Shown here piece after piece: positions 1 through 64,000 of a stretch of 64,000 bases of DNA. How positions within the stretch are numbered: position 1 is the stretch's first letter; each line of letters begins with the position of its first letter. A program made the position numbers and the translations under genes. The stretch is from Rufibacter roseolus. GTDB taxonomy: Bacteria; Bacteroidota; Bacteroidia; Cytophagales; Hymenobacteraceae. The notes under the pieces were generated by a model. It had not been told where the DNA came from. It saw only the letters and a program-made list of their open reading frames with translations, and searched no databases. Location: positions 372,001 through 436,000 of the forward strand of contig NZ_JAFMSU010000002.1 in the NCBI RefSeq assembly GCF_017916365.1. The letters are read 5' to 3'.

Positions 1-2
1 AA

Positions 3-413
3 CTCATTGCGGAAGATCAGTTGAATGTGTTGCGCACGGTGCGCCAATCCTTTCCCCGGCCCCTGGTGATCCGGCTGCATCGCTACGTGCGCATGCCCTA
101 CAAAGGCATCTCACTTACGCGGCAGAACATCATGCGCCGTGACCGCAACCAGTGCCAGTACTGCGGCTCCACCAGAAATCTCACGCTAGACCACATGGTG
201 CCCCGGTCCCGCGGCGGAGAGAGCACCTGGTACAACCTTATCACCGCCTGCGCCCGCTGCAACTCCAAAAAAGGAGATCGCACCCCAGAGGAGGTTTCCA
301 TGAAACTGTCCCGGAAACCTTACAAGCCCTCGTTGGTATCTTTTCTCAGGGACAGTATTCAGGACACAGACCACGTCTGGATCCCATTCCTGGCCGAACG
401 CGCCAGAGCCTAG
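3..413 (+). CDS. HNH endonuclease, 5' end outside window
   Basis: HNH-family nuclease, a metal-dependent DNA-cutting domain. The visible part shows two zinc-binding CxxC pairs (CQYC and CARCN) flanking the catalytic block LDHMVPRSRGG and a downstream N, the classic HNH layout. The frame is open to the left edge, and the family in Bacteroidetes has about 40 more N-terminal residues ahead of the conserved SFPRPLVIRLHRYV stretch. The true start therefore lies upstream of the window; the TTG at 21 is not a convincing start. Such short HNH proteins are widespread single genes in this phylum and their physiological role is not established. Confident in the family, not in the function. Confidence 0.85.
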   Translation, partial: LIAEDQLNVLRTVRQSFPRPLVIRLHRYVRMPYKGISLTRQNIMRRDRNQCQYCGSTRNLTLDHMVPRSRGGESTWYNLITACARCNSKKGDRTPEEVSMKLSRKPYKPSLVSFLRDSIQDTDHVWIPFLAERARA

Positions 414-434
414 AAATTGACTAAAATTACCCCT

Positions 435-1046
435 ATGTATAAACCTATTGTATTAAGCTTATTCTTGGCAGCCGGTTTGCTGCCCTTTGCCGCAGAAGCC
501 CAGGTTGCCCCTGCCAAAGAGAAGGCTGCCAACGTGAAGGAAACCAAAGCAAGTCCCTTGTACTTCCTGAAAACTGACTCGGCCAACGTACCTCTTTCTG
601 CTGCGGCCATCCAGGTAATGGATAAGGAGTGGATTGAATCCATCACGGTGCTGAAAGACAAGAATGCGGTAGAGCAGTTCGGGCCAAAGGGCAAGGACGG
701 TGTAATCCTGATTGAGATAAAGCCAGCGCAGGAGCGCACTTTCCTGCAAACCTTAAAGGACCCCAAATACACAGCTGCTGCGGAGAAGAATATACGATTA
801 GACGGTGGAGTAGGCAAAACCATGGCTGATCCTTTGTACTTTATCCAAACCAAAGCCGGGGAAGTGGCCGTGAGCAAAGAAGCCATCTCCAGCCTTAACC
901 CAGAATGGATCAAATCTATTAATGTCTTGAAGGGGGCTGAGGCCGAAAAACGGTTTAAAAAGCAGGGAGAGAACGGGGTGATCTTAATCACCCTTGCTGC
1001 GGAGAAGGAACAGGATGTTCTCAACCAGCTTAGAAACAAAAACTAA
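435..1046 (+). CDS. Exported protein with two tandem TonB-plug-like modules
   Basis: Start placed at ATG 435 rather than TTG 417 because it opens directly into a signal peptide (MYKPIVLSLFLAAGLLPFAAEAQ region, cleavage after AEA). The mature part is two copies of a module of about 60 residues: PLYFLKT...EWIESITVLKDKNAVEQFGPKG..GVILI and PLYFIQT...EWIKSINVLKGAEAEKRFKKQG..GVILI. The pattern LKDxxAxxxFGxxGxxGVILI is that of the plug of SusC-like TonB receptors and of the C-terminal tail of Bacteroidetes M56/BlaR1-like proteins, but no barrel or peptidase domain is present. A periplasmic location is likely; function is unknown. It starts 21 bases after the HNH gene stop. Confidence 0.75.
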   Translation: MYKPIVLSLFLAAGLLPFAAEAQVAPAKEKAANVKETKASPLYFLKTDSANVPLSAAAIQVMDKEWIESITVLKDKNAVEQFGPKGKDGVILIEIKPAQERTFLQTLKDPKYTAAAEKNIRLDGGVGKTMADPLYFIQTKAGEVAVSKEAISSLNPEWIKSINVLKGAEAEKRFKKQGENGVILITLAAEKEQDVLNQLRNKN

Positions 1047-1070
1047 AGTAGTTCACTTGAAAGCAGGAGG

Positions 1071-1107
1071 CGTTTAGCGCCTTTTTCTTTGAAAACAGGT
1101 CTAAAAC
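1071..1107. repeat. Dispersed hairpin element (copy 1)
   Basis: Degenerate copy of the window-wide palindromic element: CGTTTAG on the left, GAAAACAGG near the centre, CTAAAAC on the right. It lies 25 bases past the stop of the plug-module gene. Confidence 0.6.
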
Positions 1108-1186
1108 CCTGAATTTAAGATCCTCTAACTGTTGGCAGTTTCTGCGGGATAGCTACCGCAAGTTGAATATTGTTTAAGGTTAACTA

Positions 1187-1233
1187 AAGCCGTTTTAGGC
1201 CTCCTTTTCTGAAAAGGGGCTTAAAACGGCTTT
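1187..1233 (+). terminator. Dispersed hairpin element (copy 2), terminator-like
   Basis: AAGCCGTTTTAGGCC pairs with GGCTTAAAACGGCTT across a TTTTCTGAAAA centre and is followed by TTTTC. It is a good copy of the dispersed hairpin family and can act as a Rho-independent terminator for the upstream gene. Confidence 0.75.
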
Positions 1234-1299
1234 TCATTTATAGGGCTTTCTCAATGTATTTGGTTTTCAAAGAGATTTGCAGAAGTGTGGGCGCAAATC

Positions 1300-1330
1300 T
1301 TGGATAGCGGAAGAGGTTTTTGTACCTTTG
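1300..1330 (+). promoter_or_regulatory. rpsA promoter (Bacteroidetes type)
   Basis: The -7 element TACCTTTG at 1323-1330 matches TAnnTTTG exactly. A TTGG at 1300-1303 stands 19 bases upstream in the -33 position. It predicts a leader of roughly 110 bases before the rpsA start. Confidence 0.7.
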
Positions 1331-1448
1331 CGCCGCGTTCAAGGTGAATGCCCCTGGCCCAATGTCTGGGAAAGGGATGTAAAATAAGCTGCGGCTTGGC
1401 AAGTGGTTCTGTGTCATGTCGTTATATTTTGTGAACCAGCATAGCAAT

Positions 1449-3341
1449 ATGGCAAATTTAGAAGATTTTGACTGGGGCAAATTTGAGTCTCAGGGTTTCG
1501 GCGGCGCGTACTCTCCTGCAGAGCGTGCTGAGATGGAACAAATGTATGCCGACACCCTGAACACCGTTCAGGAAGAGGAAGTGATCAAAGGTACCGTTGT
1601 TGGTATCACCGATCGCGACGTGATCCTGAACATCGGCTTCAAGTCTGATGGTCTGGTACCGGTTTCAGAATTCCGCGACATGCCGGACCTGAAAATCGGG
1701 GACGAGGTGGAGGTATTCATTGAGGACCAGGAAGACCCTAATGGCCAATTGATCCTGTCCCGCAAGAAAGCCAAAATCGTGAAAGCGTGGGAGATGATCT
1801 ACGGCGCTTTGGAGAACGACACTGTACTGGAAGGCGTAGTGAAACGCAGAACCAAAGGTGGTCTGATCACCGACCTGTATGGCGTAGAAGCCTTCTTACC
1901 AGGTTCACAAATTGATGTGAAGCCTATCCGCGACTTCGACATTTATGTAGGTCGTAAGATGGAAGTGAAAGTGGTGAAAATCAACGCCGCTTTTGATAAC
2001 GTAGTAGTATCGCACAAAGTCCTGATCGAAAAAGATTTGGAGCAGCAGCGCGCCGCTATCCTGAACAACCTGGAAAAAGGTCAGGTTCTGGAAGGTGTGA
2101 TCAAAAACATGACCAACTTCGGTGTGTTCATCGACCTGGGTGGTGTAGATGGTCTGTTGCACATCACCGATATTTCATGGGGACGCATCAACCACCCGCA
2201 AGAGGTGTTGGAGCTAGACCAGAAAGTAAACGTGGTAGTGTTGGATTTCGACGACGACAAGAAACGTATTTCTTTGGGTATGAAGCAATTGACTGCTCAC
2301 CCTTGGGATGCTCTTCCTGCCGAAGTGGAAGTTGGCTCACGCGTACGTGGCAAGATTGTGAACGTAGCAGATTACGGTGCGTTCTTAGAACTGATGCCAG
2401 GCGTAGAAGGCTTGATTCACGTATCAGAAATGTCATGGTCTCAGCACCTGCGCAACCCACAAGACTTCATCAAGCAAGGTGACGAGATTGAGGCTGTTGT
2501 GTTGACAATGGACCGCAATGACCGCAAAATGTCTCTGGGCATTAAGCAATTGACCGAAGATCCTTGGACCAAAGAAGATGTATTGACCAAATATGCAGTT
2601 GGAACTAAGCACACTGGTGTGGTTAGAAACCTGACAAACTTTGGTCTGTTCATTGAACTGGAAGAAGGTGTAGACGGTCTGGTTCACGTGTCTGACCTGT
2701 CCTGGACTAAGAAAATCAAACACCCATCTGAGTTCGTGAAAGTTGGTGACAGATTAGACGTAGTGGTTCTGGAGCTTGATGCTGCTGCCCGTCGTCTGGC
2801 CCTTGGTCACAAACAACTGGAAGAGAACCCATGGGATACTTTCGCTACCGTATTCAACGTAGGTTCTACGCACAAAGCAACCGTGTTGGAGAAATCTGAC
2901 CGTGGTGCTACCCTGGAACTGCCTTACGGTATTGAAGGATTCGCCTTCCCTAAAGGTCTGGTGAAAGAAGACGGTTCTCCGGTTGAAGCTGGTGAGCAAG
3001 TAGAATTCAAAGTAACTGAGTTCTCTAAAGAAGATCGTAAGATCATCTTGTCGCACACTGCCGTTCACACTGCCCAGCCAGAAGACGCCAAGCGTAAGAA
3101 GTTTGAGAAGAAAGATGCTCCTGCTGCCGGCGCCCCTAAAGCTGCCGCAGCCCCAGCTATTCCTAAGAAAGAAGAAGTACGTTCTACTTTAGGTGACCTG
3201 GACGCCCTTTCTGCTCTGAAAGACCAGATGATGGAAAGCGAAAAAGAAGCCGGTGAGAAGAAATTAGCCGCTGCCGCTCAGGCCCGTGCTAGCAAGTCTA
3301 CCGATGCTGCTGACGCTGACACAACTGAATCTGCTGAGTAA
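1449..3341 (+). CDS. rpsA: 30S ribosomal protein S1
   Basis: S1 binds mRNA on the 30S subunit and assists initiation, which matters in this phylum because Shine-Dalgarno use is weak. The product is 630 residues with a chain of S1/OB repeats, recognised by recurring signatures such as GVIKNMTNFGVFIDL, GLLHITDISW, GLIHVSEMSW and GLVHVSDLSW. The C-terminal tail (last ~90 residues) is Ala/Lys/Glu-rich and low in complexity. The start MANLEDFDWGKFE at 1449 is preferred over an in-frame ATG at 1416, because family members begin with this acidic stretch and the extra 11 residues look like leader sequence. It is monocistronic, with its own promoter and terminator. Confidence 0.97.
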   Translation: MANLEDFDWGKFESQGFGGAYSPAERAEMEQMYADTLNTVQEEEVIKGTVVGITDRDVILNIGFKSDGLVPVSEFRDMPDLKIGDEVEVFIEDQEDPNGQLILSRKKAKIVKAWEMIYGALENDTVLEGVVKRRTKGGLITDLYGVEAFLPGSQIDVKPIRDFDIYVGRKMEVKVVKINAAFDNVVVSHKVLIEKDLEQQRAAILNNLEKGQVLEGVIKNMTNFGVFIDLGGVDGLLHITDISWGRINHPQEVLELDQKVNVVVLDFDDDKKRISLGMKQLTAHPWDALPAEVEVGSRVRGKIVNVADYGAFLELMPGVEGLIHVSEMSWSQHLRNPQDFIKQGDEIEAVVLTMDRNDRKMSLGIKQLTEDPWTKEDVLTKYAVGTKHTGVVRNLTNFGLFIELEEGVDGLVHVSDLSWTKKIKHPSEFVKVGDRLDVVVLELDAAARRLALGHKQLEENPWDTFATVFNVGSTHKATVLEKSDRGATLELPYGIEGFAFPKGLVKEDGSPVEAGEQVEFKVTEFSKEDRKIILSHTAVHTAQPEDAKRKKFEKKDAPAAGAPKAAAAPAIPKKEEVRSTLGDLDALSALKDQMMESEKEAGEKKLAAAAQARASKSTDAADADTTESAE

Positions 3342-3370
3342 TTCATAGGTAGGAAACTACCAGATTTGGA

Positions 3371-3401
3371 AAGAGCCTCCGCAAGGAGGCTCTTTTTTTT
3401 A
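3371..3401 (+). terminator. rpsA terminator
   Basis: AAGAGCCTCC and GGAGGCTCTT with a GCAA loop, followed by a run of T. It is 30 bases past the rpsA stop. Confidence 0.92.
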
Positions 3402-3429
3402 CACCTTTTTTGAAAAAAGTTGCCTCAGG

Positions 3430-3461
3430 GTTGTGACCGTATTAATTCCTGTCTATATTTG
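3430..3461 (+). promoter_or_regulatory. tRNA-Cys promoter
   Basis: GTTG at 3430-3433, a 20-base spacer, then TATATTTG at 3454-3461 (exact TAnnTTTG). It ends 13 bases before the tRNA 5' end, as expected for a short-leader tRNA transcript. Confidence 0.78.
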
Positions 3462-3474
3462 CACTCCCAATCAC

Positions 3475-3545
3475 GGTAACGTGGCCGAGTGGCTAGGCAG
3501 AGCTCTGCAAAAGCTCGTACAGCGGTTCGAATCCGCTCGTTACCT
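3475..3545 (+). tRNA. tRNA-Cys (anticodon GCA)
   Basis: The full cloverleaf can be drawn. The acceptor stem is GGTAACG with CGTTACC (7 of 7 pairs); the D arm carries GCC/GGC; the anticodon stem GAGCT/AGCTC encloses the loop CTGCAAA, giving anticodon GCA; the T arm is AGCGG-TTCGAAT-CCGCT. The discriminator base is T, as in tRNA-Cys. CCA is not encoded. It is a single tRNA between rpsA and a terminator. Confidence 0.96.
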
Positions 3546-3556
3546 CTCCTGAAAAA

Positions 3557-3582
3557 GCCTGCTCATTTTGAGCAGGCTTTTC
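3557..3582 (+). terminator. tRNA-Cys terminator
   Basis: GCCTGCTCA pairs with TGAGCAGGC and is followed by TTTTC, 12 bases after the tRNA. A half copy of the dispersed element (TGTTTTCAGGCCCAAAACG) follows at 3583-3601. Confidence 0.88.
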
Positions 3583-3601
3583 TGTTTTCAGGCCCAAAAC
3601 G

Positions 3602-4227
3602 TCTCTTCTATAAACCAGCCTATTTCTCCAACTCAGTCTCCGGCAAAACAATTCAGACCATACAATCCGGAACACCCTTCTAATTCATCCCCTATTTATT
3701 TGCCTTTATTTTTTGCCTCTTCCTTTAATAGAGATATTCTGTATTTTGTTTTATCCTTCTATATAAATTTATATAGCTCGCTTTTAAGTGCACCTAATTA
3801 CAGTAAGTAACTCATTATCAATTACCCTTGATTTACTTCGCAAATCAAAGCCAATAAAAGACAGAATTACCTAACCATACCAGCAAGTGCCGGTTTGGGT
3901 GTAAAGTATAGTTATATAACAAATTGTGAATCTTGTCGCATTTTAGCCGGAGTTTATTACACATTTTTTAAACTTATACGTATAATTTAGTATATACTTT
4001 ATTTTTGAGCTGTACTTAACCTTCATCTAAGTAGTTTCCGCAGCTTTTTTTACGGTAAATCCTATATATTCTAATTCTGTAATCTTTTGGCTTGGTTATG
4101 CGTATGCCGAGACATCCGCCAGGACCATATTAGGTTAAAAAGCTTTCAATTTCCCTTTAAAAAGAAATAGGTAAAACAGAAATAAAAGCTGAGACTTTTG
4201 GCTCTGGCAATTGATAATTGCAGGAAC
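3602..4227 (+). promoter_or_regulatory. AT-rich gap and presumed cph operon leader
   Basis: No gene is convincing in this 626-base AT-rich stretch. It holds a small hairpin (TTGATTT/AAATCAA, 3828-3848), a perfect 12-base palindrome TTATACGTATAA at 3974-3985, and a TATTTTTG (-7 type, 4000-4007) 15 bases after it. No TTTG stands at the -33 position, which the palindrome occupies instead, so an activator- or repressor-controlled promoter for the cyanophycin genes with a leader of about 215 bases is possible. This is inference only. Confidence 0.35.
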
Positions 4228-5127
4228 ATGAGCAAAAAACAAACAGAAAAGGCAGGGTCTAAAAGCGATAATTTAAGGCAAGCTATTGAGGGTAAGGTGC
4301 CTAGTGGAACATTGATTGCCATAGGTGGTGCAGAAAACAAAGGAGACGAGCCAGAGGATGACTCCATGAACTCAGAGAATGCCAACTTTGAGAAGACTGA
4401 GATTCTCAGTCGGTTTGTAAAAGAGTTAAAAGGAAGAAATCCTTTGGTGCTGGTTATTCCTACGGCATCGTCTTTACCAGAAGAGTTGGGGCCTTCTTAT
4501 GTGAAGGTTTTCCATGATCTCAAGGTGAAAAACGTGGAAGTGGTGGATATCCGCAACCGGGAAGATGCCTGTAAAGAAGAATACATAGAGTTGGTAAGGA
4601 AAGCGGCCGGAATCATGTTCACAGGCGGCGACCAACTCAAGCTTACTTCTATTCTGGGTGGAACGGATTTCATGCGCCTGATCAAAGAACGGTATTACAA
4701 CGATTCTTTGGTGGTGGGCGGCACCAGCGCAGGAGCGGCCGCCATGTCAACCCAGATGATCTACCAGGGTATGAGCGGGGCTGGCTTCATCAAAGGATCG
4801 GTGAGTATTACGGCTGGTCTGGAGCTTTTGAATGATGTGGCCATTGACACCCATTTTATAACCCGGGGCCGTATAGTACGTATGGCGCAGATGCTGGCCA
4901 CCAACCCAACTTTTATTGGGGTGGGGCTTGAGGAAGACACCGGAATAGTAGTGAAAGAAGGAAAAGAACTTGAAGTAATAGGAAGTGGCCTGGTGGTAAT
5001 TGTAGATGGCCGCGGCAGTACGCATACCAATATATATGAGGTGGAGGAAGGTGTTCCTGTCACCATGAGAGACCTAAAGGTGCATCTTCTGGGAAAAGGA
5101 GATACGTACACGCTGGAAATTTTTTAA
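4228..5127 (+). CDS. cphB: Cyanophycinase (peptidase S51)
   Basis: Cyanophycinase cuts the storage polymer cyanophycin to beta-Asp-Arg dipeptides. The start ATG 4228 has an AGGA seven bases upstream and replaces a TTG ten codons earlier. The product is 299 residues. The nucleophile elbow GGTSAGAA (Ser about residue 167) matches the S51 family, as do an IAIGGAENKG strand near the N terminus, VIPTASS, FTGGDQLKL and TRGRIVRM with neighbouring GVGLEEDTGIVV. No signal peptide is seen, so it is cytoplasmic. It lies 40 bases upstream of cyanophycin synthetase in the same direction, so the two probably form an operon. Confidence 0.93.
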   Translation: MSKKQTEKAGSKSDNLRQAIEGKVPSGTLIAIGGAENKGDEPEDDSMNSENANFEKTEILSRFVKELKGRNPLVLVIPTASSLPEELGPSYVKVFHDLKVKNVEVVDIRNREDACKEEYIELVRKAAGIMFTGGDQLKLTSILGGTDFMRLIKERYYNDSLVVGGTSAGAAAMSTQMIYQGMSGAGFIKGSVSITAGLELLNDVAIDTHFITRGRIVRMAQMLATNPTFIGVGLEEDTGIVVKEGKELEVIGSGLVVIVDGRGSTHTNIYEVEEGVPVTMRDLKVHLLGKGDTYTLEIF

Positions 5128-5167
5128 CTATTCAACATCGCCGCATTCATATTAGATTAAACAATCT

Positions 5168-7807
5168 ATGAAAATCGCTGAACTACGCATTATGCGAGGA
5201 CCAAACTATTGGTCTGTAAAACACCCCAAAATTGTAGTGCTCAAACTGGACATGGATGAATTTGCCGGGGTGCTCACCACCGATATCCCCGGTTTCCCTG
5301 ACAGGCTGGAAACCATGTTCCCCGGAATGGTCCTGCACCGTAGCACCGAAGGCCAGGAGGGAGGCTACCTGAGAAGAGTAAGAGAAGAAGGCGTACCGCT
5401 GAGCAATGTAGTGGAGCACGTGGCATTGGAGCTGCAAACCCTGGGCGGCATGAACTCAGGCTTCGGCCGTACTTACCCCGCCCCACAGCCAGGTTTTGAA
5501 TACGTGGTATTTTCTTACCAGGAAGAGAAAGCAGGGGAGTATGCGGCGGAGGCAGCCATCAGGGTCACCACGGCCCTCGCCAGAAATGAACCATATGACA
5601 TTACCCCGGATGTAGAGGAACTGCACGAAATCCGCGAAGATGAACACATCGGGCCCAGTACTTATTCCATCGTCTCTGAGGCGGTGGCGCGGGGCATTCC
5701 TTATATCCGCCTGAACAAAAGCTCTCTTATTCAATTAGGCTACGGCGTGCACCAGAAGCGCATCCAGGCCACTATGACCTGCCGCACGGCTGCTTTTGCC
5801 GTGGAGATCGCCGGCGATAAGAGCGCCACCAAAGACATGCTGGCCGAGGCTGGCGTACCGGTGCCCAAAGGAGAGATCGTGTACACCGTAGAAGAACTCA
5901 GGGACGCTATCCAGTGGCTTGGGTACCCCATTGTGACCAAACCCCTGGACGGAAATCATGGCAAAGGCGCCGGTATCAATATCCGGAACTGGGAAGATGC
6001 CGTGGCTGGCTTTGAGGTAGCCCTGCAGTACTGCAAGGCTGACAAAGCCGTCATCGTAGAACAGTTCATCGAAGGCTATGACTTCCGGTTACTGGTGGTG
6101 AACAAGAAGTTTGTGGCGGCGGCTAAGCGCACTCCTGCCATGGTGGTGGGCGACGGCGCCTCTACCGTGCAGCAACTCATTGACCAGGTCAACAGCGATC
6201 CTCGCCGCGGGGTAGGCCACGAAAAGGTGCTCACCCGCATCAACGTGGACAAAGACACCTACGGCATGCTGGAGAAGAAAGGCTACACCTTGGATACCGT
6301 TGTGCCCGCAGGGGAGCAGCTCTTCCTGAAAAGCACCGCCAACCTCTCTACCGGAGGTACCGCCACCGACGTGACCGACCTGATTGACCCCTACAACGTA
6401 CTGATGGCCGAGCGAATTGCCGGCACCATTGGCCTGGATATCTGCGGGATTGACGTGGTGACCTCAGATATTGCCATTCCGTTACCCGAGGCCCGCGGTG
6501 CTGTGATTGAGGTGAATGCCGCGCCCGGCTTCCGGATGCACGTATCACCTACTGAGGGCTTGCCCCGCAACGTGGCAGATCCGGTGATTGAGATGCTCTT
6601 CCCGGACAATTGCCCTTCCCGTATTCCGATCATCGCTATCACAGGTACCAACGGTAAAACCACGACTACGCGCCTCATCGCGCATATGGTGAAATCGGTG
6701 GGCTACCAGGTTGGTTTCACTACCACAGACGGCATCTACATACAGGATACACTTTTGGAGAAAGGCGACACCACGGGCTCTAAAAGCGCCGAGTTTGTGT
6801 TGCGGGACCCTACCGTAAACTTCGCGGTATTAGAGTGCGCCCGGGGCGGGATGCTGCGCTCAGGCTTAGGCTTCCAGCAGTGCGACATTGGCATTGTAAC
6901 CAACGTGGCCGAAGACCACATGGGCCTCCGTGATATCAATACCCTGGAAGACATGGCCCGCGTGAAAGCCGTGGTGCCCAAAAGTGTAAGCAAAACCGGC
7001 TACGCCATCCTCAACGCCGATGATGACAACGTCTTCAACATGGCCAAGGAACTGGAATGTAAGGTGGCTTTCTTCAGTATGGACGAGAATAATCCGCGTA
7101 TCCTGAAGCATGTGGCCGAGGGTGGTTTGGCGGCCGTGTTTGAGAATGGTTTTATCTCTATTTTCAAAAACACCTACAAAATACGGGTAGACCGCGTAGC
7201 AGATATTCCGCTTACTTTTGGAGGGCGCGCCAAGTTCAATATTGAGAACGTATTGGCTGCTACGCTGGCCGGTTATGTTTCCCGCTTTGAGATATCAGAG
7301 ATCAAAACGGCGCTGCGTACGTTCCTGCCATCGGCCACCAAGACACCGGGCAGAATGAACATGTTCAAGTTCCCAACCTTTGAGGTGCTCGTAGACTATG
7401 CTCACAACCCGGCCGGTATGAAAGGGGTGGCTGACTTCCTGCAGAACGTGGATGCCCGCAAGCGCGTGGGTATTGTGGCTGGCGTAGGTGACCGCCGCAA
7501 CGAGGACATGGTGGAACTGGGTAAAATGGCGGCGCAGATGTTTGATGAGATCATCATCAGGTCAGACAAAGACCTGCGGGGCCGCACCGCCGAGGAAATC
7601 AACCATTACGTGATCCAGGGCATTGAGCAGGTTGACCCTAACAAACCTTATAAGGTAATCGGTCAGGAAATGGTGGCCATCGCCTACGCCCTGGAGCACG
7701 CAGAACGCAACTCCTTCATCACTATCTTCTCAGAGGATATTCCGGAGGCCATCAGAATGATTGAGAACTTCAAAGTAATCCAGGACCGGAGAGTGATGGT
7801 AGACTAG
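5168..7807 (+). CDS. cphA: Cyanophycin synthetase
   Basis: CphA makes multi-L-arginyl-poly-L-aspartate from Asp, Arg and ATP without a ribosome. The 879 residues fit the full-length enzyme. They comprise an N-terminal domain (about 1-160), an ATP-grasp domain (about 215-470, with VTKPLDGNHGKGAGI and EVNAAPGFRMH) and a C-terminal Mur-ligase-like domain with the P-loop GTNGKTTTTR near residue 492 and DYAHNPAGM near 743. Both ATP-using centres look intact. Preceded by cphB; a bidirectional terminator follows. The pairing with cphB argues that the product is true cyanophycin, but substrate choice cannot be read from sequence. Confidence 0.95.
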   Translation: MKIAELRIMRGPNYWSVKHPKIVVLKLDMDEFAGVLTTDIPGFPDRLETMFPGMVLHRSTEGQEGGYLRRVREEGVPLSNVVEHVALELQTLGGMNSGFGRTYPAPQPGFEYVVFSYQEEKAGEYAAEAAIRVTTALARNEPYDITPDVEELHEIREDEHIGPSTYSIVSEAVARGIPYIRLNKSSLIQLGYGVHQKRIQATMTCRTAAFAVEIAGDKSATKDMLAEAGVPVPKGEIVYTVEELRDAIQWLGYPIVTKPLDGNHGKGAGINIRNWEDAVAGFEVALQYCKADKAVIVEQFIEGYDFRLLVVNKKFVAAAKRTPAMVVGDGASTVQQLIDQVNSDPRRGVGHEKVLTRINVDKDTYGMLEKKGYTLDTVVPAGEQLFLKSTANLSTGGTATDVTDLIDPYNVLMAERIAGTIGLDICGIDVVTSDIAIPLPEARGAVIEVNAAPGFRMHVSPTEGLPRNVADPVIEMLFPDNCPSRIPIIAITGTNGKTTTTRLIAHMVKSVGYQVGFTTTDGIYIQDTLLEKGDTTGSKSAEFVLRDPTVNFAVLECARGGMLRSGLGFQQCDIGIVTNVAEDHMGLRDINTLEDMARVKAVVPKSVSKTGYAILNADDDNVFNMAKELECKVAFFSMDENNPRILKHVAEGGLAAVFENGFISIFKNTYKIRVDRVADIPLTFGGRAKFNIENVLAATLAGYVSRFEISEIKTALRTFLPSATKTPGRMNMFKFPTFEVLVDYAHNPAGMKGVADFLQNVDARKRVGIVAGVGDRRNEDMVELGKMAAQMFDEIIIRSDKDLRGRTAEEINHYVIQGIEQVDPNKPYKVIGQEMVAIAYALEHAERNSFITIFSEDIPEAIRMIENFKVIQDRRVMVD

Positions 7808-7817
7808 TCTTTAATGT

Positions 7818-7937
7818 GGAGATTTGGAGATGTGAAAATTTGGAGATGATTGAATTAGCCATTTACAAATTTCCACATCTTCAAATCTCCTAATCACTTA
7901 ATCTCTCAATCACTCAATCATTCATTCACTCAATCAT
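7818..7937. repeat. Inverted repeat plus short tandem repeats after cphA
   Basis: The arms 7818-7841 and 7867-7890 are complementary at 22 of 24 positions (GGAGATTTGGAGATGTG on the left). They are followed by degenerate tandem words TCAATCAC/TCATTCAC from 7891 to 7937. The word ATTTGGAGATGTG...ATTTGGAGATG recurs in reverse orientation near 32031-32062 (about 24 of 27 matches). Confidence 0.7.
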
Positions 7938-7979
7938 AAAAATAGCCCCGAAACGTACCAACGTTTCGGGGCTATTTTT
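7938..7979. terminator. Bidirectional terminator cphA / coiled-coil gene
   Basis: A 19-base perfect stem (AAAAATAGCCCCGAAACGT with its complement) and a four-base loop. A/T runs on both sides serve the convergent genes. Confidence 0.93.
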
Positions 7980-7999
7980 ATGATCTGAAGTAGAAGCGG

Positions 8000-8941
8000 C
8001 TATTTCAACGTGAAAGATGTGGTGCCGATGAGGTAACCGTCGGCGTAGATCTCAATTAGGTGCTTGCCGGTTTTGTATGGGGTGCCTTTGGAGTAGATGA
8101 AGGAAACCTGCTGTTGGGTGTTGTCAAACACGATGTCGCGCTTGGCGGTGTAGAACTGCTCTTTGCCCTCAAACTCAAAGGTGCCGGAACCGGTAGCCAG
8201 GTTGTACAGCGCCGATCCGTCTGGCTCAATAAGGCGCATAAGGATCTCTTTGCTTTCTTTGGGGGCCACTTCGTTCTTGCCTAACCGGAACGAAAGCTTG
8301 ATTTTGTCTACGCGCTTGGCTTTGTATTCTTCTTCGGTGTCTTCTTTCTCTTTGCCCTTGGCGTTAATGACAGAAACCATGATGTTCTGGGCTTCCAGTT
8401 TAGAGGCCAAGCTCACTTTTTCCTCCAGGGCTTTTTTGTCGGTGGCCAGGGTGGTGATGGAATCGGTGAGTTTGTTTTGGGTGGTTTTCAGGCCTTTTAC
8501 CTCGGTGAACAGCTCTTCATTGTCATCGTGGAGTTTGGCCACTTCTTCATCTTTCTTTTTAAGCGCCAGTTCCAGGCTTTGGGCCTTCTGCTGGAAGCGT
8601 CTCTGGTCGGCTACGGTGAAAGAGCTGTTTCTGAACGAGCGGAGCTGCGCCAGGTCTGCGTTGATGGCCGCGATCCTTGACTCCAGGGAGTCGTTGGTGA
8701 TGCCCATGGCGCTCAGTTCGGCGCTTTGCTTCTCATAGCTAGCCTTCAGGTCTTCGTAGACTTTGATCTGGTTCTCCAGCTCTGTGCTCTTTACTTTGAT
8801 AATTTCCTTCTGCTCCTCGTTTTCCTGGGTTTTCTGTTGCTGCATGTAAATAAGGATACCGTTAATGCTGAGCAGCACAATGATGAGGCCTACTACTAAC
8901 AGTTTGCGGTTGCTATCCTTTTCGGGTGTTTCAGTCGACAT
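8000..8941 (-). CDS. Membrane-anchored coiled-coil protein, function unknown
   Basis: The 313 residues contain one N-terminal membrane helix (about 14-32, LLVVGLIIVLLSINGILIY) and a long heptad-rich Glu/Lys/Leu/Gln coiled coil (about 35-195). A compact C-terminal beta-type domain of about 110 residues follows (KIKLSFRLGKNEVAPKESKEI... TGKHLIEIYADGYLIGTTSFTLK). The arrangement puts the coiled coil and the C-terminal domain in the periplasm. The type is common in Cytophagales and often mislabelled SMC-like because of the coiled coil; no SMC ATPase motif is present. It has its own strong promoter and is transcribed alone. Confidence 0.8.
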   Translation of the reverse strand: MSTETPEKDSNRKLLVVGLIIVLLSINGILIYMQQQKTQENEEQKEIIKVKSTELENQIKVYEDLKASYEKQSAELSAMGITNDSLESRIAAINADLAQLRSFRNSSFTVADQRRFQQKAQSLELALKKKDEEVAKLHDDNEELFTEVKGLKTTQNKLTDSITTLATDKKALEEKVSLASKLEAQNIMVSVINAKGKEKEDTEEEYKAKRVDKIKLSFRLGKNEVAPKESKEILMRLIEPDGSALYNLATGSGTFEFEGKEQFYTAKRDIVFDNTQQQVSFIYSKGTPYKTGKHLIEIYADGYLIGTTSFTLK

Positions 8942-8987
8942 AGCGGATGAAGGTGGTTTAGGGTTTTTAAGGCACTACCTATTCTTA

Positions 8988-9018
8988 CAAAAATACGTTT
9001 TCATCTATCCTTTGCAAA
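8988..9018 (-). promoter_or_regulatory. Promoter of the coiled-coil gene
   Basis: On the minus strand TTTG (9015-9018), a 19-base spacer and TATTTTTG (8988-8995): an exact match to the Bacteroidetes primary-sigma consensus, about 47 bases before the ATG. Confidence 0.82.
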
Positions 9019-9046
9019 TAAGAGGGTAAAATACTTACTTCCGGGC

Positions 9047-9664
9047 ATGAGTGAAAAAGACAATTTAGACCACGCGTATTGGGAGCAAAGGTATAGGCAG
9101 AATAACACCCAATGGGATGTAGGCGATATCACCCCGCCAATAAAGTCCTATATTGACCAACTGCCGGATAAGGGTATCCGTATCCTGGTGCCGGGCGGCG
9201 GCAACGGCTACGAAGCCGAGTACCTGCACCAGAAGGGTTTCTCCAATGTCTTCCTCCTTGATTTCGCGGCATCACCGCTGGCCAACTTTCAGGCTCGGGT
9301 ACCGTCTTTTCCTTCAGACCATTTACTGCAGGAGGATTTCTTTCATTTAACGCCGGGCCAGTATGATCTGGTATTGGAGCAGACGTTCTTTTGCGCCCTG
9401 CCCAGAGAAATGCGCGCCAGTTATGCCCGCCAGGTTTTCGATGTGCTTAAGCCGCAGGGCAGGTTGGCTGGGGTCCTTTTCTCCGAGGAATTCCAGAACC
9501 CTGGTCCGCCGTTCGGGGGCTCGGCCATGGAGTACCAGGCGTACTTTGAGCCGTATTTCCAGTTCCTACGCTTTGAGCCTTGCCTCAATTCCATCAAGCC
9601 ACGGCAGGGAAGGGAGTTGTTTATAGAATTGGAGCGCCGACCCAGGCCGCAGTTTATCGCGTAG
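9047..9664 (+). CDS. TPMT-type SAM-dependent methyltransferase
   Basis: The 205 residues belong to the thiopurine S-methyltransferase-like branch of class I methyltransferases. The signatures are YWEQRYRQNNTQWDVG at the N terminus (the W-D-x-G substrate/SAM loop), RILVPGGGNGYEAEYL (SAM motif I, with the VPGxG typical of this family rather than LDxGxG), FLLDFA, and LVLEQTFFCALP. Natural substrates of bacterial TPMT-like enzymes are often thiol, selenium or tellurium compounds, but none can be assigned here. It is a single gene, divergent from the coiled-coil gene. Confidence 0.88.
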   Translation: MSEKDNLDHAYWEQRYRQNNTQWDVGDITPPIKSYIDQLPDKGIRILVPGGGNGYEAEYLHQKGFSNVFLLDFAASPLANFQARVPSFPSDHLLQEDFFHLTPGQYDLVLEQTFFCALPREMRASYARQVFDVLKPQGRLAGVLFSEEFQNPGPPFGGSAMEYQAYFEPYFQFLRFEPCLNSIKPRQGRELFIELERRPRPQFIA

Positions 9665-9834
9665 AATTCTGTACTTTTGAGCCGAATGGATCATCAGGCC
9701 GTAGCATCCAGATAGTTGGCGAAACTATCTAATATGTTTTGGGCCCGATTTTATTAAATCAACCCCAAAAGGATCTTTCTGTATTTGTTGAGTACTTCTA
9801 GAAGCTAATTCTCAAGACCTATTCTTTTTACCAT

Positions 9835-10647
9835 ATGACGATTAACATTCCCAAACTAAAGCATACAGAGTCGGGCAACTTCTTTTTAATGGCCGGCCCT
9901 TGCGCCATTGAAGGCGAGGAAATGGCCATGGGCATTGCCGAGGAGCTGGTCCGGATCTCTGACCGCCTGCAGATTCCCCTGATTTTCAAGGGATCTTACC
10001 GCAAGGCTAACCGCTCCAGAAAAGACTCTTTCACCGGCATCGGTGACGAGAAAGCCCTGAAGATCCTGGCCAAAGTGGGCGAAACTTTCGGTATCCCCAC
10101 GGTAACGGATATCCACGAGACCCACGAGGCTGCCATGGCCGCCGAGTACGTAGATGTGCTGCAGATCCCGGCTTTCCTGTGCCGCCAGACCGATCTGCTC
10201 ATCGCGGCGGCCCAGACCGGCAAAGTGGTGAACATCAAGAAAGGTCAGTTCCTGTCAGGGGAGTCCATGAAGTTTGCCGTGGAGAAGATCCAGGAATCCG
10301 GCAATCCCAATGTGATCCTGACGGATCGGGGCAATTCCTTCGGGTATTCAGACTTGGTAGTGGATTTCCGCAACATCACCATCATGCGTGGAAACCAGGT
10401 GCCGGTGGTAATGGACGTGACCCATTCGTTGCAGCAACCCAACCAGTCCTCAGGGGTAACCGGCGGCCGCCCAGCCTTGATTGAGACTATCGCCAAAGCC
10501 GCCATTGCGGTAGGCGCCGATGGTCTGTTCATTGAGACCCACCCAGAGCCGCTCACTGCCCGCTCAGACGGAGCTAACATGCTGCCTCTAGCCGAGTTGG
10601 AAGGCCTGATGCGCCAGCTTATCAGAATTAGAGAAGCTATTCGTTAG
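9835..10647 (+). CDS. kdsA: 3-deoxy-8-phosphooctulonate synthase (KDO-8-P synthase)
   Basis: Condenses arabinose-5-phosphate and phosphoenolpyruvate to KDO-8-phosphate for the lipopolysaccharide inner core. The 270 residues fit the family. Recognisable blocks are MAGPCAIEGEE, FKGSYRKANRSRKDSF, VTDIHE, DVLQIPAFLCRQTDLL, NIKKGQFLSGESM, DRGNSFGYSDLVVDFR, DVTHSLQQPN and FIETHPEP. The CAIE segment and the Asn in KANRS suit the KDO8P rather than the DAH7P group. The organism therefore probably makes KDO-containing LPS. It is monocistronic and followed by a dispersed hairpin. Confidence 0.97.
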   Translation: MTINIPKLKHTESGNFFLMAGPCAIEGEEMAMGIAEELVRISDRLQIPLIFKGSYRKANRSRKDSFTGIGDEKALKILAKVGETFGIPTVTDIHETHEAAMAAEYVDVLQIPAFLCRQTDLLIAAAQTGKVVNIKKGQFLSGESMKFAVEKIQESGNPNVILTDRGNSFGYSDLVVDFRNITIMRGNQVPVVMDVTHSLQQPNQSSGVTGGRPALIETIAKAAIAVGADGLFIETHPEPLTARSDGANMLPLAELEGLMRQLIRIREAIR

Positions 10648-10676
10648 AAAAGAGGATACCCCCGGCGAGAATAAGA

Positions 10677-10724
10677 AAACCTGTTTAGGGCTGTTTTGCA
10701 GAAATCAGCTTCTAAACGGGTTTT
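10677..10724. terminator. Dispersed hairpin element (copy 3)
   Basis: AAACCTGTTTAGGGCTG opposite CAGCTTCTAAACGGGTTT with a TTTTGCAGAAAT centre. It lies between convergent kdsA and a methyltransferase gene, with T tracts on both sides. Confidence 0.75.
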
Positions 10725-10744
10725 TGATTTTTATAATAAGCGAA

Positions 10745-11515
10745 TCAGAACCTTAAGGTGAAATGCTGTTTGGGTTGGTTTGTCCGGAAGAAAACCAAGC
10801 CTAGGTAAAAAAGGTCTACAGTGACCAGTACCTGCGGGTGCTGCTTTATTTTTTGCCAGGCCTGAGCCATCTCGCCTGACCAGTAGATGTCATCCAGGAC
10901 AAAGACGCTGCCTTCGTGGGCTTTGGCAAGGCAATCTTCAAAGTACCGCACGGTAGGCTCGTACCGATGATTTCCGTCAAAGAATACAAAATCCACTTTG
11001 TCCAGGCTGGCTAAGGTTTGGGAAAGCGTCACATCCAAATTGCCCTCTACCAGTTTTACCTTCTCCAGTCCAAGCTTTTTGAAGTTTTTCCGGGCCTCCG
11101 CGGCAATGGCAGGGCAGCCCTCAAAGGTATACAGGTCAGCAGTTTTACGGGCCAGGCCCAGATAGCTGGTAGTCAGCCCCAAAGAAGTGCCCAGCTCCAG
11201 AATGGTGGCGGGTTTGAAGTGGTTGGCCAGCCGGAACAGCAACTGCCCTAGCCGCGCAGGCTTGGCGGCGGTGCGGGCAATATCGGCTATCTTCCGCTGG
11301 CGGGTAGCGCTGGTGTGGGAACCGGCGCCAAAGTCGGTGACCTGCAGCACCGTCTGGTTTTGCAGCAAATCCTCGCGCAGGCTTTCCACGGCGTCATAGG
11401 CAGGGAAATGCCCCTCGTGATGGATGATGTGACAATAGAGGTTGAAAACGAAAGGGGAGTGCAGACCATGCGCATTCCCTGAACGCCACCAGAAGGAGGC
11501 GTACCTGTAGATCAT
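10745..11515 (-). CDS. Class I SAM-dependent methyltransferase
   Basis: The 256 residues start at the ATG giving MIYRYASFWWRSG; a TTG five codons upstream is less likely. SAM-binding motif I is ILELGTSLGLTTSYL, motif II carries LYTFEG, and VDFVFFDGNHRYEPT with FVLDDIYWS resembles the metal-dependent O-methyltransferase/Methyltransf_24 group. The N terminus (FWWRSGNAHGLHSPFVFNLY) is a conserved mark of a Bacteroidetes family whose substrate is unknown. It ends convergent with kdsA; apaG lies just upstream (gap 29) in the same direction, so the two may be co-transcribed. Confidence 0.85.
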   Translation of the reverse strand: MIYRYASFWWRSGNAHGLHSPFVFNLYCHIIHHEGHFPAYDAVESLREDLLQNQTVLQVTDFGAGSHTSATRQRKIADIARTAAKPARLGQLLFRLANHFKPATILELGTSLGLTTSYLGLARKTADLYTFEGCPAIAAEARKNFKKLGLEKVKLVEGNLDVTLSQTLASLDKVDFVFFDGNHRYEPTVRYFEDCLAKAHEGSVFVLDDIYWSGEMAQAWQKIKQHPQVLVTVDLFYLGLVFFRTNQPKQHFTLRF

Positions 11516-11544
11516 GGCGGCGTGCTGCAAAGCCAGAAGCGGGA

Positions 11545-11931
11545 TTAGTTTAACTTATAAGGAATAATGAGGGTGAACTCCGGGATGGTCACGTAGAACT
11601 GCCGGCCGTCTACCAGCCGCTCCATGAGGTAAGTACCCGCCATTTTCCCGATGCTGGTTTTGAGGTTACAGCCCGAAACGTATTGGTGGCTCTCGCCGGG
11701 TTCCAGCACCGGTTGCTGGCCTACCACACCTTCACCCTCCACCTCGCGTACCTCGTTGTTGGAATCAAATATGTGCCAGTGGCGGCGTAATAACTTTACC
11801 GTAAATTCGCTGTTGTTCTGGATAGTGATCCTGTAGGCGAAGACAAAGTGCTGCTGGGCCGGACTGGAATAGTCAGGGAGATAATTTGTCGTGACGTTGA
11901 CAGTGACTCCTTGGGTTGTTTTCGTATCCAT
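11545..11931 (-). CDS. apaG: ApaG family protein
   Basis: ApaG is a small fibronectin-III-like single-domain protein. Its loss in enteric bacteria alters Co2+ sensitivity and Mg2+ efflux, but the biochemical role is unresolved. The 128 residues contain the family blocks FVFAYRITIQNNS, VKLLRRHWHIFDSN, VEGEGVVGQQPVLEPGESHQY and GTYLMERLVDG. It has no signal peptide. It is divergent from ung with about 106 bases between them. Confidence 0.95.
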   Translation of the reverse strand: MDTKTTQGVTVNVTTNYLPDYSSPAQQHFVFAYRITIQNNSEFTVKLLRRHWHIFDSNNEVREVEGEGVVGQQPVLEPGESHQYVSGCNLKTSIGKMAGTYLMERLVDGRQFYVTIPEFTLIIPYKLN

Positions 11932-12037
11932 GCGTGCCTTATTTTGGTATATTGGGAACAGGCTTTCTGGCCATTTAGTTTGACCAGCCGGATTCTAAAG
12001 TAAAAATACGCAAAAACCGTTAACCTATACCTCCCTT

Positions 12038-12700
12038 ATGCAGGTAAAAATTGAAAGTAGCTGGCAACAGGTACTCCATGATGAGTTTGAGAAACCCTAT
12101 TTCCAGAACCTGATTGAGTTTGTGAAATCGGAATATAGTACTACAGAAGTATATCCGCCGGGCAAGCAGATTTTCCATGCCTTTGACGAATGCCCCTTCG
12201 ACCAGGTGCGCGTGGTCATCCTGGGCCAGGACCCGTACCATGGCCCGCGGCAAGCCAACGGACTTGCTTTCTCAGTGGCTGAAGGAATCAGAACGCCACC
12301 TTCTTTATTGAACATATTTAAAGAGATAGAGGCAGACCTTGGTAAACCCATTCCGCGCTCGGGGAATCTGGAGCGCTGGGCAGAGCAGGGGGTATTGCTG
12401 CTGAACGCCACGCTCACGGTACGTGCGCACCAGGCCGGGTCCCACCAGAAGAAAGGCTGGGAAGAGTTCACCGATGCCGTTATCAAGAAAGTCTCTGACT
12501 TGAAAGAAAATGTGGTGTTCCTGTTGTGGGGCGCCTACGCGCAAAAGAAAGGTCTCATCATTGATGAGAAAAAGCACCTGGTGTTAAAGGCAGCCCACCC
12601 ATCACCTTTCGCCGCTGACAAGGGTTTCTTTGGGACGAGCCATTTTAGTAAAGCCAACGCCTATCTGCGGGAGCACGGCCTACCTGAGATTGACTGGTAA
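12038..12700 (+). CDS. ung: Uracil-DNA glycosylase (family 1)
   Basis: Removes uracil from DNA at the start of base-excision repair. The 220 residues have the water-activating motif VVILGQDPYHGPRQANGLAFSV (Asp near residue 66) and the Leu-intercalation/His motif HPSPFAADKGFFGTSHFSKAN, plus LLLNATLTVRAHQAGSH and FLLWGAYAQKK. All catalytic residues are present. It is monocistronic and ends at a dispersed hairpin. Confidence 0.97.
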   Translation: MQVKIESSWQQVLHDEFEKPYFQNLIEFVKSEYSTTEVYPPGKQIFHAFDECPFDQVRVVILGQDPYHGPRQANGLAFSVAEGIRTPPSLLNIFKEIEADLGKPIPRSGNLERWAEQGVLLLNATLTVRAHQAGSHQKKGWEEFTDAVIKKVSDLKENVVFLLWGAYAQKKGLIIDEKKHLVLKAAHPSPFAADKGFFGTSHFSKANAYLREHGLPEIDW

Positions 12701-12705
12701 AAGCT

Positions 12706-12755
12706 AAGCCTGTTTTCAGGCTGATTTTTGCAAATCAGCCTGAAAACAGGCTTTT
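12706..12755. terminator. Dispersed hairpin element (copy 4)
   Basis: AAGCCTGTTTTCAGGCTGAT opposite ATCAGCCTGAAAACAGGCTT. A nearly perfect stem of more than 20 pairs follows the ung stop by 6 bases. It lies between convergent genes and suits both as terminator. Confidence 0.85.
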
Positions 12756-12824
12756 GAGTTTGATCCAAACTGGTCTCTCGCAAACACCTCAGACCCCAAA
12801 CTTTGACCGCAGCTTTAGGGTCTG

Positions 12825-13547
12825 CTACTTGATAGCGCCAAAAGCTGCAAAGCAAGCGTTTTTGTGCAGAATCTCGGTGTGTTTGAATCCTACTCTGCGT
12901 AAGAGGTCAAGTTGAAAGGTGACTGAGCGCGGGGAATCTTCTTTTTCAATGTAGGCCAGCACATGGTCTCTGTAGTCTTCTCCGCCTACACCCGTTAAGT
13001 AATCTGCATAGCGGCTCCAGAAAAGTTGGTGGATACCAGGATCATCATGCACTACCAGGTCTGAAATCCAGAAGGAGCCACCGGGGGTGAGCAAGTTGTA
13101 GAGTTTCTGGAATACAGCTTCCCACTCGGCCTCCTCCCTCAGGTGATGGAGTACGGCCCCAGCCAGAATGATGTCAAAACGTTCCTCTTGCAGGTTTACT
13201 TCTCTGATATCTCCCTGAATCGTTGTTATTTCCCCCTTTGTTTCTGGCTTAACCCGTTGTTGTGCCCTTTCCAGCATTGGGTAACTGAGGTCCAGCAGCG
13301 TACAGTTGAGATCTGGTATTCTGGAGAGCATTTTCAGGGTGAAATTACCGGCGCCGCAACCAAGGTCCAGCAGATGGGTTGCCTTTGGGGTGGCATACTG
13401 GGCAGCGGCCGTCATTAGTTCCAGACAGAGCGGGGCGTCAATGGTGGAGAGTTGCCCCGTGTCTAAGTTGGAGAAGCGATCTACATCCTGGTTGAATCTT
13501 TCCTCTATCTCTTTCGGGGAGGATTTTTCATGTAATGCTATGGTCAT
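12825..13547 (-). CDS. Class I SAM-dependent methyltransferase
   Basis: The 240 residues have a complete Rossmann methyltransferase core: motif I LLDLGCGAGNFTLKML, acidic loop CTLLDLSYPML, TTIQGDIREV, and FDIILAGAVLHHLREEAEW with a downstream FWISDLVVHDD. The layout resembles the small-molecule Methyltransf_11/25 group (tRNA CmoA- or ubiquinone-type fold). The substrate is not identifiable. It is a single gene convergent with ung. Confidence 0.85.
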   Translation of the reverse strand: MTIALHEKSSPKEIEERFNQDVDRFSNLDTGQLSTIDAPLCLELMTAAAQYATPKATHLLDLGCGAGNFTLKMLSRIPDLNCTLLDLSYPMLERAQQRVKPETKGEITTIQGDIREVNLQEERFDIILAGAVLHHLREEAEWEAVFQKLYNLLTPGGSFWISDLVVHDDPGIHQLFWSRYADYLTGVGGEDYRDHVLAYIEKEDSPRSVTFQLDLLRRVGFKHTEILHKNACFAAFGAIK

Positions 13548-13620
13548 CGCAGAAGATTTGAATGGTACAGCTGATTATAGTATACCAGTACAATCTACAA
13601 TTTTCAAGCTATAAAGAGCA

Positions 13621-13660
13621 CCGTTTCTCTCCTTGTTTCTAAAAATCAGCCCTAAAACGG
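13621..13660. repeat. Dispersed hairpin element (copy 5, degenerate)
   Basis: CCGTTTCTCTCC ... AAAATCAGCCCTAAAACGG. The right arm is good and the left arm decayed. Lies upstream of a methyltransferase and downstream of the lepB operon. Confidence 0.55.
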
Positions 13661-13728
13661 AATGCCCAACTTAGGTGAACCGCCAATGAGGGAAAAGTTG
13701 GATAAACCAGTAAGAAAGGTGCCAAAGA

Positions 13729-13779
13729 AAAACCCCTCCTTAAGCACTCAATTGTTGAGATCACTTTAGGAGGGGTTTT
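13729..13779. terminator. lepB operon terminator
   Basis: AAAACCCCTCCT and AGGAGGGGTTTT, 16-base arms with one mismatch, 45 bases past the lepB stop. Confidence 0.88.
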
Positions 13780-13823
13780 CAATTCAGGGTTACTTTATTT
13801 CAATAATCCCAAAGGTTAATGAG

Positions 13824-14930
13824 TTATTCAATGCCTTTGAAGATGCGGCTCCAGCGGATTTTGTTGAACAGGGTCTCTGTAGGGTCAGCAGACATCCAGA
13901 TCAGGACGGCCTTTCCTACCACGTGGTCCTCGGGCACAAAACCCCAGTAGCGGGAGTCTTCAGAGTTGTGGCGGTTATCGCCCATCATCCAGTAGTAATT
14001 CTGCTGGAAGGTGTATTTTTTGATCTCTTGGCCTTTGATCAGGATTTTGTCATCTGAGACAGTCACTTCATCTTTGCCAAAACCTTCGTATTTCCTGATG
14101 GCCATCTCGTAAAAAGGAATGGTCTGAGGGGTGATGTTCACCGTCATGCCTTTCTTGGGGATGATAAAAGGGCCGAAGTTGTCTTTGTTGTAAGGGTACA
14201 TAGACGGCTTGAACGGGAAAACATCTGCCCGCACAGAGCCAATGCTGTCTTTGTACAAAACCACTTCTTTGATGAAGTCAAAGCCTTTGAGTTTGGCCGC
14301 CGTTGCCGGGGTGGTATGCACAACGTAACCCACGCCCCCGAAAGCCTCCTGCACATCTGTGATGTCGTTCTCCTTGAAAAACTTCTCGTTGATGGGCGTG
14401 GTGGTAAGCAGACCGTAGGCGTACTGCACTCTTTCCGGCTCAGGTACCAGTTGGTCATTAATGTACACCTGCATGTCCTTCATCTGGATCTTATCGCCGG
14501 CAATACCAATGCAGCGTTTAATGTAATTCATCCGGAGGTCAGTGGGGTGGGCCACATCGGCAGGCCAGTTGAACACCACCACGTCATTGTTCTTCACGGT
14601 GGAAAAACCGGGCAGGCGGTAAGATTTCAGCTGGATGGCATCTGAGTAGGAGGGAATGTTGGTGCCCCAGATGGTTTGGTGCGTCAAGGGCACCTGCAAC
14701 GGTGTGATAGGCGTGCGAGGCCCGTAGTGCAGTTTGCTCACGAAGAGATAGTCTCCCACCAGCAAAGACTTCTCCATGGACGGCGTAGGAATGGTGTAGG
14801 CCTCAAAGGTAGCCCACCTGATTAAGGTGGCCGCTACAACGGCAAAAAGAATGGCGTCTCCCCATTCTCTAAAAAAGCCTTTCTTCTGTTTGGGCTTGGT
14901 TTCTTTCTTGGTCCAGAATCGGATACTCAT
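13824..14930 (-). CDS. lepB: Signal peptidase I
   Basis: Membrane serine protease that removes signal peptides from exported proteins. The 368 residues are long compared with short Gram-positive forms but usual for Bacteroidetes. One membrane segment lies near residues 22-40, then the catalytic Ser block YTIPTPSMEKSLLVGDYLFVSK. The general-base Lys block MNYIKRCIGIAGDKIQ and the box MMGDNRHNSEDSRYWGFVPEDHVVGKA follow. The middle insertion of about 120 residues is typical of the phylum. It is the last gene of the minus-strand operon, 10 bases after dapB. Confidence 0.96.
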   Translation of the reverse strand: MSIRFWTKKETKPKQKKGFFREWGDAILFAVVAATLIRWATFEAYTIPTPSMEKSLLVGDYLFVSKLHYGPRTPITPLQVPLTHQTIWGTNIPSYSDAIQLKSYRLPGFSTVKNNDVVVFNWPADVAHPTDLRMNYIKRCIGIAGDKIQMKDMQVYINDQLVPEPERVQYAYGLLTTTPINEKFFKENDITDVQEAFGGVGYVVHTTPATAAKLKGFDFIKEVVLYKDSIGSVRADVFPFKPSMYPYNKDNFGPFIIPKKGMTVNITPQTIPFYEMAIRKYEGFGKDEVTVSDDKILIKGQEIKKYTFQQNYYWMMGDNRHNSEDSRYWGFVPEDHVVGKAVLIWMSADPTETLFNKIRWSRIFKGIE

Positions 14931-14940
14931 GTAATCAAGG

Positions 14941-15660
14941 TTAGAGTTGTAGCAGATCAGTCATGCCGTAAATACCTGGCTGGCGACCGGGCAACCACTC
15001 AGCGGCCAAAAGAGCGCCAGAGGCAAATCCTTCCCTGCTGTGGGCAATGTGGTGTAACTCAAAGGTATCGTTTTCTGAGGTGTATTGCACAATATGTGTT
15101 CCTACAACTTCACCTTCGCGTTCAGAGACCACACCCAATAAGTTAGGTTCCTGTGACACGTCATTGATCCAACCCTGTTTCTCTGGAAAGTGCTTCAGAA
15201 TACCATCGGCAATGGAAAGCGCGGTTCCGCTGGGTTTGTCCAGCTTGTGCACGTGGTGAATCTCCTTTACCTGTACGTTATACTCTGGGTACTGCTGCAT
15301 TTTCTGGGCCACGTACTCGTTGAAGTGGAAGAAAAGGTTCACGCCCACGCTGAAGTTGGAGGCGTAGAAAAGCGTACCCTGCAGTTCCTGGCATTTGGCT
15401 TTCACCTGTGGCAGATGCTGCAACCAACCGGTGGTGCCTACTACCACCGGAATTTTTTTCTCAAAGCAAGTGAGGATATTGCCCAAGGCCGCGTCTGGGC
15501 TGGTGAATTCAATAGCCACGTCTACCTGGTCTGCGGTATAGCCAGAAAGTTTATCGGCGTCATGTACGGTGAGAGCTCCTACTATTTCATGGCCTTTGGC
15601 TACAGCAAGGCGCTCAATAGTTTGGCCCATTTTGCCGTAGCCAATGAGTAATATGCGCAT
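14941..15660 (-). CDS. dapB: 4-hydroxy-tetrahydrodipicolinate reductase
   Basis: NAD(P)H-dependent step of lysine/diaminopimelate synthesis, supplying cell-wall precursor. The 239 residues are slightly shorter than enteric DapB (about 270), as usual in Bacteroidetes. Visible motifs are the nucleotide-binding MRILLIGYGKMGQTIE, VAIEFTSPDAAL, VVGTTGW, ASNFSVGVNLFF, EIHHVHKLDKPSGTALSIA and AHSREGFASGAL. It sits 3 bases after the DUF5683 gene and 10 before lepB. Confidence 0.96.
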   Translation of the reverse strand: MRILLIGYGKMGQTIERLAVAKGHEIVGALTVHDADKLSGYTADQVDVAIEFTSPDAALGNILTCFEKKIPVVVGTTGWLQHLPQVKAKCQELQGTLFYASNFSVGVNLFFHFNEYVAQKMQQYPEYNVQVKEIHHVHKLDKPSGTALSIADGILKHFPEKQGWINDVSQEPNLLGVVSEREGEVVGTHIVQYTSENDTFELHHIAHSREGFASGALLAAEWLPGRQPGIYGMTDLLQL

Positions 15661-15663
15661 AGT

Positions 15664-16317
15664 TTATTTAAGGTTCAGTTGGAGGGTAAGGCCTGCCGAG
15701 TAGGAGGTGGTACCGCCCATGTGCTGAAGATTGGGTTTTAATTGAAGGGAAAGCTCCTCGCTTACGTCAAAGGCTTTGAGGTGGGCATCTACGTGCGCCT
15801 CCATAATGTTCAGGCCCCAGGCCACAACCCCCAGGATGATGTCCAGGTCACGGTACTTCCGGAAGAAATCGCGGGAGCGACGCAGGTTAAGGGTGCCCTG
15901 GTTATTGGCCAAGTCTGCCGAATACACACCGGTGGTGTTGGCGTAAGCATCTACGGTGGTGGAGTCACCGTCCAGCCTTATCCGCAGTGCCTTGGCAAAG
16001 TCCTGGTACTTGCGGTTGTTGTCATAGATGAAGAACCCAATGACCCCACCGGCGGCGTACACCAAAGGAATTTTCCAGTAACTTTTATTGTAGGCCTGGC
16101 CCAGGCCGGGCAGCACCGCAGAATAGAATGCGGCTTTGGCAGGGCGGCTCCATTGGCTGATGGGTTTCCATTTCCGGGTGGTATCTGGCGCCTCCACCGC
16201 TGCCGGGGTAGCCACCCGGGCGGAGTCTGCCCCGGTGGTCACCACCTGCGCGGTGCTGGTGAGGCTAGTGCCTAAAGAAATACCCACAAAGAGAAACAGG
16301 GCCGCGAGCTGCCGCAT
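15664..16317 (-). CDS. DUF5683 family exported protein
   Basis: The 217 residues begin with a signal peptide (cleavage near TSTAQ), followed by a Pro-rich linker and the block WSRPAKAAFYSAVLPGLGQAYNKSYWKIPLVYAAGGVIGFFIYDNNRKYQ. That block contains one or two membrane-like hydrophobic stretches. This family is found between parB and dapB in many Bacteroidetes (family context from memory). Its role is unknown; a cell-envelope place is likely. Gaps to both neighbours are 1-3 bases, so it is translated in the same operon. Confidence 0.85.
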   Translation of the reverse strand: MRQLAALFLFVGISLGTSLTSTAQVVTTGADSARVATPAAVEAPDTTRKWKPISQWSRPAKAAFYSAVLPGLGQAYNKSYWKIPLVYAAGGVIGFFIYDNNRKYQDFAKALRIRLDGDSTTVDAYANTTGVYSADLANNQGTLNLRRSRDFFRKYRDLDIILGVVAWGLNIMEAHVDAHLKAFDVSEELSLQLKPNLQHMGGTTSYSAGLTLQLNLK

Positions 16318-16318
16318 G

Positions 16319-17248
16319 TTAGGCGTAGTTTAAGATTTCCAGAATACGGTTGAGCTCATCTACAGACACAAACGGGATTTTAATTTCCCCTTTGCCTTCA
16401 GCAGAGGCTTTCACGTGGATGCGGGTGCCAAAATAGGAAGACAACCTGGATTCCACACGTTTCACTTCATTCTCAAACGGATGCAGGTCTAATTTCGTCT
16501 GTGGGTCTGGTTTTTTGTTCGCCAGGTTGATATTGCGCACCAGTTCCTCCACTTTCCGCACAGACAGTTCTTCGTTTACAATCTTGCGGTATACCTCCAA
16601 CTGCTTGTCCACGTCCTCAATGTTGATGACGGCGCGGGCGTGGCCCATGGAGATGAGGTTGTCCCTGATCCCGATCTGGATATCTGGCGGTAATTTGAGC
16701 AGACGCAGGTAGTTGGTAACGGTGGTCCGTTTCTTGCCTACACGCTCGCCCAGTTCCTCCTGTTTCAGGCTACACTCAGAAAGCAGGCGCTGGTAACTCA
16801 AGGCAATCTCAATAGCGTTGAGGTTTTCCCGCTGGATGTTCTCAATCAGGGCCATCTCCAGCATCTGCTGGTCATCGGCTTTGCGGATGTACGCCGGAAT
16901 GGTTTCCAGACCAGCCATTTTGGCGGCCTGGTAGCGGCGCTCCCCAGAGATCAACTGGTAAGCATCGGCGCTTAGCTGACGAACCGTGATGGGCTGGATA
17001 ATGCCTTGGATGCGGATAGACTCAGCCAATTCTTCCAGGGCCACTTGGTCAAAGTGGGTACGCGGCTGGAAGGGGTTGGTCTCAATCTGGTTTAAGCTGA
17101 TATCTGCGATGGTGTTGGCAGCGTTAGGGGTGGATGATGTTGATTCTGGTTGTTCTGCTGGGGCTTTACGATCATATTGCCCCGTGATAAGGGCATTGAG
17201 GCCTCTTCCAAGGCCCCCTGCTTTCTTCTTGGCTGAATTATCAGACAT
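16319..17248 (-). CDS. parB: Chromosome partitioning protein ParB
   Basis: ParB binds parS sites, hydrolyses CTP and spreads to form the segregation complex moved by ParA. The 309 residues contain the start KKKAGGLGRGLNALI, the ParB/Srx core IETNPFQPRTHFD and ITVRQLSADAYQLISGERRYQAAKMAG (CTP-binding GERRxxA), ALIENIQRENLNAIEIA, and a helix-turn-helix TQEELGERVGKKRTTVTNYLRLLKLP-like region. The C-terminal dimer domain follows. It starts 23 bases after parA stop. Confidence 0.96.
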   Translation of the reverse strand: MSDNSAKKKAGGLGRGLNALITGQYDRKAPAEQPESTSSTPNAANTIADISLNQIETNPFQPRTHFDQVALEELAESIRIQGIIQPITVRQLSADAYQLISGERRYQAAKMAGLETIPAYIRKADDQQMLEMALIENIQRENLNAIEIALSYQRLLSECSLKQEELGERVGKKRTTVTNYLRLLKLPPDIQIGIRDNLISMGHARAVINIEDVDKQLEVYRKIVNEELSVRKVEELVRNINLANKKPDPQTKLDLHPFENEVKRVESRLSSYFGTRIHVKASAEGKGEIKIPFVSVDELNRILEILNYA

Positions 17249-17271
17249 GTAAATATTTTAGACTAATGGTA

Positions 17272-18051
17272 CTATTGGGCAACTGCCACACCGTTCTTCT
17301 CCACAATTTCACGCGCCAGGTTCAGGTAGCTGATGGCTCCCTTACTTTCCGCGTCGTGGAGAATGGCCGGCACTCCAAAACTAGGAGATTCACTCAACTT
17401 CACGTTTCTAGGGATGATGGTGTCAAACACCATCTGCTGGAAGTGCATCTTCACTTCCTCTACCACCTGGTTAGACAGGCGCAGACGCACATCGTACATG
17501 GTCAGCAGCAGACCTTCAATCTCCAGGTCTGGGTTCAGCCTTGACTGGATGATCTTGATGGTGTTCAGCAGCTTGCCCAGACCTTCTAGGGCGAAGTACT
17601 CACACTGCACCGGAATAATCACCGAGTCTGCAGCAGTCAAAGAGTTCACCGTGATAAGGCCCAGGGAAGGAGAGCAGTCAATGATGATGAAATCATATTT
17701 CTCCTTCAGCGGCACCAACACCTGCTTCATCTTCTCCTCGCGGTTAGGCAGGTTAATCATCTCTACCTCAGCGCCTACCAGGTCAATGTGGGAAGGGATG
17801 AGGTCCAGAAAATCAATAGGAGAGGTCAGGATGATGTCCTCGGTTTTCACGCCGTCCACCATGCACTCATAGATGCTGTTCTCAATGTCTTTCGGGTCAA
17901 ACCCGATGCCAGAGGTGGCATTGGCCTGCGGATCAGCATCTACCAGCAGGGTTTTGTACTCTAATGCGGCTAAGCTGGCTGCCAGGTTAATGGCCGAAGT
18001 GGTTTTTCCCACCCCGCCTTTCTGGTTAGCAACGGCAATTATCTTTCCCAT
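17272..18051 (-). CDS. parA: Chromosome partitioning ATPase ParA (Soj)
   Basis: Walker-type ATPase that moves ParB-parS complexes. The 259 residues have the deviant Walker [35 protein letters not shown], the Walker B region [20 protein letters not shown] and [16 protein letters not shown]. The short N terminus without a helix-turn-helix is that of chromosomal (Soj-type) ParA. It lies 8 bases after the upstream hydrolase gene. Confidence 0.97.
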
Positions 18052-18059
18052 TCTTCAGG

Positions 18060-18740
18060 TTACAGTTCTAAAGTTTGACCAATCTCCATCAAAATCAACT
18101 CCTTCTGCTGGCGCCGGGCAAGTTCCAACGCCTCCACATGATCAATTTCTATGTACGGGAAGGTGTCATAATGCATCCCGATGATTTTTTTCACATTCAC
18201 GTAGTTGGCGGCTATCAGCGCATCTTCCACATCCATGGTAAAGTTGTCCCCAATGGGCATCAGCGCGAAATCCAGGTGGTAGCGGTCCCCGATGAGTTTC
18301 ATATCCATGTGCAGGGCCGTGTCACCGGCAAAGTAGAAGGATTTCTCGGCGCTCTCCACCACAAAGCCTGCTGCTGATCCGGCGTAGGAACCGTCTGGCA
18401 GGGAACTTGAGTGGATGGCGTTCACCATTTTAACCGTCCCGAAGGGCAGATGCACCTTACCGCCGGTGTTCATAGGGTGAACGTTTTCAATGCCCTTTTT
18501 CTGATACCAGCTCACAATCTCAAACGTGGCCACCAGGGTGGCACCGGTTTTATTGAGCAGGTACTCTGCGTCTGCCACGTGGTCTGTGTGCCCGTGGGAG
18601 AGCAGGATGTAATCGCATTCTATGGAATCAATATCAATCTCCGAAGCCAAAGGGTTGGGGGTGATGAAAGGGTCAAACAGAACCTTGGTACCACCCATGT
18701 CAAAGAGAAAGCAGGATTGTCCGTAATAAGTGATTTTCAT
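18060..18740 (-). CDS. UPF0173-type metal-dependent hydrolase (MBL fold)
   Basis: Metallo-beta-lactamase-fold protein of 226 residues. The zinc motif is LLSHGHTDHVADAEYLL (HxHxDH), with further ligands in FYFAGDTALHMDMKLIGD and in IGMHYDTFPYIEIDH. The opening MKITYYGQSCFLF is the mark of the UPF0173/YtkL group, whose substrate is unknown. It is the first gene of the parA-parB-DUF5683-dapB-lepB operon. Confidence 0.92.
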   Translation of the reverse strand: MKITYYGQSCFLFDMGGTKVLFDPFITPNPLASEIDIDSIECDYILLSHGHTDHVADAEYLLNKTGATLVATFEIVSWYQKKGIENVHPMNTGGKVHLPFGTVKMVNAIHSSSLPDGSYAGSAAGFVVESAEKSFYFAGDTALHMDMKLIGDRYHLDFALMPIGDNFTMDVEDALIAANYVNVKKIIGMHYDTFPYIEIDHVEALELARRQQKELILMEIGQTLEL

Positions 18741-18792
18741 CTGTGTAAAGGCAAGGTAGACGATTAACTACAAGATCGAGCATACGCTTTTA

Positions 18793-18800
18793 CAAAGATA
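18793..18800 (-). promoter_or_regulatory. Putative -7 element of the hydrolase-par-lepB operon
   Basis: Minus strand TATCTTTG, exact TAnnTTTG, 52 bases upstream of the first ATG. The -33 box is weak. Confidence 0.6.
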
Positions 18801-18962
18801 AGGTAAAATGGAGAGAGACTTATTAACACTTTTAAGTTATTTATCCCCATTTTAGGTTAAAATCTGGCTTGGCAATCAGGTTGAATCAAATCAGCATAGT
18901 TGCTTGATCTTTATCTTCTTAGGTGCGCTGGCAAACGGTGTTAGTGAGACTATTTCTTGAGG

Positions 18963-19033
18963 TGGCAGGCACCTGTTTCCTTGATGTTCCACGGCTTTAC
19001 AGGCTTTCTTGCTACGGGTACAGGCACCTGCCA
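18963..19033. repeat. 71-base inverted-repeat element
   Basis: TGGCAGGCACCTGT at 18963-18976 and ACAGGCACCTGCCA at 19020-19033 are complementary at 12 of 14 positions around a 43-base interior. It lies in an 840-base gene-free stretch (18741-19581) between the par operon and yidC. The rest of that stretch holds two dispersed-hairpin copies and a C/G-rich repeat, and no credible gene. Confidence 0.55.
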
Positions 19034-19150
19034 AATTGGGTGCTGGATAATCGTTTCGGGCTCACTTTAGGGCATTCTTACATGGGAAGACAAGAGATCA
19101 GCTAAACAGGTCTGTGCTGGCTTCCCCCTTTGCAAAGCATTGCCCTAAAT

Positions 19151-19191
19151 GCCGTTTTAAGCCCATTTACGGCAAAATAAGCTCAAAACGG
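19151..19191. repeat. Dispersed hairpin element (copy 6)
   Basis: GCCGTTTTAAGCCC opposite GCTCAAAACGG, centre ATTTACGGCAAAAT. It is in the gene-free stretch, far from any stop codon. Confidence 0.65.
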
Positions 19192-19293
19192 TTGTCTATG
19201 CATTCTCGCTTGGAATCCGTGTTTTAGACCGCCTGAATGGCTTTCAAAATGGGTTCGTCTAGATTGGGATAGTGCGAAACCGGGAAAGTAGGG

Positions 19294-19322
19294 ATTCCCC
19301 TCTTTGGAGTAGATAGGGGTGG
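19294..19322. repeat. CCCC...GGGG intergenic repeat, copy A
   Basis: ATTCCCCTCTTTGGAG then TAGATAGGGGTGG. It resembles the sequence at 34285-34312. Confidence 0.45.
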
Positions 19323-19458
19323 TTTTTTGATCTTGGCAGAAGCCCGGCTAGAGGCTGATCTGTTTCAATGGCTTACAAGTTGATCGAGCCTTAAACAGCC
19401 CAAAACAACTCAACCACAAATCAAAATGATTGCCTTGAAGTGGGTGATTGAGTTAAAG

Positions 19459-19499
19459 TTGTTTTAAGTCCGTTGTCTTGTAAACAGTTGTAAAACAGG
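19459..19499. repeat. Dispersed hairpin element (decayed copy)
   Basis: GTTGTTTTAAGTCCGTTGTC then TTGTAAACAGTTGTAAAACAGG. Only the outline of the element remains. Confidence 0.4.
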
Positions 19500-19534
19500 A
19501 AGGTATCGATTGGGTGTAAAGGCGTATAAAACAA

Positions 19535-19562
19535 AAAAAGCCCGGTACAAACCGGGCTTTTT
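19535..19562 (-). terminator. yidC terminator
   Basis: AAAAAGCCCGGT-ACAA-ACCGGGCTTTTT, a perfect 12-base stem, 20 bases past the yidC stop on the minus strand. Confidence 0.93.
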
Positions 19563-19581
19563 CTCATTGGTGAAGTTGATC

Positions 19582-21405
19582 TTATTTGGTGCCTTTCTTG
19601 CGTTTGGCTTCTTGTTCTGCGGCTACTTTCATGGCTTCCTGAAGGCGTTTCTGGAAGCCTCCTTTTGGCTCCTTGCCTTTGTTTTTCTCCTGGTAATCCT
19701 CCAGGTTCTTCCGGATCTTGGCGTCGTCTACGAAGCGTCTGATCAAGGCCTGCTGCCCGAAGGTAACGATGTTAGAAACGAAGTAATAGAAGCTCAAACC
19801 GGCCGGGAAACTGTTCAGCACGAACATGAAGATCACCGGCATGAGGTAAGAGTAAAACTTCATTGGGCCCTGCACGGTGCTCACCTGGTTGTTAGACCAT
19901 GTGTACAGAATGGTAGAGGCAGTCATCAGAAGCGTGAACATACTCACATGGTTTCCATAGAACGGGATAGTGAACGGCAGCATAGCGAATACATCGTAGG
20001 TGCTTAGGTCGTGCGCCCACAGGAACGGCTCCTGGCGTAACTCAATAGAGTTAGGGAAGAAGTTGAACATCGCGAACAAGATAGGCATCTGCAGCAACAT
20101 AGGAATACAGCCGCTCATGGGGTTCACGCCCATCTTGGAGTACAGAGACATGGTCTCGGCCTGCGTCTTCTGCATGTCGCCGTCGTTCTTCTCTTTGATG
20201 GCATCAATCTCCGGCTTCAGCACCTTCATCTTGGCCATGGAAATATATGACTTGTACGTCAGCGGGCTCAGGAGCAGTTTGATGTAGAGCACCAGCAGGA
20301 TGATGATGATGCCGTAAGAAGGCACAAAATCCTCCAGAAAGTCAAACGCCGGGATGATGAGGTACTTGTTCACGTAGGAGAAGATGCCCCAGCCTAGTTC
20401 CAGGTTGCGGTCAAAGCCTTCTGACACGTTCTTCAGCACATCGTAGTCATTCGGGCCGAAGAAGTAAGTGAAGTTGGCTTTTCCGGTCAGAGCATCGGCT
20501 GCCGGAATGGTCAGCTTGGACCGTAGGGTTTTCACCTGCGTGGTGTCTGCATCGTTGGGTTCAACCGTTAACTCAGCATTGGCGAAGCTGTTCTGCGCGA
20601 TGATGGCGGCGGTGAAGAAGTTCTGCTTGTTGGCCACCCATTTCACCGGCTCCTCCAGTTTCTCCGTCTCGGTCTCCGTGGCGCTGGCTGAAAGCTTGTC
20701 AAAACTCTCGTCGGCGGTGTAGTAGTTGATGGTGGAGTGGCTGCGGTTCTGCTTGATGTCTTTCTCCAGGCGCTTCAGCTTGTCGGTCCAGGTAAGGAGG
20801 ATAGGCTGCTGGGCTATCAGGGCTTCCATGCCTCTGAAGTTCAGCTGGTATCCAACCTCGTAAGAATCGTCCTGCAAAGTGTACACCTGCTCAATAGATT
20901 GGCCTGGAGCCACCTGTGCGGTGAAGGTGATGGCCTTGGCCGGTTTTTCGTTCACCGTGAGGTTAGATACCGCCGATGGCTGGAAAAACAGGTCTGACAA
21001 ACGGATGGTTTTGCCGTCTTTGGTCTGGAAGCTGAATTCCTGCTGGCTTGTCTGGGTGTCAAACAGCACCAATGGCTTTTTATCCCAGGTTTTGTAATTC
21101 TTAAGCTCTACTTCCTCTACTTTACCTCCCTGGGTGCCCAGAGACACGCGAAGCACTTTGTTCTCCAGTAAGGTGGTCTGGTTCTGTCCGGTAGCCAGCG
21201 CCCCGAAGGCCCCTAGCTGTGCCGCACGCTGGGCGTTGGCCAAAGAATCATTTACCGGTGTCTGGTTTGGGGTTGCCGCGGCGGCGGTAGTAGACTTTGT
21301 TACTTTTTGCGCCGGTTGTTCTTCCGGCCCTTTCATAAAGAAAATACTGTATACCAGTATGAGAATGGCAATCAGGCCCATGCCTATTGCTGAATTTTTA
21401 TCCAT
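19582..21405 (-). CDS. yidC: Membrane protein insertase YidC
   Basis: Inserts and folds inner-membrane proteins, with or without SecYEG. The 607 residues have the Gram-negative layout: an N-terminal membrane helix (about 6-24), a large periplasmic beta domain (about 60-340), then the conserved five-helix core. Core motifs are YGIIIILLVLYIKLLLSPLTYKSYISMAKM, LYSKMGVNPMSGCIPMLLQMPILFAMFNFF and FPAGLSFYYFVSNIVTFGQQALI. The C-terminal tail is very basic (KRKKGTK). It is 15 bases downstream of pyrG, a gene order frequent in this phylum. Confidence 0.97.
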   Translation of the reverse strand: MDKNSAIGMGLIAILILVYSIFFMKGPEEQPAQKVTKSTTAAAATPNQTPVNDSLANAQRAAQLGAFGALATGQNQTTLLENKVLRVSLGTQGGKVEEVELKNYKTWDKKPLVLFDTQTSQQEFSFQTKDGKTIRLSDLFFQPSAVSNLTVNEKPAKAITFTAQVAPGQSIEQVYTLQDDSYEVGYQLNFRGMEALIAQQPILLTWTDKLKRLEKDIKQNRSHSTINYYTADESFDKLSASATETETEKLEEPVKWVANKQNFFTAAIIAQNSFANAELTVEPNDADTTQVKTLRSKLTIPAADALTGKANFTYFFGPNDYDVLKNVSEGFDRNLELGWGIFSYVNKYLIIPAFDFLEDFVPSYGIIIILLVLYIKLLLSPLTYKSYISMAKMKVLKPEIDAIKEKNDGDMQKTQAETMSLYSKMGVNPMSGCIPMLLQMPILFAMFNFFPNSIELRQEPFLWAHDLSTYDVFAMLPFTIPFYGNHVSMFTLLMTASTILYTWSNNQVSTVQGPMKFYSYLMPVIFMFVLNSFPAGLSFYYFVSNIVTFGQQALIRRFVDDAKIRKNLEDYQEKNKGKEPKGGFQKRLQEAMKVAAEQEAKRKKGTK

Positions 21406-21420
21406 AAGTGATAAGAAGGG

Positions 21421-23082
<1,662 letters not shown>

Positions 23083-23147
23083 TTATTTGAACAGCAGGGA
23101 AAATGTTTGGCTTTGCCCTGAAAGTCCAACTTCTTAAAACGATACAG

Positions 23148-23189
23148 GGCGTTTTATAGCTGTTTTCACAGAATCAGGCCTGAATAGGC
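23148..23189. repeat. Dispersed hairpin element (copy 8)
   Basis: GGGCGTTTTATAGCTGTTTTC then AGAATCAGGCCTGAATAGGC. Imperfect arms. It lies between pyrG and the lipoprotein gene. Confidence 0.55.
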
Positions 23190-23245
23190 TTCCAAGGCTG
23201 TAGGCAGTCAGAATCTGCAAAAATCAACCGGAGGTCAATACCAGC

Positions 23246-23956
23246 TTAGCTGTTTTTGAGGAAGTCCTGCAGGCGCTGGCCCATTTCCTGGAGGGTGAGC
23301 ATCACGGCCTCCTGCTGGATGCGTCTTCTGGCTTCCTGCTGGTCCAACTCGTTCTCCTTTTTCTGACCAAGCATGTCTTTGGTGATGATGACCGAGAAAG
23401 GCACTATGCCGGTTCTTACGTCCAGCAGGAGCGCCTGCGTAGTGGCAAAGGCCTTGATGTCAGACTTGGAAAAGAGCTTGTACTGGGAGTACATGTCATG
23501 GGTAGAGGAATAGACCAGCACTAAGTCAGCCTGCATCCGCACGGCAGCTTCCCGCAGACCCGTGAAAGTGACCGGCTGAGGCAGAAGCAGGTCAGGGACA
23601 ATGGTCACCTTGGTTACTTTCCCGGATTTCTTCAGGTGGTCTTCCAGAAGATCGGCGTAGGCTTGCTGGCTTTTCTGGTAGGTCTCATCGGTCCACTGGT
23701 ACCTTTTTACCGCGGCGTTTTCCAGGTTCACCACCGCCACCCTTATGGGGGATGGCAGCTTGTAAGGCGCATGTAGCATCCGCTGGATGTTCTCCTCTGT
23801 AATGGTGGAGGCCTTGTCATTGAAGAGGGACTGGGTCAAGGGATCCACAAAAGAAATAAGCCCCTGTTGTTCCAAAGAAGGTCTCACCTCTGGTTGGGTA
23901 ACAGTACAGGCGCTCAGCAGAAGGCAGGAAAGGACAGCAGCGAGGTTTTGTTTCAT
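23246..23956 (-). CDS. Lipoprotein of unknown function
   Basis: The start ATG 23956 gives MKQNLAAVLSCLLLSACTVTQ with a lipobox (LLSAC), so the product is a lipoprotein of about 236 residues after processing. The body has alternating strands and helices: PYKLPSPIRVAVVNLENAA, ADLLEDHLKKSGKVTKVTIVPDLLLPQPVTFTGLREAAVRMQADLVLVYSSTHDMYS, and an Ala/Thr segment with LLLDVRTGIVPFSV. This resembles periplasmic TolB/CsgG-like N-terminal folds, but I cannot name it. It lies 69 bases downstream of the glycogen-binding-domain gene and probably belongs to the same transcript. Confidence 0.75.
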   Translation of the reverse strand: MKQNLAAVLSCLLLSACTVTQPEVRPSLEQQGLISFVDPLTQSLFNDKASTITEENIQRMLHAPYKLPSPIRVAVVNLENAAVKRYQWTDETYQKSQQAYADLLEDHLKKSGKVTKVTIVPDLLLPQPVTFTGLREAAVRMQADLVLVYSSTHDMYSQYKLFSKSDIKAFATTQALLLDVRTGIVPFSVIITKDMLGQKKENELDQQEARRRIQQEAVMLTLQEMGQRLQDFLKNS

Positions 23957-24025
23957 GGGTGTTTTGCGCAAAATGGCCTTAAAACAGACAAAGTCTGGCT
24001 GGAAAATCCTTGTTAAAATAAACAA

Positions 24026-25507
24026 CTATTGTTCAATCCAGATAATGGAGTTTCCGGTGTGGTGCTCGTTCTGTTCCCAGAGTTTGTTGTCCGGGTCAAT
24101 GATCCAATCGCCGTCTACAATGAATTTATAGCGGTTCTTACCTATGGGTAAATGGACATTGAAAACCCAGTCGTTTCCTTCTTTTCTCATGAGCAGCGCC
24201 TTGGGGTCCCAGTTGTTGAAGTCCCCGGCCACATAGACTTCCTTGGCCTTGCCGTAATTCTTCAGCCGGAAAGTATGGTTGGGGGAGATGATGAGGTAAG
24301 AGTTGCCCGTACCCTCGGGGTTGCCCACTTTCAAGGGATTGGCCGGGTCCAGGATCCATTGGTTGTCCACCTTGAACTTGTAGGAGTAGTTTCCCGGCCC
24401 GATAGAGTAAGGAAGCTCCCAACCAGTGGCGGTCTTTTTCATGGGCAGCTCAAAATCCCGCCAGTTGTTGAAAGAGCCCGCCAGGAAGACCGCTTTGGCC
24501 GAGGTATAGCCATCCAGTTTGAACAAGCGGGTTGGCCCCACCCGCAGGATGGAGTTGACGCTGTTGTGTTCGTTGGGAACGGTTTCGGGGTTGGTGGGGT
24601 CATGGTGCCACTCTCCGTCTACTATGTACTTGTAGATATGCGTGCCATGGGATAAAAACAGAGGCAACTCCCAGCCTTTGGCGGTTTTGTTCATCAGGAG
24701 GTCGCGTTCGCGCCAGTTGTTGAAGGAACCCGCCAAATACACGCGCTTGGCATTGGGGTAGCCCGGAAGCCTGAAAACCGTATTAGTCTTGTAATACACA
24801 GAGTTTACGTTCCCCCGGCCGTCATTCTCCCGCAGTTGGTTGTCAGTGTCAATGGTCCAGTTGCCGTCCACCACAAACTTGTACCAGTGCTTTCCGGCCT
24901 GCAGCGGAACGCGAGCGATCCAGCCGCTGTCAGTTTTGGCCATGGCCAGCTTGTTAGGGGCCCATAGATTGAAACTGCCGGCCAGAAACACGTTCCTGGC
25001 TTGCAAGGCATTGCGGAGGTAAAAAGTGACTACAGAGTCTTTCTCTGGGAAAGCCTTCTTGTTTTTGAACCGGTTATGGCCAAACACCACATTCTGGTTG
25101 ATGACCGGGAAAAGCGCCTGCCGGTACCCTTCTTTGTCACTGAAGATGATGCGGTCTACTGGGTCTTTGATATCCTCAAACACCATGAGGGGCTTGCTGA
25201 ACACCACCACTTGGTTGTCGTTCTGCTCCATGCGCCAGCCCTGCTGAAAGAGGGAATCGGCGGATTGGGTTCTGAAGAACTGTTTCAGGCCAACGTCTGT
25301 GAGGTTGAACTGCACCAGGAAAGAGTCAAGGGCGGCCGGGGAGATCTTCTTGCTCAGCTCAATGAACATCTTGCCGTCTCTGACCATGTATTTTTTAACC
25401 GGCTCCTGGGCATAGGTCTGCACCTGCAGGGCCAACCCCAACAAGAGGGTGCACCAGCAAAGGCGGAGAAGCCGCAGTAGACAGGACCGGTTTGTGTTTA
25501 TTTCCAT
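24026..25507 (-). CDS. Exported protein with four tandem AMPK-beta/CBM48-like domains
   Basis: The 493 residues start with a signal peptide (cut near QTYAQ), then a mixed N-terminal region (about 35-160). Four copies of an early-set/glycogen-binding module of about 85 residues follow. Each is marked by VFLAGSFNLW, VYLAGSFNNW, VFLAGSFNNW or VYVAGDFNNW and, about 30 residues later, WYKFVVDGNW, IYKYIVDGEW, SYKFKVDNQW or RYKFIVDGDW. These match CBM48 carbohydrate-binding folds. No glycosidase domain is present, so it probably binds alpha-glucan or acts structurally in the periplasm or at the cell surface. It overlaps the upstream protease gene by 10 bases, implying translational coupling. Confidence 0.85.
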   Translation of the reverse strand: MEINTNRSCLLRLLRLCWCTLLLGLALQVQTYAQEPVKKYMVRDGKMFIELSKKISPAALDSFLVQFNLTDVGLKQFFRTQSADSLFQQGWRMEQNDNQVVVFSKPLMVFEDIKDPVDRIIFSDKEGYRQALFPVINQNVVFGHNRFKNKKAFPEKDSVVTFYLRNALQARNVFLAGSFNLWAPNKLAMAKTDSGWIARVPLQAGKHWYKFVVDGNWTIDTDNQLRENDGRGNVNSVYYKTNTVFRLPGYPNAKRVYLAGSFNNWRERDLLMNKTAKGWELPLFLSHGTHIYKYIVDGEWHHDPTNPETVPNEHNSVNSILRVGPTRLFKLDGYTSAKAVFLAGSFNNWRDFELPMKKTATGWELPYSIGPGNYSYKFKVDNQWILDPANPLKVGNPEGTGNSYLIISPNHTFRLKNYGKAKEVYVAGDFNNWDPKALLMRKEGNDWVFNVHLPIGKNRYKFIVDGDWIIDPDNKLWEQNEHHTGNSIIWIEQ

Positions 25508-26532
25508 ATGTATAATTCGCGCCTCACAAAATTAAAGCCTATTTTATTATTGTTCACTGCCAGGAAGTCAAACCCCAGCACCCCATTGATACACCCGTTG
25601 TAGGAAAAGCAGGTGTTCTCCAGGCTGGTGATAAGCACCGGCAGCGAGGGGATGTCCTGGGTACCGAACCTCACGTTCTTCATATCGCCGCGCAGGGCCT
25701 CTATCTTCCGGTTGCCCGTGCCGCTCAACAAGACCCTGCCGGTAATCTCTACGTTCTCAAAGACCTTGTTGGGCAGACGGCTGTCCAGGATATTGGTCTC
25801 AGCGCCGCAATCAATGATGAAATCAATTTTCTTGCCAGCCATCTCGGTATGGGCAATGATGCGGTTGTCCTTCAGGTCAATGGGGATGTTGTGGTAAGTG
25901 GAAGTGTCCCGCAGGAAAGCGCTTCGGTACGTATCAGCTTCCTTTTTGCCTATCTGGTGCAGGTAAATGAGGCTTCGCTCGTAATCTATGATCATCTCAC
26001 ACTGCCTGAACAGTTCCATGCCCAGCAGCCCTAATATCTTAACCCCTTTGGTGTTCTCTAAGTGCCCTAAACTGGTTAAATCTGCCTTGAGCCGGTTGTA
26101 GCGGAGGGTGCCCAGGGTGAAATTCTTTACCACCGTTTTACTTACCCCAGCGGTGGAGCCGGTAACACTGGTCCGCTGCGCGCCGCTGTCCCGGGTCTTG
26201 GGGTAATCCCGGAAATAGGTGAGGTTGAGGACCAGGTTCTGGGCGCCGGTATCCAGAATGAAGTTGCCCAAGGTGGTATCGGCACGGGCCTGCAGCAGGA
26301 TCAGGTTGCCGGCTCGGGTGAAGGGAATTACGGAGGAGGCAGAATCATCCCCGGCAAAAAGGAAGGGGATGGAAAAGGAGGAAAGCGTTCTACCCAAAGC
26401 TGGCAGAGACATTTTGGGGTGGTTGCGGGGTTTGCCGGTCTCCTTTGTTTTCGCATCCACCACGCCATTGCCCAACATCAGCAGGAGCAATGCCACAAGC
26501 CTCACCATTATGGAACGGAACGGAAAAAACAT
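25498..26532 (-). CDS. Exported retropepsin-like aspartic protease
   Basis: The start ATG 26532 (MFFPFRSIMVRLVALLLLML) gives an N-terminal signal or anchor; a TTG 23 codons upstream is rejected. There are two catalytic lobes in one chain: FILDTGAQNLVLN (near residue 105 of this start) and FIIDCGAETNILD (near 237). Each has the D-T/C-G-A core of clan AA peptidases, with flap-like glycine segments such as SVTGSTAGVSKTVV and VLLSGTGNRKIEALRGDM. Function unknown in this group; envelope location likely. The first Asp lobe is canonical while the second has Cys in place of Thr/Ser. It is co-transcribed with the CBM48-like gene. Confidence 0.82.
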   Translation of the reverse strand: MFFPFRSIMVRLVALLLLMLGNGVVDAKTKETGKPRNHPKMSLPALGRTLSSFSIPFLFAGDDSASSVIPFTRAGNLILLQARADTTLGNFILDTGAQNLVLNLTYFRDYPKTRDSGAQRTSVTGSTAGVSKTVVKNFTLGTLRYNRLKADLTSLGHLENTKGVKILGLLGMELFRQCEMIIDYERSLIYLHQIGKKEADTYRSAFLRDTSTYHNIPIDLKDNRIIAHTEMAGKKIDFIIDCGAETNILDSRLPNKVFENVEITGRVLLSGTGNRKIEALRGDMKNVRFGTQDIPSLPVLITSLENTCFSYNGCINGVLGFDFLAVNNNKIGFNFVRRELYIWK

Positions 26533-26785
26533 ATAGAAAGGAGGTTGCTTTATGCTGTAGGGAAGTCTGGAGCCAGTATTTCGCAGGTCTGGGTTTGCCA
26601 AAGCAAAGTAGCATAAAAGATAGCAAAATCTTTATATTAGTGAAACAACCTTTTTGTATTTAACACAACATTAACGCCCTTGTCCTTTCCGGTTTTAGCT
26701 GAGGGAAATCTATTGACCGGTTCTCCTGGCAGAGAAAAAAGGAAGACATTCTTTGATTTCTGGTTACCCTATTTGCCTAAAGAAA

Positions 26786-26836
26786 TGCCCTGCGCTTTGG
26801 GCCTGTTTTAGAAAAGCAGGCTCAAAGCGCAGGGCA
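26786..26836. terminator. Dispersed hairpin element (copy 9)
   Basis: TGCCCTGCGCTTTG and CAAAGCGCAGGGCA form a perfect 14-base outer stem around the conserved GGCCTGTTTTAGAAAAGCAGG core. The gap 26533-26902 holds nothing else supportable. It is downstream of the 26903 gene on the minus strand. Confidence 0.85.
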
Positions 26837-26902
26837 GTTGAAAAGTTTTAACTCTGTTTCCCGTGCGTTTTTTATAAAACGCCCCCTGAACGGCAAATTC
26901 AA

Positions 26903-27484
26903 TTACTGTCTGGATGGCATGGAGGCCAGTATAGCCACAAACGCGGCCAAGGCGATGCCTCCGCCAATGGCCGCTTTGCCTACTTTGCGTTTGTGGGCCT
27001 GGTGCCGGTAACCATTGTAATAATACTGGTCGCTTAGCAGGGCAGGGTTGGGTACTTCCTTGGGATTGACTTTGGGCGGAATGGCCGCGATGAGCACGGT
27101 GCCCGGGATGCCCAACAACAGCGTTGCCCCTATAGACCCTAACACGGCATTGGTGCCCCTGTAATACTGCCGGGCATCCATCTGGCCCTGCCGGTACATA
27201 TCCTGAGAAGAAAGAACAGGTGTGGTTCCTTTCTCCTCTACGGGTGGGTGCATCAGTTCATTTTTACCGTTGGCGTACTTCACCATGAAAACCTCTTTGC
27301 GGGCGAGGGTGAAGAGGCTGTCGGCAAACTTGGCTGGTTGGGTGTACTGCACCTTGTCTGGGGTAATCTCCAGCACTTTGGCTTTTATTTCCTCACCCGA
27401 GGTTTTGAAGATAATATCCTGAGCCAGGGTCTGGTTCAAGGCGCCTAAAAAGAAGAGCAGGAACAGGTAAGTAAAGGCTTTCAT
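26903..27484 (-). CDS. Exported protein with N-terminal module shared with its upstream neighbour
   Basis: The 193 residues start with a signal peptide (MKAFTYLFLLFFLGALNQTLAQ). The N-terminal 60 residues (QDIIFKTSGEEIKAKVLEITPDKVQY...RKEVFMVKYANGKNE) are paralogous to those of the gene just upstream. The C-terminal part has two hydrophobic segments (VLGSIGATLLLGIPGTVLIAAI and AAIGGGIALAAFVAILASM), suggesting membrane association. The IIxxxGEEIxAKVxEITPxxVxY start is a recurring Bacteroidetes envelope-protein module without known function. Gap to the upstream gene is 12 bases. Confidence 0.75.
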   Translation of the reverse strand: MKAFTYLFLLFFLGALNQTLAQDIIFKTSGEEIKAKVLEITPDKVQYTQPAKFADSLFTLARKEVFMVKYANGKNELMHPPVEEKGTTPVLSSQDMYRQGQMDARQYYRGTNAVLGSIGATLLLGIPGTVLIAAIPPKVNPKEVPNPALLSDQYYYNGYRHQAHKRKVGKAAIGGGIALAAFVAILASMPSRQ

Positions 27485-27496
27485 AGGTGTACGCAG

Positions 27497-28222
27497 TTAA
27501 AATTGTCTTGAATTGAACCCGAACAAAAGGCTGAACCGCACGCCGCCATTACCGGGTACAAAAGCCAGGTTCACGGGGAAATTGACTCCCTCAGATTTAA
27601 AGTTGGTACCAATGGCGAAAGCCACCCCGGCACTGGCGGGCGTAAGGTTGGGGCCCACCCCAAACTCAAAGCCTTTGGGTCCGCGCAGGCCCACCATGGC
27701 ATTGAGGCTGGGCACAAACTTGTTTTGCTCCAGGCCACCTACCAGCGGGATGAACTCAAACAAACCAGACATGCCCTTGGAGGTGGTGAAAATCCGGGTT
27801 TCAAATTGCCAGCCAAACTGCGTAAGAAAAGGATTAACATTGAATTCCTCCTTGGCTTTGTCAGCGAGGGAACCGGAGATGAGGGTGAACCCCAACCTGG
27901 GCCCGCTTAACTTCACGTGGGGCATCAGTTGGTTTTCAGAAGTGGTGCCAGAAAGGGTAGGGACATTGTTACTCACCGAGGGCACCGGCGCGTTGAAGGT
28001 TTCCTTGCTGCCATTGGCATACTTGATCATGAACACCTCCTTTTTAAGGATAGAGATGAGAGGTCCCTCCAGGTAATCAGCCCGTTGGTACTTCACCAGA
28101 TCAGGAGTGATCTCCCGAATCTTGGCCGAAATCTCCTCGCCGTTTCGCTTAATGATCAAATCCTGCGCCTGGGCCATAACCCAGTAGAAAAGGACCACCA
28201 GCAAGAGTAAAGCTTTTTTCAT
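27497..28222 (-). CDS. Exported protein, paralogous N terminus and barrel-like C terminus
   Basis: The 241 residues have signal peptide MKKALLLLVVLFYWVMAQA. The module DLIIKRNGEEISAKIREITPDLVKYQRA...KKEVFMIKYANGSKE matches the downstream gene. The C-terminal 120 residues are rich in alternating hydrophobic and aromatic residues with Gly (LGFTLISGS, FGWQFETRIFT, FEFGVGPNLTPASAGVAFAIGTNF, NLAFVPGNGGVRFSLLFGFNSRQF). The protein ends in Phe, which suits an outer-membrane beta-strand or small barrel. Function unknown. It is first in a two-gene operon. Confidence 0.75.
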   Translation of the reverse strand: MKKALLLLVVLFYWVMAQAQDLIIKRNGEEISAKIREITPDLVKYQRADYLEGPLISILKKEVFMIKYANGSKETFNAPVPSVSNNVPTLSGTTSENQLMPHVKLSGPRLGFTLISGSLADKAKEEFNVNPFLTQFGWQFETRIFTTSKGMSGLFEFIPLVGGLEQNKFVPSLNAMVGLRGPKGFEFGVGPNLTPASAGVAFAIGTNFKSEGVNFPVNLAFVPGNGGVRFSLLFGFNSRQF

Positions 28223-28307
28223 AATCGTTCAGGTAATGGTTAAACTATAAGGTGCAGTGAAGGTAGATTGGGAGTTCAGGAAAAGAATATTAAGTTTATG
28301 AAATCCT

Positions 28308-28315
28308 TACTTTTG
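28308..28315 (+). promoter_or_regulatory. Possible -7 element for the helical-repeat gene
   Basis: TACTTTTG, exact TAnnTTTG, 110 bases before the ATG at 28425. No clear -33 box. Confidence 0.4.
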
Positions 28316-28424
28316 TATAAGCTTATAATATGGCGTAAGTATTTGAAAAATAGATTAAAGTGTTTATTTTATCTTACTTTAAAAACTCACGTGAACTCTT
28401 CTAAACCTTCACTTACTACTATCA

Positions 28425-29939
28425 ATGGATGATTTGAGAATCACCATTTCCACATTGTCCCCGGAGGGTGTGAAGGAGTTCGCCTCTTTTATTCAGCGGC
28501 ACAAGAAAAGGAAGGACAGGAAGGATTATGAGTTGTTCAAGTTGCTGCTGCAAAAGCAGAAACTGAGTCCGGCGCAGATCATGGACAGGCTGTATGGTCC
28601 GGAGCCGAATCCATCGGCGTACTACGCGCTGCGCAAGCGCCTCATGCAGCACCTCACCGATTTTATTGTGCTCAAGCGCATGCAGGAAGACCCCACCGCA
28701 GATTCCAGCATTATGGGAGCGCTTTCCATGGCCCGATACCTGTTTGAGGCGCAGGCAGACCGCCTGGCCTGGAACCTTCTCCGGAAAGCCGAGCACCTGG
28801 CCGCCGCCCATGAGCAGTTTGATCTCCTCAACTCGGTGTACAACCTCCAGATTGAAAGGGCAGACAGCGAGTTCGCCGACGATTTGGACCTGATTATCAA
28901 AAAACGGAACCAAAACAAGGCCGCCGCCGATGAAGACGAGCGCGCAAACATTGCCAGTAGTATCATAGGCAAGCAACTGGAACGCTCCCGGCGGGAGGGG
29001 CGGGACCTCCAGTTTGCGGCCACCATCCAAGCGGTGCTGCAAACCTACGGGCTTACCGAGGCGGTGAGCCAACGGCCGCCGCTGTTCTTCAAACTCATGT
29101 CTATTGCCCGGGCCGCCGTCCTGGCCCGCCGCGACTACTATACCTTTGAACCTTATATAATAGAGCGTTATCGGGCCATGGCCTCCCACCTGAATATGAC
29201 CCAGGCGCACCAGTACTACAAGATCAGGTTACTGTACATGATTGCGCACGTACTGTACCGCAACCGCAAGTTTGCCCAGTCAAACGGGTACTTGGAGGAG
29301 ATGCACGCGGTGCTACAGACCCAGGGCAGAAGTTATCTCACCGCGTTCTACCCCAAATATCTTTTCCTTAAAAGCGCCAACGGGGCCTTCCAGCGGAACC
29401 TGCCGCAGGCCATCCAACTGCTGGAAGAACTGCTGCAGGCTAAAACCATCACCTTGCCGCACCGTGACATGCTCACCGCCCGCATGGGCCTGAGTTTTCT
29501 GTATTTCGCGCAGGGTAATTTCCAGAAGGCCAACAACCTGCTGGTGTACATCAATCACTCAGATAAATGGTGTGAGCGGATCATGGGGCGGGAGTGGGTG
29601 CTCAAGAAGAACCTGGGCGAGCTAATTATCCAATACGAGTTCGGGAATCTGGACCTGGCTCTGGACCGGGCAAAAGGCATCCGGCGCAGTTATAAAGACC
29701 TGCTGTCTCTTCCGGCTTACAGCAATGCCAGTTCTTTCCTGCAACTCATCACCTATTTAATAGAGCAACCTGATTTGGCCACCCGCAAGCTGTTTCTGCA
29801 ACAGGTAGAATCCATGCTCACGTTTGTGCCCGCCGAGCAGGAGGATTTGCAGGCCATGAGCTTCTATGCCTGGCTCAAGGCCAAGATGCAGGGCCGCCGG
29901 TATTATGACGTGCTGCTGGAACTGGCCCATGCTTCTTAA
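28425..29939 (+). CDS. Large helical-repeat (TPR-like) protein, function unknown
   Basis: The 504 residues have no signal peptide or membrane segment, so it is cytoplasmic. The N-terminal 90 residues contain a charged helix pair (FASFIQRHKKRKDRKDYELFKLLLQKQKLS, YYALRKRLMQHLTDFIVLKRM). The rest is a regular series of antiparallel helices with TPR-like Ala/Leu/Tyr spacing (ARYLFEAQADRLAWNLLRKAEHL, GLSFLYFAQGNFQKANNLLVYIN, LDLALDRAKGIRRSYKDLL). I recognise no enzymatic motif. A scaffold or adaptor role is plausible but not shown. It is monocistronic. Confidence 0.75.
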   Translation: MDDLRITISTLSPEGVKEFASFIQRHKKRKDRKDYELFKLLLQKQKLSPAQIMDRLYGPEPNPSAYYALRKRLMQHLTDFIVLKRMQEDPTADSSIMGALSMARYLFEAQADRLAWNLLRKAEHLAAAHEQFDLLNSVYNLQIERADSEFADDLDLIIKKRNQNKAAADEDERANIASSIIGKQLERSRREGRDLQFAATIQAVLQTYGLTEAVSQRPPLFFKLMSIARAAVLARRDYYTFEPYIIERYRAMASHLNMTQAHQYYKIRLLYMIAHVLYRNRKFAQSNGYLEEMHAVLQTQGRSYLTAFYPKYLFLKSANGAFQRNLPQAIQLLEELLQAKTITLPHRDMLTARMGLSFLYFAQGNFQKANNLLVYINHSDKWCERIMGREWVLKKNLGELIIQYEFGNLDLALDRAKGIRRSYKDLLSLPAYSNASSFLQLITYLIEQPDLATRKLFLQQVESMLTFVPAEQEDLQAMSFYAWLKAKMQGRRYYDVLLELAHAS

Positions 29940-29949
29940 AAGATAAATT

Positions 29950-29992
29950 CCCGTTTAGGACCTGTTTCTAGTGAAACTGGCTCTAAACGGGG
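29950..29992 (+). terminator. Dispersed hairpin element (copy 10)
   Basis: CCCGTTTAGGACCTGTTTC and GAAACTGGCTCTAAACGGG around TAGT, between convergent genes and 10 bases after a stop. Confidence 0.82.
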
Positions 29993-30011
29993 ACTTGGCA
30001 TACGGGGAGGC

Positions 30012-31040
30012 TTAGGCCTTGAAATCTGAAATGGCGTTGATAATGCCGGAGATCATGTCATCTGTCAGGTCCAGGTGGGTCACAAACCTGATTTGCTGCG
30101 GCCCGAAGGTGGTGGCCAGGATGTTTTTGGTCTCCAGGTAGCTGATGAAGCCATCGGGGTTAACCTCAGGGGCCAGGGTGAAGATGACGATGTTGGTATC
30201 CACAGAAAGCACCTCGGTTACGTAAGGCGCAGCCTCCAAAGCTTTCCCTAAGAGCTTGGCTCTGTCATGGTCTATCTGCAAACGTTGAATGTTGTTTTGA
30301 AGGGCGTACAATCCGGCTGCCGCCAGAAAACCAGCTTGCCGCCAGCCACCGCCTAAGGCTTTGCGCACTCTTTTCGCCTGTTCAATCATGCGCTTCGGTC
30401 CCAGCAGCAGGGAGCCTACCGGTGCGCCCAATCCTTTTGAAAGGCAAACCGAGATGGTGTTGAAGTAGCGGCTGTATTCCTTTGGGTTCTCACCGGTGGC
30501 TACCAAGGCATTGAACACCCGGGCTCCGTCTAAGTGCAGAGGCAGATTATTCCGGCGGCAAACTTCTGAGATAGCGGCAATTTCCTCTACCGTGTAATAA
30601 GAACCGCCTCCTTTGTTGCTGGTGTTTTCCAGAGATACCAGGCTGGTAACCGGATAGTGGATATTGTCTGGGTTAATGGCCGCTTCAATTTGCTGCGGGC
30701 TCATCCGGCCGCGTACTCCCTCAATCAGTTTGACAGAAGCAGCGGAGTTAAAGGCAATACCACCCACCTCATATAAATAGATATGGCTGGTGCGGTCACA
30801 GATCACCTCGGTGAGTGGCTGGGTATGCAGTTTGATGGCAATCTGGTTTGTCATGGTACCGGAAGGGCAGAAGAGGCCGGCTTCCATGCCAAATAGGCTG
30901 GCGCCGTATTCCTGTAACTCGTTCACGATGGGGTCTTCACTGTACACATCATCACCCACCTGGGCCTGGAACATGGCTTCCAGCATAGCCGGAGTGGGTT
31001 TGGTAACGGTGTCGCTCCGGAGATCAATCAAAGGATTCAT
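30012..31040 (-). CDS. ltaE: Low-specificity L-threonine aldolase (GntG-type PLP enzyme)
   Basis: Pyridoxal-phosphate enzyme splitting L-threonine or allo-threonine to glycine and acetaldehyde. The 342 residues fit. Markers are [67 protein letters not shown], and the PLP-lysine block [19 protein letters not shown], followed by [14 protein letters not shown]. Divergent from the small basic-protein gene. Confidence 0.93.
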
Positions 31041-31061
31041 GTGTTTTTTTAAGCTGAACTA

Positions 31062-31092
31062 TTGAGAATGTAAAAGTAATAACTTACTTTTG
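31062..31092 (+). promoter_or_regulatory. Promoter of the small basic protein gene
   Basis: TTG at 31062-31064, 20-base spacer and TACTTTTG at 31085-31092 (exact TAnnTTTG), 24 bases before the ATG. Confidence 0.75.
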
Positions 31093-31116
31093 CGATTCAA
31101 TTTTAAATATTGACCG

Positions 31117-31296
31117 ATGGCAGTTACTAGATTAAAAAGAAAAGACCGTAAGAATAAAGCAAGACAGAACAACAAAGTGCGTGTGATCAAGCAATTGTTG
31201 TCTACTCCGGTAATTAAGAACGTGGATGTTGAAGAGCTGAAAGCTCGTTTCACTTCTGCTCCAGCCGCTAGCGCGGAAGTTGCTACAGCTGAGTAA
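31117..31296 (+). CDS. Small very basic conserved protein, 59 residues
   Basis: MAVTRLKRKDRKNKARQNNK opens a 59-residue protein whose first half is densely Lys/Arg/Asn and whose second half has PVIKNVDVEELKARF and an Ala/Thr-rich tail. Very similar short proteins are familiar from Bacteroidetes genomes without an assigned function; the charge pattern suits RNA or ribosome binding (inference). It has its own strong promoter and a terminator, and clear codon periodicity. No hydrophobic segment. Confidence 0.82.
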   Translation: MAVTRLKRKDRKNKARQNNKVRVIKQLLSTPVIKNVDVEELKARFTSAPAASAEVATAE

Positions 31297-31367
31297 TTCT
31301 GCGTTTTTTCGTTCGCCTACTGCCTTTCGGCAAACTGTACGCGATTACTCTTACTACAAGATAGTTG

Positions 31368-31397
31368 AAAGTGTAACCTCTGTTGGTTACACTTTTT
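31368..31397. terminator. Bidirectional terminator
   Basis: AAAGTGTAACC and GGTTACACTTT with a six-base loop, followed by TTTT. It ends at the stop codon of the convergent phosphoesterase gene. Confidence 0.88.
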
Positions 31398-31895
31398 TTA
31401 TGCCCTTTTGCCAAGCTCAATAGCCTGGAGTTTCTGCACCTTTCCGTCTTGTACCTCAAACCGCATCATGGTGCGCATGGTGTGAAAGCCGTGCCGCCCG
31501 GCCGCTCCGGGATTAAGGTGCAACAGGTTGCCGTGCTTAGGGTCCTGCATTACTTTCAAGATGTGGGAGTGCCCGCAGATAAACAGGCCAGGTGGATTTT
31601 CTTTGATCATCGCGCGCACCTCTGGCGCATATTTGCCGGGGTACCCCCCGATGTGAGTCATCAACACATCCAGCCCATTGCAATCGAACCGCAGGTTCTT
31701 GGGGTGAAGCGCCCGCACATCGGGCCCGTCAATGTTGCCGTACACCCCCCGCATCGGCGCCACCGTGGCCAGCCGCTCAGAAACAGCCGCTATCCCGAAA
31801 TCACCCGCGTGCCAGATCTCATCAACCCCCTCCAGCAGCGCCAGAATACGGTCATCCAGGTAACTGTGCGTATCAGAGATCAGGCCGATTTTCAT
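31398..31895 (-). CDS. YfcE/MJ0936-type metallophosphoesterase
   Basis: A small calcineurin-like phosphodiesterase of 165 residues. The metal ligands are visible: MKIGLISDTHSYLD (DxH), IWHAGDFG (GD), YGNIDGPD (GNxD), MTHIGGYPG (H) and FICGHSHILK (GHxH). The domain order matches YfcE-type enzymes that hydrolyse phosphodiesters in vitro; the natural substrate is unknown. It is upstream of a nested inverted repeat that separates it from pyrE. Confidence 0.92.
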   Translation of the reverse strand: MKIGLISDTHSYLDDRILALLEGVDEIWHAGDFGIAAVSERLATVAPMRGVYGNIDGPDVRALHPKNLRFDCNGLDVLMTHIGGYPGKYAPEVRAMIKENPPGLFICGHSHILKVMQDPKHGNLLHLNPGAAGRHGFHTMRTMMRFEVQDGKVQKLQAIELGKRA

Positions 31896-31900
31896 GTGGT

Positions 31901-32106
31901 AATGTGCTAATTATTTAAGGTGCTGATGTGCTATTCAGAATACCTGTTGGGCAGATAAGGTAGGATACGGCCTCACCGGAGCTTCAGTTTTCGGCTTGTT
32001 TTATGGAAACAAGCCGAAAACTGAGGTTTTCATCTCCAAATCTGCACATCCCCAAATTTCCAATTTAAAGAAATAGCACATCAGCACATTAATCAATTAG
32101 CACATT
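31901..32106. repeat. Nested inverted repeat containing a dispersed hairpin
   Basis: The outer arms 31901-31935 and 32072-32106 are complementary at 32 of 35 positions. The right arm runs into the pyrE stop codon. Between them lie hairpin element copy 11 (31984-32024) and a reversed copy of the word found after cphA (32031-32062). Confidence 0.82.
31984..32024. terminator. Dispersed hairpin element (copy 11)
   Basis: TCAGTTTTCGGCTTGTTT and AAACAAGCCGAAAACTGA, an 18-base perfect stem with a TATGG loop. Confidence 0.85.
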
Positions 32107-32743
32107 AAATTCCCCACGTCTCGGGTGCCTTGCGCCATTGCTCCAGGGTGGCGATGGCCTCCTGGGAGATGTAGCCTTGGGTAGCGGCTGTTTCCAGGAG
32201 GGCGTTGTAGTTGCTGAGGCAGATGGTGGGGATACCGGCGGCAGTGAAATTTTCATCGGCCTGGGCAAAGCCGTAGGTGAAAATGGCGGCCATGCCTATG
32301 ACCTCGCCTCCGGCGGCCTGCACGGCTTTGGCGGCTTTGAGCGAGGATCCGCCCGTGGAAATCAGGTCCTCAATAAGTACAACCCGCTGGCCGGGCTGTA
32401 ATTTTCCTTCAATTTGGTTCCCCATTCCATGGCTCTTTGGCTCGGGGCGTACGTATAAGTACGGCAAGTTCAGTATATCTGCCACCAGGGCACCCTGCGC
32501 AATGCCTGCCGTGGCTACTCCGGCAATGGCTTGTACGCCCGGAAATTGCTGCTGAATGGCCTCTGCCAGGGCATTTTTAATATAAGAACGAATATGCGGA
32601 TAAGAGAGCGTAACGCGGTTATCGCAGTAGATGGGGGAGTTCCAGCCGGAGCTCCACTTGAAAGGCTGCTCCGGACGGAGCCGCACCGCTTGGGTTTCAA
32701 GGAGGTAAGCCGCAATCTGAGCGGCAGTTTCTGTGTGTGGCAT
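32105..32743 (-). CDS. pyrE: Orotate phosphoribosyltransferase
   Basis: Transfers phosphoribose to orotate in pyrimidine synthesis. The start MPHTETAAQIAAYLLE at 32743 gives 212 residues, the normal size; an ATG 13 codons earlier extends into the divergent promoter region. Motifs are AVRLRPEQPFKWSSGWNSPIYCDNR, AGVATAGIAQGALVA, LYVRPEPKSHGMGNQIEG, and the PRPP loop RVVLIEDLISTGGSSLKAAKAV. It is divergent from the NUDIX gene (gap 56 bases). Confidence 0.95.
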   Translation of the reverse strand: MPHTETAAQIAAYLLETQAVRLRPEQPFKWSSGWNSPIYCDNRVTLSYPHIRSYIKNALAEAIQQQFPGVQAIAGVATAGIAQGALVADILNLPYLYVRPEPKSHGMGNQIEGKLQPGQRVVLIEDLISTGGSSLKAAKAVQAAGGEVIGMAAIFTYGFAQADENFTAAGIPTICLSNYNALLETAATQGYISQEAIATLEQWRKAPETWGI

Positions 32744-32799
32744 GGGCGAAATTACACAAATAGTAGTAATGTTTTCCTGCATCCTACTTCTTGTGCCCT

Positions 32800-33531
32800 A
32801 TGAAAATTCTTTCTTATTTTGTACCTCCTTACGCGCCTTACATAAGCGACAACTTCATGAATGTCTTTATCAACGACATCCCACTGATTATTAAAAAAAG
32901 CAGTGAAAAGATCTTTAAGCACAAATACGATTTAGTGCTCGGTAAAGACGATCAGTTTACTTCCAAGGATTTGGTGGGCGATGTGCTCATCCGCGACGTT
33001 GACTCTGTTCTGATTGACCGCTTGGTGCGGCTCATGGAAGTGAAGAAACTCAAGAAATTGGAGTCCCTCACGCTGGTCACCGACAAAAAGAAGAAACTCA
33101 TTGCGCACCTCAAAGATCAGTTCAAGATCATTAAGGCAGCCGGTGGCCTGGTAGTGAAAGAAGGAAAGATCCTGATGATCTACCGCATGGGCATGTGGGA
33201 CCTGCCCAAAGGCAAAATCAAGAAATCTGAGGAAACAACCCTAGGCGCCCTGCGCGAGGTGGAGGAGGAATGCAACATCAAGGTGGCCATCACCGGTGAA
33301 CTACCCAACACCTGGCATTCCTATGCCTATAAAGGGAACAAGATCCTGAAGAAGACCAGCTGGTTTACCATGCAGTGCCTTGATGACACCTACATGAAAC
33401 CGCAAGCCGAGGAATTCATTGAAGAAGTGCGCTTCATGACCCCAGACGAAGTGCTGGAGGTGCTGCCCGAGTCCTACACCTCTATTCAGTTTGTGGTGCG
33501 GGACTATCTGAAGGCAATGAAGAAAGGCTGA
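32800..33531 (+). CDS. NUDIX hydrolase with N-terminal extension
   Basis: The 243 residues start at ATG 32800; a TTG three codons earlier is rejected. The C-terminal two thirds is a NUDIX fold with box GKIKKSEETTLGALREVEEEC (GxxxxxE near the end of the catalytic helix, REVEEE present). The N-terminal 100 residues (SYFVPPYAPYISDNFMNVFINDIPLIIKKSS...) are a separate domain often found with it in Bacteroidetes. The substrate is unknown. The 3' end overlaps the convergent coaD gene by 50 bases. Confidence 0.88.
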   Translation: MKILSYFVPPYAPYISDNFMNVFINDIPLIIKKSSEKIFKHKYDLVLGKDDQFTSKDLVGDVLIRDVDSVLIDRLVRLMEVKKLKKLESLTLVTDKKKKLIAHLKDQFKIIKAAGGLVVKEGKILMIYRMGMWDLPKGKIKKSEETTLGALREVEEECNIKVAITGELPNTWHSYAYKGNKILKKTSWFTMQCLDDTYMKPQAEEFIEEVRFMTPDEVLEVLPESYTSIQFVVRDYLKAMKKG

Positions 33532-33973
33532 AAGGTATAAACTCCTGCACGTTGCCGCCAAAACGGTGAATCTCCCTAATGATAGAAGAGTTGATGGCCG
33601 CCAGCGAGGGCGAGGTAATGAGAAACACAGTCTCCAGTTCAGGATTGATGTGCCGATTGGCCTGCGCAATGGTGTTCTCGTACTCAAAATCTGTAGTGTT
33701 GCGTAAACCGCGCAGCAGGAACCTGGCGCCCACTTCTTTCGCGAAATCGGCGGTGAGGCCTTTGTAGGCCTGCACCCACACCTGCGGATTATCCTTGAAC
33801 ACCCCTTCAATGATGGACACCATCTCCTGCACCGGAAAATAGCGGTTCTTGCTGCTGTTGTTGCCAATGGCAATAATAATGTTGTCAAACAGCTCACAGC
33901 CCCGCTGCACCACATCATAGTGCCCGTTGGTGAAAGGGTCAAAAGAACCGGGGAAGATGGCAATGCGCTTCAT
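33482..33973 (-). CDS. coaD: Pantetheine-phosphate adenylyltransferase
   Basis: Penultimate step of coenzyme A synthesis. The 163 residues have the nucleotidyltransferase N terminus RIAIFPGSFDPFTNGHYDVVQRG (TxGH-like NGHY), NKNRYF-type loop SSKNRYFPVQ, RGLRNTTDFEYENTIAQANRHI and the ISSSxxR-like block INSSIIREIHRFGGNV. The last 14 residues (SSLPSDSPAPQTE tail) are not conserved and lie over the end of the NUDIX gene on the other strand. Confidence 0.95.
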   Translation of the reverse strand: MKRIAIFPGSFDPFTNGHYDVVQRGCELFDNIIIAIGNNSSKNRYFPVQEMVSIIEGVFKDNPQVWVQAYKGLTADFAKEVGARFLLRGLRNTTDFEYENTIAQANRHINPELETVFLITSPSLAAINSSIIREIHRFGGNVQEFIPFSLSSLPSDSPAPQTE

Positions 33974-34080
33974 AGGGTAGCAGGTGAGAGGTGGGTTTTA
34001 AGAATTTCCGGCGGTGAAGATGCTGAAAATATTCTGTTCCTGTACCCCTCAGATTCCCCAAATGTTTTCACCTGCGCTGA

Positions 34081-34116
34081 TTTAAGCCTCTTTTCCGGAA
34101 AACAGGCTCTAAACAG
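34081..34116. repeat. Dispersed hairpin element (copy 12)
   Basis: TTTAAGCCTCTTTTCCGGAA then AACAGGCTCTAAA. It is in the gene-free stretch 33974-34608. Confidence 0.65.
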
Positions 34117-34200
34117 TTGGTGTAATTCCAAAATATTAACCCTTTTTTGTAGAGGCAATTCCATGTGGTTGCCCCCATGCGTCTCTTACCGCAACTCAAG

Positions 34201-34461
34201 TTGTTGGTGATAAAACCAACAAAGGCGACTTTTCAATAGCACATTACCAAGCTTATCAAATAATGGAAACAAGCACGTATTCCGTCCCCCTTTGAAGGGG
34301 TAGGGGGATGACAGTACCGTTAGAAGAACCATCAGTACCGGCTAAGAAACAATTCAAAATGATTCTCGGGAATACCATGACCTGCTGGTGTCAACGCCCC
34401 TCTGCGCTCTCCTCTAGGGGAGAATCCTCGGTTCCATTTGTTGGTGTTATTACCAATAGTA
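34201..34461. repeat. Gene-free stretch with mixed small inverted repeats
   Basis: A TTGTTGGT/ACCAACAA hairpin (34202-34223), a related TTGGT/ACCAA hairpin (34441-34457), and CCCC...GGGG repeats B (34285-34312) and C (around 34397-34422). The flanking TTGTTGGTG sequences in direct orientation may mark the ends of one decayed element of about 260 bases. No gene is supportable between 33974 and 34608. Confidence 0.45.
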
Positions 34462-34532
34462 TGTATTGCGGTGGCCTGCGCAAGGGTAACCACAAGTGAT
34501 TGCTACTACATTTCTAAATCGTACTCAAAGTA

Positions 34533-34581
34533 AAAGTGCGTTTGTGCCTGCTTATGCAAAAACAGGCACAAAACGCACTTT
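34533..34581. terminator. Dispersed hairpin element (copy 13)
   Basis: AAAGTGCGTTTGTGCCTG and CAGGCACAAAACGCACTTT form a long stem, 27 bases past the response-regulator stop on the minus strand. Confidence 0.85.
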
Positions 34582-34608
34582 CTATTTAATGGCTTAAGGT
34601 AGCCTGGT

Positions 34609-35346
34609 TTATACAGAAGGAGCCAAGACCTGGGCCTCGTTCACGGGTGCCACCAACCGGAAGCCGTTGCCGTGTACGTTGATAATTTCCACGGTGGGGT
34701 CTCCTTTGAGGTATTTCCGGAGTTTGGTCACGAAGACATCCATGCTGCGGGCGGTGAAGTAGTTGTCATCTTTCCAGATTTTGCTCAGGGCCACCTCGCG
34801 GGGTAGCACGTCATTGAGGTACTGGCATAGCAGTAGGAGCAGTTCTGCTTCTTTTGGGGAGAGTTTCTGCGTTTCCGCGCCGCGGGTGATGAGGCGGGTT
34901 TTGAAGTTGAAATGGTAAGAGCCCAGGTTGTACTCCGTGGCGGTGGATTTCTCGGCCGGGGCTGGGGCGGCCTTGCGCTGCAGAATGGCTTTGAGTTTGC
35001 AGAGCAGAATCTCAGAATCAAAAGGTTTGGTGATGTAGTCATCGGCACCAATCCTGAAACCTTCCAGCATATCGGCCTTCATGGCTTTGGCTGTGAGGAA
35101 GATCACGGGCATCAATGGGTCGGCTTTCTTGATATCGGCGGCCAGGGAGAAACCATCCTTCAGGGGCATCATTACGTCTAGAATGCAACCGTCAAACATC
35201 TCTTTCTGAAACATGTGCAGCCCTTGCATGCCATCGGTGCAGAGTGTTACCGCATAGTCATGCAGCTCAAGGTAATCTTTCAGAACCATCCCGAAGTTAG
35301 GATCATCTTCTACCAGTAAAAGGCGGGTGTCAGGGTTTGTTGTCAT
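34609..35346 (-). CDS. OmpR-family response regulator
   Basis: The 245 residues contain a receiver domain (about 9-125) with the acidic pair EDD, the phospho-acceptor Asp in GCILDVMMPLKDGF (about residue 57), the Thr/Lys switch positions (FLTAKA, KPFD) and a winged-helix output domain (about 145-235, LSPKEAELLLLLCQYLNDVLPREVALSKIW...RSMDVFVTKLRKYLKGDPTVEIINVHGNGFRLV). The linker is Ala/Pro-rich. It lies 31 bases downstream of its histidine kinase. The winged helix is expected to bind direct repeats with about 11-base periodicity; such boxes lie upstream of the kinase. Confidence 0.95.
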   Translation of the reverse strand: MTTNPDTRLLLVEDDPNFGMVLKDYLELHDYAVTLCTDGMQGLHMFQKEMFDGCILDVMMPLKDGFSLAADIKKADPLMPVIFLTAKAMKADMLEGFRIGADDYITKPFDSEILLCKLKAILQRKAAPAPAEKSTATEYNLGSYHFNFKTRLITRGAETQKLSPKEAELLLLLCQYLNDVLPREVALSKIWKDDNYFTARSMDVFVTKLRKYLKGDPTVEIINVHGNGFRLVAPVNEAQVLAPSV

Positions 35347-35377
35347 GAAATCTTACTTTAAGGATGATTGAATTGCG

Positions 35378-37516
35378 TTAAACTGCATGTTTTTGGAAAG
35401 GAAGCCATAAAGTGAATTTGCTGCCTTTGCCTAATTCACTGCGCAGGTGGATGCTGCCGGCGTGCGCCTCGGCCATGGTTTTGACGTAGCTCAGGCCCAG
35501 CCCGAAGCCTTTCACGTTATGCACGTTGCCGGTGGGCACCCGGTAGAACTTCTCAAACACTTTCTTCTGCGCCTCGCGCGACATGCCGGAACCTTGGTCT
35601 TCCACGGAGATGTGCAGGCCCTTGGAAATAGTAGTGGTCTGGATCACGATCTTGGGCGCGTTGGGCGAGTACTTGTTGGCGTTGTCCAGCAGGTTGCCTA
35701 TCATGTTAGACAGGTGGCCGGGGTCGGCCCAGACGTAAGGGGTGCGGGCGTCTAGTTTCAGGTCCAGGGTGCCCTGGCGCTGCTCAATATGGAGTTGGAA
35801 CGGCTCGGCCGCTTTCTTGATCAGCTGGTGCACGTCTACTTCCTCAAAGGCTAGTTGCAGGGTGCGGCGCTCCATTTGGGCCGTTTGCAGTACCTTCTCC
35901 ACCTGCTGGTGCATGCGCCGGTTCTCGTCTTTGATGATGCGCGCGTAATAGTCTACCCGCACTTCGTCTTTCCGCACTTTAGGGTTCACCAAAGCATCCA
36001 AGGCCAGGGAAATGGTGGCGATGGGCGTTTTGAACTCGTGCGTCATGTTATTGATGAAGTCATTCTTGATCTCGGAGATCTTCTTCTGCCGCAGGATGGT
36101 GTACAGGGTGAAGGAGAAAGTCAGGATAATGATAAGCGTGAACAGCACCGAGATAGCCGACGGGAGCAGTAGGCTTTGCCAGACATAGAGGTTACGGTCT
36201 GGGAAGTTCAGCAGCAGGAAACCCGGCGCGGTCATCACGTCATTGGGGAAAAGGCGCACCGCGTATTCGTTCTCCCGTAGGTTGGAAGGAATGAGCACGT
36301 TGGGGGAGGAGGTTAGTATGAGGTTGGTATTTCCCGGGGTGGCTGCCGTGCGCAAGGTGCAGTTATAGCGGATGTTGATGTTATGGTTGGCCAGTTCGGT
36401 GATGAGCAAGTCATTTACCTTCAGCTCCTGCAGGCGCTCGGCCAGCGGTTTTTCCTTGCGTACGTACTCAACGGCCATCTGCTGCATCACTTTATTCAGG
36501 GACTGGGCTTTGGCTACGGCTTTCTGGTTTTTGTTTTTTTCATGGAATACGTGCTGTGCGGGCGCCACAGTGGGTGCCTTGCCGGGTTGCACAGCCAAAG
36601 GAATCTGCGTTGGGGTAAGCGTTCTGGCTCCTTGAAGGACAATGGTGCTCCCTTTGGCAGTTCCTTTGGTAGCCGGGTAGTAACGCGCCATTTTATGGCC
36701 ATGCACCACCGTGTCCTTAGTAATAGTAAGGGCTTGCCAGACCTGTTTGCCCAACAGGGTATCCGTGACCACGTCAATGACATTGCCGCGCACGTTCACC
36801 GCTCTAATGTTCTTAGTGGGGAGCCGTAGCAACTGCTGTTGCCTGGCCCGGGTGACCGAGTCATAGCTCATCCGGAGGACGAAGGCTGAGTCAACTTTAG
36901 ACCGCTGGAAATGAGTGGGGCTGCTTTTTTTGAAAAGGGAGTCTATCTGCGGTTTCTGGGAAGCCAGTATTTTCCAGACGATGACTGAATCTGCGGGGCC
37001 TTTCCCGAAGATCTCCAGGTTGTCTTTCACCGGACCGCTGTGGGAATCGCGCACGTACGTTCTGCCATGCAGTTCCTGGTACCTGGTTGCTTCCTGGGCC
37101 CGGCCCATGGTAATGGCTTCGGCTTGGGTGACCATTACTTTCACAGGAGACAAGGTAAGTCGGGCGGGGGGCACGGTAGTGACATTGACGGGTGCCGCAG
37201 GGGCGGGGGCATGGGTCTTTTTAGGCTGTTTTTTCGCTTTTAAAGCCGAAACAGGCCGGCTTTTCTCTACAGCCACCGGAGCCTCGGTAGACAAGGCCGC
37301 CGCCCTGATCTGGGGAGCCTTCTCCTGGAGGTAATACACTGCCTCCTTGGTTTCTAACCGGCGGGCTACCTGTTGCAGCGCATCATGCACGTTCCGGTCA
37401 AAAACCTCTTCCTCCATCCGTACTGCATGGTGAATCCAGTAGACCTGGAACCCTATCAGCCCTATGAGCGAGATAGTCATCAGCACAATGACCCAAAGCA
37501 ATGTTTTCTTTCTCAT
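35378..37516 (-). CDS. Sensor histidine kinase with large extracytoplasmic domain
   Basis: The 712 residues have TM1 at about 9-30, an unusually large extracytoplasmic sensor region (about 31-445) and TM2 at about 447-474. A HisKA segment follows with INNMTHEFKTPIATISLALDAL (His near residue 490) and then a HATPase with GNLLDNANKYSPNAPK and GFGLGLSYVKTMAEAHAG. The sensor includes an Ala/Pro/Lys-rich low-complexity part (about 85-120) and no domain I recognise. It is first in a two-gene operon with the response regulator, and divergent from a T9SS cargo gene. Confidence 0.93.
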   Translation of the reverse strand: MRKKTLLWVIVLMTISLIGLIGFQVYWIHHAVRMEEEVFDRNVHDALQQVARRLETKEAVYYLQEKAPQIRAAALSTEAPVAVEKSRPVSALKAKKQPKKTHAPAPAAPVNVTTVPPARLTLSPVKVMVTQAEAITMGRAQEATRYQELHGRTYVRDSHSGPVKDNLEIFGKGPADSVIVWKILASQKPQIDSLFKKSSPTHFQRSKVDSAFVLRMSYDSVTRARQQQLLRLPTKNIRAVNVRGNVIDVVTDTLLGKQVWQALTITKDTVVHGHKMARYYPATKGTAKGSTIVLQGARTLTPTQIPLAVQPGKAPTVAPAQHVFHEKNKNQKAVAKAQSLNKVMQQMAVEYVRKEKPLAERLQELKVNDLLITELANHNINIRYNCTLRTAATPGNTNLILTSSPNVLIPSNLRENEYAVRLFPNDVMTAPGFLLLNFPDRNLYVWQSLLLPSAISVLFTLIIILTFSFTLYTILRQKKISEIKNDFINNMTHEFKTPIATISLALDALVNPKVRKDEVRVDYYARIIKDENRRMHQQVEKVLQTAQMERRTLQLAFEEVDVHQLIKKAAEPFQLHIEQRQGTLDLKLDARTPYVWADPGHLSNMIGNLLDNANKYSPNAPKIVIQTTTISKGLHISVEDQGSGMSREAQKKVFEKFYRVPTGNVHNVKGFGLGLSYVKTMAEAHAGSIHLRSELGKGSKFTLWLPFQKHAV

Positions 37517-37556
37517 CTCTACAAAGATAAAGGCTTAAATGAGGGCAAACCTTACT

Positions 37557-37593
37557 TTAACTTTTCATTAACAGACTTTAACGGAGCCTTAAC
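37557..37593. promoter_or_regulatory. Four phased TTAAC boxes, probable response-regulator operator
   Basis: TTAAC occurs at 37557, 37568, 37578 and 37589, i.e. steps of 11, 10 and 11 bases in one orientation, with a TTAAA at 37535 two turns upstream. Such one-turn direct repeats are typical of OmpR/PhoP-family binding sites. They lie between the kinase start (37516) and the divergent exported-protein gene (37664). Confidence 0.65.
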
Positions 37594-37663
37594 CTCTTTC
37601 CAAAAAGATACCCGGTAATATTGTATGAATCAACACCATAGCCTCATCTAAATTACAATTGTT

Positions 37664-38761
37664 ATGAGAAAGAAACAATACACGTTCCTCTGCCTGCTGT
37701 CCTTACTGTTCCTGACAACGGCCTCTTTTCTGCCCGCCCAGGCACAGGAAAAGGCACAGGGTAAGGCCAAAGAGAAAACCAAGGCCATTCCCGGCAAGCA
37801 GGCCCGGGTGAAGATAGTGAAGCAGGAAGGCGACTCCTATTTTGTGCTGGACACCACCCTCACCATCGCCGATGGCATGTCTCATGAAGAGGCCGTGAGA
37901 AGGTTGGAGACCAGCGGCGTCTCCTTTAAAAGCATGGGGGCAAAAGAACTGAAACCCCAAAAGATTTCGGCCGCCAAAGAATTCAAAGGTACCCGGTACC
38001 TGGTTACCTCTGGCCAGGACTCCCTTAGAACCGTGGTGTTCAAAAGAGCCATTTCAGATACCGTATTCACCAAAGGTGGTCCTATAAGGGTCTTTGAGGC
38101 CCGTACCATTTTAGTGGATAGCCTCATAGGAGACAAAATCCAGGCAGTACGGGTAATGGGGCATCCGGCTATCTACCGGGAGTCCATCAAAGTTGATTCC
38201 CTCCTCGGCCCTCATAGGTTCATTCGGTTAGACAGTGCCCTTCAACTGAAAGCCGATACTTTCCTTTTGAGTGAAACCATAAGGGTAGAGAAGAACGGTA
38301 CCGATGGCGAGGTAAAGGTCATAAGGGTTAGGCCGGGCAGGGCGGGAGATGCCCTGGAAACTGGTGAATACAACGTCATCAAACTCAGAAACCCTGGCCA
38401 GAACAACCTCATCATCCTGAGGCCTTCCAAAGCAGGCAAACCGGATGAAAAGAAGCAGTCATTGAAAGCCTCTAAAAAGAGTAAGAAAAAAGAAGCAGAG
38501 GTTCCTGCCAAACTGGACCTGCAGTTCTTTCCCAATCCTACGAACGGGGAGGTGAATATAAACTTCTTTTCGCAAAAGAAGACCAAAGCGCAGGTGCGGG
38601 TGGTAGACAGTCAGGGCAAAACAGTGTACCAGGAAGACCTGGGCGCGGTGCAAGGGCAAGTGTACAAACGTATGAATTTGGCCAGGTATGGCAAGGGCGT
38701 GTACGTGGTGCAATTGCAACTGGGTAAGACCGCCCAATCGGGGAAAGTAGTAGTGCAATAG
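37664..38761 (+). CDS. T9SS cargo protein of unknown function
   Basis: The 365 residues have signal peptide (LLSLLFLTTASFLPAQAQ) and, at the C terminus, a type A T9SS sorting domain: LDLQFFPNPTNGEVNINFF...VRVVDSQGKTVYQEDLG...MNLARYGKGVYVVQLQLGKTAQSGKVVVQ. The middle part is basic and Val/Asp-rich with a repeated DTTL/DSL pattern (VLDTTLTIADGM, ILVDSLIGDKIQAVRVMG, KVDSLLGPHRFIRLDS). I recognise no enzyme domain. It is divergent from the two-component system and has its own terminator. A TAATATTG at 37616-37623 is a possible -7 element. Confidence 0.85.
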   Translation: MRKKQYTFLCLLSLLFLTTASFLPAQAQEKAQGKAKEKTKAIPGKQARVKIVKQEGDSYFVLDTTLTIADGMSHEEAVRRLETSGVSFKSMGAKELKPQKISAAKEFKGTRYLVTSGQDSLRTVVFKRAISDTVFTKGGPIRVFEARTILVDSLIGDKIQAVRVMGHPAIYRESIKVDSLLGPHRFIRLDSALQLKADTFLLSETIRVEKNGTDGEVKVIRVRPGRAGDALETGEYNVIKLRNPGQNNLIILRPSKAGKPDEKKQSLKASKKSKKKEAEVPAKLDLQFFPNPTNGEVNINFFSQKKTKAQVRVVDSQGKTVYQEDLGAVQGQVYKRMNLARYGKGVYVVQLQLGKTAQSGKVVVQ

Positions 38762-38780
38762 CTTTTTATTTGTATGTTTG

Positions 38781-38818
38781 GCAAAGAGGCCTGGAAGTAA
38801 TTTCCGGGCCTCTTTTGC
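38781..38818 (+). terminator. Terminator of the T9SS cargo gene
   Basis: GCAAAGAGGCC and GGCCTCTTTTGC around a short loop, 19 bases past the stop. Confidence 0.82.
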
Positions 38819-38863
38819 GTTCAAGATTTACTACTTTTTCACGCACTACCGTATAGCAGGAGT

Positions 38864-40852
38864 ATGAAAATACCCTTACCCGTTCTCTCTCCCTTTTATG
38901 CTTCAAAGAACCTCCTTTTAGCCTTGATTGTCTGGGTGATAGGGTCTTCTGGCTGTCTTTTTGCTCAAAGCATTGAAACCCAATCCTGCGCGGCCGCCAG
39001 GGTTACCGGTACCCCCATGCTGTTAGCCGATGGTATCACTTCTGAGGACCATAGGGGCCTTATGCGCCAGTACGATATGCTCTGGTATAAACTGGACCTG
39101 GCGCTGGAAAGGACTTCCCTGGACATCAGCGGCAGCGTGACTTTGTATGCCTCTGTGCAGGCCAATAATCTAACCGAGTTCGCCTTTGAGCTGCACCCTA
39201 ATTTTGCCATCCAGCGGGTGCTGCTGGACGGAGCACCTTGTACTGTACGCCGGAATGGGGTGGAGGTAGTGGCGGTGCTGCCCACCGCAAAGGCGCGGCA
39301 GCAGAAGGTCAGGGTGCAGGTGTTTTATTCAGGGAAAGCTCCCGCTGGCGCCAGCGCCGCCATTGGAAACGGATTCTCTTCCGAGGTTGCCCAGCCCTGG
39401 AACCAGCAGGTGGCCTGGAGCCTGAGCGAACCGTTCGCGGCCCATGAGTGGTTCCCGGTGAAGCAGCTGTTGGAAGACAAGGCAGACTCTGTGGAAGTAT
39501 GGGTGACCACGGATGTCTCAAACAAAGTAGGTTCTAACGGGCTGCTGCAGCGGGTGACACCCCTGCCAAACCAGAAACACCGCTATGAGTGGAAATCCAA
39601 TTACCCCATTGCGTATTACCTGATCTCTGTGGCCGTGGGGCAGTATGAGGAGTATTCTTACCAGGTGCCGTTGCCCGGAGCCGCGCAACCTATGCTGGTA
39701 CAGAACTTCCTTTACCCGGGAGCGCTGGGCACTTTCAAAGCCGAGGTAGACCGCACCGGGCAATTCCTGCAGCTGTTTTCTGAGTTGTTCGGGTTATATC
39801 CTTTTTACAAAGAGAAGTACGGGCACAGCATGGCGCCCATTGGAGGCGGTATGGAGCACCAGACCATGACCACCCAATCAACCTTTGAGTTTTCGCTCAC
39901 GGCCCATGAACTGGCGCACCAGTGGTGGGGCGATGAGGTGACCTGCGCAGACTGGAGCCACATTTGGCTCAATGAGGGCTTCGCCTCTTACGGCGAGTTC
40001 CTGGCCATTGAGAGACTGCTGCCGGCTCAACGGTTGAACTGGTTGAACCGGTCGGTGCAGAGCGCCCAAACCCAACCCCAGGGATCGGTGTTCGTGAAGG
40101 ACAGCACCAACGTGGGCCGCATCTTCAGCGCTGCCCTTTCTTACCGCAAAGGGGCCATGGTGTTGCACATGCTGCGGCACACCCTGCAGAGCGATGCGCT
40201 CTTCTTTCAGGCGCTGCAGGCTTACCGGAACGAATTCAGGTACAAAGTGGCTACCACCCGTGATTTCCAGAAGGTGGTGGAGCGCGTGAGCGGGCGCTCA
40301 CTGCAGTACTTTTTTGACCAGTGGGTTTATGGCGAGGGATTCCCCGTATTCAATATCTCCTGGGCGCAGCGGGGAAACCAACTATTCCTCAAAAGCCAAC
40401 AAACAGGTACCAGCCAAGCGACGCCTTTTTTCACCACCGAGGTGGAGTACAAGATCAGTACCTCGGTGAAAGACACGGTAGTGGTGGTGCAGCAGAACCA
40501 GCCCACCCAGGATTACCAAATTACCGTGGCGGGGGAGGTCCTGGGCATTGAGGTAGACCCAGACCAGTGGCTTTTGGAATCGGTGAGCAGCGTGCAGCAG
40601 GATGCCTCCATAATCCCGACAGACCAGGAAACGGTGCTGGTGTATCCCAATCCCACCCAGGGCGAGGTGAACCTGAAAAGCCTGCAGGGCGTGCCTGAGC
40701 AGATTTCTATCTATGACATGGCAGGCCGGCACATCCGGACTTTTGAGCCAACGAGCCTTTCTTTTTCCATTGCGGATTTGGGCGCGGGAGCCTATTTCCT
40801 GCGGCTTAAATACGGAGACAAATTCACGCAAGTGCGGGTATTGAAGCTGTAA
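38864..40852 (+). CDS. M1 family metallopeptidase with T9SS sorting domain
   Basis: Zinc aminopeptidase-like secreted protein of 662 residues. An N-terminal signal peptide (about 1-36) leads to the M1 beta domain. The zinc site HELAHQWWGDEV with the downstream Glu in WLNEGFASYGEF is complete, and the exopeptidase motif appears as IGGGMEHQT rather than the usual GAMEN. The C terminus is a type A sorting domain (VLVYPNPTQGEVNLKSL...FSIADLGAGAYFLRLKYGDKFTQVRVLKL). The ATG has AGGAG six bases upstream. It is co-directional with the previous cargo gene but separated by a terminator. Likely a surface or secreted peptidase feeding peptide uptake. Confidence 0.93.
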   Translation: MKIPLPVLSPFYASKNLLLALIVWVIGSSGCLFAQSIETQSCAAARVTGTPMLLADGITSEDHRGLMRQYDMLWYKLDLALERTSLDISGSVTLYASVQANNLTEFAFELHPNFAIQRVLLDGAPCTVRRNGVEVVAVLPTAKARQQKVRVQVFYSGKAPAGASAAIGNGFSSEVAQPWNQQVAWSLSEPFAAHEWFPVKQLLEDKADSVEVWVTTDVSNKVGSNGLLQRVTPLPNQKHRYEWKSNYPIAYYLISVAVGQYEEYSYQVPLPGAAQPMLVQNFLYPGALGTFKAEVDRTGQFLQLFSELFGLYPFYKEKYGHSMAPIGGGMEHQTMTTQSTFEFSLTAHELAHQWWGDEVTCADWSHIWLNEGFASYGEFLAIERLLPAQRLNWLNRSVQSAQTQPQGSVFVKDSTNVGRIFSAALSYRKGAMVLHMLRHTLQSDALFFQALQAYRNEFRYKVATTRDFQKVVERVSGRSLQYFFDQWVYGEGFPVFNISWAQRGNQLFLKSQQTGTSQATPFFTTEVEYKISTSVKDTVVVVQQNQPTQDYQITVAGEVLGIEVDPDQWLLESVSSVQQDASIIPTDQETVLVYPNPTQGEVNLKSLQGVPEQISIYDMAGRHIRTFEPTSLSFSIADLGAGAYFLRLKYGDKFTQVRVLKL

Positions 40853-40944
40853 TAATATTATTCTTCTTTTTTAGTTGTTTTTTGCCAACAAAAGTTTAGT
40901 TTTTCAGTTTATAGCTTTGCAAGTTCTTCTGAACTGCTCCCTTG

Positions 40945-40984
40945 CTGTTTTACGTCTCATTTCCTCAAAATAGCCTGAAAACGC
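40945..40984. repeat. Dispersed hairpin element (copy 14, degenerate)
   Basis: CTGTTTTACGTCTCATTTCC then AAAATAGCCTGAAAACGCC. Downstream of the M1 peptidase. Confidence 0.5.
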
Positions 40985-41062
40985 CCTGTCTACCGGTCAG
41001 ATGTATTCCATCTGCAGACAGATAAACCATTGTTGGATATATAAATTGTACCTTATAAAACT

Positions 41063-41539
41063 ATGTCTATGACTACTGAAACCGCCCTTGACCTAGATAT
41101 AAAGCATAGGTTATTAGACGAGTGCCTGCGCCAGCAGACAGATTTTGTGGACCACGCCCGGCAAGCCATGGAAGAAGCCCAGTCCAGCGCCAATGAAAGC
41201 CAGGGGGCAATTGAAGATAAGTTTGAGTCCTTCAGGGAGGCTTGCCAGATCCAGCGGGATATGTTCGCTAAGCAATTGGATGAGGCCATTGGGAAACTGA
41301 GCATCCTTAAGCGGATCGTGCGCAGCAAAGTGAATGAGGATGTTTCTCTGGGCTCCATTGTGCGCACAGACGCCCAGAACTATTTCATCTCGGTGAGTTT
41401 GGGTGAGATCAACGTGGATGGGGAGAAATACTTCGCCATTTCAGCGGCCTCGCCGGTTTTCCAGGCCATGGCCGGCAAAACCAAAGGAGAGTCTTTTATC
41501 TTCAGAGACAAGAAAATCACCATCCTGGACCTGTTGTAG
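41063..41539 (+). CDS. Small protein with coiled coil and GreA/B-like C-terminal domain
   Basis: The 158 residues (152 if the second ATG is used) have an N-terminal helical region rich in Glu/Gln/Ala (about 5-85). The C-terminal 65 residues (VSLGSIVRTDAQNYFISVSLGEINVDGEKYFAISAASPVFQAMAGKTKGESFIF...ITILDL) match in order the FKBP-like C-terminal domain of Gre factors: SPxxxAMxGKxxGE followed by the terminal strand. It lacks the acidic tip of true GreA. It may touch RNA polymerase, but this is inference. Confidence 0.7.
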   Translation: MSMTTETALDLDIKHRLLDECLRQQTDFVDHARQAMEEAQSSANESQGAIEDKFESFREACQIQRDMFAKQLDEAIGKLSILKRIVRSKVNEDVSLGSIVRTDAQNYFISVSLGEINVDGEKYFAISAASPVFQAMAGKTKGESFIFRDKKITILDLL

Positions 41540-41614
41540 TATTCTATTCACACCATTCCTATCAAAAAAAGTATTTAGGGCTAGTGCTCTTTCCCCCAGA
41601 AGAAGCAAGGGCCT

Positions 41615-41658
41615 AAAAGCAAAGCGGGAACCCCATAAGAGGTTCCCGCTTTGCTTTT
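41615..41658. terminator. Bidirectional terminator, 18-base perfect stem
   Basis: AAAAGCAAAGCGGGAACC with its exact complement and an eight-base loop, between convergent genes. Confidence 0.93.
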
Positions 41659-41674
41659 ATAGGGGTGGGGCTGA

Positions 41675-42106
41675 TTATTGCACCCGCGTCCAGGTCTGGG
41701 ACCGACCGATAAGGGAAATGCCAATGTAGCCTTTCACCTCCAATTTGTCCTGGCCCAATAATTTCATGTATGAAGAATAGGTCTTGCCAGATTTAGGGTC
41801 ATAGATGGTGCCATCGTCCCATTTGTCTCCGCCTACCGGTGAGAAGTTCTTCAGGAAAACCAAGCCCATGATAGGGCGCTTCTGCAGTTTAGGGTCTGGG
41901 TTGAACTGATCTACTTTGGGTTTACCATCCCGGTTGGGTTCTTTGAGCCATATGATCTTTCCGCATAGTTTATCGCCGCACTGGTAAATTTCAAAACGGG
42001 CTTCTTTCTCTTCGTTGGTCCAAACGCCAATTGGAGATTTTTTCTGAGCCCAACCAAGGGTGGAGGCAAGGCAAAGGAAAAGGGCAAACAAAAAGATCTT
42101 TCTCAT
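41675..42106 (-). CDS. DUF2147 family exported protein
   Basis: The 143 residues have signal peptide (MRKIFLFALFLCLASTLGWAQ). The mature part is the lipocalin-like DUF2147 fold: GVWTNEEKEARFEIYQCGDKLCGKIIWLKEPNRDGKP, GLVFLKNFSPVGGDKWDDGTIYDPKSGKTYSSYMKL and LEVKGYIGISLIGRSQTWTRV. The two cysteines may form a disulfide. The domain is common in Bacteroidetes and proteobacteria and its ligand is unknown. It is monocistronic. Confidence 0.92.
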   Translation of the reverse strand: MRKIFLFALFLCLASTLGWAQKKSPIGVWTNEEKEARFEIYQCGDKLCGKIIWLKEPNRDGKPKVDQFNPDPKLQKRPIMGLVFLKNFSPVGGDKWDDGTIYDPKSGKTYSSYMKLLGQDKLEVKGYIGISLIGRSQTWTRVQ

Positions 42107-42223
42107 ACGTGTGTTGATGTTTGTTTTATGGTTTTCTAAATATAAGCAAATTATAATCCAAAAATATTCCGCTGCGCCCGTTTGCCGTAGAATGTTTGAA
42201 AGAAGCCCAAAAACAGAAAACCC

Positions 42224-42592
42224 ATGCGAAAAACGCTGCTCATCACCCAGGGCATTTATTATGCCCTAACCGGAATCTGGCCCTTGGTGCACATGCCCAG
42301 TTTCCTGGCGGTCACAGGACCTAAGAATGAAGTGTGGCTGGTGGTAACGGTGGGCATACTGGTGCTGGCTATTGGGGCGGCCCTATTTACGGCGGCTTTC
42401 CAGCGGCAGGAAGAGCGGAGCGCCGGGGTGCTGGGCTTCTTTAGTGCAGTGGGTTTAGGGGCAGTGGATGTGCGGTACGCCACCCATGAAGTGATCAGAG
42501 ATGTGTACCTACTGGATGCCGTGGGGGAGTTCTTGCTGGCGCTGGCTTGGGTCTATGTATTTTTCAAAACCCGGGAATCTACCGGGAAATAA
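42224..42592 (+). CDS. Small four-helix membrane protein
   Basis: The 122 residues are mostly four hydrophobic segments (about 5-28, 38-60, 67-85, 96-114). The pattern HMPSFLAVTGPKNEVWLVVTVGILVLAIGAALF, VRYATHEVIRDVYLLDAVGEFLLALAWVYVFFKTRE is seen in short DoxX/DUF-type Bacteroidetes membrane proteins, but I cannot name the family. It stands directly upstream of the predicted RNA gene. Confidence 0.7.
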   Translation: MRKTLLITQGIYYALTGIWPLVHMPSFLAVTGPKNEVWLVVTVGILVLAIGAALFTAAFQRQEERSAGVLGFFSAVGLGAVDVRYATHEVIRDVYLLDAVGEFLLALAWVYVFFKTRESTGK

Positions 42593-42618
42593 AAAACATA
42601 AATTTTTTCATCAAACCT

Positions 42619-42648
42619 TTTGAACTATCCTTCCGTCTTTTAACTTTA
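42619..42648 (+). promoter_or_regulatory. Predicted promoter of the structured RNA
   Basis: TTTG at 42619-42622, 18-base spacer, TAACTTTA at 42641-42648 (7 of 8 to TAnnTTTG). It is overlapped by an inverted repeat CTTCCGT/ACGGAAG (42630-42659). Confidence 0.5.
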
Positions 42649-42654
42649 TAAAAC

Positions 42655-42949
42655 GGAAGCGAGTGCTCCGGGCCCCTCTGGCAAACCCATAATTTACTTG
42701 GTGTAAGCGGTCGGGTTTATGTCGGACTAAAAGAAAGGAGGTAAAAGTGTCTAATCCCAGTAAAAATGTATTAAGCCTAGCTCATGTGTCAACCGTTAAC
42801 CGTGTTGAAGCTTGCTAACTAGACTTCGTCTACTGGCGAATCCGGCATGAGGTAGCCCAATGCGACTGAGAGGCAGTTCTCTTTCGTGTCGCTTGATACC
42901 ATTTCAAAGGATTCCATACCCGGCTACTGCAGTGGCCGGGTATTTTTTT
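42655..42949 (+). ncRNA. Candidate structured non-coding RNA, unassigned
   Basis: A stretch of about 295 bases with no credible ORF between a promoter-like sequence and a strong terminator. Visible local structure: AAACCC/GGGTTT enclosing TTAC/GTAA (42682-42719); TAGA-CTTCG-TCTA (42829-42842); and GCGAC/GTCGC enclosing GAGA/TCTC (42862-42891). AAGCGA near the 5' end can alternatively pair with TCGCTT at 42889-42894, closing a long-range structure. It lacks the hallmark sequences of RNase P, tmRNA, SRP RNA, and cobalamin or TPP riboswitches. There is no downstream gene on this strand, so a stand-alone RNA (6S-like or regulatory) is more likely than a leader. Confidence 0.55.
42916..42949 (+). 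terminator. Terminator of the structured RNA
   Basis: ATACCCGGC and GCCGGGTAT, perfect nine-base stem, ten-base loop, then TTTTTT. Confidence 0.9.
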
Positions 42950-43155
42950 GTCCGTACTTTTTGCTAATGCCTCGGTATATACTGACAATCAACTGGTTAA
43001 AATTTGTATTTAAAAGATGACCAGCATTTTAGACCTGATTATAATCCCGGGAATAATACAGCAAACCTCAGGGAGTGAGGGTTAAAGAGGAAAGGATAGG
43101 AGGATACCATCTGCCAAAGCCCATACGGGTCGGTAGCCAAACAATTGGTTTAGAT

Positions 43156-43195
43156 TGTTTTAAGCCCTGTTTTCCTTAACCTGGCCAGAAACAGG
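43156..43195. repeat. Dispersed hairpin element (copy 15)
   Basis: TGTTTTAAGCCCTGTTTTCC then CTGGCCAGAAACAGG. It is downstream of the NlpC/P60 gene (minus strand). 42950-43155 otherwise shows nothing recognisable. Confidence 0.5.
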
Positions 43196-43205
43196 ATGGC
43201 AGAAA

Positions 43206-43808
43206 TCAGGGAATAACCCGCCTGATATCCAGGAAACGGTCCTGGTAAAGGGTGCCTTCCAGTTCACTTACCTTCACGCCTCCGTTGGAGGAAGAGTGCA
43301 CAAACTGCACGGCTTTGGGTGGGTTGGTGATGACAATGCCCACGTGACCGGGCGTTCTATCCTGGAGGTCAGTACCCGTGAAAATGACCAGGTCGCCTTT
43401 TCTGGCCTGCTGAACCGGTACACTCTCGCCTAGTTTGGCCTGCGCCGAGGAGCCGTGCGGAAGGTTGAGCCCGAACTGGTTATAGACATAGGTGATAAAG
43501 CCAGAGCAGTCAAAGCCTTCTTCGGTGACCCCGCCATAGGTATATTCTGTGCCATATCGTTGCAGGGCAAAGGCCACCAGGCTGTCTGATTTGGTAGCGT
43601 AGTTTCCTTTCAGCACCCCTAAACCCGGAGCCGAGGCTGCGTTGCGCACGGGGTGAGCCAGGGTGGAGTCGTTGTGGAATGCCTTGTCGCCACCATCTGA
43701 ACTGGTCCGTCTGATCGCGCCGCCCAGGGAATCACCGGGTGCGAAAAAGACCTTGTACAGGATGAGTACAGAAAGGAGCACCCCAAAAAGAATCCATATT
43801 TTTTTCAT
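43206..43808 (-). CDS. NlpC/P60 (C40) cell-wall peptidase
   Basis: The 200 residues have an N-terminal hydrophobic segment (about 4-22, anchor or signal), a low-complexity linker, and a C40 papain-like domain (about 80-200). The catalytic set is Cys in EGFDCSGFITYVYNQFG, His in RTPGHVGIVITNP and a polar residue in FVHSSSNGGVK, with the family block YTYGGVTEEGFDCSG and RKGDLVIF. Such enzymes cut D-Glu-mDAP bonds in peptidoglycan peptides. Likely periplasmic. Monocistronic. Confidence 0.93.
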   Translation of the reverse strand: MKKIWILFGVLLSVLILYKVFFAPGDSLGGAIRRTSSDGGDKAFHNDSTLAHPVRNAASAPGLGVLKGNYATKSDSLVAFALQRYGTEYTYGGVTEEGFDCSGFITYVYNQFGLNLPHGSSAQAKLGESVPVQQARKGDLVIFTGTDLQDRTPGHVGIVITNPPKAVQFVHSSSNGGVKVSELEGTLYQDRFLDIRRVIP

Positions 43809-43933
43809 ATTATTTTCCTTTGCTGTACATACGTATTTACCGCGGTCTGCGGTTACCGGTGCTGGTTCTTTCCTTGTATTAGCCGGTTTTTAGCCGTATT
43901 ATGCGCCTTTGTACTTACTACCCAAACAACTTT

Positions 43934-45730
43934 ATGCAAAAAATAATCCATTCCTGGGCGGCCGGAGTGTTTCTGCTGCTGGCAGTGGCTTTTTCAGCCT
44001 CCGCGGCGCCTAAAATCTCTTACCGCCTTTCCATGCCCGAGCCCCAGACCCACTACTTTGAAGTGGAGATGCGGCTGGAGGACTTCAAAGGCAAAAACCT
44101 GGACCTTACCATGCCGGTGTGGGCGCCGGGCTCTTACCTCATAAGGGAGTTTCCCAAGAACGTGGAGGCTTTTGAGGCTTACGTAGGCAGTAACCGGGTT
44201 TCCTCAGGCAAACTGGACAAGAACACCTGGCGGGTAGCCTCCGGCGGCAAAGACGTCACCGTTAAATACAAGGTCTATGCCTTTGAACTGAGCGTGCGCA
44301 CCAGTTTCATTGACGCAAGCCATGGCTATTTGAACGGTACCAGCGTGTTCATGTACCCCGAGGGCCACAAAGACCTGCCGTCCACCGTTACGGTGGTGCC
44401 TTTCAAAAGCTGGAGCAAAGTGTCTACGGGCCTTCCGGCGGTAGCTGGGCAGCCTTTCACCTTTAAAGCGCTCAACTATGACGTCCTCGCCGATTCTCCC
44501 TTTGAGATAGGCAACCATGAGATCCTCTCCTTTAAAAGCAACGGGGTGAAGCACGACGTAGCCATGTACGGCGACGCCAACTATGATGCCCAGCGCCTCA
44601 CCGCCGATATGAAGAAGGTGACCGAAGAAGCGGCCAAGGTGTTCGGGGAATTGCCGGTGAACTACTACCTGTTCATCGTGCACAACCTGGCCAGCGGCAG
44701 CGGCGGACTGGAGCACCTTAACTCTACCACTTTGTCTACCACCCGTACCGCCTACGGCACCGAGCGAGGCTACAACGGTTTCCTGAACCTGGTGGCCCAC
44801 GAGTATTTCCATCTGTGGAACGTGAAGCGCCTGCGCCCCATCGCCCTGGGACCGTTTGACTATAACCAGGAGAACTATTCCCGTATGTTGTGGGTCTCTG
44901 AAGGTTTCACCTCATACTACGCCGATGTGATCATGCGCCGGGCCGGGTTCACTTCTGAACGGGAGCATCTGGAGAAGATCGGGAGCAGCATCACCAGCGT
45001 GGAGAACACCCCGGGAAACAAAGTAGTATCAGCGGCGCAGTCCAGCTTTGATGCCTGGATCAAGCAGTACCGCCCAGATGAGAACTCCTACAACACGCAT
45101 CTCTCTTACTACAGCAAGGGCGGGCTCCTGGGCATGCTCCTGGACATGGAGATCCTGAAGGCCACCAACGGCTCCAAAAGCCTGGACGATGCCATGAAAG
45201 CCATGTATGATGAGTACTACAAGAAAAAGAAGCGTGGCTTCACCGATCAGGAATTCCAGCAGGGCATAGAGAAGTTCACGGGCCGGTCTATGGATGATTT
45301 CTTCCGCCGCTACGTGTACGGTGTGGAAACCCCGGATTATAACACCTTCTTCAGCGCCGTAGGCATCTCCCTTACGGATGTGAACAAAGGCACCAATAAT
45401 CCCTTGTTGGGCGCGGCCATCTCTACCACCACCGGCAAACCCGTAGTGACCACCGTTACCCGCAACGGCAGTGCCTGGCAGTCGGGCCTCAACGTGAACG
45501 ATGAAATCATAGGCATGAACGGTTACCGCGTGGCGGATGACATCAACAAATCCATACCGGCCTTCTCCGTTGGCGATGTGCTGGAACTGGTGGTGAGCCG
45601 CAGCGGGCAGCTGATGATCCTGCCGGTGACGCTTCTCAAAGACCAAACCATCAAGCTCCGCGCTGATTTGGCGCCAAACGCCACCGAGGTTCAAAAGAAA
45701 AGCTACCTGAAGTGGACCAGCGCTAAATAG
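43934..45730 (+). CDS. M61 family metallopeptidase
   Basis: The start ATG 43934 opens the signal peptide MQKIIHSWAAGVFLLLAVAFSASA; an ATG eleven codons earlier is rejected. The 598 residues have an N-terminal beta domain (about 30-190) and a thermolysin-like catalytic domain with LVAHEYFHLWNVKRLRP (HExxH) and the third ligand region MLWVSEGFTSYYADV. A C-terminal PDZ domain follows (about 505-580, VTTVTRNGSAWQSGLNVNDEIIGMNGYRV). M61 enzymes prefer N-terminal Gly or Ala. Periplasmic. It ends in a 48-base palindromic terminator. Confidence 0.93.
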   Translation: MQKIIHSWAAGVFLLLAVAFSASAAPKISYRLSMPEPQTHYFEVEMRLEDFKGKNLDLTMPVWAPGSYLIREFPKNVEAFEAYVGSNRVSSGKLDKNTWRVASGGKDVTVKYKVYAFELSVRTSFIDASHGYLNGTSVFMYPEGHKDLPSTVTVVPFKSWSKVSTGLPAVAGQPFTFKALNYDVLADSPFEIGNHEILSFKSNGVKHDVAMYGDANYDAQRLTADMKKVTEEAAKVFGELPVNYYLFIVHNLASGSGGLEHLNSTTLSTTRTAYGTERGYNGFLNLVAHEYFHLWNVKRLRPIALGPFDYNQENYSRMLWVSEGFTSYYADVIMRRAGFTSEREHLEKIGSSITSVENTPGNKVVSAAQSSFDAWIKQYRPDENSYNTHLSYYSKGGLLGMLLDMEILKATNGSKSLDDAMKAMYDEYYKKKKRGFTDQEFQQGIEKFTGRSMDDFFRRYVYGVETPDYNTFFSAVGISLTDVNKGTNNPLLGAAISTTTGKPVVTTVTRNGSAWQSGLNVNDEIIGMNGYRVADDINKSIPAFSVGDVLELVVSRSGQLMILPVTLLKDQTIKLRADLAPNATEVQKKSYLKWTSAK

Positions 45731-45768
45731 CGCTTCAGGGCTGCTTTTTCAAAATCAGCCTTAAAACG
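45731..45768. repeat. Dispersed hairpin element (copy 16)
   Basis: CGCTTCAGGGCTGCTTTTTC then AAAATCAGCCTTAAAACG, directly at the M61 stop codon. Confidence 0.65.
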
Positions 45769-45774
45769 ATTTTC

Positions 45775-45822
45775 CCTAAAACAGAAAGGCCGCTCTCATG
45801 AGAGCGGCCTTTCTGTTTTAGG
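45775..45822. terminator. Perfect 48-base palindrome, bidirectional terminator
   Basis: The half site CCTAAAACAGAAAGGCCGCT plus CTCA is repeated exactly in reverse complement with no loop spacer (centre 45798/45799). It lies between convergent M61 peptidase and kup genes and merges with another dispersed element at 45815-45850. Confidence 0.95.
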
Positions 45823-45856
45823 ACTGTTTTCCGGGATATGGCCCTAAAATAAGCGC

Positions 45857-47815
45857 TTATTTGATCCGTTTTAATTCCACTTCTCGGGCGGGCTTGATGA
45901 TGAGCGGCACCTTTTCAATTTTCACCGAGCTGGTGTCCAGGCCAAACCATTTACCTTCTGAGGTGGTGAATTGCTTTATGTTGAAGTAAGACTGCATGAT
46001 GGTGTTCTCCCAGAAAGGCAGGTCGTTCTCGTAGCTCAGGAACTTCTCCAGCACCACAAACCTGAAGTCCCCTATAAGGTTCTGCTTGTTCAGAGAGCTG
46101 TAGCGGCTGGTAATGTCCACCTCTTTGTTTTTCACCAGATCTTCCACCACTTTCCGGAAGAAGAGGTTGATGCGCTGCTCTACCCGGAAACCTAAGTTGA
46201 AGTCAATGCGCACCACATCCTGGCTGGCCAGCACCTTCACCTTGTACTCCATGGTATAAGGATCATCCACAGTGTTCACGTGAATGAACCAGTAAATGTC
46301 GGCGCGCTTGGGGCGTTTCTGGAAGATGGAGTAGATGATCTTGGACTCAATCTCAGTGGTGCGCTCGGCGCTGGTCATGAAAACCAGGTGGGTGGCATAT
46401 TTAGGAATTGTCTCATCCTCGCTCAGCTCCCGCAGGGCCGGTACGTACTCCTTCAAAGATACATTCTCCGTTAACCGGCGCTTGATGTAGAAAGCCCTTA
46501 GCCAGATGTACATCACTGAGATCAGCAGGAACCCGATCAGCAGGGTAACCCAACCGCCGTGCGGGAACTTGATGAGGTTAGCCAGCAGGAAAGAGCCCTC
46601 AATGCTCAGGTACACCACCAGAAAAAGGAAGATGCCTACTTTGGCTACCTTTTTGATGATAAGATAGTAACTGAGCAGGGTGGTGGTCATTAACATGGTC
46701 ACCGTAATGGCCAGACCGTACGCCGCCTCCATGTTGGCAGATTCCCGGAAGTACAGAACCACGCCTACGCAGCCCAGGAGCAGCAGCCAGTTCATGCTGG
46801 GCACATAGAGCTGGCCTTTCACGTTGGTAGGGTAAATGAGGCGCACCTTGGGCCACATGTTCAGCCGGATGGCTTCGCCGATGAGGGTGAAGGACCCGGT
46901 GATGAGGGCCTGGCTGGCGATCACGGCGGCAATGGTGGCAATAATGATCCCGATGAGCAGGAACCAGTCAGGCATCAGGCCATAGAAGGGATTGGTAGTT
47001 CCCAGTGAGACCAACTCTTTCCCCTCGAACTGCATCAACCAGGCGCCCTGCCCGAAATAGTTGAGCAGGAGACAGGTTTTCACAAAGACCCAGCTGATCC
47101 TGATGTTGCCCTTGCCGCAGTGGCCCAAGTCTGAGTAAAGCGCCTCGGCCCCGGTGGTACACAGGAACACAGCCCCCAAAAGCCAGAAACCGCCCGGGTA
47201 ATTCACCAGCAGGTCATAAGCGTAGTAGGGGTTCAATGATTTGAGGATCTCCGGGTGTTCCAGCACCGACAAGACGCCCAGCGTAGCCAGCATGCTGAAC
47301 CAGATGAACATCACCGGACCGAAAGCCTTGCCCACAATCTGTGTCCCGAAACTCTGCAACAGAAACAGGATCACCAGAATGCTGATGACAATTGGAACAG
47401 TGGGAATATTTGGGTTCAAAAGCAGCAGACCTTCTACCGCCGAGGAGACTGAGATGGGGGGAGTAATAACCCCATCGGCGAGCAGGGCGCTTCCGCCCAG
47501 CATGGCCGGGATGGTGAGCCATTTCGCTTTCCTTCTCACCAGGGCGTAAAGCGAGAAAATGCCACCTTCGCCTTTGTTGTCTGCCTGAAGCGTCAGAATC
47601 ACGTACTTGATGGTGGTTTGCAGGGTAAGGGTCCAAACCACGCAGGAAATGCCGCCGTACACCAAGGTGGCATTGATGGGAGTAGATCCAATGATGGCTT
47701 TCATCACGTACAACGGAGAAGTCCCGATGTCGCCGTAAATGATACCTAAGGCAATGAGCAAACCTGCACCCGATACTCCCTGAGAGTGACTTTGGGAGTG
47801 ATTGTTGGTATTCAT
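45857..47815 (-). CDS. kup: Potassium transporter Kup
   Basis: Proton-coupled K+ importer of the KUP/HAK/KT family. The 652 residues have about 12 membrane segments in the first 440 residues and a cytoplasmic C-terminal domain. Signatures are LIALGIIYGDIGTSPLYVMKAII, TLQADNKGEGGIFSLYALVRR, GVITPPISVSSAVEGL, TTGAEALYSDLGHCGKGNIRISW and ASQALITGSFTLIGEAIRL. The catalytic Asp and Glu positions in the GDIGTSPLY and EG regions are present. Monocistronic. Confidence 0.96.
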   Translation of the reverse strand: MNTNNHSQSHSQGVSGAGLLIALGIIYGDIGTSPLYVMKAIIGSTPINATLVYGGISCVVWTLTLQTTIKYVILTLQADNKGEGGIFSLYALVRRKAKWLTIPAMLGGSALLADGVITPPISVSSAVEGLLLLNPNIPTVPIVISILVILFLLQSFGTQIVGKAFGPVMFIWFSMLATLGVLSVLEHPEILKSLNPYYAYDLLVNYPGGFWLLGAVFLCTTGAEALYSDLGHCGKGNIRISWVFVKTCLLLNYFGQGAWLMQFEGKELVSLGTTNPFYGLMPDWFLLIGIIIATIAAVIASQALITGSFTLIGEAIRLNMWPKVRLIYPTNVKGQLYVPSMNWLLLLGCVGVVLYFRESANMEAAYGLAITVTMLMTTTLLSYYLIIKKVAKVGIFLFLVVYLSIEGSFLLANLIKFPHGGWVTLLIGFLLISVMYIWLRAFYIKRRLTENVSLKEYVPALRELSEDETIPKYATHLVFMTSAERTTEIESKIIYSIFQKRPKRADIYWFIHVNTVDDPYTMEYKVKVLASQDVVRIDFNLGFRVEQRINLFFRKVVEDLVKNKEVDITSRYSSLNKQNLIGDFRFVVLEKFLSYENDLPFWENTIMQSYFNIKQFTTSEGKWFGLDTSSVKIEKVPLIIKPAREVELKRIK

Positions 47816-48192
47816 TATTGTAATCCGGTAAAATTTTTCCCCTTTGGCTCATTAGAAGTCTGAAGGGGCAAATAGTAGATTTCTCCAAAAGGAAACCAAT
47901 AAGCGTTCCTTTGAAGAAAGCGGGCAAAATTAACAGGTGCACTGTAAATTCAATGCACTTATTCCCTGAATTTCAAGGTTTAAATTTTGCCTTATAAAGG
48001 GAAGCTAAATGGCCTTTTTAACCCTTTAAGCTTGATATAGAAGCCTTCTACAACCTTGTATTATGCATTATTCCAAAATTAATTTGGAATTTATGAAGCA
48101 ACATTATATATTGATTAAAAAAAAGTATATAAAATAATTAAATAGTAATATTAAATAGTTTGAAAAGTTATATTTCTTTAAAAGATGGATTT
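47816..48192. other. Intergenic AT-rich stretch
   Basis: The kup leader (47816-47960) includes a GTGCA/TGCAC inverted repeat near 47937-47958. 48050-48180 is very AT-rich. I see no gene or exact TAnnTTTG promoter. Confidence 0.4.
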
Positions 48193-48612
48193 ATGGTTCA
48201 AGCTGAGACTGATTATTTTAAAGTCTGGTTAGATACCCCTCGGAGAGTAGCAGTGTTGAATTGGAAGAAAGATGTGGGCTTGGAGGAATGTCAGCAAGGG
48301 ATGAATGAATTGTTTCATTTGATCTCTGCCGAAAAGTTGGAGAAATGCCTTATCAACAACTCTAGCAGGGGAGTTCTTTCTATTGAAGCCGAGGAGTGGG
48401 AATTAAGTATCCTGCAAAACGAGGCCCTTCCCTCTGTGCCCGAGGGTTTGCAGGTGGCGTTGGTTATGTCTGAGGAGAGATACCAGCAGATGATCCATGA
48501 CTATTCCCTGAACAAGGTCTGCAAGATCAACTTACCCATCCATATCCATTATTTTACCCAGGTAGACGAAGCCATTGATTGGTTAGAACACCAGTCAACC
48601 ATTCCCTCCTGA
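48193..48612 (+). CDS. Unknown small cytoplasmic protein, possibly STAS-like
   Basis: The start at ATG 48193 gives 139 residues; a TTG at 48160 would add 11. There is no signal peptide. The order of strands and helices (YFKVWLDTPRRVAVLNWKKDV, ECQQGMNELFHLISAEKLEKCLINNSSRGVLSIEAEEW, LQVALVMSEERYQQMIHDY, IHIHYFTQVDEAIDWLEH) resembles the SpoIIAA/STAS-like single-domain proteins frequent in Bacteroidetes. No phospho-acceptor Ser is conserved in an obvious place. The family call is weak. Confidence 0.6.
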   Translation: MVQAETDYFKVWLDTPRRVAVLNWKKDVGLEECQQGMNELFHLISAEKLEKCLINNSSRGVLSIEAEEWELSILQNEALPSVPEGLQVALVMSEERYQQMIHDYSLNKVCKINLPIHIHYFTQVDEAIDWLEHQSTIPS

Positions 48613-48785
48613 TCTATCTCTGGGCAACAATCTTTCCGTTTCTGGTTCAATAAAGTAAAAATGCACCCTAAACTGTTCTGCGTCATAGCAGAGCTTGGGA
48701 TACGTGTGTGAATTAGCTGTCCAGGAATGCCATACTCATGGGCCGTTATCACGCAGTTAAGCCTTCTACGCCTATAGAATGAAAA

Positions 48786-48816
48786 AAGGAGGACGGCTCC
48801 TGAGCGCATCCTCCTT
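48786..48816 (-). terminator. FKBP gene terminator
   Basis: AAGGAGGA and TCCTCCTT with a 15-base loop and a T tract on the minus strand, 23 bases past the stop. Confidence 0.8.
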
Positions 48817-48838
48817 AGGTTTATTCAGCCGGTAAGGC

Positions 48839-49462
48839 TTAGTTGTTAACCGTAATCAATTCCACATCGAAGATTAACGTGGCGTTTGGTCCAATGTCTC
48901 CGCCCGCGCCTCTGGCACCATAGGCCAGGTTGCTTGGGATAAACAGACGCCATTTGTCGCCTTCTTTCATCAATTGGAGGGCCTCGGTCCAGCCGGCGAT
49001 TACGCCGCTAACCGGAAAGGAAGCCGGCTCCCCGCGCTCATAGGATGAGTCAAATACGGTGCCGTCAATCAACGTGCCGTGATAATGGGTAGTTACGTTA
49101 GAGTTTCTGGACGGGGTTTTGCCTGAGCCGCTTTCCAGCACCTGGTATTGGAGACCGCTTGGCAGTGAGTGAACTCCTTCTTTTTCCTGGTTGGCTTTCA
49201 GGAAAGCTTCGCCTTCTATTTTGTTTTGCTCGCCAGACGCTCCGGCCTGGGCTTGTTGTTTTTCCTGCATCTGCATCTGCAGTTGCATCATGGCTTGCTG
49301 CACCTCGTTCTGGTCCAGTTTGGAGGGATTTCCGCTAATGGCTTCTTTAAGCCCGAAAAGCAAGGCCTCTGGTTCTACTTCAATGCCCTGTTTGGCAAAG
49401 TTGGCTGCCATGTCGCGGCCAATGATGTAGCTGATTCTTTTTGAAAGGTCGTTTAATTCCAT
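48839..49462 (-). CDS. FKBP-type peptidyl-prolyl cis-trans isomerase
   Basis: The 207 residues are laid out like FklB/Mip. An N-terminal helical dimerisation part (about 1-75, DLSKRISYIIGRDMAANFAKQGIEVEPEALLFGLKEAISG) is followed by a Gln-rich helix. The FKBP domain (about 105-207) shows LPSGLQYQVLESGSGKTPSRNSNVTTHYHGTLIDGTVFDSSYERGEPASFPVSGVIAGWTEALQLM and IPSNLAYGARGAG..IGPNATLIFDVEL. No signal peptide is seen, so it appears cytoplasmic, unlike Mip. Confidence 0.94.
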   Translation of the reverse strand: MELNDLSKRISYIIGRDMAANFAKQGIEVEPEALLFGLKEAISGNPSKLDQNEVQQAMMQLQMQMQEKQQAQAGASGEQNKIEGEAFLKANQEKEGVHSLPSGLQYQVLESGSGKTPSRNSNVTTHYHGTLIDGTVFDSSYERGEPASFPVSGVIAGWTEALQLMKEGDKWRLFIPSNLAYGARGAGGDIGPNATLIFDVELITVNN

Positions 49463-49564
49463 AGTTTATCTTTTGTTAGGTAAAGGTACGTTTTCTATGG
49501 AATTTGGATGGTACAAGAACGCTAATCCGCCCTCCGGCGGAGTTCCTTGCCTCAGTTTTTCACC

Positions 49565-49693
49565 TTACAGGTACAGATGATAATCTTCATCGGAAAGGTC
49601 CAGCGGGATATTTCCGGGCGATAACCAAGTGGTTGCCAAAAAGCCTAAGGCACCAATCACTAAGATAGTGGTAACGGTTGTAATGATTTTCAT
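49565..49693 (-). CDS. Small membrane peptide, 42 residues
   Basis: MKIITTVTTILVIGALGFLA opens a single-span hydrophobic segment, followed by TTWLSPGNIPLDL and an acidic-aromatic tail SDEDYHLYL. An exact -7 element (TACGTTTG, minus strand, 49714-49721) lies 20 bases before the ATG, which supports transcription. No homologue comes to mind. The remaining gap (49463-50049) has no other gene. Confidence 0.5.
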   Translation of the reverse strand: MKIITTVTTILVIGALGFLATTWLSPGNIPLDLSDEDYHLYL

Positions 49694-49713
49694 GGCTTGT
49701 TGCGTTTATATTA

Positions 49714-49721
49714 CAAACGTA
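49714..49721 (-). promoter_or_regulatory. -7 element of the small membrane peptide gene
   Basis: Minus strand TACGTTTG, exact TAnnTTTG; no good -33 box. Confidence 0.5.
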
Positions 49722-49977
49722 AAATTCTTCAATCTTGTTAACTTCCAGGTAAAATTTACATTATTCTTGTATTAAATTAAATACCCAGGCGCAAGATTAT
49801 TTTTGAAGAAGAGAAAGAAGATCTACACTGGTGAATTTACTACAGGATGCACCCTGATCATGGCTGGTAAGTAGAAGGAAGACCTTCAAAGTTGTTCATC
49901 TGATTGTAGCCCACTCCTGACTTACTCACAATCTCTTTTTCTGCTCAAAAATCCTTTTTCATTATCTCTTAAATAAA

Positions 49978-50007
49978 AAAAGGAGCCTGCATTTGCAGAC
50001 TCCTTTC
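49978..50007 (-). terminator. icmF terminator
   Basis: AAAGGAGCCTGC and GCAGACTCCTTT with one mismatch, T tract on the minus strand, 43 bases past the icmF stop. A half copy of the dispersed element (AAAAACAGGCCCAAAATG) follows at 50010-50028. Confidence 0.82.
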
Positions 50008-50049
50008 ATAAAAACAGGCCCAAAATGAATTTAAGCGCTGGGCTAATTA

Positions 50050-53000
50050 TTACATGTTGCGGCGGTACTGGCCACCTACCTCAAACAAGGCATTGGTAAT
50101 CTGACCCAGGGAGCAATACTTAGAGGCTTCCATGAGGGCTTCAAAGATGTTGCCGTTCTGCACGGCCACTTCCTGCAGTTGCTTCAAGAGGGCAGGGGCT
50201 TTGTCCGCGTGCCGGGCGTGCAGTTCCTGCAGCATGGAGATCTGGTACTGCTTTTCTTCCTCGGTGGCTCTTATCACTTCAGACGGAATCACGGTAGGCG
50301 AGCCCTGGCTGCTCAGGAAAGTGTTCACCCCGATGATAGGGTACTCACCGGTATGCTTAAGGGTCTCGTAGTACAGGCTTTCCTCCTGGATCTTACCGCG
50401 CTGGTACATGGTTTCCATAGCGCCTAACACGCCGCCCCGCTCGGTGATGCGGTCAAACTCCAGCAGTACGGCTTCCTCCACCAGGTCGGTCAGTTCTTCA
50501 ATGATGAAGGAACCTTGCAGCGGGTTCTCGTTCTTGGCCAGACCCAGCTCCCGGTTAATGATCAATTGAATCGCCATGGCGCGGCGCACAGAAGCTTCGG
50601 TAGGCGTGGTGATGGCCTCGTCATAGGCGTTCGTGTGCAGCGAGTTACAATTGTCGTAAATGGCGTACAGCGCCTGCAGGGTAGTCCGGATATCGTTGAA
50701 GTCGATTTCCTGCGCGTGCAGTGAGCGGCCCGAGGTTTGGATGTGGTACTTCAGCATCTGCGAGCGTGGGTTGGCGCCGTACTTCAGCTTCATGGCTTTA
50801 GCCCATATTCTTCTGGCCACACGGCCAATTACCGCATACTCTGGGTCAATGCCGTTGGAGAAGAAGAAGCTCAGGTTAGGCGCAAACGCGTTGATGTCCA
50901 TGCCGCGGCTCACATAGTACTCCACAAAGGTAAAGCCATTGGCCAGGGTGAAGGCCAGCTGCGAAATAGGATTGGCGCCCGCCTCGGCTATGTGGTACCC
51001 GGAGATAGAAACCGAGTAGAAGTTGCGCACGTTGTGGTCAATGAAGTACTGCTGCACATCACCCATCAAGCGTAAGGCAAACTCGGTGCTGAAGATACAG
51101 GTGTTCTGGGCCTGGTCTTCTTTGAGGATATCGGCCTGCACGGTACCGCGTACCGAGGCCAGCGTGCGCTCCTTGATCTGGGAGTATACATCAGCCGGCA
51201 ACACCTGGTCACCGGTAACTCCTAAAAGCATCAGGCCTAAGCCGTTATTGCCGTCGGGCAACTCGCCCTGGTAAGTAGTGCGTTTCTGGCCTGATTTCTG
51301 GAAAATAGCCTCAATACGGTCGTTTACCTCTGCTTCCAGGCCGTTCTCTCTGATGTAGAGTTCGCACTGCTGGTCAATGGCAGCGTTCATGAAGAAACCG
51401 GTGAGCATAGCGGCCGGACCGTTGATGGTCATGGACACGGAGGTCATCGGGTCAGCCAGGTTAAAGCCAGAGTACAGCTTCTTGGCATCATCCAGGCAGC
51501 AGATGCTTACCCCAGAGTTACCGATCTTGCCATAGATATCCGGACGGAGATCCGGGTCTTCTCCGTATAAAGTAACAGAGTCAAAGGCAGTGGATAAACG
51601 CTTGGCTGGCAATCCTTTACTTACGTAGTGGAAGCGACGGTTCGTGCGTTCCGGTCCGCCTTCGCCGGCAAACATACGGGTAGGATCTTCGCCCTCGCGT
51701 TTGAAGGGGAACACGCCCGCGGTGTATGGGAACTCGCCTGGTACGTTCTCCTGCAGGTTCCACTTGAGCAAATCGCCCCAGGCCTCGTAGCGCGGCGTGG
51801 CCACCTTAGGTATATCCAACTGCGACAGGCTGGTGGTGTGGGTTTTCACCTTTAGCACTTTGTCCCGCACCTTGAACTCATAGAACTCGTTTTTGTAGCT
51901 CTGGCGCTTCTCGGGCCATTGCTCCAACAGCTTCTTGTTCTGGCCATCAAGCCTTAAAGCAGTTTCTTCGTAGGCGTACTCTAACCCTTTAATCAATCGG
52001 TCTTTATCTTCCACCTCAATGGCTTGGATGGCTTCAATTGACTGGCGGATGCCGTAGAGTTTCTGGGCCACGGCGGCCTGGTCCTGTACCCACTTGTCGT
52101 AGCTGCGGTTGTTTTCTGCGATCTCAGAAAGGTAGCGCGTACGGGCAGGAGGGATGATGTAAACTTTCGCAGACATCTCACCCGTCGCCTGCAGACTGGA
52201 GTCAAAAGAGACGCCGGTTTTCTCCGAAATCTTCGCGATCAGGGCTTTGTACAGGCGGTTCATGCCGGGGTCGTTGAACTGCGAGGCGATGGTCCCGAAC
52301 ACAGGAATCTGGTCGTCGCTCACGTCCCAGAGCTGGTGATTGCGCTTGTATTGTTTCTTCACGTCGCGCAGGGCATCCAGGGCGCCGCGCTTGTCAAACT
52401 TGTTCAGGGCAATGATATCGGCGAAGTCCAGCATGTCAATCTTCTCCAGCTGGGTGGCTGCCCCGTACTCGGGTGTCATCACGTACAGGCTGGCGTCTGA
52501 ATGCTCAATGATCTCCGTGTCTGACTGGCCAATACCCGAAGTCTCCAAAATGATCAAGTCAAACTGGGCGGCTTTCACCACGTCCACGGCGTCCTGCACG
52601 TAGCGGCTCAGGGCCAGATTGCTCTGGCGAGTGGCCAGGGAGCGCATGTACACGCGGCTGTTGCTGATGGCGTTCATCCGGATACGGTCGCCCAGCAGGG
52701 CCCCGCCTGTTTTCCGCTTTGAAGGGTCCACCGAGATAATGGCGATGGTCTTGTCCGGGAAGTCCATCAGAAAGCGGCGCACCAGTTCATCCACCAGCGA
52801 TGATTTACCTGCCCCGCCCGTACCGGTGATACCCAATACCGGGGTGCTTACCTGCTGTGGGCTGGCGGATTGCTGTTCAACGCCATTCAATAACTGTTCC
52901 TTCACCTTGGCGAACTCCTCGGGGAAGTTCTCCGCGGCAGAGATAAGGCGGGCAATGGATTTAATGTCTTTTTCTTTCAGGTGCTTCACCTCACCGTTCA

Positions 53001-53457
53001 GGTTCTGGCCGGTAGGGAAGTCACACTTCTGCAGCATGTCATTGATCATGCCCTGCAAACCCATGGCGCGTCCATCGTCTGGGGAATAGATGCGGGCGAT
53101 GCCGTAGCCGTGCAGTTCCTCAATCTCCGTAGGCAGAATCACGCCTCCGCCACCCCCGAAGATGCGGATATGGCCGCAACCGCGCTCATTCAAGAGGTCA
53201 TACATGTACTTGAAGTACTCCAGGTGACCGCCCTGGTAAGAGGTGATAGCAATGGCCTGGGCATCTTCCTGGATGGCGCAGTCCACGATCTCCTGCACGG
53301 AGCGGTTGTGGCCCAGGTGGATGACCTCGGCGCCAGACGCCTGAATAATCCGGCGCATGATATTAATAGCCGCGTCATGGCCGTCAAACAAAGAGGCAGC
53401 AGTGACAATGCGGATGTGGTTAACCGGTTTGTAGGGTTGTACAGTGGTAACTGACAT
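50050..53457 (-). CDS. icmF: Fused isobutyryl-CoA mutase/GTPase
   Basis: A B12-dependent carbon-skeleton mutase joined with its own G-protein chaperone. The 1135 residues hold a cobalamin-binding domain at the N terminus ([30 protein letters not shown], His of DxHxxG near residue 27). A MeaB-like GTPase follows with P-loop [13 protein letters not shown] (about 210), [19 protein letters not shown] and ALNKFDKRG. The large (beta/alpha)8 mutase domain runs from about 560 to the end ([53 protein letters not shown]). This order is diagnostic of IcmF rather than methylmalonyl-CoA mutase. Role: isobutyryl-/n-butyryl-CoA interconversion. Monocistronic. Confidence 0.95.
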
Positions 53458-53630
53458 TTGTTAGCTTAGCTGGTGAACGTTGTGCGAAAGTACGAATTTT
53501 AGACGAATGGTGGAGGCGCAATCCTGAGTGCCGGGCGAGCATGTTTAAAAGCAGGCCACTCTACCATGCTTTACGGATTTACAGAAGAAGAGAATGGGGC
53601 CAAAGCCTCAGAAAAAGCGCTTGGCGCAGT

Positions 53631-53675
53631 CTGGCAGTTTAGGCCTTATTTTTCCTGAAACAGGCTCAAACCAGG
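53631..53675. repeat. Dispersed hairpin element (copy 19)
   Basis: CTGGCAGTTTAGGCC opposite AGGCTCAAACCAGG, centre TTTTTCCTGAAAC. It lies between divergent icmF and the TRIC-type gene, so it is not at a 3' end. Confidence 0.65.
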
Positions 53676-53739
53676 TTTCGTTCACAGACGGTTGCTGCTA
53701 CCAACCCGCTTTTGCGTAGTTTACCAAAAAAATCTGCCT

Positions 53740-54366
53740 ATGCCTGAACTGCCTGCTTCCGCCCTCATTCCCTTTATTGACGTGGTAGGTACCTTCGTGT
53801 TTGCCATCAGTGGCACCTTAACTGCCGCCGATAAGAAGCTGGACCCGTTTGGGGCATCGGTCATCGCTTTCGCGACGGCCTTGGGGGGAGGAACGGTAAG
53901 GGACTTGTTGCTGAACCTGCGGCCGGTTTGGGTACAGGATGAACGGCTGCTGATCACGGTTTTTGCGGCGGTGATGGTGACCTTGTTTTTCAGGAAGATC
54001 ATTGGTAGATTCAGAAGGACCATGTTCCTGTTTGATACCGTGGGAATTGCCTTGTTCACCATCCTGGGCATGGAAAAAGCGCTTCGGCTGAACGTGCCGC
54101 CCTTGATTGCCTTGGTGATGGGGGTGGTGACAGCGGTATTCGGGGGGGTGGTGCGCGATATCCTTTGTAACGAGATTCCCCTGATTTTCAGAAGGGAGGT
54201 TTATGCCACGGCTTGCCTGGCGGGCGGCGCCTCTTACTTGCTTATGCGCCTGGCCCCGGTGCCGCCCGGGGTACCCGTTTGGATCGCCATCGGGATTATT
54301 ATTCTCATCAGAATCCTGGCCGTGCGGCTGAAGTGGGCTTTCCCCAACCTGAAACCAGAAGAGTGA
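53740..54366 (+). CDS. TRIC-type cation channel family protein (YicG/UPF0126)
   Basis: The start ATG 53740 (MPELPASALIPFIDVVGTFVFAISGTLTAADKKLD) gives 208 residues. Two internally related halves, each with three helices, carry the mark GxxxRDxL: ATALGGGTVRDLLLNLRP and MGVVTAVFGGVVRDILCNEIPLIF. A seventh helix is at the C terminus. Bacterial homologues form trimeric potassium-permeable channels, or may carry amino acids. The direction of transport is unknown. Confidence 0.92.
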   Translation: MPELPASALIPFIDVVGTFVFAISGTLTAADKKLDPFGASVIAFATALGGGTVRDLLLNLRPVWVQDERLLITVFAAVMVTLFFRKIIGRFRRTMFLFDTVGIALFTILGMEKALRLNVPPLIALVMGVVTAVFGGVVRDILCNEIPLIFRREVYATACLAGGASYLLMRLAPVPPGVPVWIAIGIIILIRILAVRLKWAFPNLKPEE

Positions 54367-54370
54367 TATT

Positions 54371-54408
54371 CGTTTTTCAGCCGTTTTCAGATAAATAGTC
54401 TTGAAACG
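54371..54408. repeat. Dispersed hairpin element (copy 20)
   Basis: CGTTTTTCAGCCGTTTTC then ATAGTCTTGAAACG, 5 bases after the TRIC-type stop, between convergent genes. Confidence 0.6.
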
Positions 54409-54426
54409 GATACAGGCGGCGAGTTA

Positions 54427-54990
54427 TTAACTTTTGCTTTTTTCCTTCTCCAGATTTTCCTGCTGCTTCTCCATGGTGTCCATCACTTTCTCTGGCTGGA
54501 CATCCTTAGCGAGCTCATCAATCTCAGGGTCATGGGCTGCTTCAATACCCATCTGCTTGGCCATGGCGGTCACCAGGGTTACCAGGCGGGTAATCTCGTG
54601 CTCGGCCAATAAACTGACTTGCAGGTCCAGATCAGCCCGTTTGTCGGCCTGGATGTTGGAGCGGTTCTGGCTGATGAGCACGAAGGTGGACAGAAAAATA
54701 GCCTCCACCGAGGCGAACATCGCCAGTACCACAAAGGACTCATCAAAGGGTTTCAGGCCCAACCAACCAGAATTCCAGGCAATCCAGGTGCCAAACAGCA
54801 ACAGGTGAATAACCACAAACAGCATGCTGCCCGTGAATTTGGTTACCGCGTCAGAAATGCGTTCAGACATATTCCGGGAACGATCTTCCTGTTTGCGCCG
54901 GTCCAGCAGCGCCTTGATATTGCGTTCCACTATCTCGGCCATGTGGCCCTCCGTTCCCCGGAACACACTAACGTCCTTCTCTTCAGCCAT
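54427..54990 (-). CDS. DUF1003 family membrane protein
   Basis: The 187 residues show the DUF1003 layout: RNMSERISDAVTKFTGSMLFVVIHLLLFGTWIAWNSG (TM1), FDESFVVLAMFASVEAIFLSTFVLISQNR (TM2), then a cytoplasmic tail with DKRADLDLQVSLLAEHEITRLVTLVTAMAKQMG. The C terminus is Glu/Lys-rich and helical. Function unknown. Confidence 0.93.
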   Translation of the reverse strand: MAEEKDVSVFRGTEGHMAEIVERNIKALLDRRKQEDRSRNMSERISDAVTKFTGSMLFVVIHLLLFGTWIAWNSGWLGLKPFDESFVVLAMFASVEAIFLSTFVLISQNRSNIQADKRADLDLQVSLLAEHEITRLVTLVTAMAKQMGIEAAHDPEIDELAKDVQPEKVMDTMEKQQENLEKEKSKS

Positions 54991-55169
54991 ATCAGTTCAA
55001 TTTCAACACGGGTTATACGGCTGCTGCGAAAAGAAGAGGTTTTAAACAAAAGAAAATTCATTTAAACCAAGCCAGTTTATTGAGCTAAGTCTGTATTTAT
55101 GCTTATTTTCAGAAAACAGGCCCAAAAGAGGCCAGAAAACGTAAAAAGTAAGTCCAGGCTCCCAGATGC

Positions 55170-55202
55170 TTTCCAGCGGCTCGCATTTCTTTATTATCTT
55201 TG
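55170..55202 (+). promoter_or_regulatory. lepA promoter
   Basis: TTTC at 55170-55173, 21-base spacer, TATCTTTG at 55195-55202 (exact TAnnTTTG), 19 bases before the ATG. Confidence 0.68.
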
Positions 55203-55221
55203 TTGATTGTAATCGATTTCT

Positions 55222-57009
55222 ATGAAGAACATCCGCAATTTTTGCATCATTGCGCATATTGACCACGGCAAAAGCACCCTGGCCGACCGCCTGCTGGAGT
55301 TTACTTCCTCAGTGACGGAGCGGGAAATGCAGAACCAACTTTTGGATAACATGGATCTGGAGCGGGAGCGCGGCATCACCATCAAGAGCCACGCCATCCA
55401 GATGAACTATAACTACAAAGGCGAGGACTACATCCTGAACCTTATTGACACGCCCGGCCACGTGGACTTTAGCTACGAGGTTTCCCGTTCCATCGCCGCC
55501 TGCGAGGGCGCGCTGCTGATTGTGGATGCTTCGCAGGGAATTGAGGCGCAGACCATCTCCAACCTGTACCTGGCCATTGGGAACGACCTGGAGATCATCC
55601 CGGTGTTGAACAAGATTGATTTGCCGCATGCCATGCCTGAGGAGGTAAGTGACCAGATCATAGACCTGATCGGCTGCGAGCGGGAAGACATTATCCATGC
55701 CTCGGGAAAGGCGGGAATTGGTATTGAGGAGATCCTTGCGGCCATCTGTGACCGCATCCCGGCGCCCAAAGGCGACCCCGAGGCGCCGTTGCAAGCCTTG
55801 ATCTTTGACTCGGTGTTCAACTCTTACCGCGGTATTGAGGTGTACTTCCGGATCATGAACGGCACACTGCGCAAAGGCGACAAGGTGAAATTCATTGCCA
55901 CCGGCAAGCAGTACGAGGCCGACGAGATTGGCGTACTCAAACTGAACCAGGAGCCTAAGCAGGTGATGGGGGCCGGAAACGTGGGTTACCTCATCTCCGG
56001 GATCAAGAACGCGAAAGAAGTAAAAGTAGGGGATACCATTACCCACGCTGCCAACCCAGACACTATCCAGATCCAGGGCTTTGAAGAAGTGAAACCCATG
56101 GTATTCGCGGGGATTTACCCAGTGGAGACCACCGAGTACGAAGAGCTGCGTTCCTCAATGGAGAAGTTGCAGTTGAATGATGCCTCTCTGGTATGGGAAC
56201 CGGAAACCTCCGCGGCGCTCGGTTTCGGATTCCGTTGCGGGTTCCTGGGCATGCTCCACATGGAGATTGTGCAGGAGCGTCTGGAGCGCGAGTTTGACAT
56301 GACCGTGATCACCACGGTACCCAGTGTGCAGTTTAAGGCATTCACCACCAAAGACGGCGAGGTTGCGGTAAGCGCGCCGTCTGAGATGCCAGAGCCTAAT
56401 TTCATTGACCATATTGAGGAGCCGTTTATCAAGGCGCAGATCATCTCCAAAGCCGAGTTCATCGGTCCGATCATCTCCCTGTGTATGGACAAGCGCGGTA
56501 TCCTGAAAGCCCAGAACTTCCTGACCTCTGACCGTGTGGAGCTCATCTTTGAGATGCCGCTGGCCGAGATCGTGTTCGACTTCTTCGATAAACTCAAGAC
56601 CATCAGCCGGGGCTACGCCTCCCTTGACTACGAACTCATTGGGTTCCGGGAGTCGCACATGGTGAAGCTGGACATCATGCTTAACGGCGAGAAAGTGGAT
56701 GCCCTTTCTGCCATTGTGCACCGCGATAAGGCCTATGACTGGGGTAAGCGCCTCTGCGAGAAACTTCGGGAGCTGCTGCCGCGCCAGATGTTTGAGATCG
56801 CCATCCAGGCCGCCATCGGGCAGAAAATCATTGCCCGTGAGACGGTGAAAGCCCTCAGAAAGAACGTATTGGCCAAGTGCTACGGCGGGGATATCTCCCG
56901 TAAACGGAAGCTCTTGGAGAAACAGAAGAAAGGGAAGAAGCGTATGCGCCAGGTGGGCAACGTGGAGATTCCGCAGGAAGCCTTCCTTGCAGTTCTTAAA
57001 CTAGATTGA
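55222..57009 (+). CDS. lepA: Elongation factor 4 (LepA)
   Basis: Ribosomal GTPase acting on stalled or maturing ribosomes. The 595 residues fit exactly. The G domain has [42 protein letters not shown] and NKIDLPHA. The specific EF4 C-terminal domain ends with [62 protein letters not shown]. Own promoter and terminator. Confidence 0.98.
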
Positions 57010-57015
57010 TTTCAG

Positions 57016-57044
57016 AACCCGGTGCCACTGCACCGGGTTTTTCT
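57016..57044 (+). terminator. lepA terminator
   Basis: AACCCGGTGC-CACT-GCACCGGGTT then TTTCTTTT, 7 bases past the stop and 15 before the next gene. Confidence 0.92.
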
Positions 57045-57058
57045 TTTACCCGTACGCC

Positions 57059-57817
57059 ATGCCTTTCACTTTTTCCCACCCCGCGGTCGTGTTGCCGTTC
57101 AAGTCGGTCTCCGGCCAGAAAGTCTCCCTTACCGCAATGGTGCTGGGCAGCATGGCGCCTGATTTCGAGTTCTTTTTCAGAATGCGGGCCGAAACCGAAA
57201 TCAGCCACACCTTGAAGGGCATTTTCCTGTTCGATATCCCGGTGGTGGTGGTCATGGCTTTTCTGTACCATTGCTGGGTGAGGCACCCTTTTTTGGGTCA
57301 TTTACCGGTTTTCCTGCAAAAACGGTTCTCGGTCTACTCGCAATTCAACTGGCCGGCTTACTTCAAGGAGAATTGGGTGGTGGTGATCACCTCGGGGTTT
57401 CTTGGCGTAGTGCTGCACCTGCTCTGCGACGATTTCACCCATGACTACGGCTACACCGCGCAGCATATCCCGGCGCTGGCCGCTGCCTATGAGATTTTTG
57501 GCCGGGATGTGCCCGGGTACCACCTCAACCAGTACCTAAGCAGCCTGATTTTGGGCATCCTCCTGGTCATCCAAGCATTGCGGCTGCCTGCCATCCATTC
57601 CGCCGATGAACAAGCTGCTTTCTTCCGATACTGGGTTTTGGTGGCGCTCGTCTCTTTGCCTACCTTTTTCCTGCGTTTTGCCCTGCGTGACCGTGAGATG
57701 ATCATGAATGACATGATTATGACCGCCATTGCGGCTGGTTTGCTGGGGATCATCGTCGCGTCCTCGGCGGCCCAATTGGCTAGAAAAAAGCAACGCGCGC
57801 CCATCAGCCCTGTGTAA
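57059..57817 (+). CDS. DUF4184 family membrane protein
   Basis: The 252 residues begin MPFTFSHPAVVLPFKSVSGQKVSLTAMVLGSMAPDFEFFF, the mark of DUF4184 (HPA...GSxxPDxxxF, a metal-hydrolase-like core), followed by ISHTLKGIFLFDIPVVVVMAFLYH, GFLGVVLHLLCDDFTHDYGY and several membrane helices. The His/Asp set resembles YdjM/YfhO-type membrane metal-dependent hydrolases. The function is unknown. Confidence 0.88.
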   Translation: MPFTFSHPAVVLPFKSVSGQKVSLTAMVLGSMAPDFEFFFRMRAETEISHTLKGIFLFDIPVVVVMAFLYHCWVRHPFLGHLPVFLQKRFSVYSQFNWPAYFKENWVVVITSGFLGVVLHLLCDDFTHDYGYTAQHIPALAAAYEIFGRDVPGYHLNQYLSSLILGILLVIQALRLPAIHSADEQAAFFRYWVLVALVSLPTFFLRFALRDREMIMNDMIMTAIAAGLLGIIVASSAAQLARKKQRAPISPV

Positions 57818-57826
57818 GCTACAAAT

Positions 57827-57862
57827 ATTTTGGGGCTGTTTTCCTGAAATCGGGCTTGAAAC
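57827..57862. repeat. Dispersed hairpin element (copy 22)
   Basis: ATTTTGGGGCTGTTTTCC then TGAAATCGGGCTTGAAAC, 9 bases after the DUF4184 stop. Confidence 0.6.
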
Positions 57863-57980
57863 AGAGCCTTATCTTTTCAACTCCAAAGGATGCAAGATAG
57901 AGGCATTACTGAGTCTGTTTAGGCTAGGACCTAACTTTGCGGGTTTTCCGGCCTGACTACCTCCAGAAACAATCCCCCTT

Positions 57981-58019
57981 CGTTTTTAAAGCATTTTCAG
58001 AAAATCGGAAACAAAACAG
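57981..58019. repeat. Dispersed hairpin element (copy 23, degenerate)
   Basis: CGTTTTTAAAGCATTTTC then AGAAAATCGGAAACAAAAC. It lies upstream of the TetR promoter. Confidence 0.45.
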
Positions 58020-58028
58020 AATCTTGTC

Positions 58029-58060
58029 TTGTTTATTAATCAATCGATTGATTAACTTTG
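58029..58060 (+). promoter_or_regulatory. Efflux operon promoter
   Basis: TTG at 58029-58031, 21-base spacer, TAACTTTG at 58053-58060 (exact TAnnTTTG), 14 bases before the tetR ATG. Confidence 0.75.
58036..58055. promoter_or_regulatory. TetR operator: perfect 20-base palindrome
   Basis: TTAATCAATCGATTGATTAA is exactly self-complementary and fills the spacer of the promoter, running into the -7 box. A bound TetR dimer would block RNA polymerase, so the operon is probably autorepressed. Confidence 0.82.
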
Positions 58061-58074
58061 CGCCACTTTAGAAA

Positions 58075-58719
58075 ATGGCAGAGAAAGAAAAAATAGATAA
58101 GAAAGAGCACCTGCTGAACGTGGCGGAACGCGTGTTTGGCGAGATGGGCTACGATGGCGCTTCTACCCGGCTGCTGGCCCAGGAGGCAGGCATGAACATG
58201 GCCATGCTCAATTACTACTTCGGGTCTAAGGACGGATTGCTGAAGGCGGTAGTAGAACGCCGGATGTCCTCAACCAGGAAAGAGTTTGAGGTGATCGCCC
58301 ACCAGGACATGCCGTGCTGGGAGAAAATCAACCAGATCGTGCAGCTGTACGTGAGCCGGGTGGCCACGAGCAAATATTTCCACAAGATCATCTTCCGGGA
58401 AATCTCCGTGATCCGCACCGGGTCCGAAGTGACCGACTTCGTGCTGGAAAACCTTTACCAGAATGTGATGCTGGTGCACCAGGTGCTGGCAGAAGGCATC
58501 CAGAAAGGAGAGTTCCGGGAAGTAGACATTGAAATGACCGTGGCCGGAATTTTTGGGACGGTCAACTACCTTATCAACTCCCGCCGGTTGGCCTCCAAGA
58601 TCCTGAAAATGGATTTGATGGATGACCAGGTGCTGCAAGAAGAAATGAAGCCGCGCCTGCTGGCTTATTTACAAGATTCCCTTAAAACACACTTACTTAA
58701 AAATGAAACTGAGAAATAA
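58075..58719 (+). CDS. TetR/AcrR family transcriptional regulator
   Basis: The 214 residues have an N-terminal helix-turn-helix: KEHLLNVAERVFGEMGYDGASTRLLAQEAGMNMAMLNYYFGSKDGLLKAVVERRM (about 10-65, typical Y/FG..K end). The C-terminal ligand domain is all-helical and related to the AcrR/CecR type. It is the first gene of an efflux operon: its end overlaps the tolC-like gene by 17 bases. Likely represses the operon until a toxic ligand binds. Confidence 0.93.
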   Translation: MAEKEKIDKKEHLLNVAERVFGEMGYDGASTRLLAQEAGMNMAMLNYYFGSKDGLLKAVVERRMSSTRKEFEVIAHQDMPCWEKINQIVQLYVSRVATSKYFHKIIFREISVIRTGSEVTDFVLENLYQNVMLVHQVLAEGIQKGEFREVDIEMTVAGIFGTVNYLINSRRLASKILKMDLMDDQVLQEEMKPRLLAYLQDSLKTHLLKNETEK

Positions 58720-60076
58720 TGCTTCTGCTGAGCATCCTGCCTTTGGACGGAGCGTCCTTTCGGCGGTCGTGGTAGGAGGCTTTAGCTTCCTGATGGCGTT
58801 TGCCCAACCGGCGGCGGCCCAGGAAGCCAAACACCTGAACCTGCAGGAAGCCGTGCAAATGGGGGTGCAGAATAGCAAGGTACTGCGCCTTTCCCAAACC
58901 AAGATTGACCAGGCCATTTCGCGCTACAACCAGGTGAAAGACGAGGCCAAGCCTAAAGCCAGCGCCAGCTACACCTACAACCACGCCGAGATCCCTTCTA
59001 ACATCCTGCAGATGTCCAAACACGCCGAGCCGTTTTTCCTGCCCAAGCGTGCCGATGCTTTTTTAGGGACGGTCTCTGTGCAAGAGGTGATCTTTGCCGG
59101 AAACAAACTGAAGTACGCCAAAGAATCCACTGACCTTATGGCCCAGGTGGCCCGTCTGGACGCCGAGAAGGACAAAGACGAGATTGCCTACCATGTGACC
59201 AACGCTTATTTCAACCTGTACAAACTGCAGCAGAGCCAGAAAGTGGTGGCGCAGAACCTGCAGGCAATTGACAAGCAGATAAAGCAGGCGAAGCGGTTCT
59301 TTGAGCAGGGCATTGTGACCAAGAACGATGTATTGCGCTTCCAGCTGCAGCGCAGCAATGTGGAGCTCACCGGCTCCGACCTGGAGATAAACCGCAAGAT
59401 TGTGGTTTATAACCTGAACGTACTGCTGGGCTTGCCGGAGAACAATGACCTGGTGGTGGAAAACGCCGCCGCGCCGGACGGCCGCAACGTGTCTTTGGCC
59501 GCTTACGTGGATTCTGCCCTAGCTAACCGCGAGGAACTGCAGGCCATTGACCTGAACAGCCGCGCCGCCGATAACAACATCAAGTCTATCAAAGCCGATG
59601 CGCTGCCCGCCCTGGTGGCCTCCGCCGATGCCTACCACATCAACCCCAGCGGCTCCATCATTCCGCCGGCGCGTGGTTCTCTGGCCATCGGGACGGTAGG
59701 TCTGACTGCCGCCTGGAACTTTGACCGCCTCTGGACAAACAAAAACAAGATCGCTGAGGCCAAGATCCAGAGATCCCAGCTGGACATCAGCCGCGAACTG
59801 ACCACGGACCAACTGAAAACCGAGGTGAACCAGAACTACCAACGTTACCTTTTGGCCTTGGACAAAATCAACATCCTGCAGACCTCCATCGCTCAGGCCG
59901 AGGAGAACGACCGCAGCGAGGCCTCGCGCTACACAAACAAAGTAGCCTCGGCTACCGACAGAATTGAGGCGCAGACCCGCCTGTACCAGGCCCTCATCAA
60001 CCTGGAACTGGCCAAAGCCGATGCTGGCCTGGCTTATTTTACTTTATTAAAATCAACTGGAAATATCCTTAACTAA
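58703..60076 (+). CDS. TolC family outer-membrane efflux protein
   Basis: The 457 residues have a signal peptide (about 1-40, ending FAQPAAAQ; the start of the frame is inside tetR). Two homologous coiled-coil repeats follow, with the typical NLQEAVQMGVQNSKVLRLSQTKIDQAISRYNQVKDEAKPKASASYTYN, AYFNLYKLQQSQKVVAQNLQAIDKQIKQAKRFFEQGIVTKNDVLRFQLQRSN and the second-half YTNKVASATDRIEAQTRLYQALINLELAKAD. It forms the trimeric exit channel for the downstream pump. Confidence 0.94.
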   Translation: MKLRNNASAEHPAFGRSVLSAVVVGGFSFLMAFAQPAAAQEAKHLNLQEAVQMGVQNSKVLRLSQTKIDQAISRYNQVKDEAKPKASASYTYNHAEIPSNILQMSKHAEPFFLPKRADAFLGTVSVQEVIFAGNKLKYAKESTDLMAQVARLDAEKDKDEIAYHVTNAYFNLYKLQQSQKVVAQNLQAIDKQIKQAKRFFEQGIVTKNDVLRFQLQRSNVELTGSDLEINRKIVVYNLNVLLGLPENNDLVVENAAAPDGRNVSLAAYVDSALANREELQAIDLNSRAADNNIKSIKADALPALVASADAYHINPSGSIIPPARGSLAIGTVGLTAAWNFDRLWTNKNKIAEAKIQRSQLDISRELTTDQLKTEVNQNYQRYLLALDKINILQTSIAQAEENDRSEASRYTNKVASATDRIEAQTRLYQALINLELAKADAGLAYFTLLKSTGNILN

Positions 60077-60094
60077 TCACCGCATACAACCCAA

Positions 60095-61135
60095 ATGGAA
60101 ACTGAGAAAAAGAAATCGAACAAAGTAATTCCCATCATCCTGGGCCTAGTCCTGATCATTGGCGGATTCTTTGGCGTGAAAGAATACCTGTATTTCAGCA
60201 AGCACGAGGACACCGATGACGCCCAGATTGACGCCGATATCAGCCCAGTGGTGGCGCGTGTGAGCGGCTACGTGGATACCATCATGTTTGAGGAAAACAC
60301 CCACGTAACGCAAGGCCAGGTGCTGGTGAAACTGGATGACCGTGACTACGCCATCAAAGTAGAGCAGGCAATGGCCGCTTCACAAGGCGCCAGTGCCAGC
60401 ACCGGCGTAAACCAGTCTCAGATTACCGCCACCGCTGCCACTGCTACCACCGCCAAGGCGAACATTGAGGCCACCCGCGTGCGTCTCTGGAAAGCAACCC
60501 AGGACTACAACCGCTTCGCTAATTTGATCAAAGACGGTTCTATCACCCAGCAGCAGTTTGACCAGGCCAAAGCCGACCGCGACGTGGCCCAGGCAAACTA
60601 CCAGGCCGCGCAGGACCAGTACAAAGCCGCTTTGCAGCAGGTAGGTACTACCCGCTCGCAACTGGCGGTGACCAACACGGGCGTAAACCAGCGCCAGGCC
60701 GATGTGGACTTTGCCAAACTGCAGATGTCTTACACCACCATCACGGCGCCGGCCAGCGGCATTGTATCGAATAAAAACGTGCAGAAAGGTCAGTTGGTGC
60801 AAGCCGGCCAGAGCCTGTTCTCCATCGTGAATGACAACAGCATCTTCGTAACCGCCAATTTCAAGGAAACCCAACTGGAGAACATCCGCGAGGGACAGAA
60901 AGTGAAGATTGAGGTAGACGCTTTTCCTGAGGCCGATGTACAAGGGGAGATCTATAACTTCTCACCGGCCACCGGCGCCAAGTTCTCTCTGCTGCCCCCG
61001 GATAACGCTACCGGTAACTTCGTGAAAGTGGTACAGCGCGTGCCCGTGAAAATCAAAATCAAGGCCTCTCCTGAACTGATGAAGAAACTGCGCCCAGGCA
61101 TGAGCGTGAAAACATCGGTCCTGACGCAAGAATAA
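60095..61135 (+). CDS. HlyD/EmrA-type periplasmic adaptor
   Basis: The 346 residues have one N-terminal membrane helix (about 9-28, VIPIILGLVLIIGGFFGV) and lipoyl half-motifs (DTDDAQIDADISPVVARVSGYVDTIMFEENTHVTQGQVLVKLDDRDY). An alpha-hairpin coiled coil (about 90-210, Ala/Gln/Thr-rich) and the second lipoyl and beta-barrel parts (YTTITAPASGIVSNKNVQKGQLVQAGQSLFSIVNDNSIFVTANFKETQLENIREGQKVKI) complete it. It bridges the inner-membrane MFS pump to TolC. 18 bases after tolC; 3 before the pump gene. Confidence 0.95.
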   Translation: METEKKKSNKVIPIILGLVLIIGGFFGVKEYLYFSKHEDTDDAQIDADISPVVARVSGYVDTIMFEENTHVTQGQVLVKLDDRDYAIKVEQAMAASQGASASTGVNQSQITATAATATTAKANIEATRVRLWKATQDYNRFANLIKDGSITQQQFDQAKADRDVAQANYQAAQDQYKAALQQVGTTRSQLAVTNTGVNQRQADVDFAKLQMSYTTITAPASGIVSNKNVQKGQLVQAGQSLFSIVNDNSIFVTANFKETQLENIREGQKVKIEVDAFPEADVQGEIYNFSPATGAKFSLLPPDNATGNFVKVVQRVPVKIKIKASPELMKKLRPGMSVKTSVLTQE

Positions 61136-61138
61136 CCT

Positions 61139-62686
61139 ATGGCTGAAACTGGATTAAGAAAATGGGCCATCACCATTACGGTGATCTCGGCGGCGCTGCT
61201 GGAGCTCATTGACACCACCATCGTAAACGTGGCCATGCCGCAGATCCAGGGCAATCTAGGCGCGACGCTGGAAGACGTAGCCATGATTGTGACCGGTTAC
61301 GCGGTGGCCAACGTGATCATTCTGCCTATGTCGGGGTGGTTGGGGAGCCGATTTGGCCGCAAGAACTACTTCCTGTTCTCCATCATTGTGTTCACCCTGG
61401 TGTCTTTCCTTTGCGGGAACGCCACCAGTCTGGAGGAACTGGTGATCTTCAGGATTCTGCAGGGGCTGGCCGGGGGCGGATTACTGTCCACCTCGCAGTC
61501 CATCCTGCTGGAGGCCTGGCCCAAAGAGCAGGTAGGAACCGCGACCGCCTTGTTCGGGTTGGGCGCCGTGGTAGGGCCTACTTTGGGACCCACCATCGGG
61601 GGCTACATCACCGATAACTACTCCTGGCCCTGGATTTTCTACGTGAACATTCCGGTGGGCATTATGGCGGCCATTGCCACCTACCTGTTCATCAAGAAGA
61701 CACCCCGAGAGCTAGGCGGCAAACCCGTGGACTGGTGGGGCATTGCGCTGCTGGCCATTGCCGTGGGCAGTCTGCAGATTGTGCTGGAGAAAGGCGAGAC
61801 CGAGGATTGGTTTGCAGCTACCTACATCATCGTGCTGTCGGCAACCGCCGTGATCGGGACGCTGCTCTTCATTTGGCGCGAGCTCACGTTTGAGTACCCC
61901 ATTGTCAATTTCAAGATCATGCGCCACCGGAGTTTCTCGGTGGGCATGTTCACCTCTTTTGTGCTGGGTTTCGGTTTATACAGCTCCATGTTCGTGTTCC
62001 CGGTGTTCACGCAGGGGTTGCTGGGCTTCACGGCGCAGCAATCGGGTAAACTGTTGCTCCCGGGCGGACTGTTCACCATCATGATGATGCCGTTCATCGG
62101 GAAGATGCTGCAGCGCGGCGTACCGGCCCAGTTCATGGCGACGGGCGGGATGCTCTTGTTCTTTGTCTTCGCGATGATGATGAACCACTCCACCTTGCTC
62201 TCAGGCACCGGCGACTTCTTTTGGCCACTAGCCATCAGGGGAATCGGGATGGCGCTGCTGTTCGTGCCTTTGACCACGCTGGCGATCCAGGACCTGAAAG
62301 GACATGAGGTAGGGCAGGGAACTGGTCTGAACAACATGATGCGCCAGCTGGGCGGCTCCTTCGGGATTGCGGCCTTGACTACGCTCATCCACGTGCGCCA
62401 GGGCTTCCACCGCAACAACCTGCTGGTGAACATCAACGAGTATAACCCCGTGTTCACCCAACGCCTGAACGGCCTCATGCAGAACTTCCTGAGCAAAGGC
62501 TACACGTTCATGGATGCGCAGAAAGCCGCCTACAAAGCCATTGAAGGGATGGTGATGAAGCAGACCGCCCTCTTGTCCTACACCGATGCCTTCTGGGTAT
62601 CGGGGATGATCATGCTTTGCTCCATTCCGCTGCTCTACCTGCAGAAGTTCAAGAAGAACTCCAACGTGCCGGTAGACGTGCATTGA
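61139..62686 (+). CDS. DHA2/EmrB-type MFS drug exporter
   Basis: The 515 residues have 14 predicted membrane segments. DHA2 signatures are LELIDTTIVNVAMPQIQGNLGATLEDVAMIVTGYAVANVIILPMSGWLGSRFGRKNYF (motif A GWLGSRFGRK), RILQGLAGGGLLSTSQSILLEAWP, GPTLGPTIGGYITDNYSWPWIFYVNIPVGI (motif C-like GPxxGPxxGG) and FGIAALTTL near the end. Proton-driven export of hydrophobic drugs is the expected role. Last gene of tetR-tolC-emrA-emrB; followed by a hairpin element. Confidence 0.95.
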   Translation: MAETGLRKWAITITVISAALLELIDTTIVNVAMPQIQGNLGATLEDVAMIVTGYAVANVIILPMSGWLGSRFGRKNYFLFSIIVFTLVSFLCGNATSLEELVIFRILQGLAGGGLLSTSQSILLEAWPKEQVGTATALFGLGAVVGPTLGPTIGGYITDNYSWPWIFYVNIPVGIMAAIATYLFIKKTPRELGGKPVDWWGIALLAIAVGSLQIVLEKGETEDWFAATYIIVLSATAVIGTLLFIWRELTFEYPIVNFKIMRHRSFSVGMFTSFVLGFGLYSSMFVFPVFTQGLLGFTAQQSGKLLLPGGLFTIMMMPFIGKMLQRGVPAQFMATGGMLLFFVFAMMMNHSTLLSGTGDFFWPLAIRGIGMALLFVPLTTLAIQDLKGHEVGQGTGLNNMMRQLGGSFGIAALTTLIHVRQGFHRNNLLVNINEYNPVFTQRLNGLMQNFLSKGYTFMDAQKAAYKAIEGMVMKQTALLSYTDAFWVSGMIMLCSIPLLYLQKFKKNSNVPVDVH

Positions 62687-62710
62687 TCTAACCTGAACAC
62701 CGATAATCAG

Positions 62711-62758
62711 AAATCCCTTTCGGGCCTATTTTCCCAAAAACAGCTTCGAAAGGGATTT
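62711..62758. terminator. Dispersed hairpin element (copy 24)
   Basis: AAATCCCTTTCG and CGAAAGGGATTT form a perfect 12-base outer stem around GGCCTATTTTCCCAAAAACAG, then TTTCTTTT. It terminates the efflux operon. Confidence 0.85.
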
Positions 62759-62826
62759 TTCTTTTACAGACGAGTTCGGGTTAATGAGTTTCAGTAAAGC
62801 GGAGGGAAAAGGTTGCCGAACCTGTC

Positions 62827-62985
62827 TCAATGTTTCTCTGAGTGTGGTTCATCCTTTGGATCTCCTTCGTCTTGTTTATCGCCTCTTTTTCCATAATAAG
62901 CTATAAAACAGTAAGGATAGCAGGTGGCAATTGCAATAAGACTTGCACTAAGCCAAAGTGGAATATCTTTTTTCTTACATATAAC
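62827..62985 (-). pseudogene. Small membrane-protein-like reading frame without a start codon
   Basis: Minus-strand open frame of 52 codons reading [20 protein letters not shown], one membrane span, then a charged tail with [14 protein letters not shown] and EKH. It looks like a real small membrane protein, but the frame begins after a stop and has no ATG, GTG or TTG; an ATG sits one base out of frame just upstream (62978-62980). Either a frameshifted remnant or an ATA-started gene. No other gene is supportable in 62759-63037. Confidence 0.35.
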
Positions 62986-63037
62986 TCAGGCTCAGGAAAT
63001 AACTGCGAAAACCCGTGGACCTTTCCCCGTTGGCATG

Positions 63038-63045
63038 TACTTTTG
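63038..63045 (+). promoter_or_regulatory. folD -7 element
   Basis: TACTTTTG, exact TAnnTTTG, 30 bases before the folD ATG; -33 box weak. Confidence 0.6.
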
Positions 63046-63075
63046 CGCTTCGTATCATCTCTCATTCTCTTACCC

Positions 63076-63957
63076 ATGACCCTTTTAGACGGAAAGAAAA
63101 CCTCTGAAGCCATCCAAAGCGAGATTGCCGCAGAAGTTGCCCACATCAAAGAACAAGGAGGAAAGGTACCACACTTGGCTGCTATTCTGGTTGGCCATGA
63201 CGGTGGTTCAATGACGTATGTAAACAACAAAGTACTGGCCTGCGAGCGCGTAGGGTTTGAGTCCACGCTGTTGCATTACGAGGACGATATAACCGAGGAA
63301 GCCCTTCTTAATAAGATCAGGGAGATAAATGAGGACGATGCCATTGACGGCCTGATTGTGCAGTTGCCGCTGCCCAAGCACATCAACCCGAACAAAGTGC
63401 TGGAGGTATTGGATTACAAGAAAGATGTGGACGGATTCCACCCCGTGAACGTGGGTCGCATGGTAGCCGGTCTGCCCGCCTATCTGCCTGCAACCCCTTA
63501 CGGCATCATGCAGTTGCTGGAACGCTACAACATTGAAACCAAAGGCAAGCACTGCGTAGTGGTAGGCCGCAGCAACATCGTGGGAACGCCTATCAGCATT
63601 CTCATGAGCAAATGCACCATCCCCGGCGAGGCCACCGTTACCATCTGCCACCGCAACACCGTGGATCTGGCGCACCACACCCGCCAAGCCGATATCCTCA
63701 TCGTGGCCGTGGGCAAACCCGGCCTCATCACCGAGGACATGGTGAAAGAAGGCGCCGTAGTGATTGACGTAGGAACCACCCGCGTTACCGATCCCACCCG
63801 CGAAAGAGGCTGGCGCCTACGCGGCGACGTCGATTTTGAGAAAGTAGCCCCAAAATGCAGCTACATCACCCCGGTACCCGGCGGCGTAGGTCCGTTAACC
63901 ATCTCCATGCTGCTGAAGAACACCCTTCGGGCCGCCAAGAAAGAAGTACACGCTTAG
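63076..63957 (+). CDS. folD: Bifunctional methylenetetrahydrofolate dehydrogenase/cyclohydrolase
   Basis: Interconverts methylene-, methenyl- and formyl-THF for purine and formyl-methionine synthesis. The start [14 protein letters not shown] at 63076 gives 293 residues; the open frame upstream of it is leader without conserved sequence. Motifs are [25 protein letters not shown] (catalytic Lys of the YxxxK type), [56 protein letters not shown] and [16 protein letters not shown]. The last 40 bases of the window after the stop contain the beginning of another dispersed element (ATAAAACAG). Confidence 0.97.
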
Positions 63958-64000
63958 AATAAGCCATAAAACAGAAACGCCTCACTTGCTCAAAGCAGGT

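Follow-up and report, generated by a model that had tools for sequence, protein, structure and literature searches.

Palindromic copies in the window

The window analysed here, 64,000 nucleotides of a contig of Rufibacter roseolus, carries a family of DNA palindromes of about 44 bp. A sequence-only reading had listed 21 places as one family of intergenic hairpins, and the family was recovered by a covariance model, R1, to which 20 of the 21 correspond at E <= 0.25, 13 of these reaching E < 0.01; the remaining place, 23148, was found by a pair-matrix scan only. R1 was built from 15 copies, of which eight (marked below as training set) come from the window and match by construction. Moreover, the family proved larger than listed, with R1 adding 9732, 23946, 49987, 55089 and a match at 51278 that lies inside a gene. 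The features are as follows (G004 is another Rufibacter genome).

1068..1110, strand not given: degenerate copy (R1 E 0.0023)
1188..1231: strong-hairpin copy, 22-nt arms 86% complementary (R1 54 bits, training set; repeat I6; aligned copy in G004)
9732..9774: degenerate copy, absent from the earlier list (R1 E 0.0055 on the + strand; 9737-9770 on the - strand, E 0.0026; gap filled in 12/15 species)
10679..10721: copy between convergent genes (R1 43 bits, training set; gap filled in 14/15 species)
12708..12751: copy with a 22-bp perfect stem, 7 nt past the ung stop (R1 55 bits, training set; repeat I5; gap filled in 6/6 species)
13619..13662: degenerate copy (R1 E 0.021; not called in G004)
19150..19193: copy distant from any called stop codon (R1 E 3.5e-5; gap 18741-19581 filled in 15/16 species)
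23147..23190: degenerate copy (no R1 match at E <= 1; pair-matrix hit)
23946..23989: degenerate copy, absent from the earlier list (R1 E 0.0067; aligned copy in G004)
26790..26832: copy with a long outer stem, 27-nt arms 26783-26809 and 26813-26839, 89% complementary (R1 49 bits, not in training set; repeat I4)
29949..29992: copy between convergent genes (R1 52 bits, training set; aligned copy in G004)
31983..32025: copy with an 18-bp perfect stem (R1 38 bits, training set; repeat I10; gap filled in 13/14 species)
34075..34118: copy (R1 E 1.5e-5, not in training set; gap 33974-34608 filled in 9/9 species)
34536..34578: copy sharing gap 33974-34608 with the preceding one (R1 49 bits, training set)
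40943..40986: degenerate copy (R1 E 0.18; gap filled in 6/10 species)
43153..43196: degenerate copy (R1 E 0.012; gap filled in 10/10 species)
45728..45771: copy (R1 48 bits, training set; gap 45731-45856 filled in 9/10 species)
45775..45822: ordinary 24-bp perfect terminator-like stem, flanked by two copies in an abutting arrangement, its 3' end overlapping the copy at 45811..45854 (repeat I2)
45811..45854: degenerate copy in the same gap as 45728..45771 (R1 E 0.23)
49987..50030: weak copy, absent from the earlier list (R1 E 0.077; gap filled in 5/9 species)
53638..53670: weak copy in a divergent gap (R1 E 0.098; gap filled in 8/8 species; 78-79 nt from the left gene in 7/8)
54368..54411: degenerate copy (R1 E 0.0044)
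55089..55132: weak copy, absent from the earlier list (R1 E 0.037)
57823..57866: degenerate copy (R1 E 0.5 over 57823-57866 on the - strand; E 0.017 over 57828-57861 on the + strand)
57978..58016: weak copy (R1 E 0.019)
62713..62756: copy with a complementary outer stem (R1 51 bits, training set; repeat I11)

Most of the listed hairpins had been placed within 30 bases of a stop codon; with our own gene calls this is true of 10 of the 21. At the Rfam gathering score the window gives only a tRNA and no family for the palindromes, and loci L217 and L224 give only matches under that score. Among the matches listed in a literature search, none deals with palindromic repeats in Rufibacter or in Hymenobacteraceae.

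Arms, centre and covariation

In its general form the palindrome consists of a 20-nt arm, nnCCGTTTTnGGnCTGTTTT, and its reverse complement around a 4-bp centre, the 5' arm being T-rich and the 3' arm A-rich. Of 497 arm pairs from regions of four further Rufibacter genomes (G006, G013, G007 and G014), 489 have a spacing of exactly 4, as against same-length loops in only 39 of 125 ordinary terminator stems; the window's own genome, G000, is looser, with this spacing in 132 of 168 pairs. No arm match in the four regions lies outside a copy (0/281, 0/185, 0/138 and 0/146, respectively), while in G000 32 of 269 do so, with 6 expected. This rigid spacing of two half-sites agrees with what is expected of a dimeric DNA-protein binding site, the binding protein itself being putative.

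The claim of covariation within copies was borne out, and strongly: 83.5% of cells are paired as against 71.3% after shuffling, and the covariation score is 0.356 as against 0.161, neither value being reached in any of 500 shuffles, in an alignment that was fitted to the structure and may contain both strands of one copy. The long complementary outer stems described earlier exist in some copies, including both that were cited as examples (26786 and 62711), but the average excess is modest: when copies are chosen by their inner 14 pairs, observed and expected pairing at arm offsets 0-3 in G000 are 0.32/0.25, 0.41/0.25, 0.40/0.32 and 0.47/0.33. In G014 a small excess extends to about 11 bases outside the arm.

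Copy number and genus range

Extrapolation from regional scans gives an estimate of 1,500-2,300 copies per genome in Rufibacter. In the 464 kb that surround the window the pair-matrix scan gives 181 copies, as against none in a dinucleotide shuffle and four in the reversed sequence, so that the family is far commoner than in shuffled DNA; the density in regions of five genomes is 0.33-0.42 copies per kb. Among 200 Hymenobacteraceae genomes searched with the covariance model, as the sequence-only reading had proposed, each of the 16 Rufibacter genomes has 91-107 matches (at most 107 candidates being scored per genome), and 12 of the 184 others have 1-4. No copies were found in the orthologous gaps of the 22 outgroup loci examined. 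Palindromes counted without regard to motif reach 0.13-0.32 per kb in 16 Rufibacter regions and 0-0.26 per kb in 17 outgroup loci; such densities do not distinguish the genus, which only the sequence of the element does. The palindrome was probably already present in the common ancestor of Rufibacter.

Hits within called genes make up 27 of 181 in one scan of G000 and 31 of 195 in another, and in most of the listed cases the coding sequence runs on through the hit, which appears to be a weak look-alike. With its isolated arms, looser spacing and in-gene hits, G000 is less tidy than the other genomes, in which few hits lie inside genes.

Placement, conservation and dialects

The copies are mostly intergenic, with a peak directly after stop codons. 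Among convergent gaps 73% contain a copy, compared with 50% among tandem and 31% (66/211) among divergent ones; 103 of 351 copies lie at most 20 nt from the upstream stop and 13 at most 20 nt from the downstream start, with 48.5 expected in either case.

The same orthologous gaps are filled across the genus, even where the flanks are nearly randomised, and the distance of copies from genes is often similar between species. Agreement of occupancy over 25 orthologous gaps is 0.857, compared with a mean of 0.608 and a maximum of 0.646 in 300 shuffles. Between G007 and G014, whose proteins are about 90% identical, 60 gaps are filled in both species, 5 in one and 71 in neither; core identity is 0.833 (53 pairs) and that of the 10-nt flanks 0.454, with a baseline of 0.27.

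The single conserved core described earlier did not hold up, as the arms vary both within one genome and between species. The arms predict the species in 0.381 of 365 copies, compared with 0.064 with shuffled labels (29/30 copies correctly assigned in G013), whereas the flanks do so in only 0.077 of 364. In G005, G006, G014, G007 and G013 a copy clearly resembles the other copies of its genome more than its orthologs; in G002 and G008 the two similarities are about equal, and in the remaining 9 of 16 species the orthologs are closer. Thus arm dialects are present in several species and are not general across the genus. In a comparison of gene conversion with selection, the outer stem and loop retain a memory of descent only somewhat above that of paralogs.

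A selfish REP-like palindrome, still copying into or converting old copies, would explain the dialects as successive master sequences and the conserved gaps as the only tolerated sites. The species-homogeneous copies with sharp ends, in G013 especially, and the similarity of arms within a copy are consistent with it, and where a gap lies between genes without a counterpart in the sister region, a copy is present in 4/21 cases in G014 and 9/17 in G007, so some copies may be newer. However, gains and losses are rare (5/136 gaps) despite far-diverged flanks, gene offsets are often similar between species, and no clean empty site was found among the differing G007/G014 gaps inspected, a set to which three long gaps do not belong. 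As to a transposase, Y1_Tnp matches (E <= 0.001) occur in 15 of 16 Rufibacter genomes, yet G007 (one contig, 99% complete) has palindromes and no Y1_Tnp match. Around 22 Y1_Tnp loci, of 45 matches, copies flank some on both sides at irregular distances and are absent from L116 and L118; the 42 copies in 71 kb around such loci are denser than in the five regions. A link of the palindrome to a RAYT transposase is therefore not clear, as the association is irregular, and we regard a still active selfish element as possible, though on the unlikely side. The earlier suggestion of a palindromic repeat with a conserved protein-binding core fits better than the RNA reading, but there is little sign of current mobility.

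Tests of an RNA hairpin

If the element worked as an RNA hairpin, either terminating transcription or stabilising RNA 3' ends in this lineage, this would agree with the preference for convergent over tandem over divergent gaps, the stop-codon peak, the strong stems predicted in several copies and the modest T enrichment downstream. Ordinary 3' stem-loops have a strong excess of G-U over A-C mismatches on the sense strand: 233 stems of the same regions outside the family have 154 GU and 47 AC mismatches, and the 166 with a T-rich tail have 118 and 20. In tandem gaps the palindromes have 737 GU and 762 AC (563 copies), and the 187 copies with at least 16 of 20 Watson-Crick pairs have 113 and 93 (p 0.185). 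Selection of the palindrome as an RNA hairpin on the transcribed strand is thus not supported (113:93 versus 154:47 in the control). In better-paired copies the G-U share is 0.54-0.57 (p 0.06-0.46), slightly above one half, and a small RNA component may remain. Mismatch bias on the + strand, a proxy for the replication strand, is not significant in any of the five regions.

The T fraction in the 10 nt 3' of a copy is 0.32-0.42 in tandem and convergent gaps, the upper value between convergent genes, a weak enrichment, and only 3-4 copies per region themselves satisfy the criterion for an ordinary terminator. Copies often adjoin ordinary terminators: 66 of 240 terminator-copy pairs overlap, by up to 9 nt, and given this contact the palindrome may have a role in transcription termination. 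An apparent avoidance of copy-bearing gaps by classical terminators (CMH OR 0.31, p 9e-5) was rejected as an artefact, since masking a copy also hid the T-tract of a touching terminator; without masking, no significant depletion is seen in the five regions pooled (OR 0.77, p 0.18), with one of ten strata alone at p 0.03. In outgroup loci ordinary terminators occupy 22 of 54 non-divergent gaps. The lack of a clear G-U bias, the rigid centre, the filled divergent gaps, the weak T enrichment and the absence of isolated arms from the regions of four genomes weaken the terminator or RNA-stability reading offered earlier, and we consider it improbable.

Relation to known systems

REP elements, BIMEs and REPINs are short, mostly intergenic palindromes of high copy number that follow genes and lie in unidirectional or convergent gaps (PMC3733652). 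The Rufibacter palindromes share the short length, high copy number, mostly intergenic position and placement downstream of genes, and fall under a broad definition of REP-like elements by these features. In contrast to REP elements, BIMEs and REPINs, they have 20-bp arms, a rigid 4-bp centre and a consensus without a GTAG or CGTC tag, lack a regular transposase association, fill the same gaps genus-wide and form dialects in several species at conserved sites. A GTAG-type tag is absent from the symmetrised consensus of 16 species, where symmetrising could hide a one-sided tag, and no one-sided tag is apparent in the copies printed for four species. The likeness to CGTC-tagged REPs is that no dedicated transposase is known for these (PMC3733652); they differ in their 8-9 bp stems, CGTC tag and tails, the Rufibacter element having a symmetric 20-bp arm and no tag. 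Intrinsic terminators are likewise stem-loops at gene ends, and many Rufibacter copies touch one; the differences are the T-rich 5' and A-rich 3' arms, the weak T enrichment after the stem, the rigid centre and the lack of a clear sense-strand G-U bias.

DNA uptake sequences occur in very many dispersed copies, and in Neisseriaceae paired sites double as terminators. Their spelling differs by species (PMC3630211), and the Rufibacter element resembles them in this and in its very many dispersed motifs. A DNA uptake system with dialects, its paired sites doubling as terminators, would account for the very high copy number, the dialects in some species and the paired sites near terminators, but it is very unlikely, because the element is a rigid, obligate palindrome with no isolated arms in four genome regions and few in-gene hits outside G000. 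Neutral relics of a single ancestral burst, alike only through quasi-palindrome mutation, would suit the degenerate copies of G000 and are equally implausible, as 60 of 65 occupied gaps are kept in both G007 and G014 while the flanks are far diverged, and some species have dialects.

Interpretation

The best explanation, to which we assign a probability of about 0.5, is a genus-specific double-stranded DNA palindrome that is placed much like REP/BIME elements, maintained in situ, and probably recognised by a putative symmetric DNA-binding factor. The places kept across species, together with a spelling of their own in several species, suggest a DNA-reading protein rather than an RNA signal. 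The palindromes would be maintained mainly at transcription-unit ends, their spelling having drifted to a shared species-specific form in several species. E. coli BIMEs are said to serve gyrase and IHF, and the Rufibacter palindrome may similarly be recognised at the DNA level by a symmetric, dimeric factor, for example a nucleoid, topology or insulator protein; drift in the specificity of that factor would produce the species dialects. Covariation within copies is not predicted by independent half-site recognition, so that either structure (a cruciform) or copying must contribute; as far as the covariation goes, the earlier statement that it is a structure that is selected or copied is fair. 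The two arms of a copy may be kept alike by quasi-palindrome correction, in which one arm serves as template for the other, or by a requirement to form a cruciform. More tentatively, and with distinctly less confidence, we propose that Rufibacter has an architectural or insulator protein of its own, which would read some two thousand palindromes at transcription-unit ends, protein and sites drifting together to give dialects at fixed sites.

Short intergenic palindromes are an old puzzle, having been seen as selfish, structural or RNA signals. Here these options can be told apart to some extent from sequence alone, since positions are conserved, several species spell their copies in concert, the geometry is rigid, and strand symmetry was tested against a control that worked. 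The comparison of G-U with A-C mismatches could serve for any REP-like family. If a protein reads these sites, that protein would mark transcription-unit ends throughout the Rufibacter genome and offer a natural experiment in the co-evolution of a regulator with about two thousand sites.

Detection and Range of the Palindrome Family

The covariance model R1 (44 positions, 20 pairs) describes a palindrome of about 44 bp, with two 20-nt arms around a 4-bp centre, and was trained on 15 copies, namely eight from the window, three from elsewhere in the same genome (G000), and four from R. immobilis. The hairpin family that the sequence-only reading had proposed was recovered by R1 at 20 of its 21 places at E ≤ 0.25 in the window, the source of eight training copies, and further window places were matched as well. 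The window Ung shares 93% identity with its counterpart in Rufibacter immobilis MCC P1, and genome G005 was placed in the same genus as G000; the host is accordingly treated as a Rufibacter (Hymenobacteraceae, Bacteroidota).

With a home-made pair matrix, G000 yielded 181 copies over 464 kb (dinucleotide shuffle 0, reversed sequence 4) and G006 yielded 129 over 400 kb (0 and 1, respectively). Retrained on all 16 species, the matrix found 195 copies in 464 kb of G000, 134 in 400 kb of G006, 198 in 470 kb of G013, 97 in 270 kb of G007, and 102 in 270 kb of G014, and the controls in these five regions gave 0 in shuffles and 0–1 in reversed sequence. Extrapolation from regions covering about 6–10% of each genome gives roughly 1,500–2,300 copies per genome. 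Weak family-like matches also occur inside called genes, 31 of the 195 in the G000 regions (L130–L149 and the window) and fewer, 6–11 each, in the regions of the other four genomes.

Among 59 relatives searched with R1, with up to the best 107 candidates scored, the 16 Rufibacter genomes had 91–107 matches each at E ≤ 0.01; six of the 43 genomes outside the genus had 1–3, and none more. A family-level search of 200 genomes drawn from a larger group gave 27–31 matches in each of the 16 Rufibacter genomes, with the best 31 scored, and 1–4 matches at E ≤ 0.001 in 12 of the 184 others, two of which reached a best E near 1e-9. The orthologous gaps were free of copies at all 22 outgroup loci compared around ung.

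Placement Relative to Genes and Terminators

Intergenic gaps of at least 75 bp were compared in the five regions, with genes called by our own caller at a score ≥ 20. A copy is present in 132 of 180 convergent gaps, in 309 of 615 tandem gaps, and in 66 of 211 divergent gaps. Uniform placement would put 48.5 of the 351 tandem-gap copies in the 20 nt next to the upstream stop and as many in the 20 nt next to the downstream start; the observed counts are 103 and 13, respectively. The earlier statement that most of the 21 places lie within 30 bases of a stop codon was not borne out, as only 10 are that close to a called stop. Many copies touch an ordinary terminator, and there the T-rich start of the arm is the terminator's T-tract. 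The family may have descended from a bidirectional terminator, as hinted by family-like spelling in a terminator-like stem with A-first arms, seen at window positions 7933–7984 and in region L012 at 5932–5972. A similar A-first stem adjoins a copy in G007.

RNA Hairpin or DNA Site

If the sense transcript folded into a hairpin, G-U wobble should be better tolerated in it than A-C. The 563 tandem-gap copies found by a strand-symmetric detector and turned to the sense strand held 737 G-U and 762 A-C mismatches. No clear G-U excess emerged when the count was limited to copies in which 16 or more of the 20 pairs are Watson-Crick (113 versus 93, p = 0.185) or 14 or more (297 versus 252, p = 0.06). 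Ordinary stem-loops downstream of stops in such gaps, chosen by a symmetric criterion, gave 154 versus 47, and those with a T-rich tail 118 versus 20; therefore the test has power. In the palindrome family an RNA signature is absent or, at most, faint.

In a spacing scan that scored each arm on its own, the arms stood 4 nt apart, no more and no less, in 489 of 497 pairs from the regions of four genomes and in 132 of 168 from G000, compared with 39 of 125 ordinary terminator loops of that length; the arm matrix had been trained on copies whose detection favoured a spacing of 4 by 2 bits. Isolated arms numbered 0/281, 0/185, 0/138, and 0/146 matches in four regions, at a threshold that leaves out the weakest quarter of true arms, and 32/269 (6 expected) in G000, where copies are more degenerate and the threshold was lower.

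The covariation within copies that the sequence-only reading had noted was borne out: in alignment A3 (150 of 156 matches from the G000 regions, where a single copy may be counted on both strands), 83.5% of cells were paired versus 71.3% after shuffling, and 454 versus 180 were changed on both sides. Complementarity of the outermost bases was upheld in part, with excess pairing in the outer arm when copies were chosen by their inner 14 pairs and only a small excess beyond the arm, reaching furthest in G014. The two arms of one copy thus match each other more than the arms of other copies. Since a clear RNA signature is missing, we attribute the covariation to a DNA-level cause, which could be arm-templated correction, cruciform formation, or copying.

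Conservation of Place and the Self-Copying Alternative

Pairwise agreement in occupancy, taken over 25 window gaps for which six or more species have a syntenic counterpart, was 0.857, versus 0.608 when shuffled within gap class (maximum 0.646 of 300). Six of seven divergent window gaps were empty in every species compared. Widely filled gaps include:

10648–10744, a copy in 14 of 15 species
31896–32104, a copy in 13 of 14 species
53458–53739, divergent, a copy in 8 of 8 species, 78–79 nt from the left gene in seven

In G007 and G014, whose proteins are about 90% identical, 60 of 136 syntenic gaps were filled in both, 5 in one only, and 71 in neither. In 53 one-to-one pairs, core arm identity was 0.833, scarcely higher than the 0.786 of non-orthologous copies, and identity in the adjacent 10 nt was 0.454 (baseline 0.27). 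The palindrome has therefore persisted in surroundings that are largely randomised. Eight such G000/G004 pairs gave 0.711 for the core and 0.406 for the flanks (baseline near 0.29). G000 and G004 have almost the same sequence in some copy-less window gaps, namely 8942–9046, 11932–12037, and 31041–31397 (the last may contain a small gene missed by our caller), and copy-bearing gaps are often difficult to align. In the gap matching 105939–105993 of G007b, G007 has one copy and G014 three (L162–L165, L239–L248), whose repeats take in some flanking sequence, as in local duplication.

The main rival is a palindrome that copies itself. Recent transposition driven by a RAYT is disfavoured by the low turnover of filled gaps, by the similar offsets of copies from genes between species, and by one single-contig genome with no match to Y1_Tnp, the RAYT-like transposase domain. 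A past role of RAYTs is possible: Y1_Tnp matches occur in 15 of 16 genomes, and around 22 of the matching loci (of 45 matches) 42 copies lie in 71 kb, above background density, though at irregular distances. A RAYT-like G000 gene (L009, 1408–1833) has on both sides a different repeat, visible in the flanking open-frame translations, with no resemblance to the palindromes.

BIMEs, a known class of repeats, are bound by gyrase and IHF. In PMC3733652, GTAG-tagged REPs have stems of 6–13 bp and CGTC-tagged ones of 8–9 bp, and REPs sit mostly between unidirectional and convergent genes; this placement is shared by the Rufibacter palindromes, which, however, lack the tags described there and have another stem architecture. 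REPIN populations and dialects of DNA uptake sequences are the subjects of PMC8049555 and PMC3630211, respectively. A search of open-licence papers turned up none that deals with repeats of this kind in Rufibacter or Hymenobacteraceae.

Species Dialects and the Proposed Mechanism

From the arms alone, 0.381 of 365 copies were assigned to the correct one of 16 species, versus 0.064 with shuffled labels and 0.077 from flanks; G013 reached 29 of 30, and several close species did poorly (G000 3/23, G015 1/12). In G005, G006, G014, G007, and G013, copies within a genome differ clearly less than orthologs; in G002 and G008 the two differences are about the same, and in the remaining nine species copies within a genome differ more. 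Pooled over species, the mean arm difference is 0.277 between paralogs, 0.309 between orthologs, and 0.324 between unrelated copies. Dialects thus characterise certain lineages and do not extend to all species. In the G013 region L166–L169, the arm types GGGCTC and GGCTCC stand one base out of register in the same copies, as if an imperfect palindrome had been made perfect by arm copying.

Our preferred reading, at roughly even odds, is that the palindrome is kept in place as a DNA site recognised by a symmetric factor; the half of this proposal with the better support is that the element works at the level of DNA and not of RNA. A putative protein would read the palindrome as DNA, and drift of that protein would produce the dialects.
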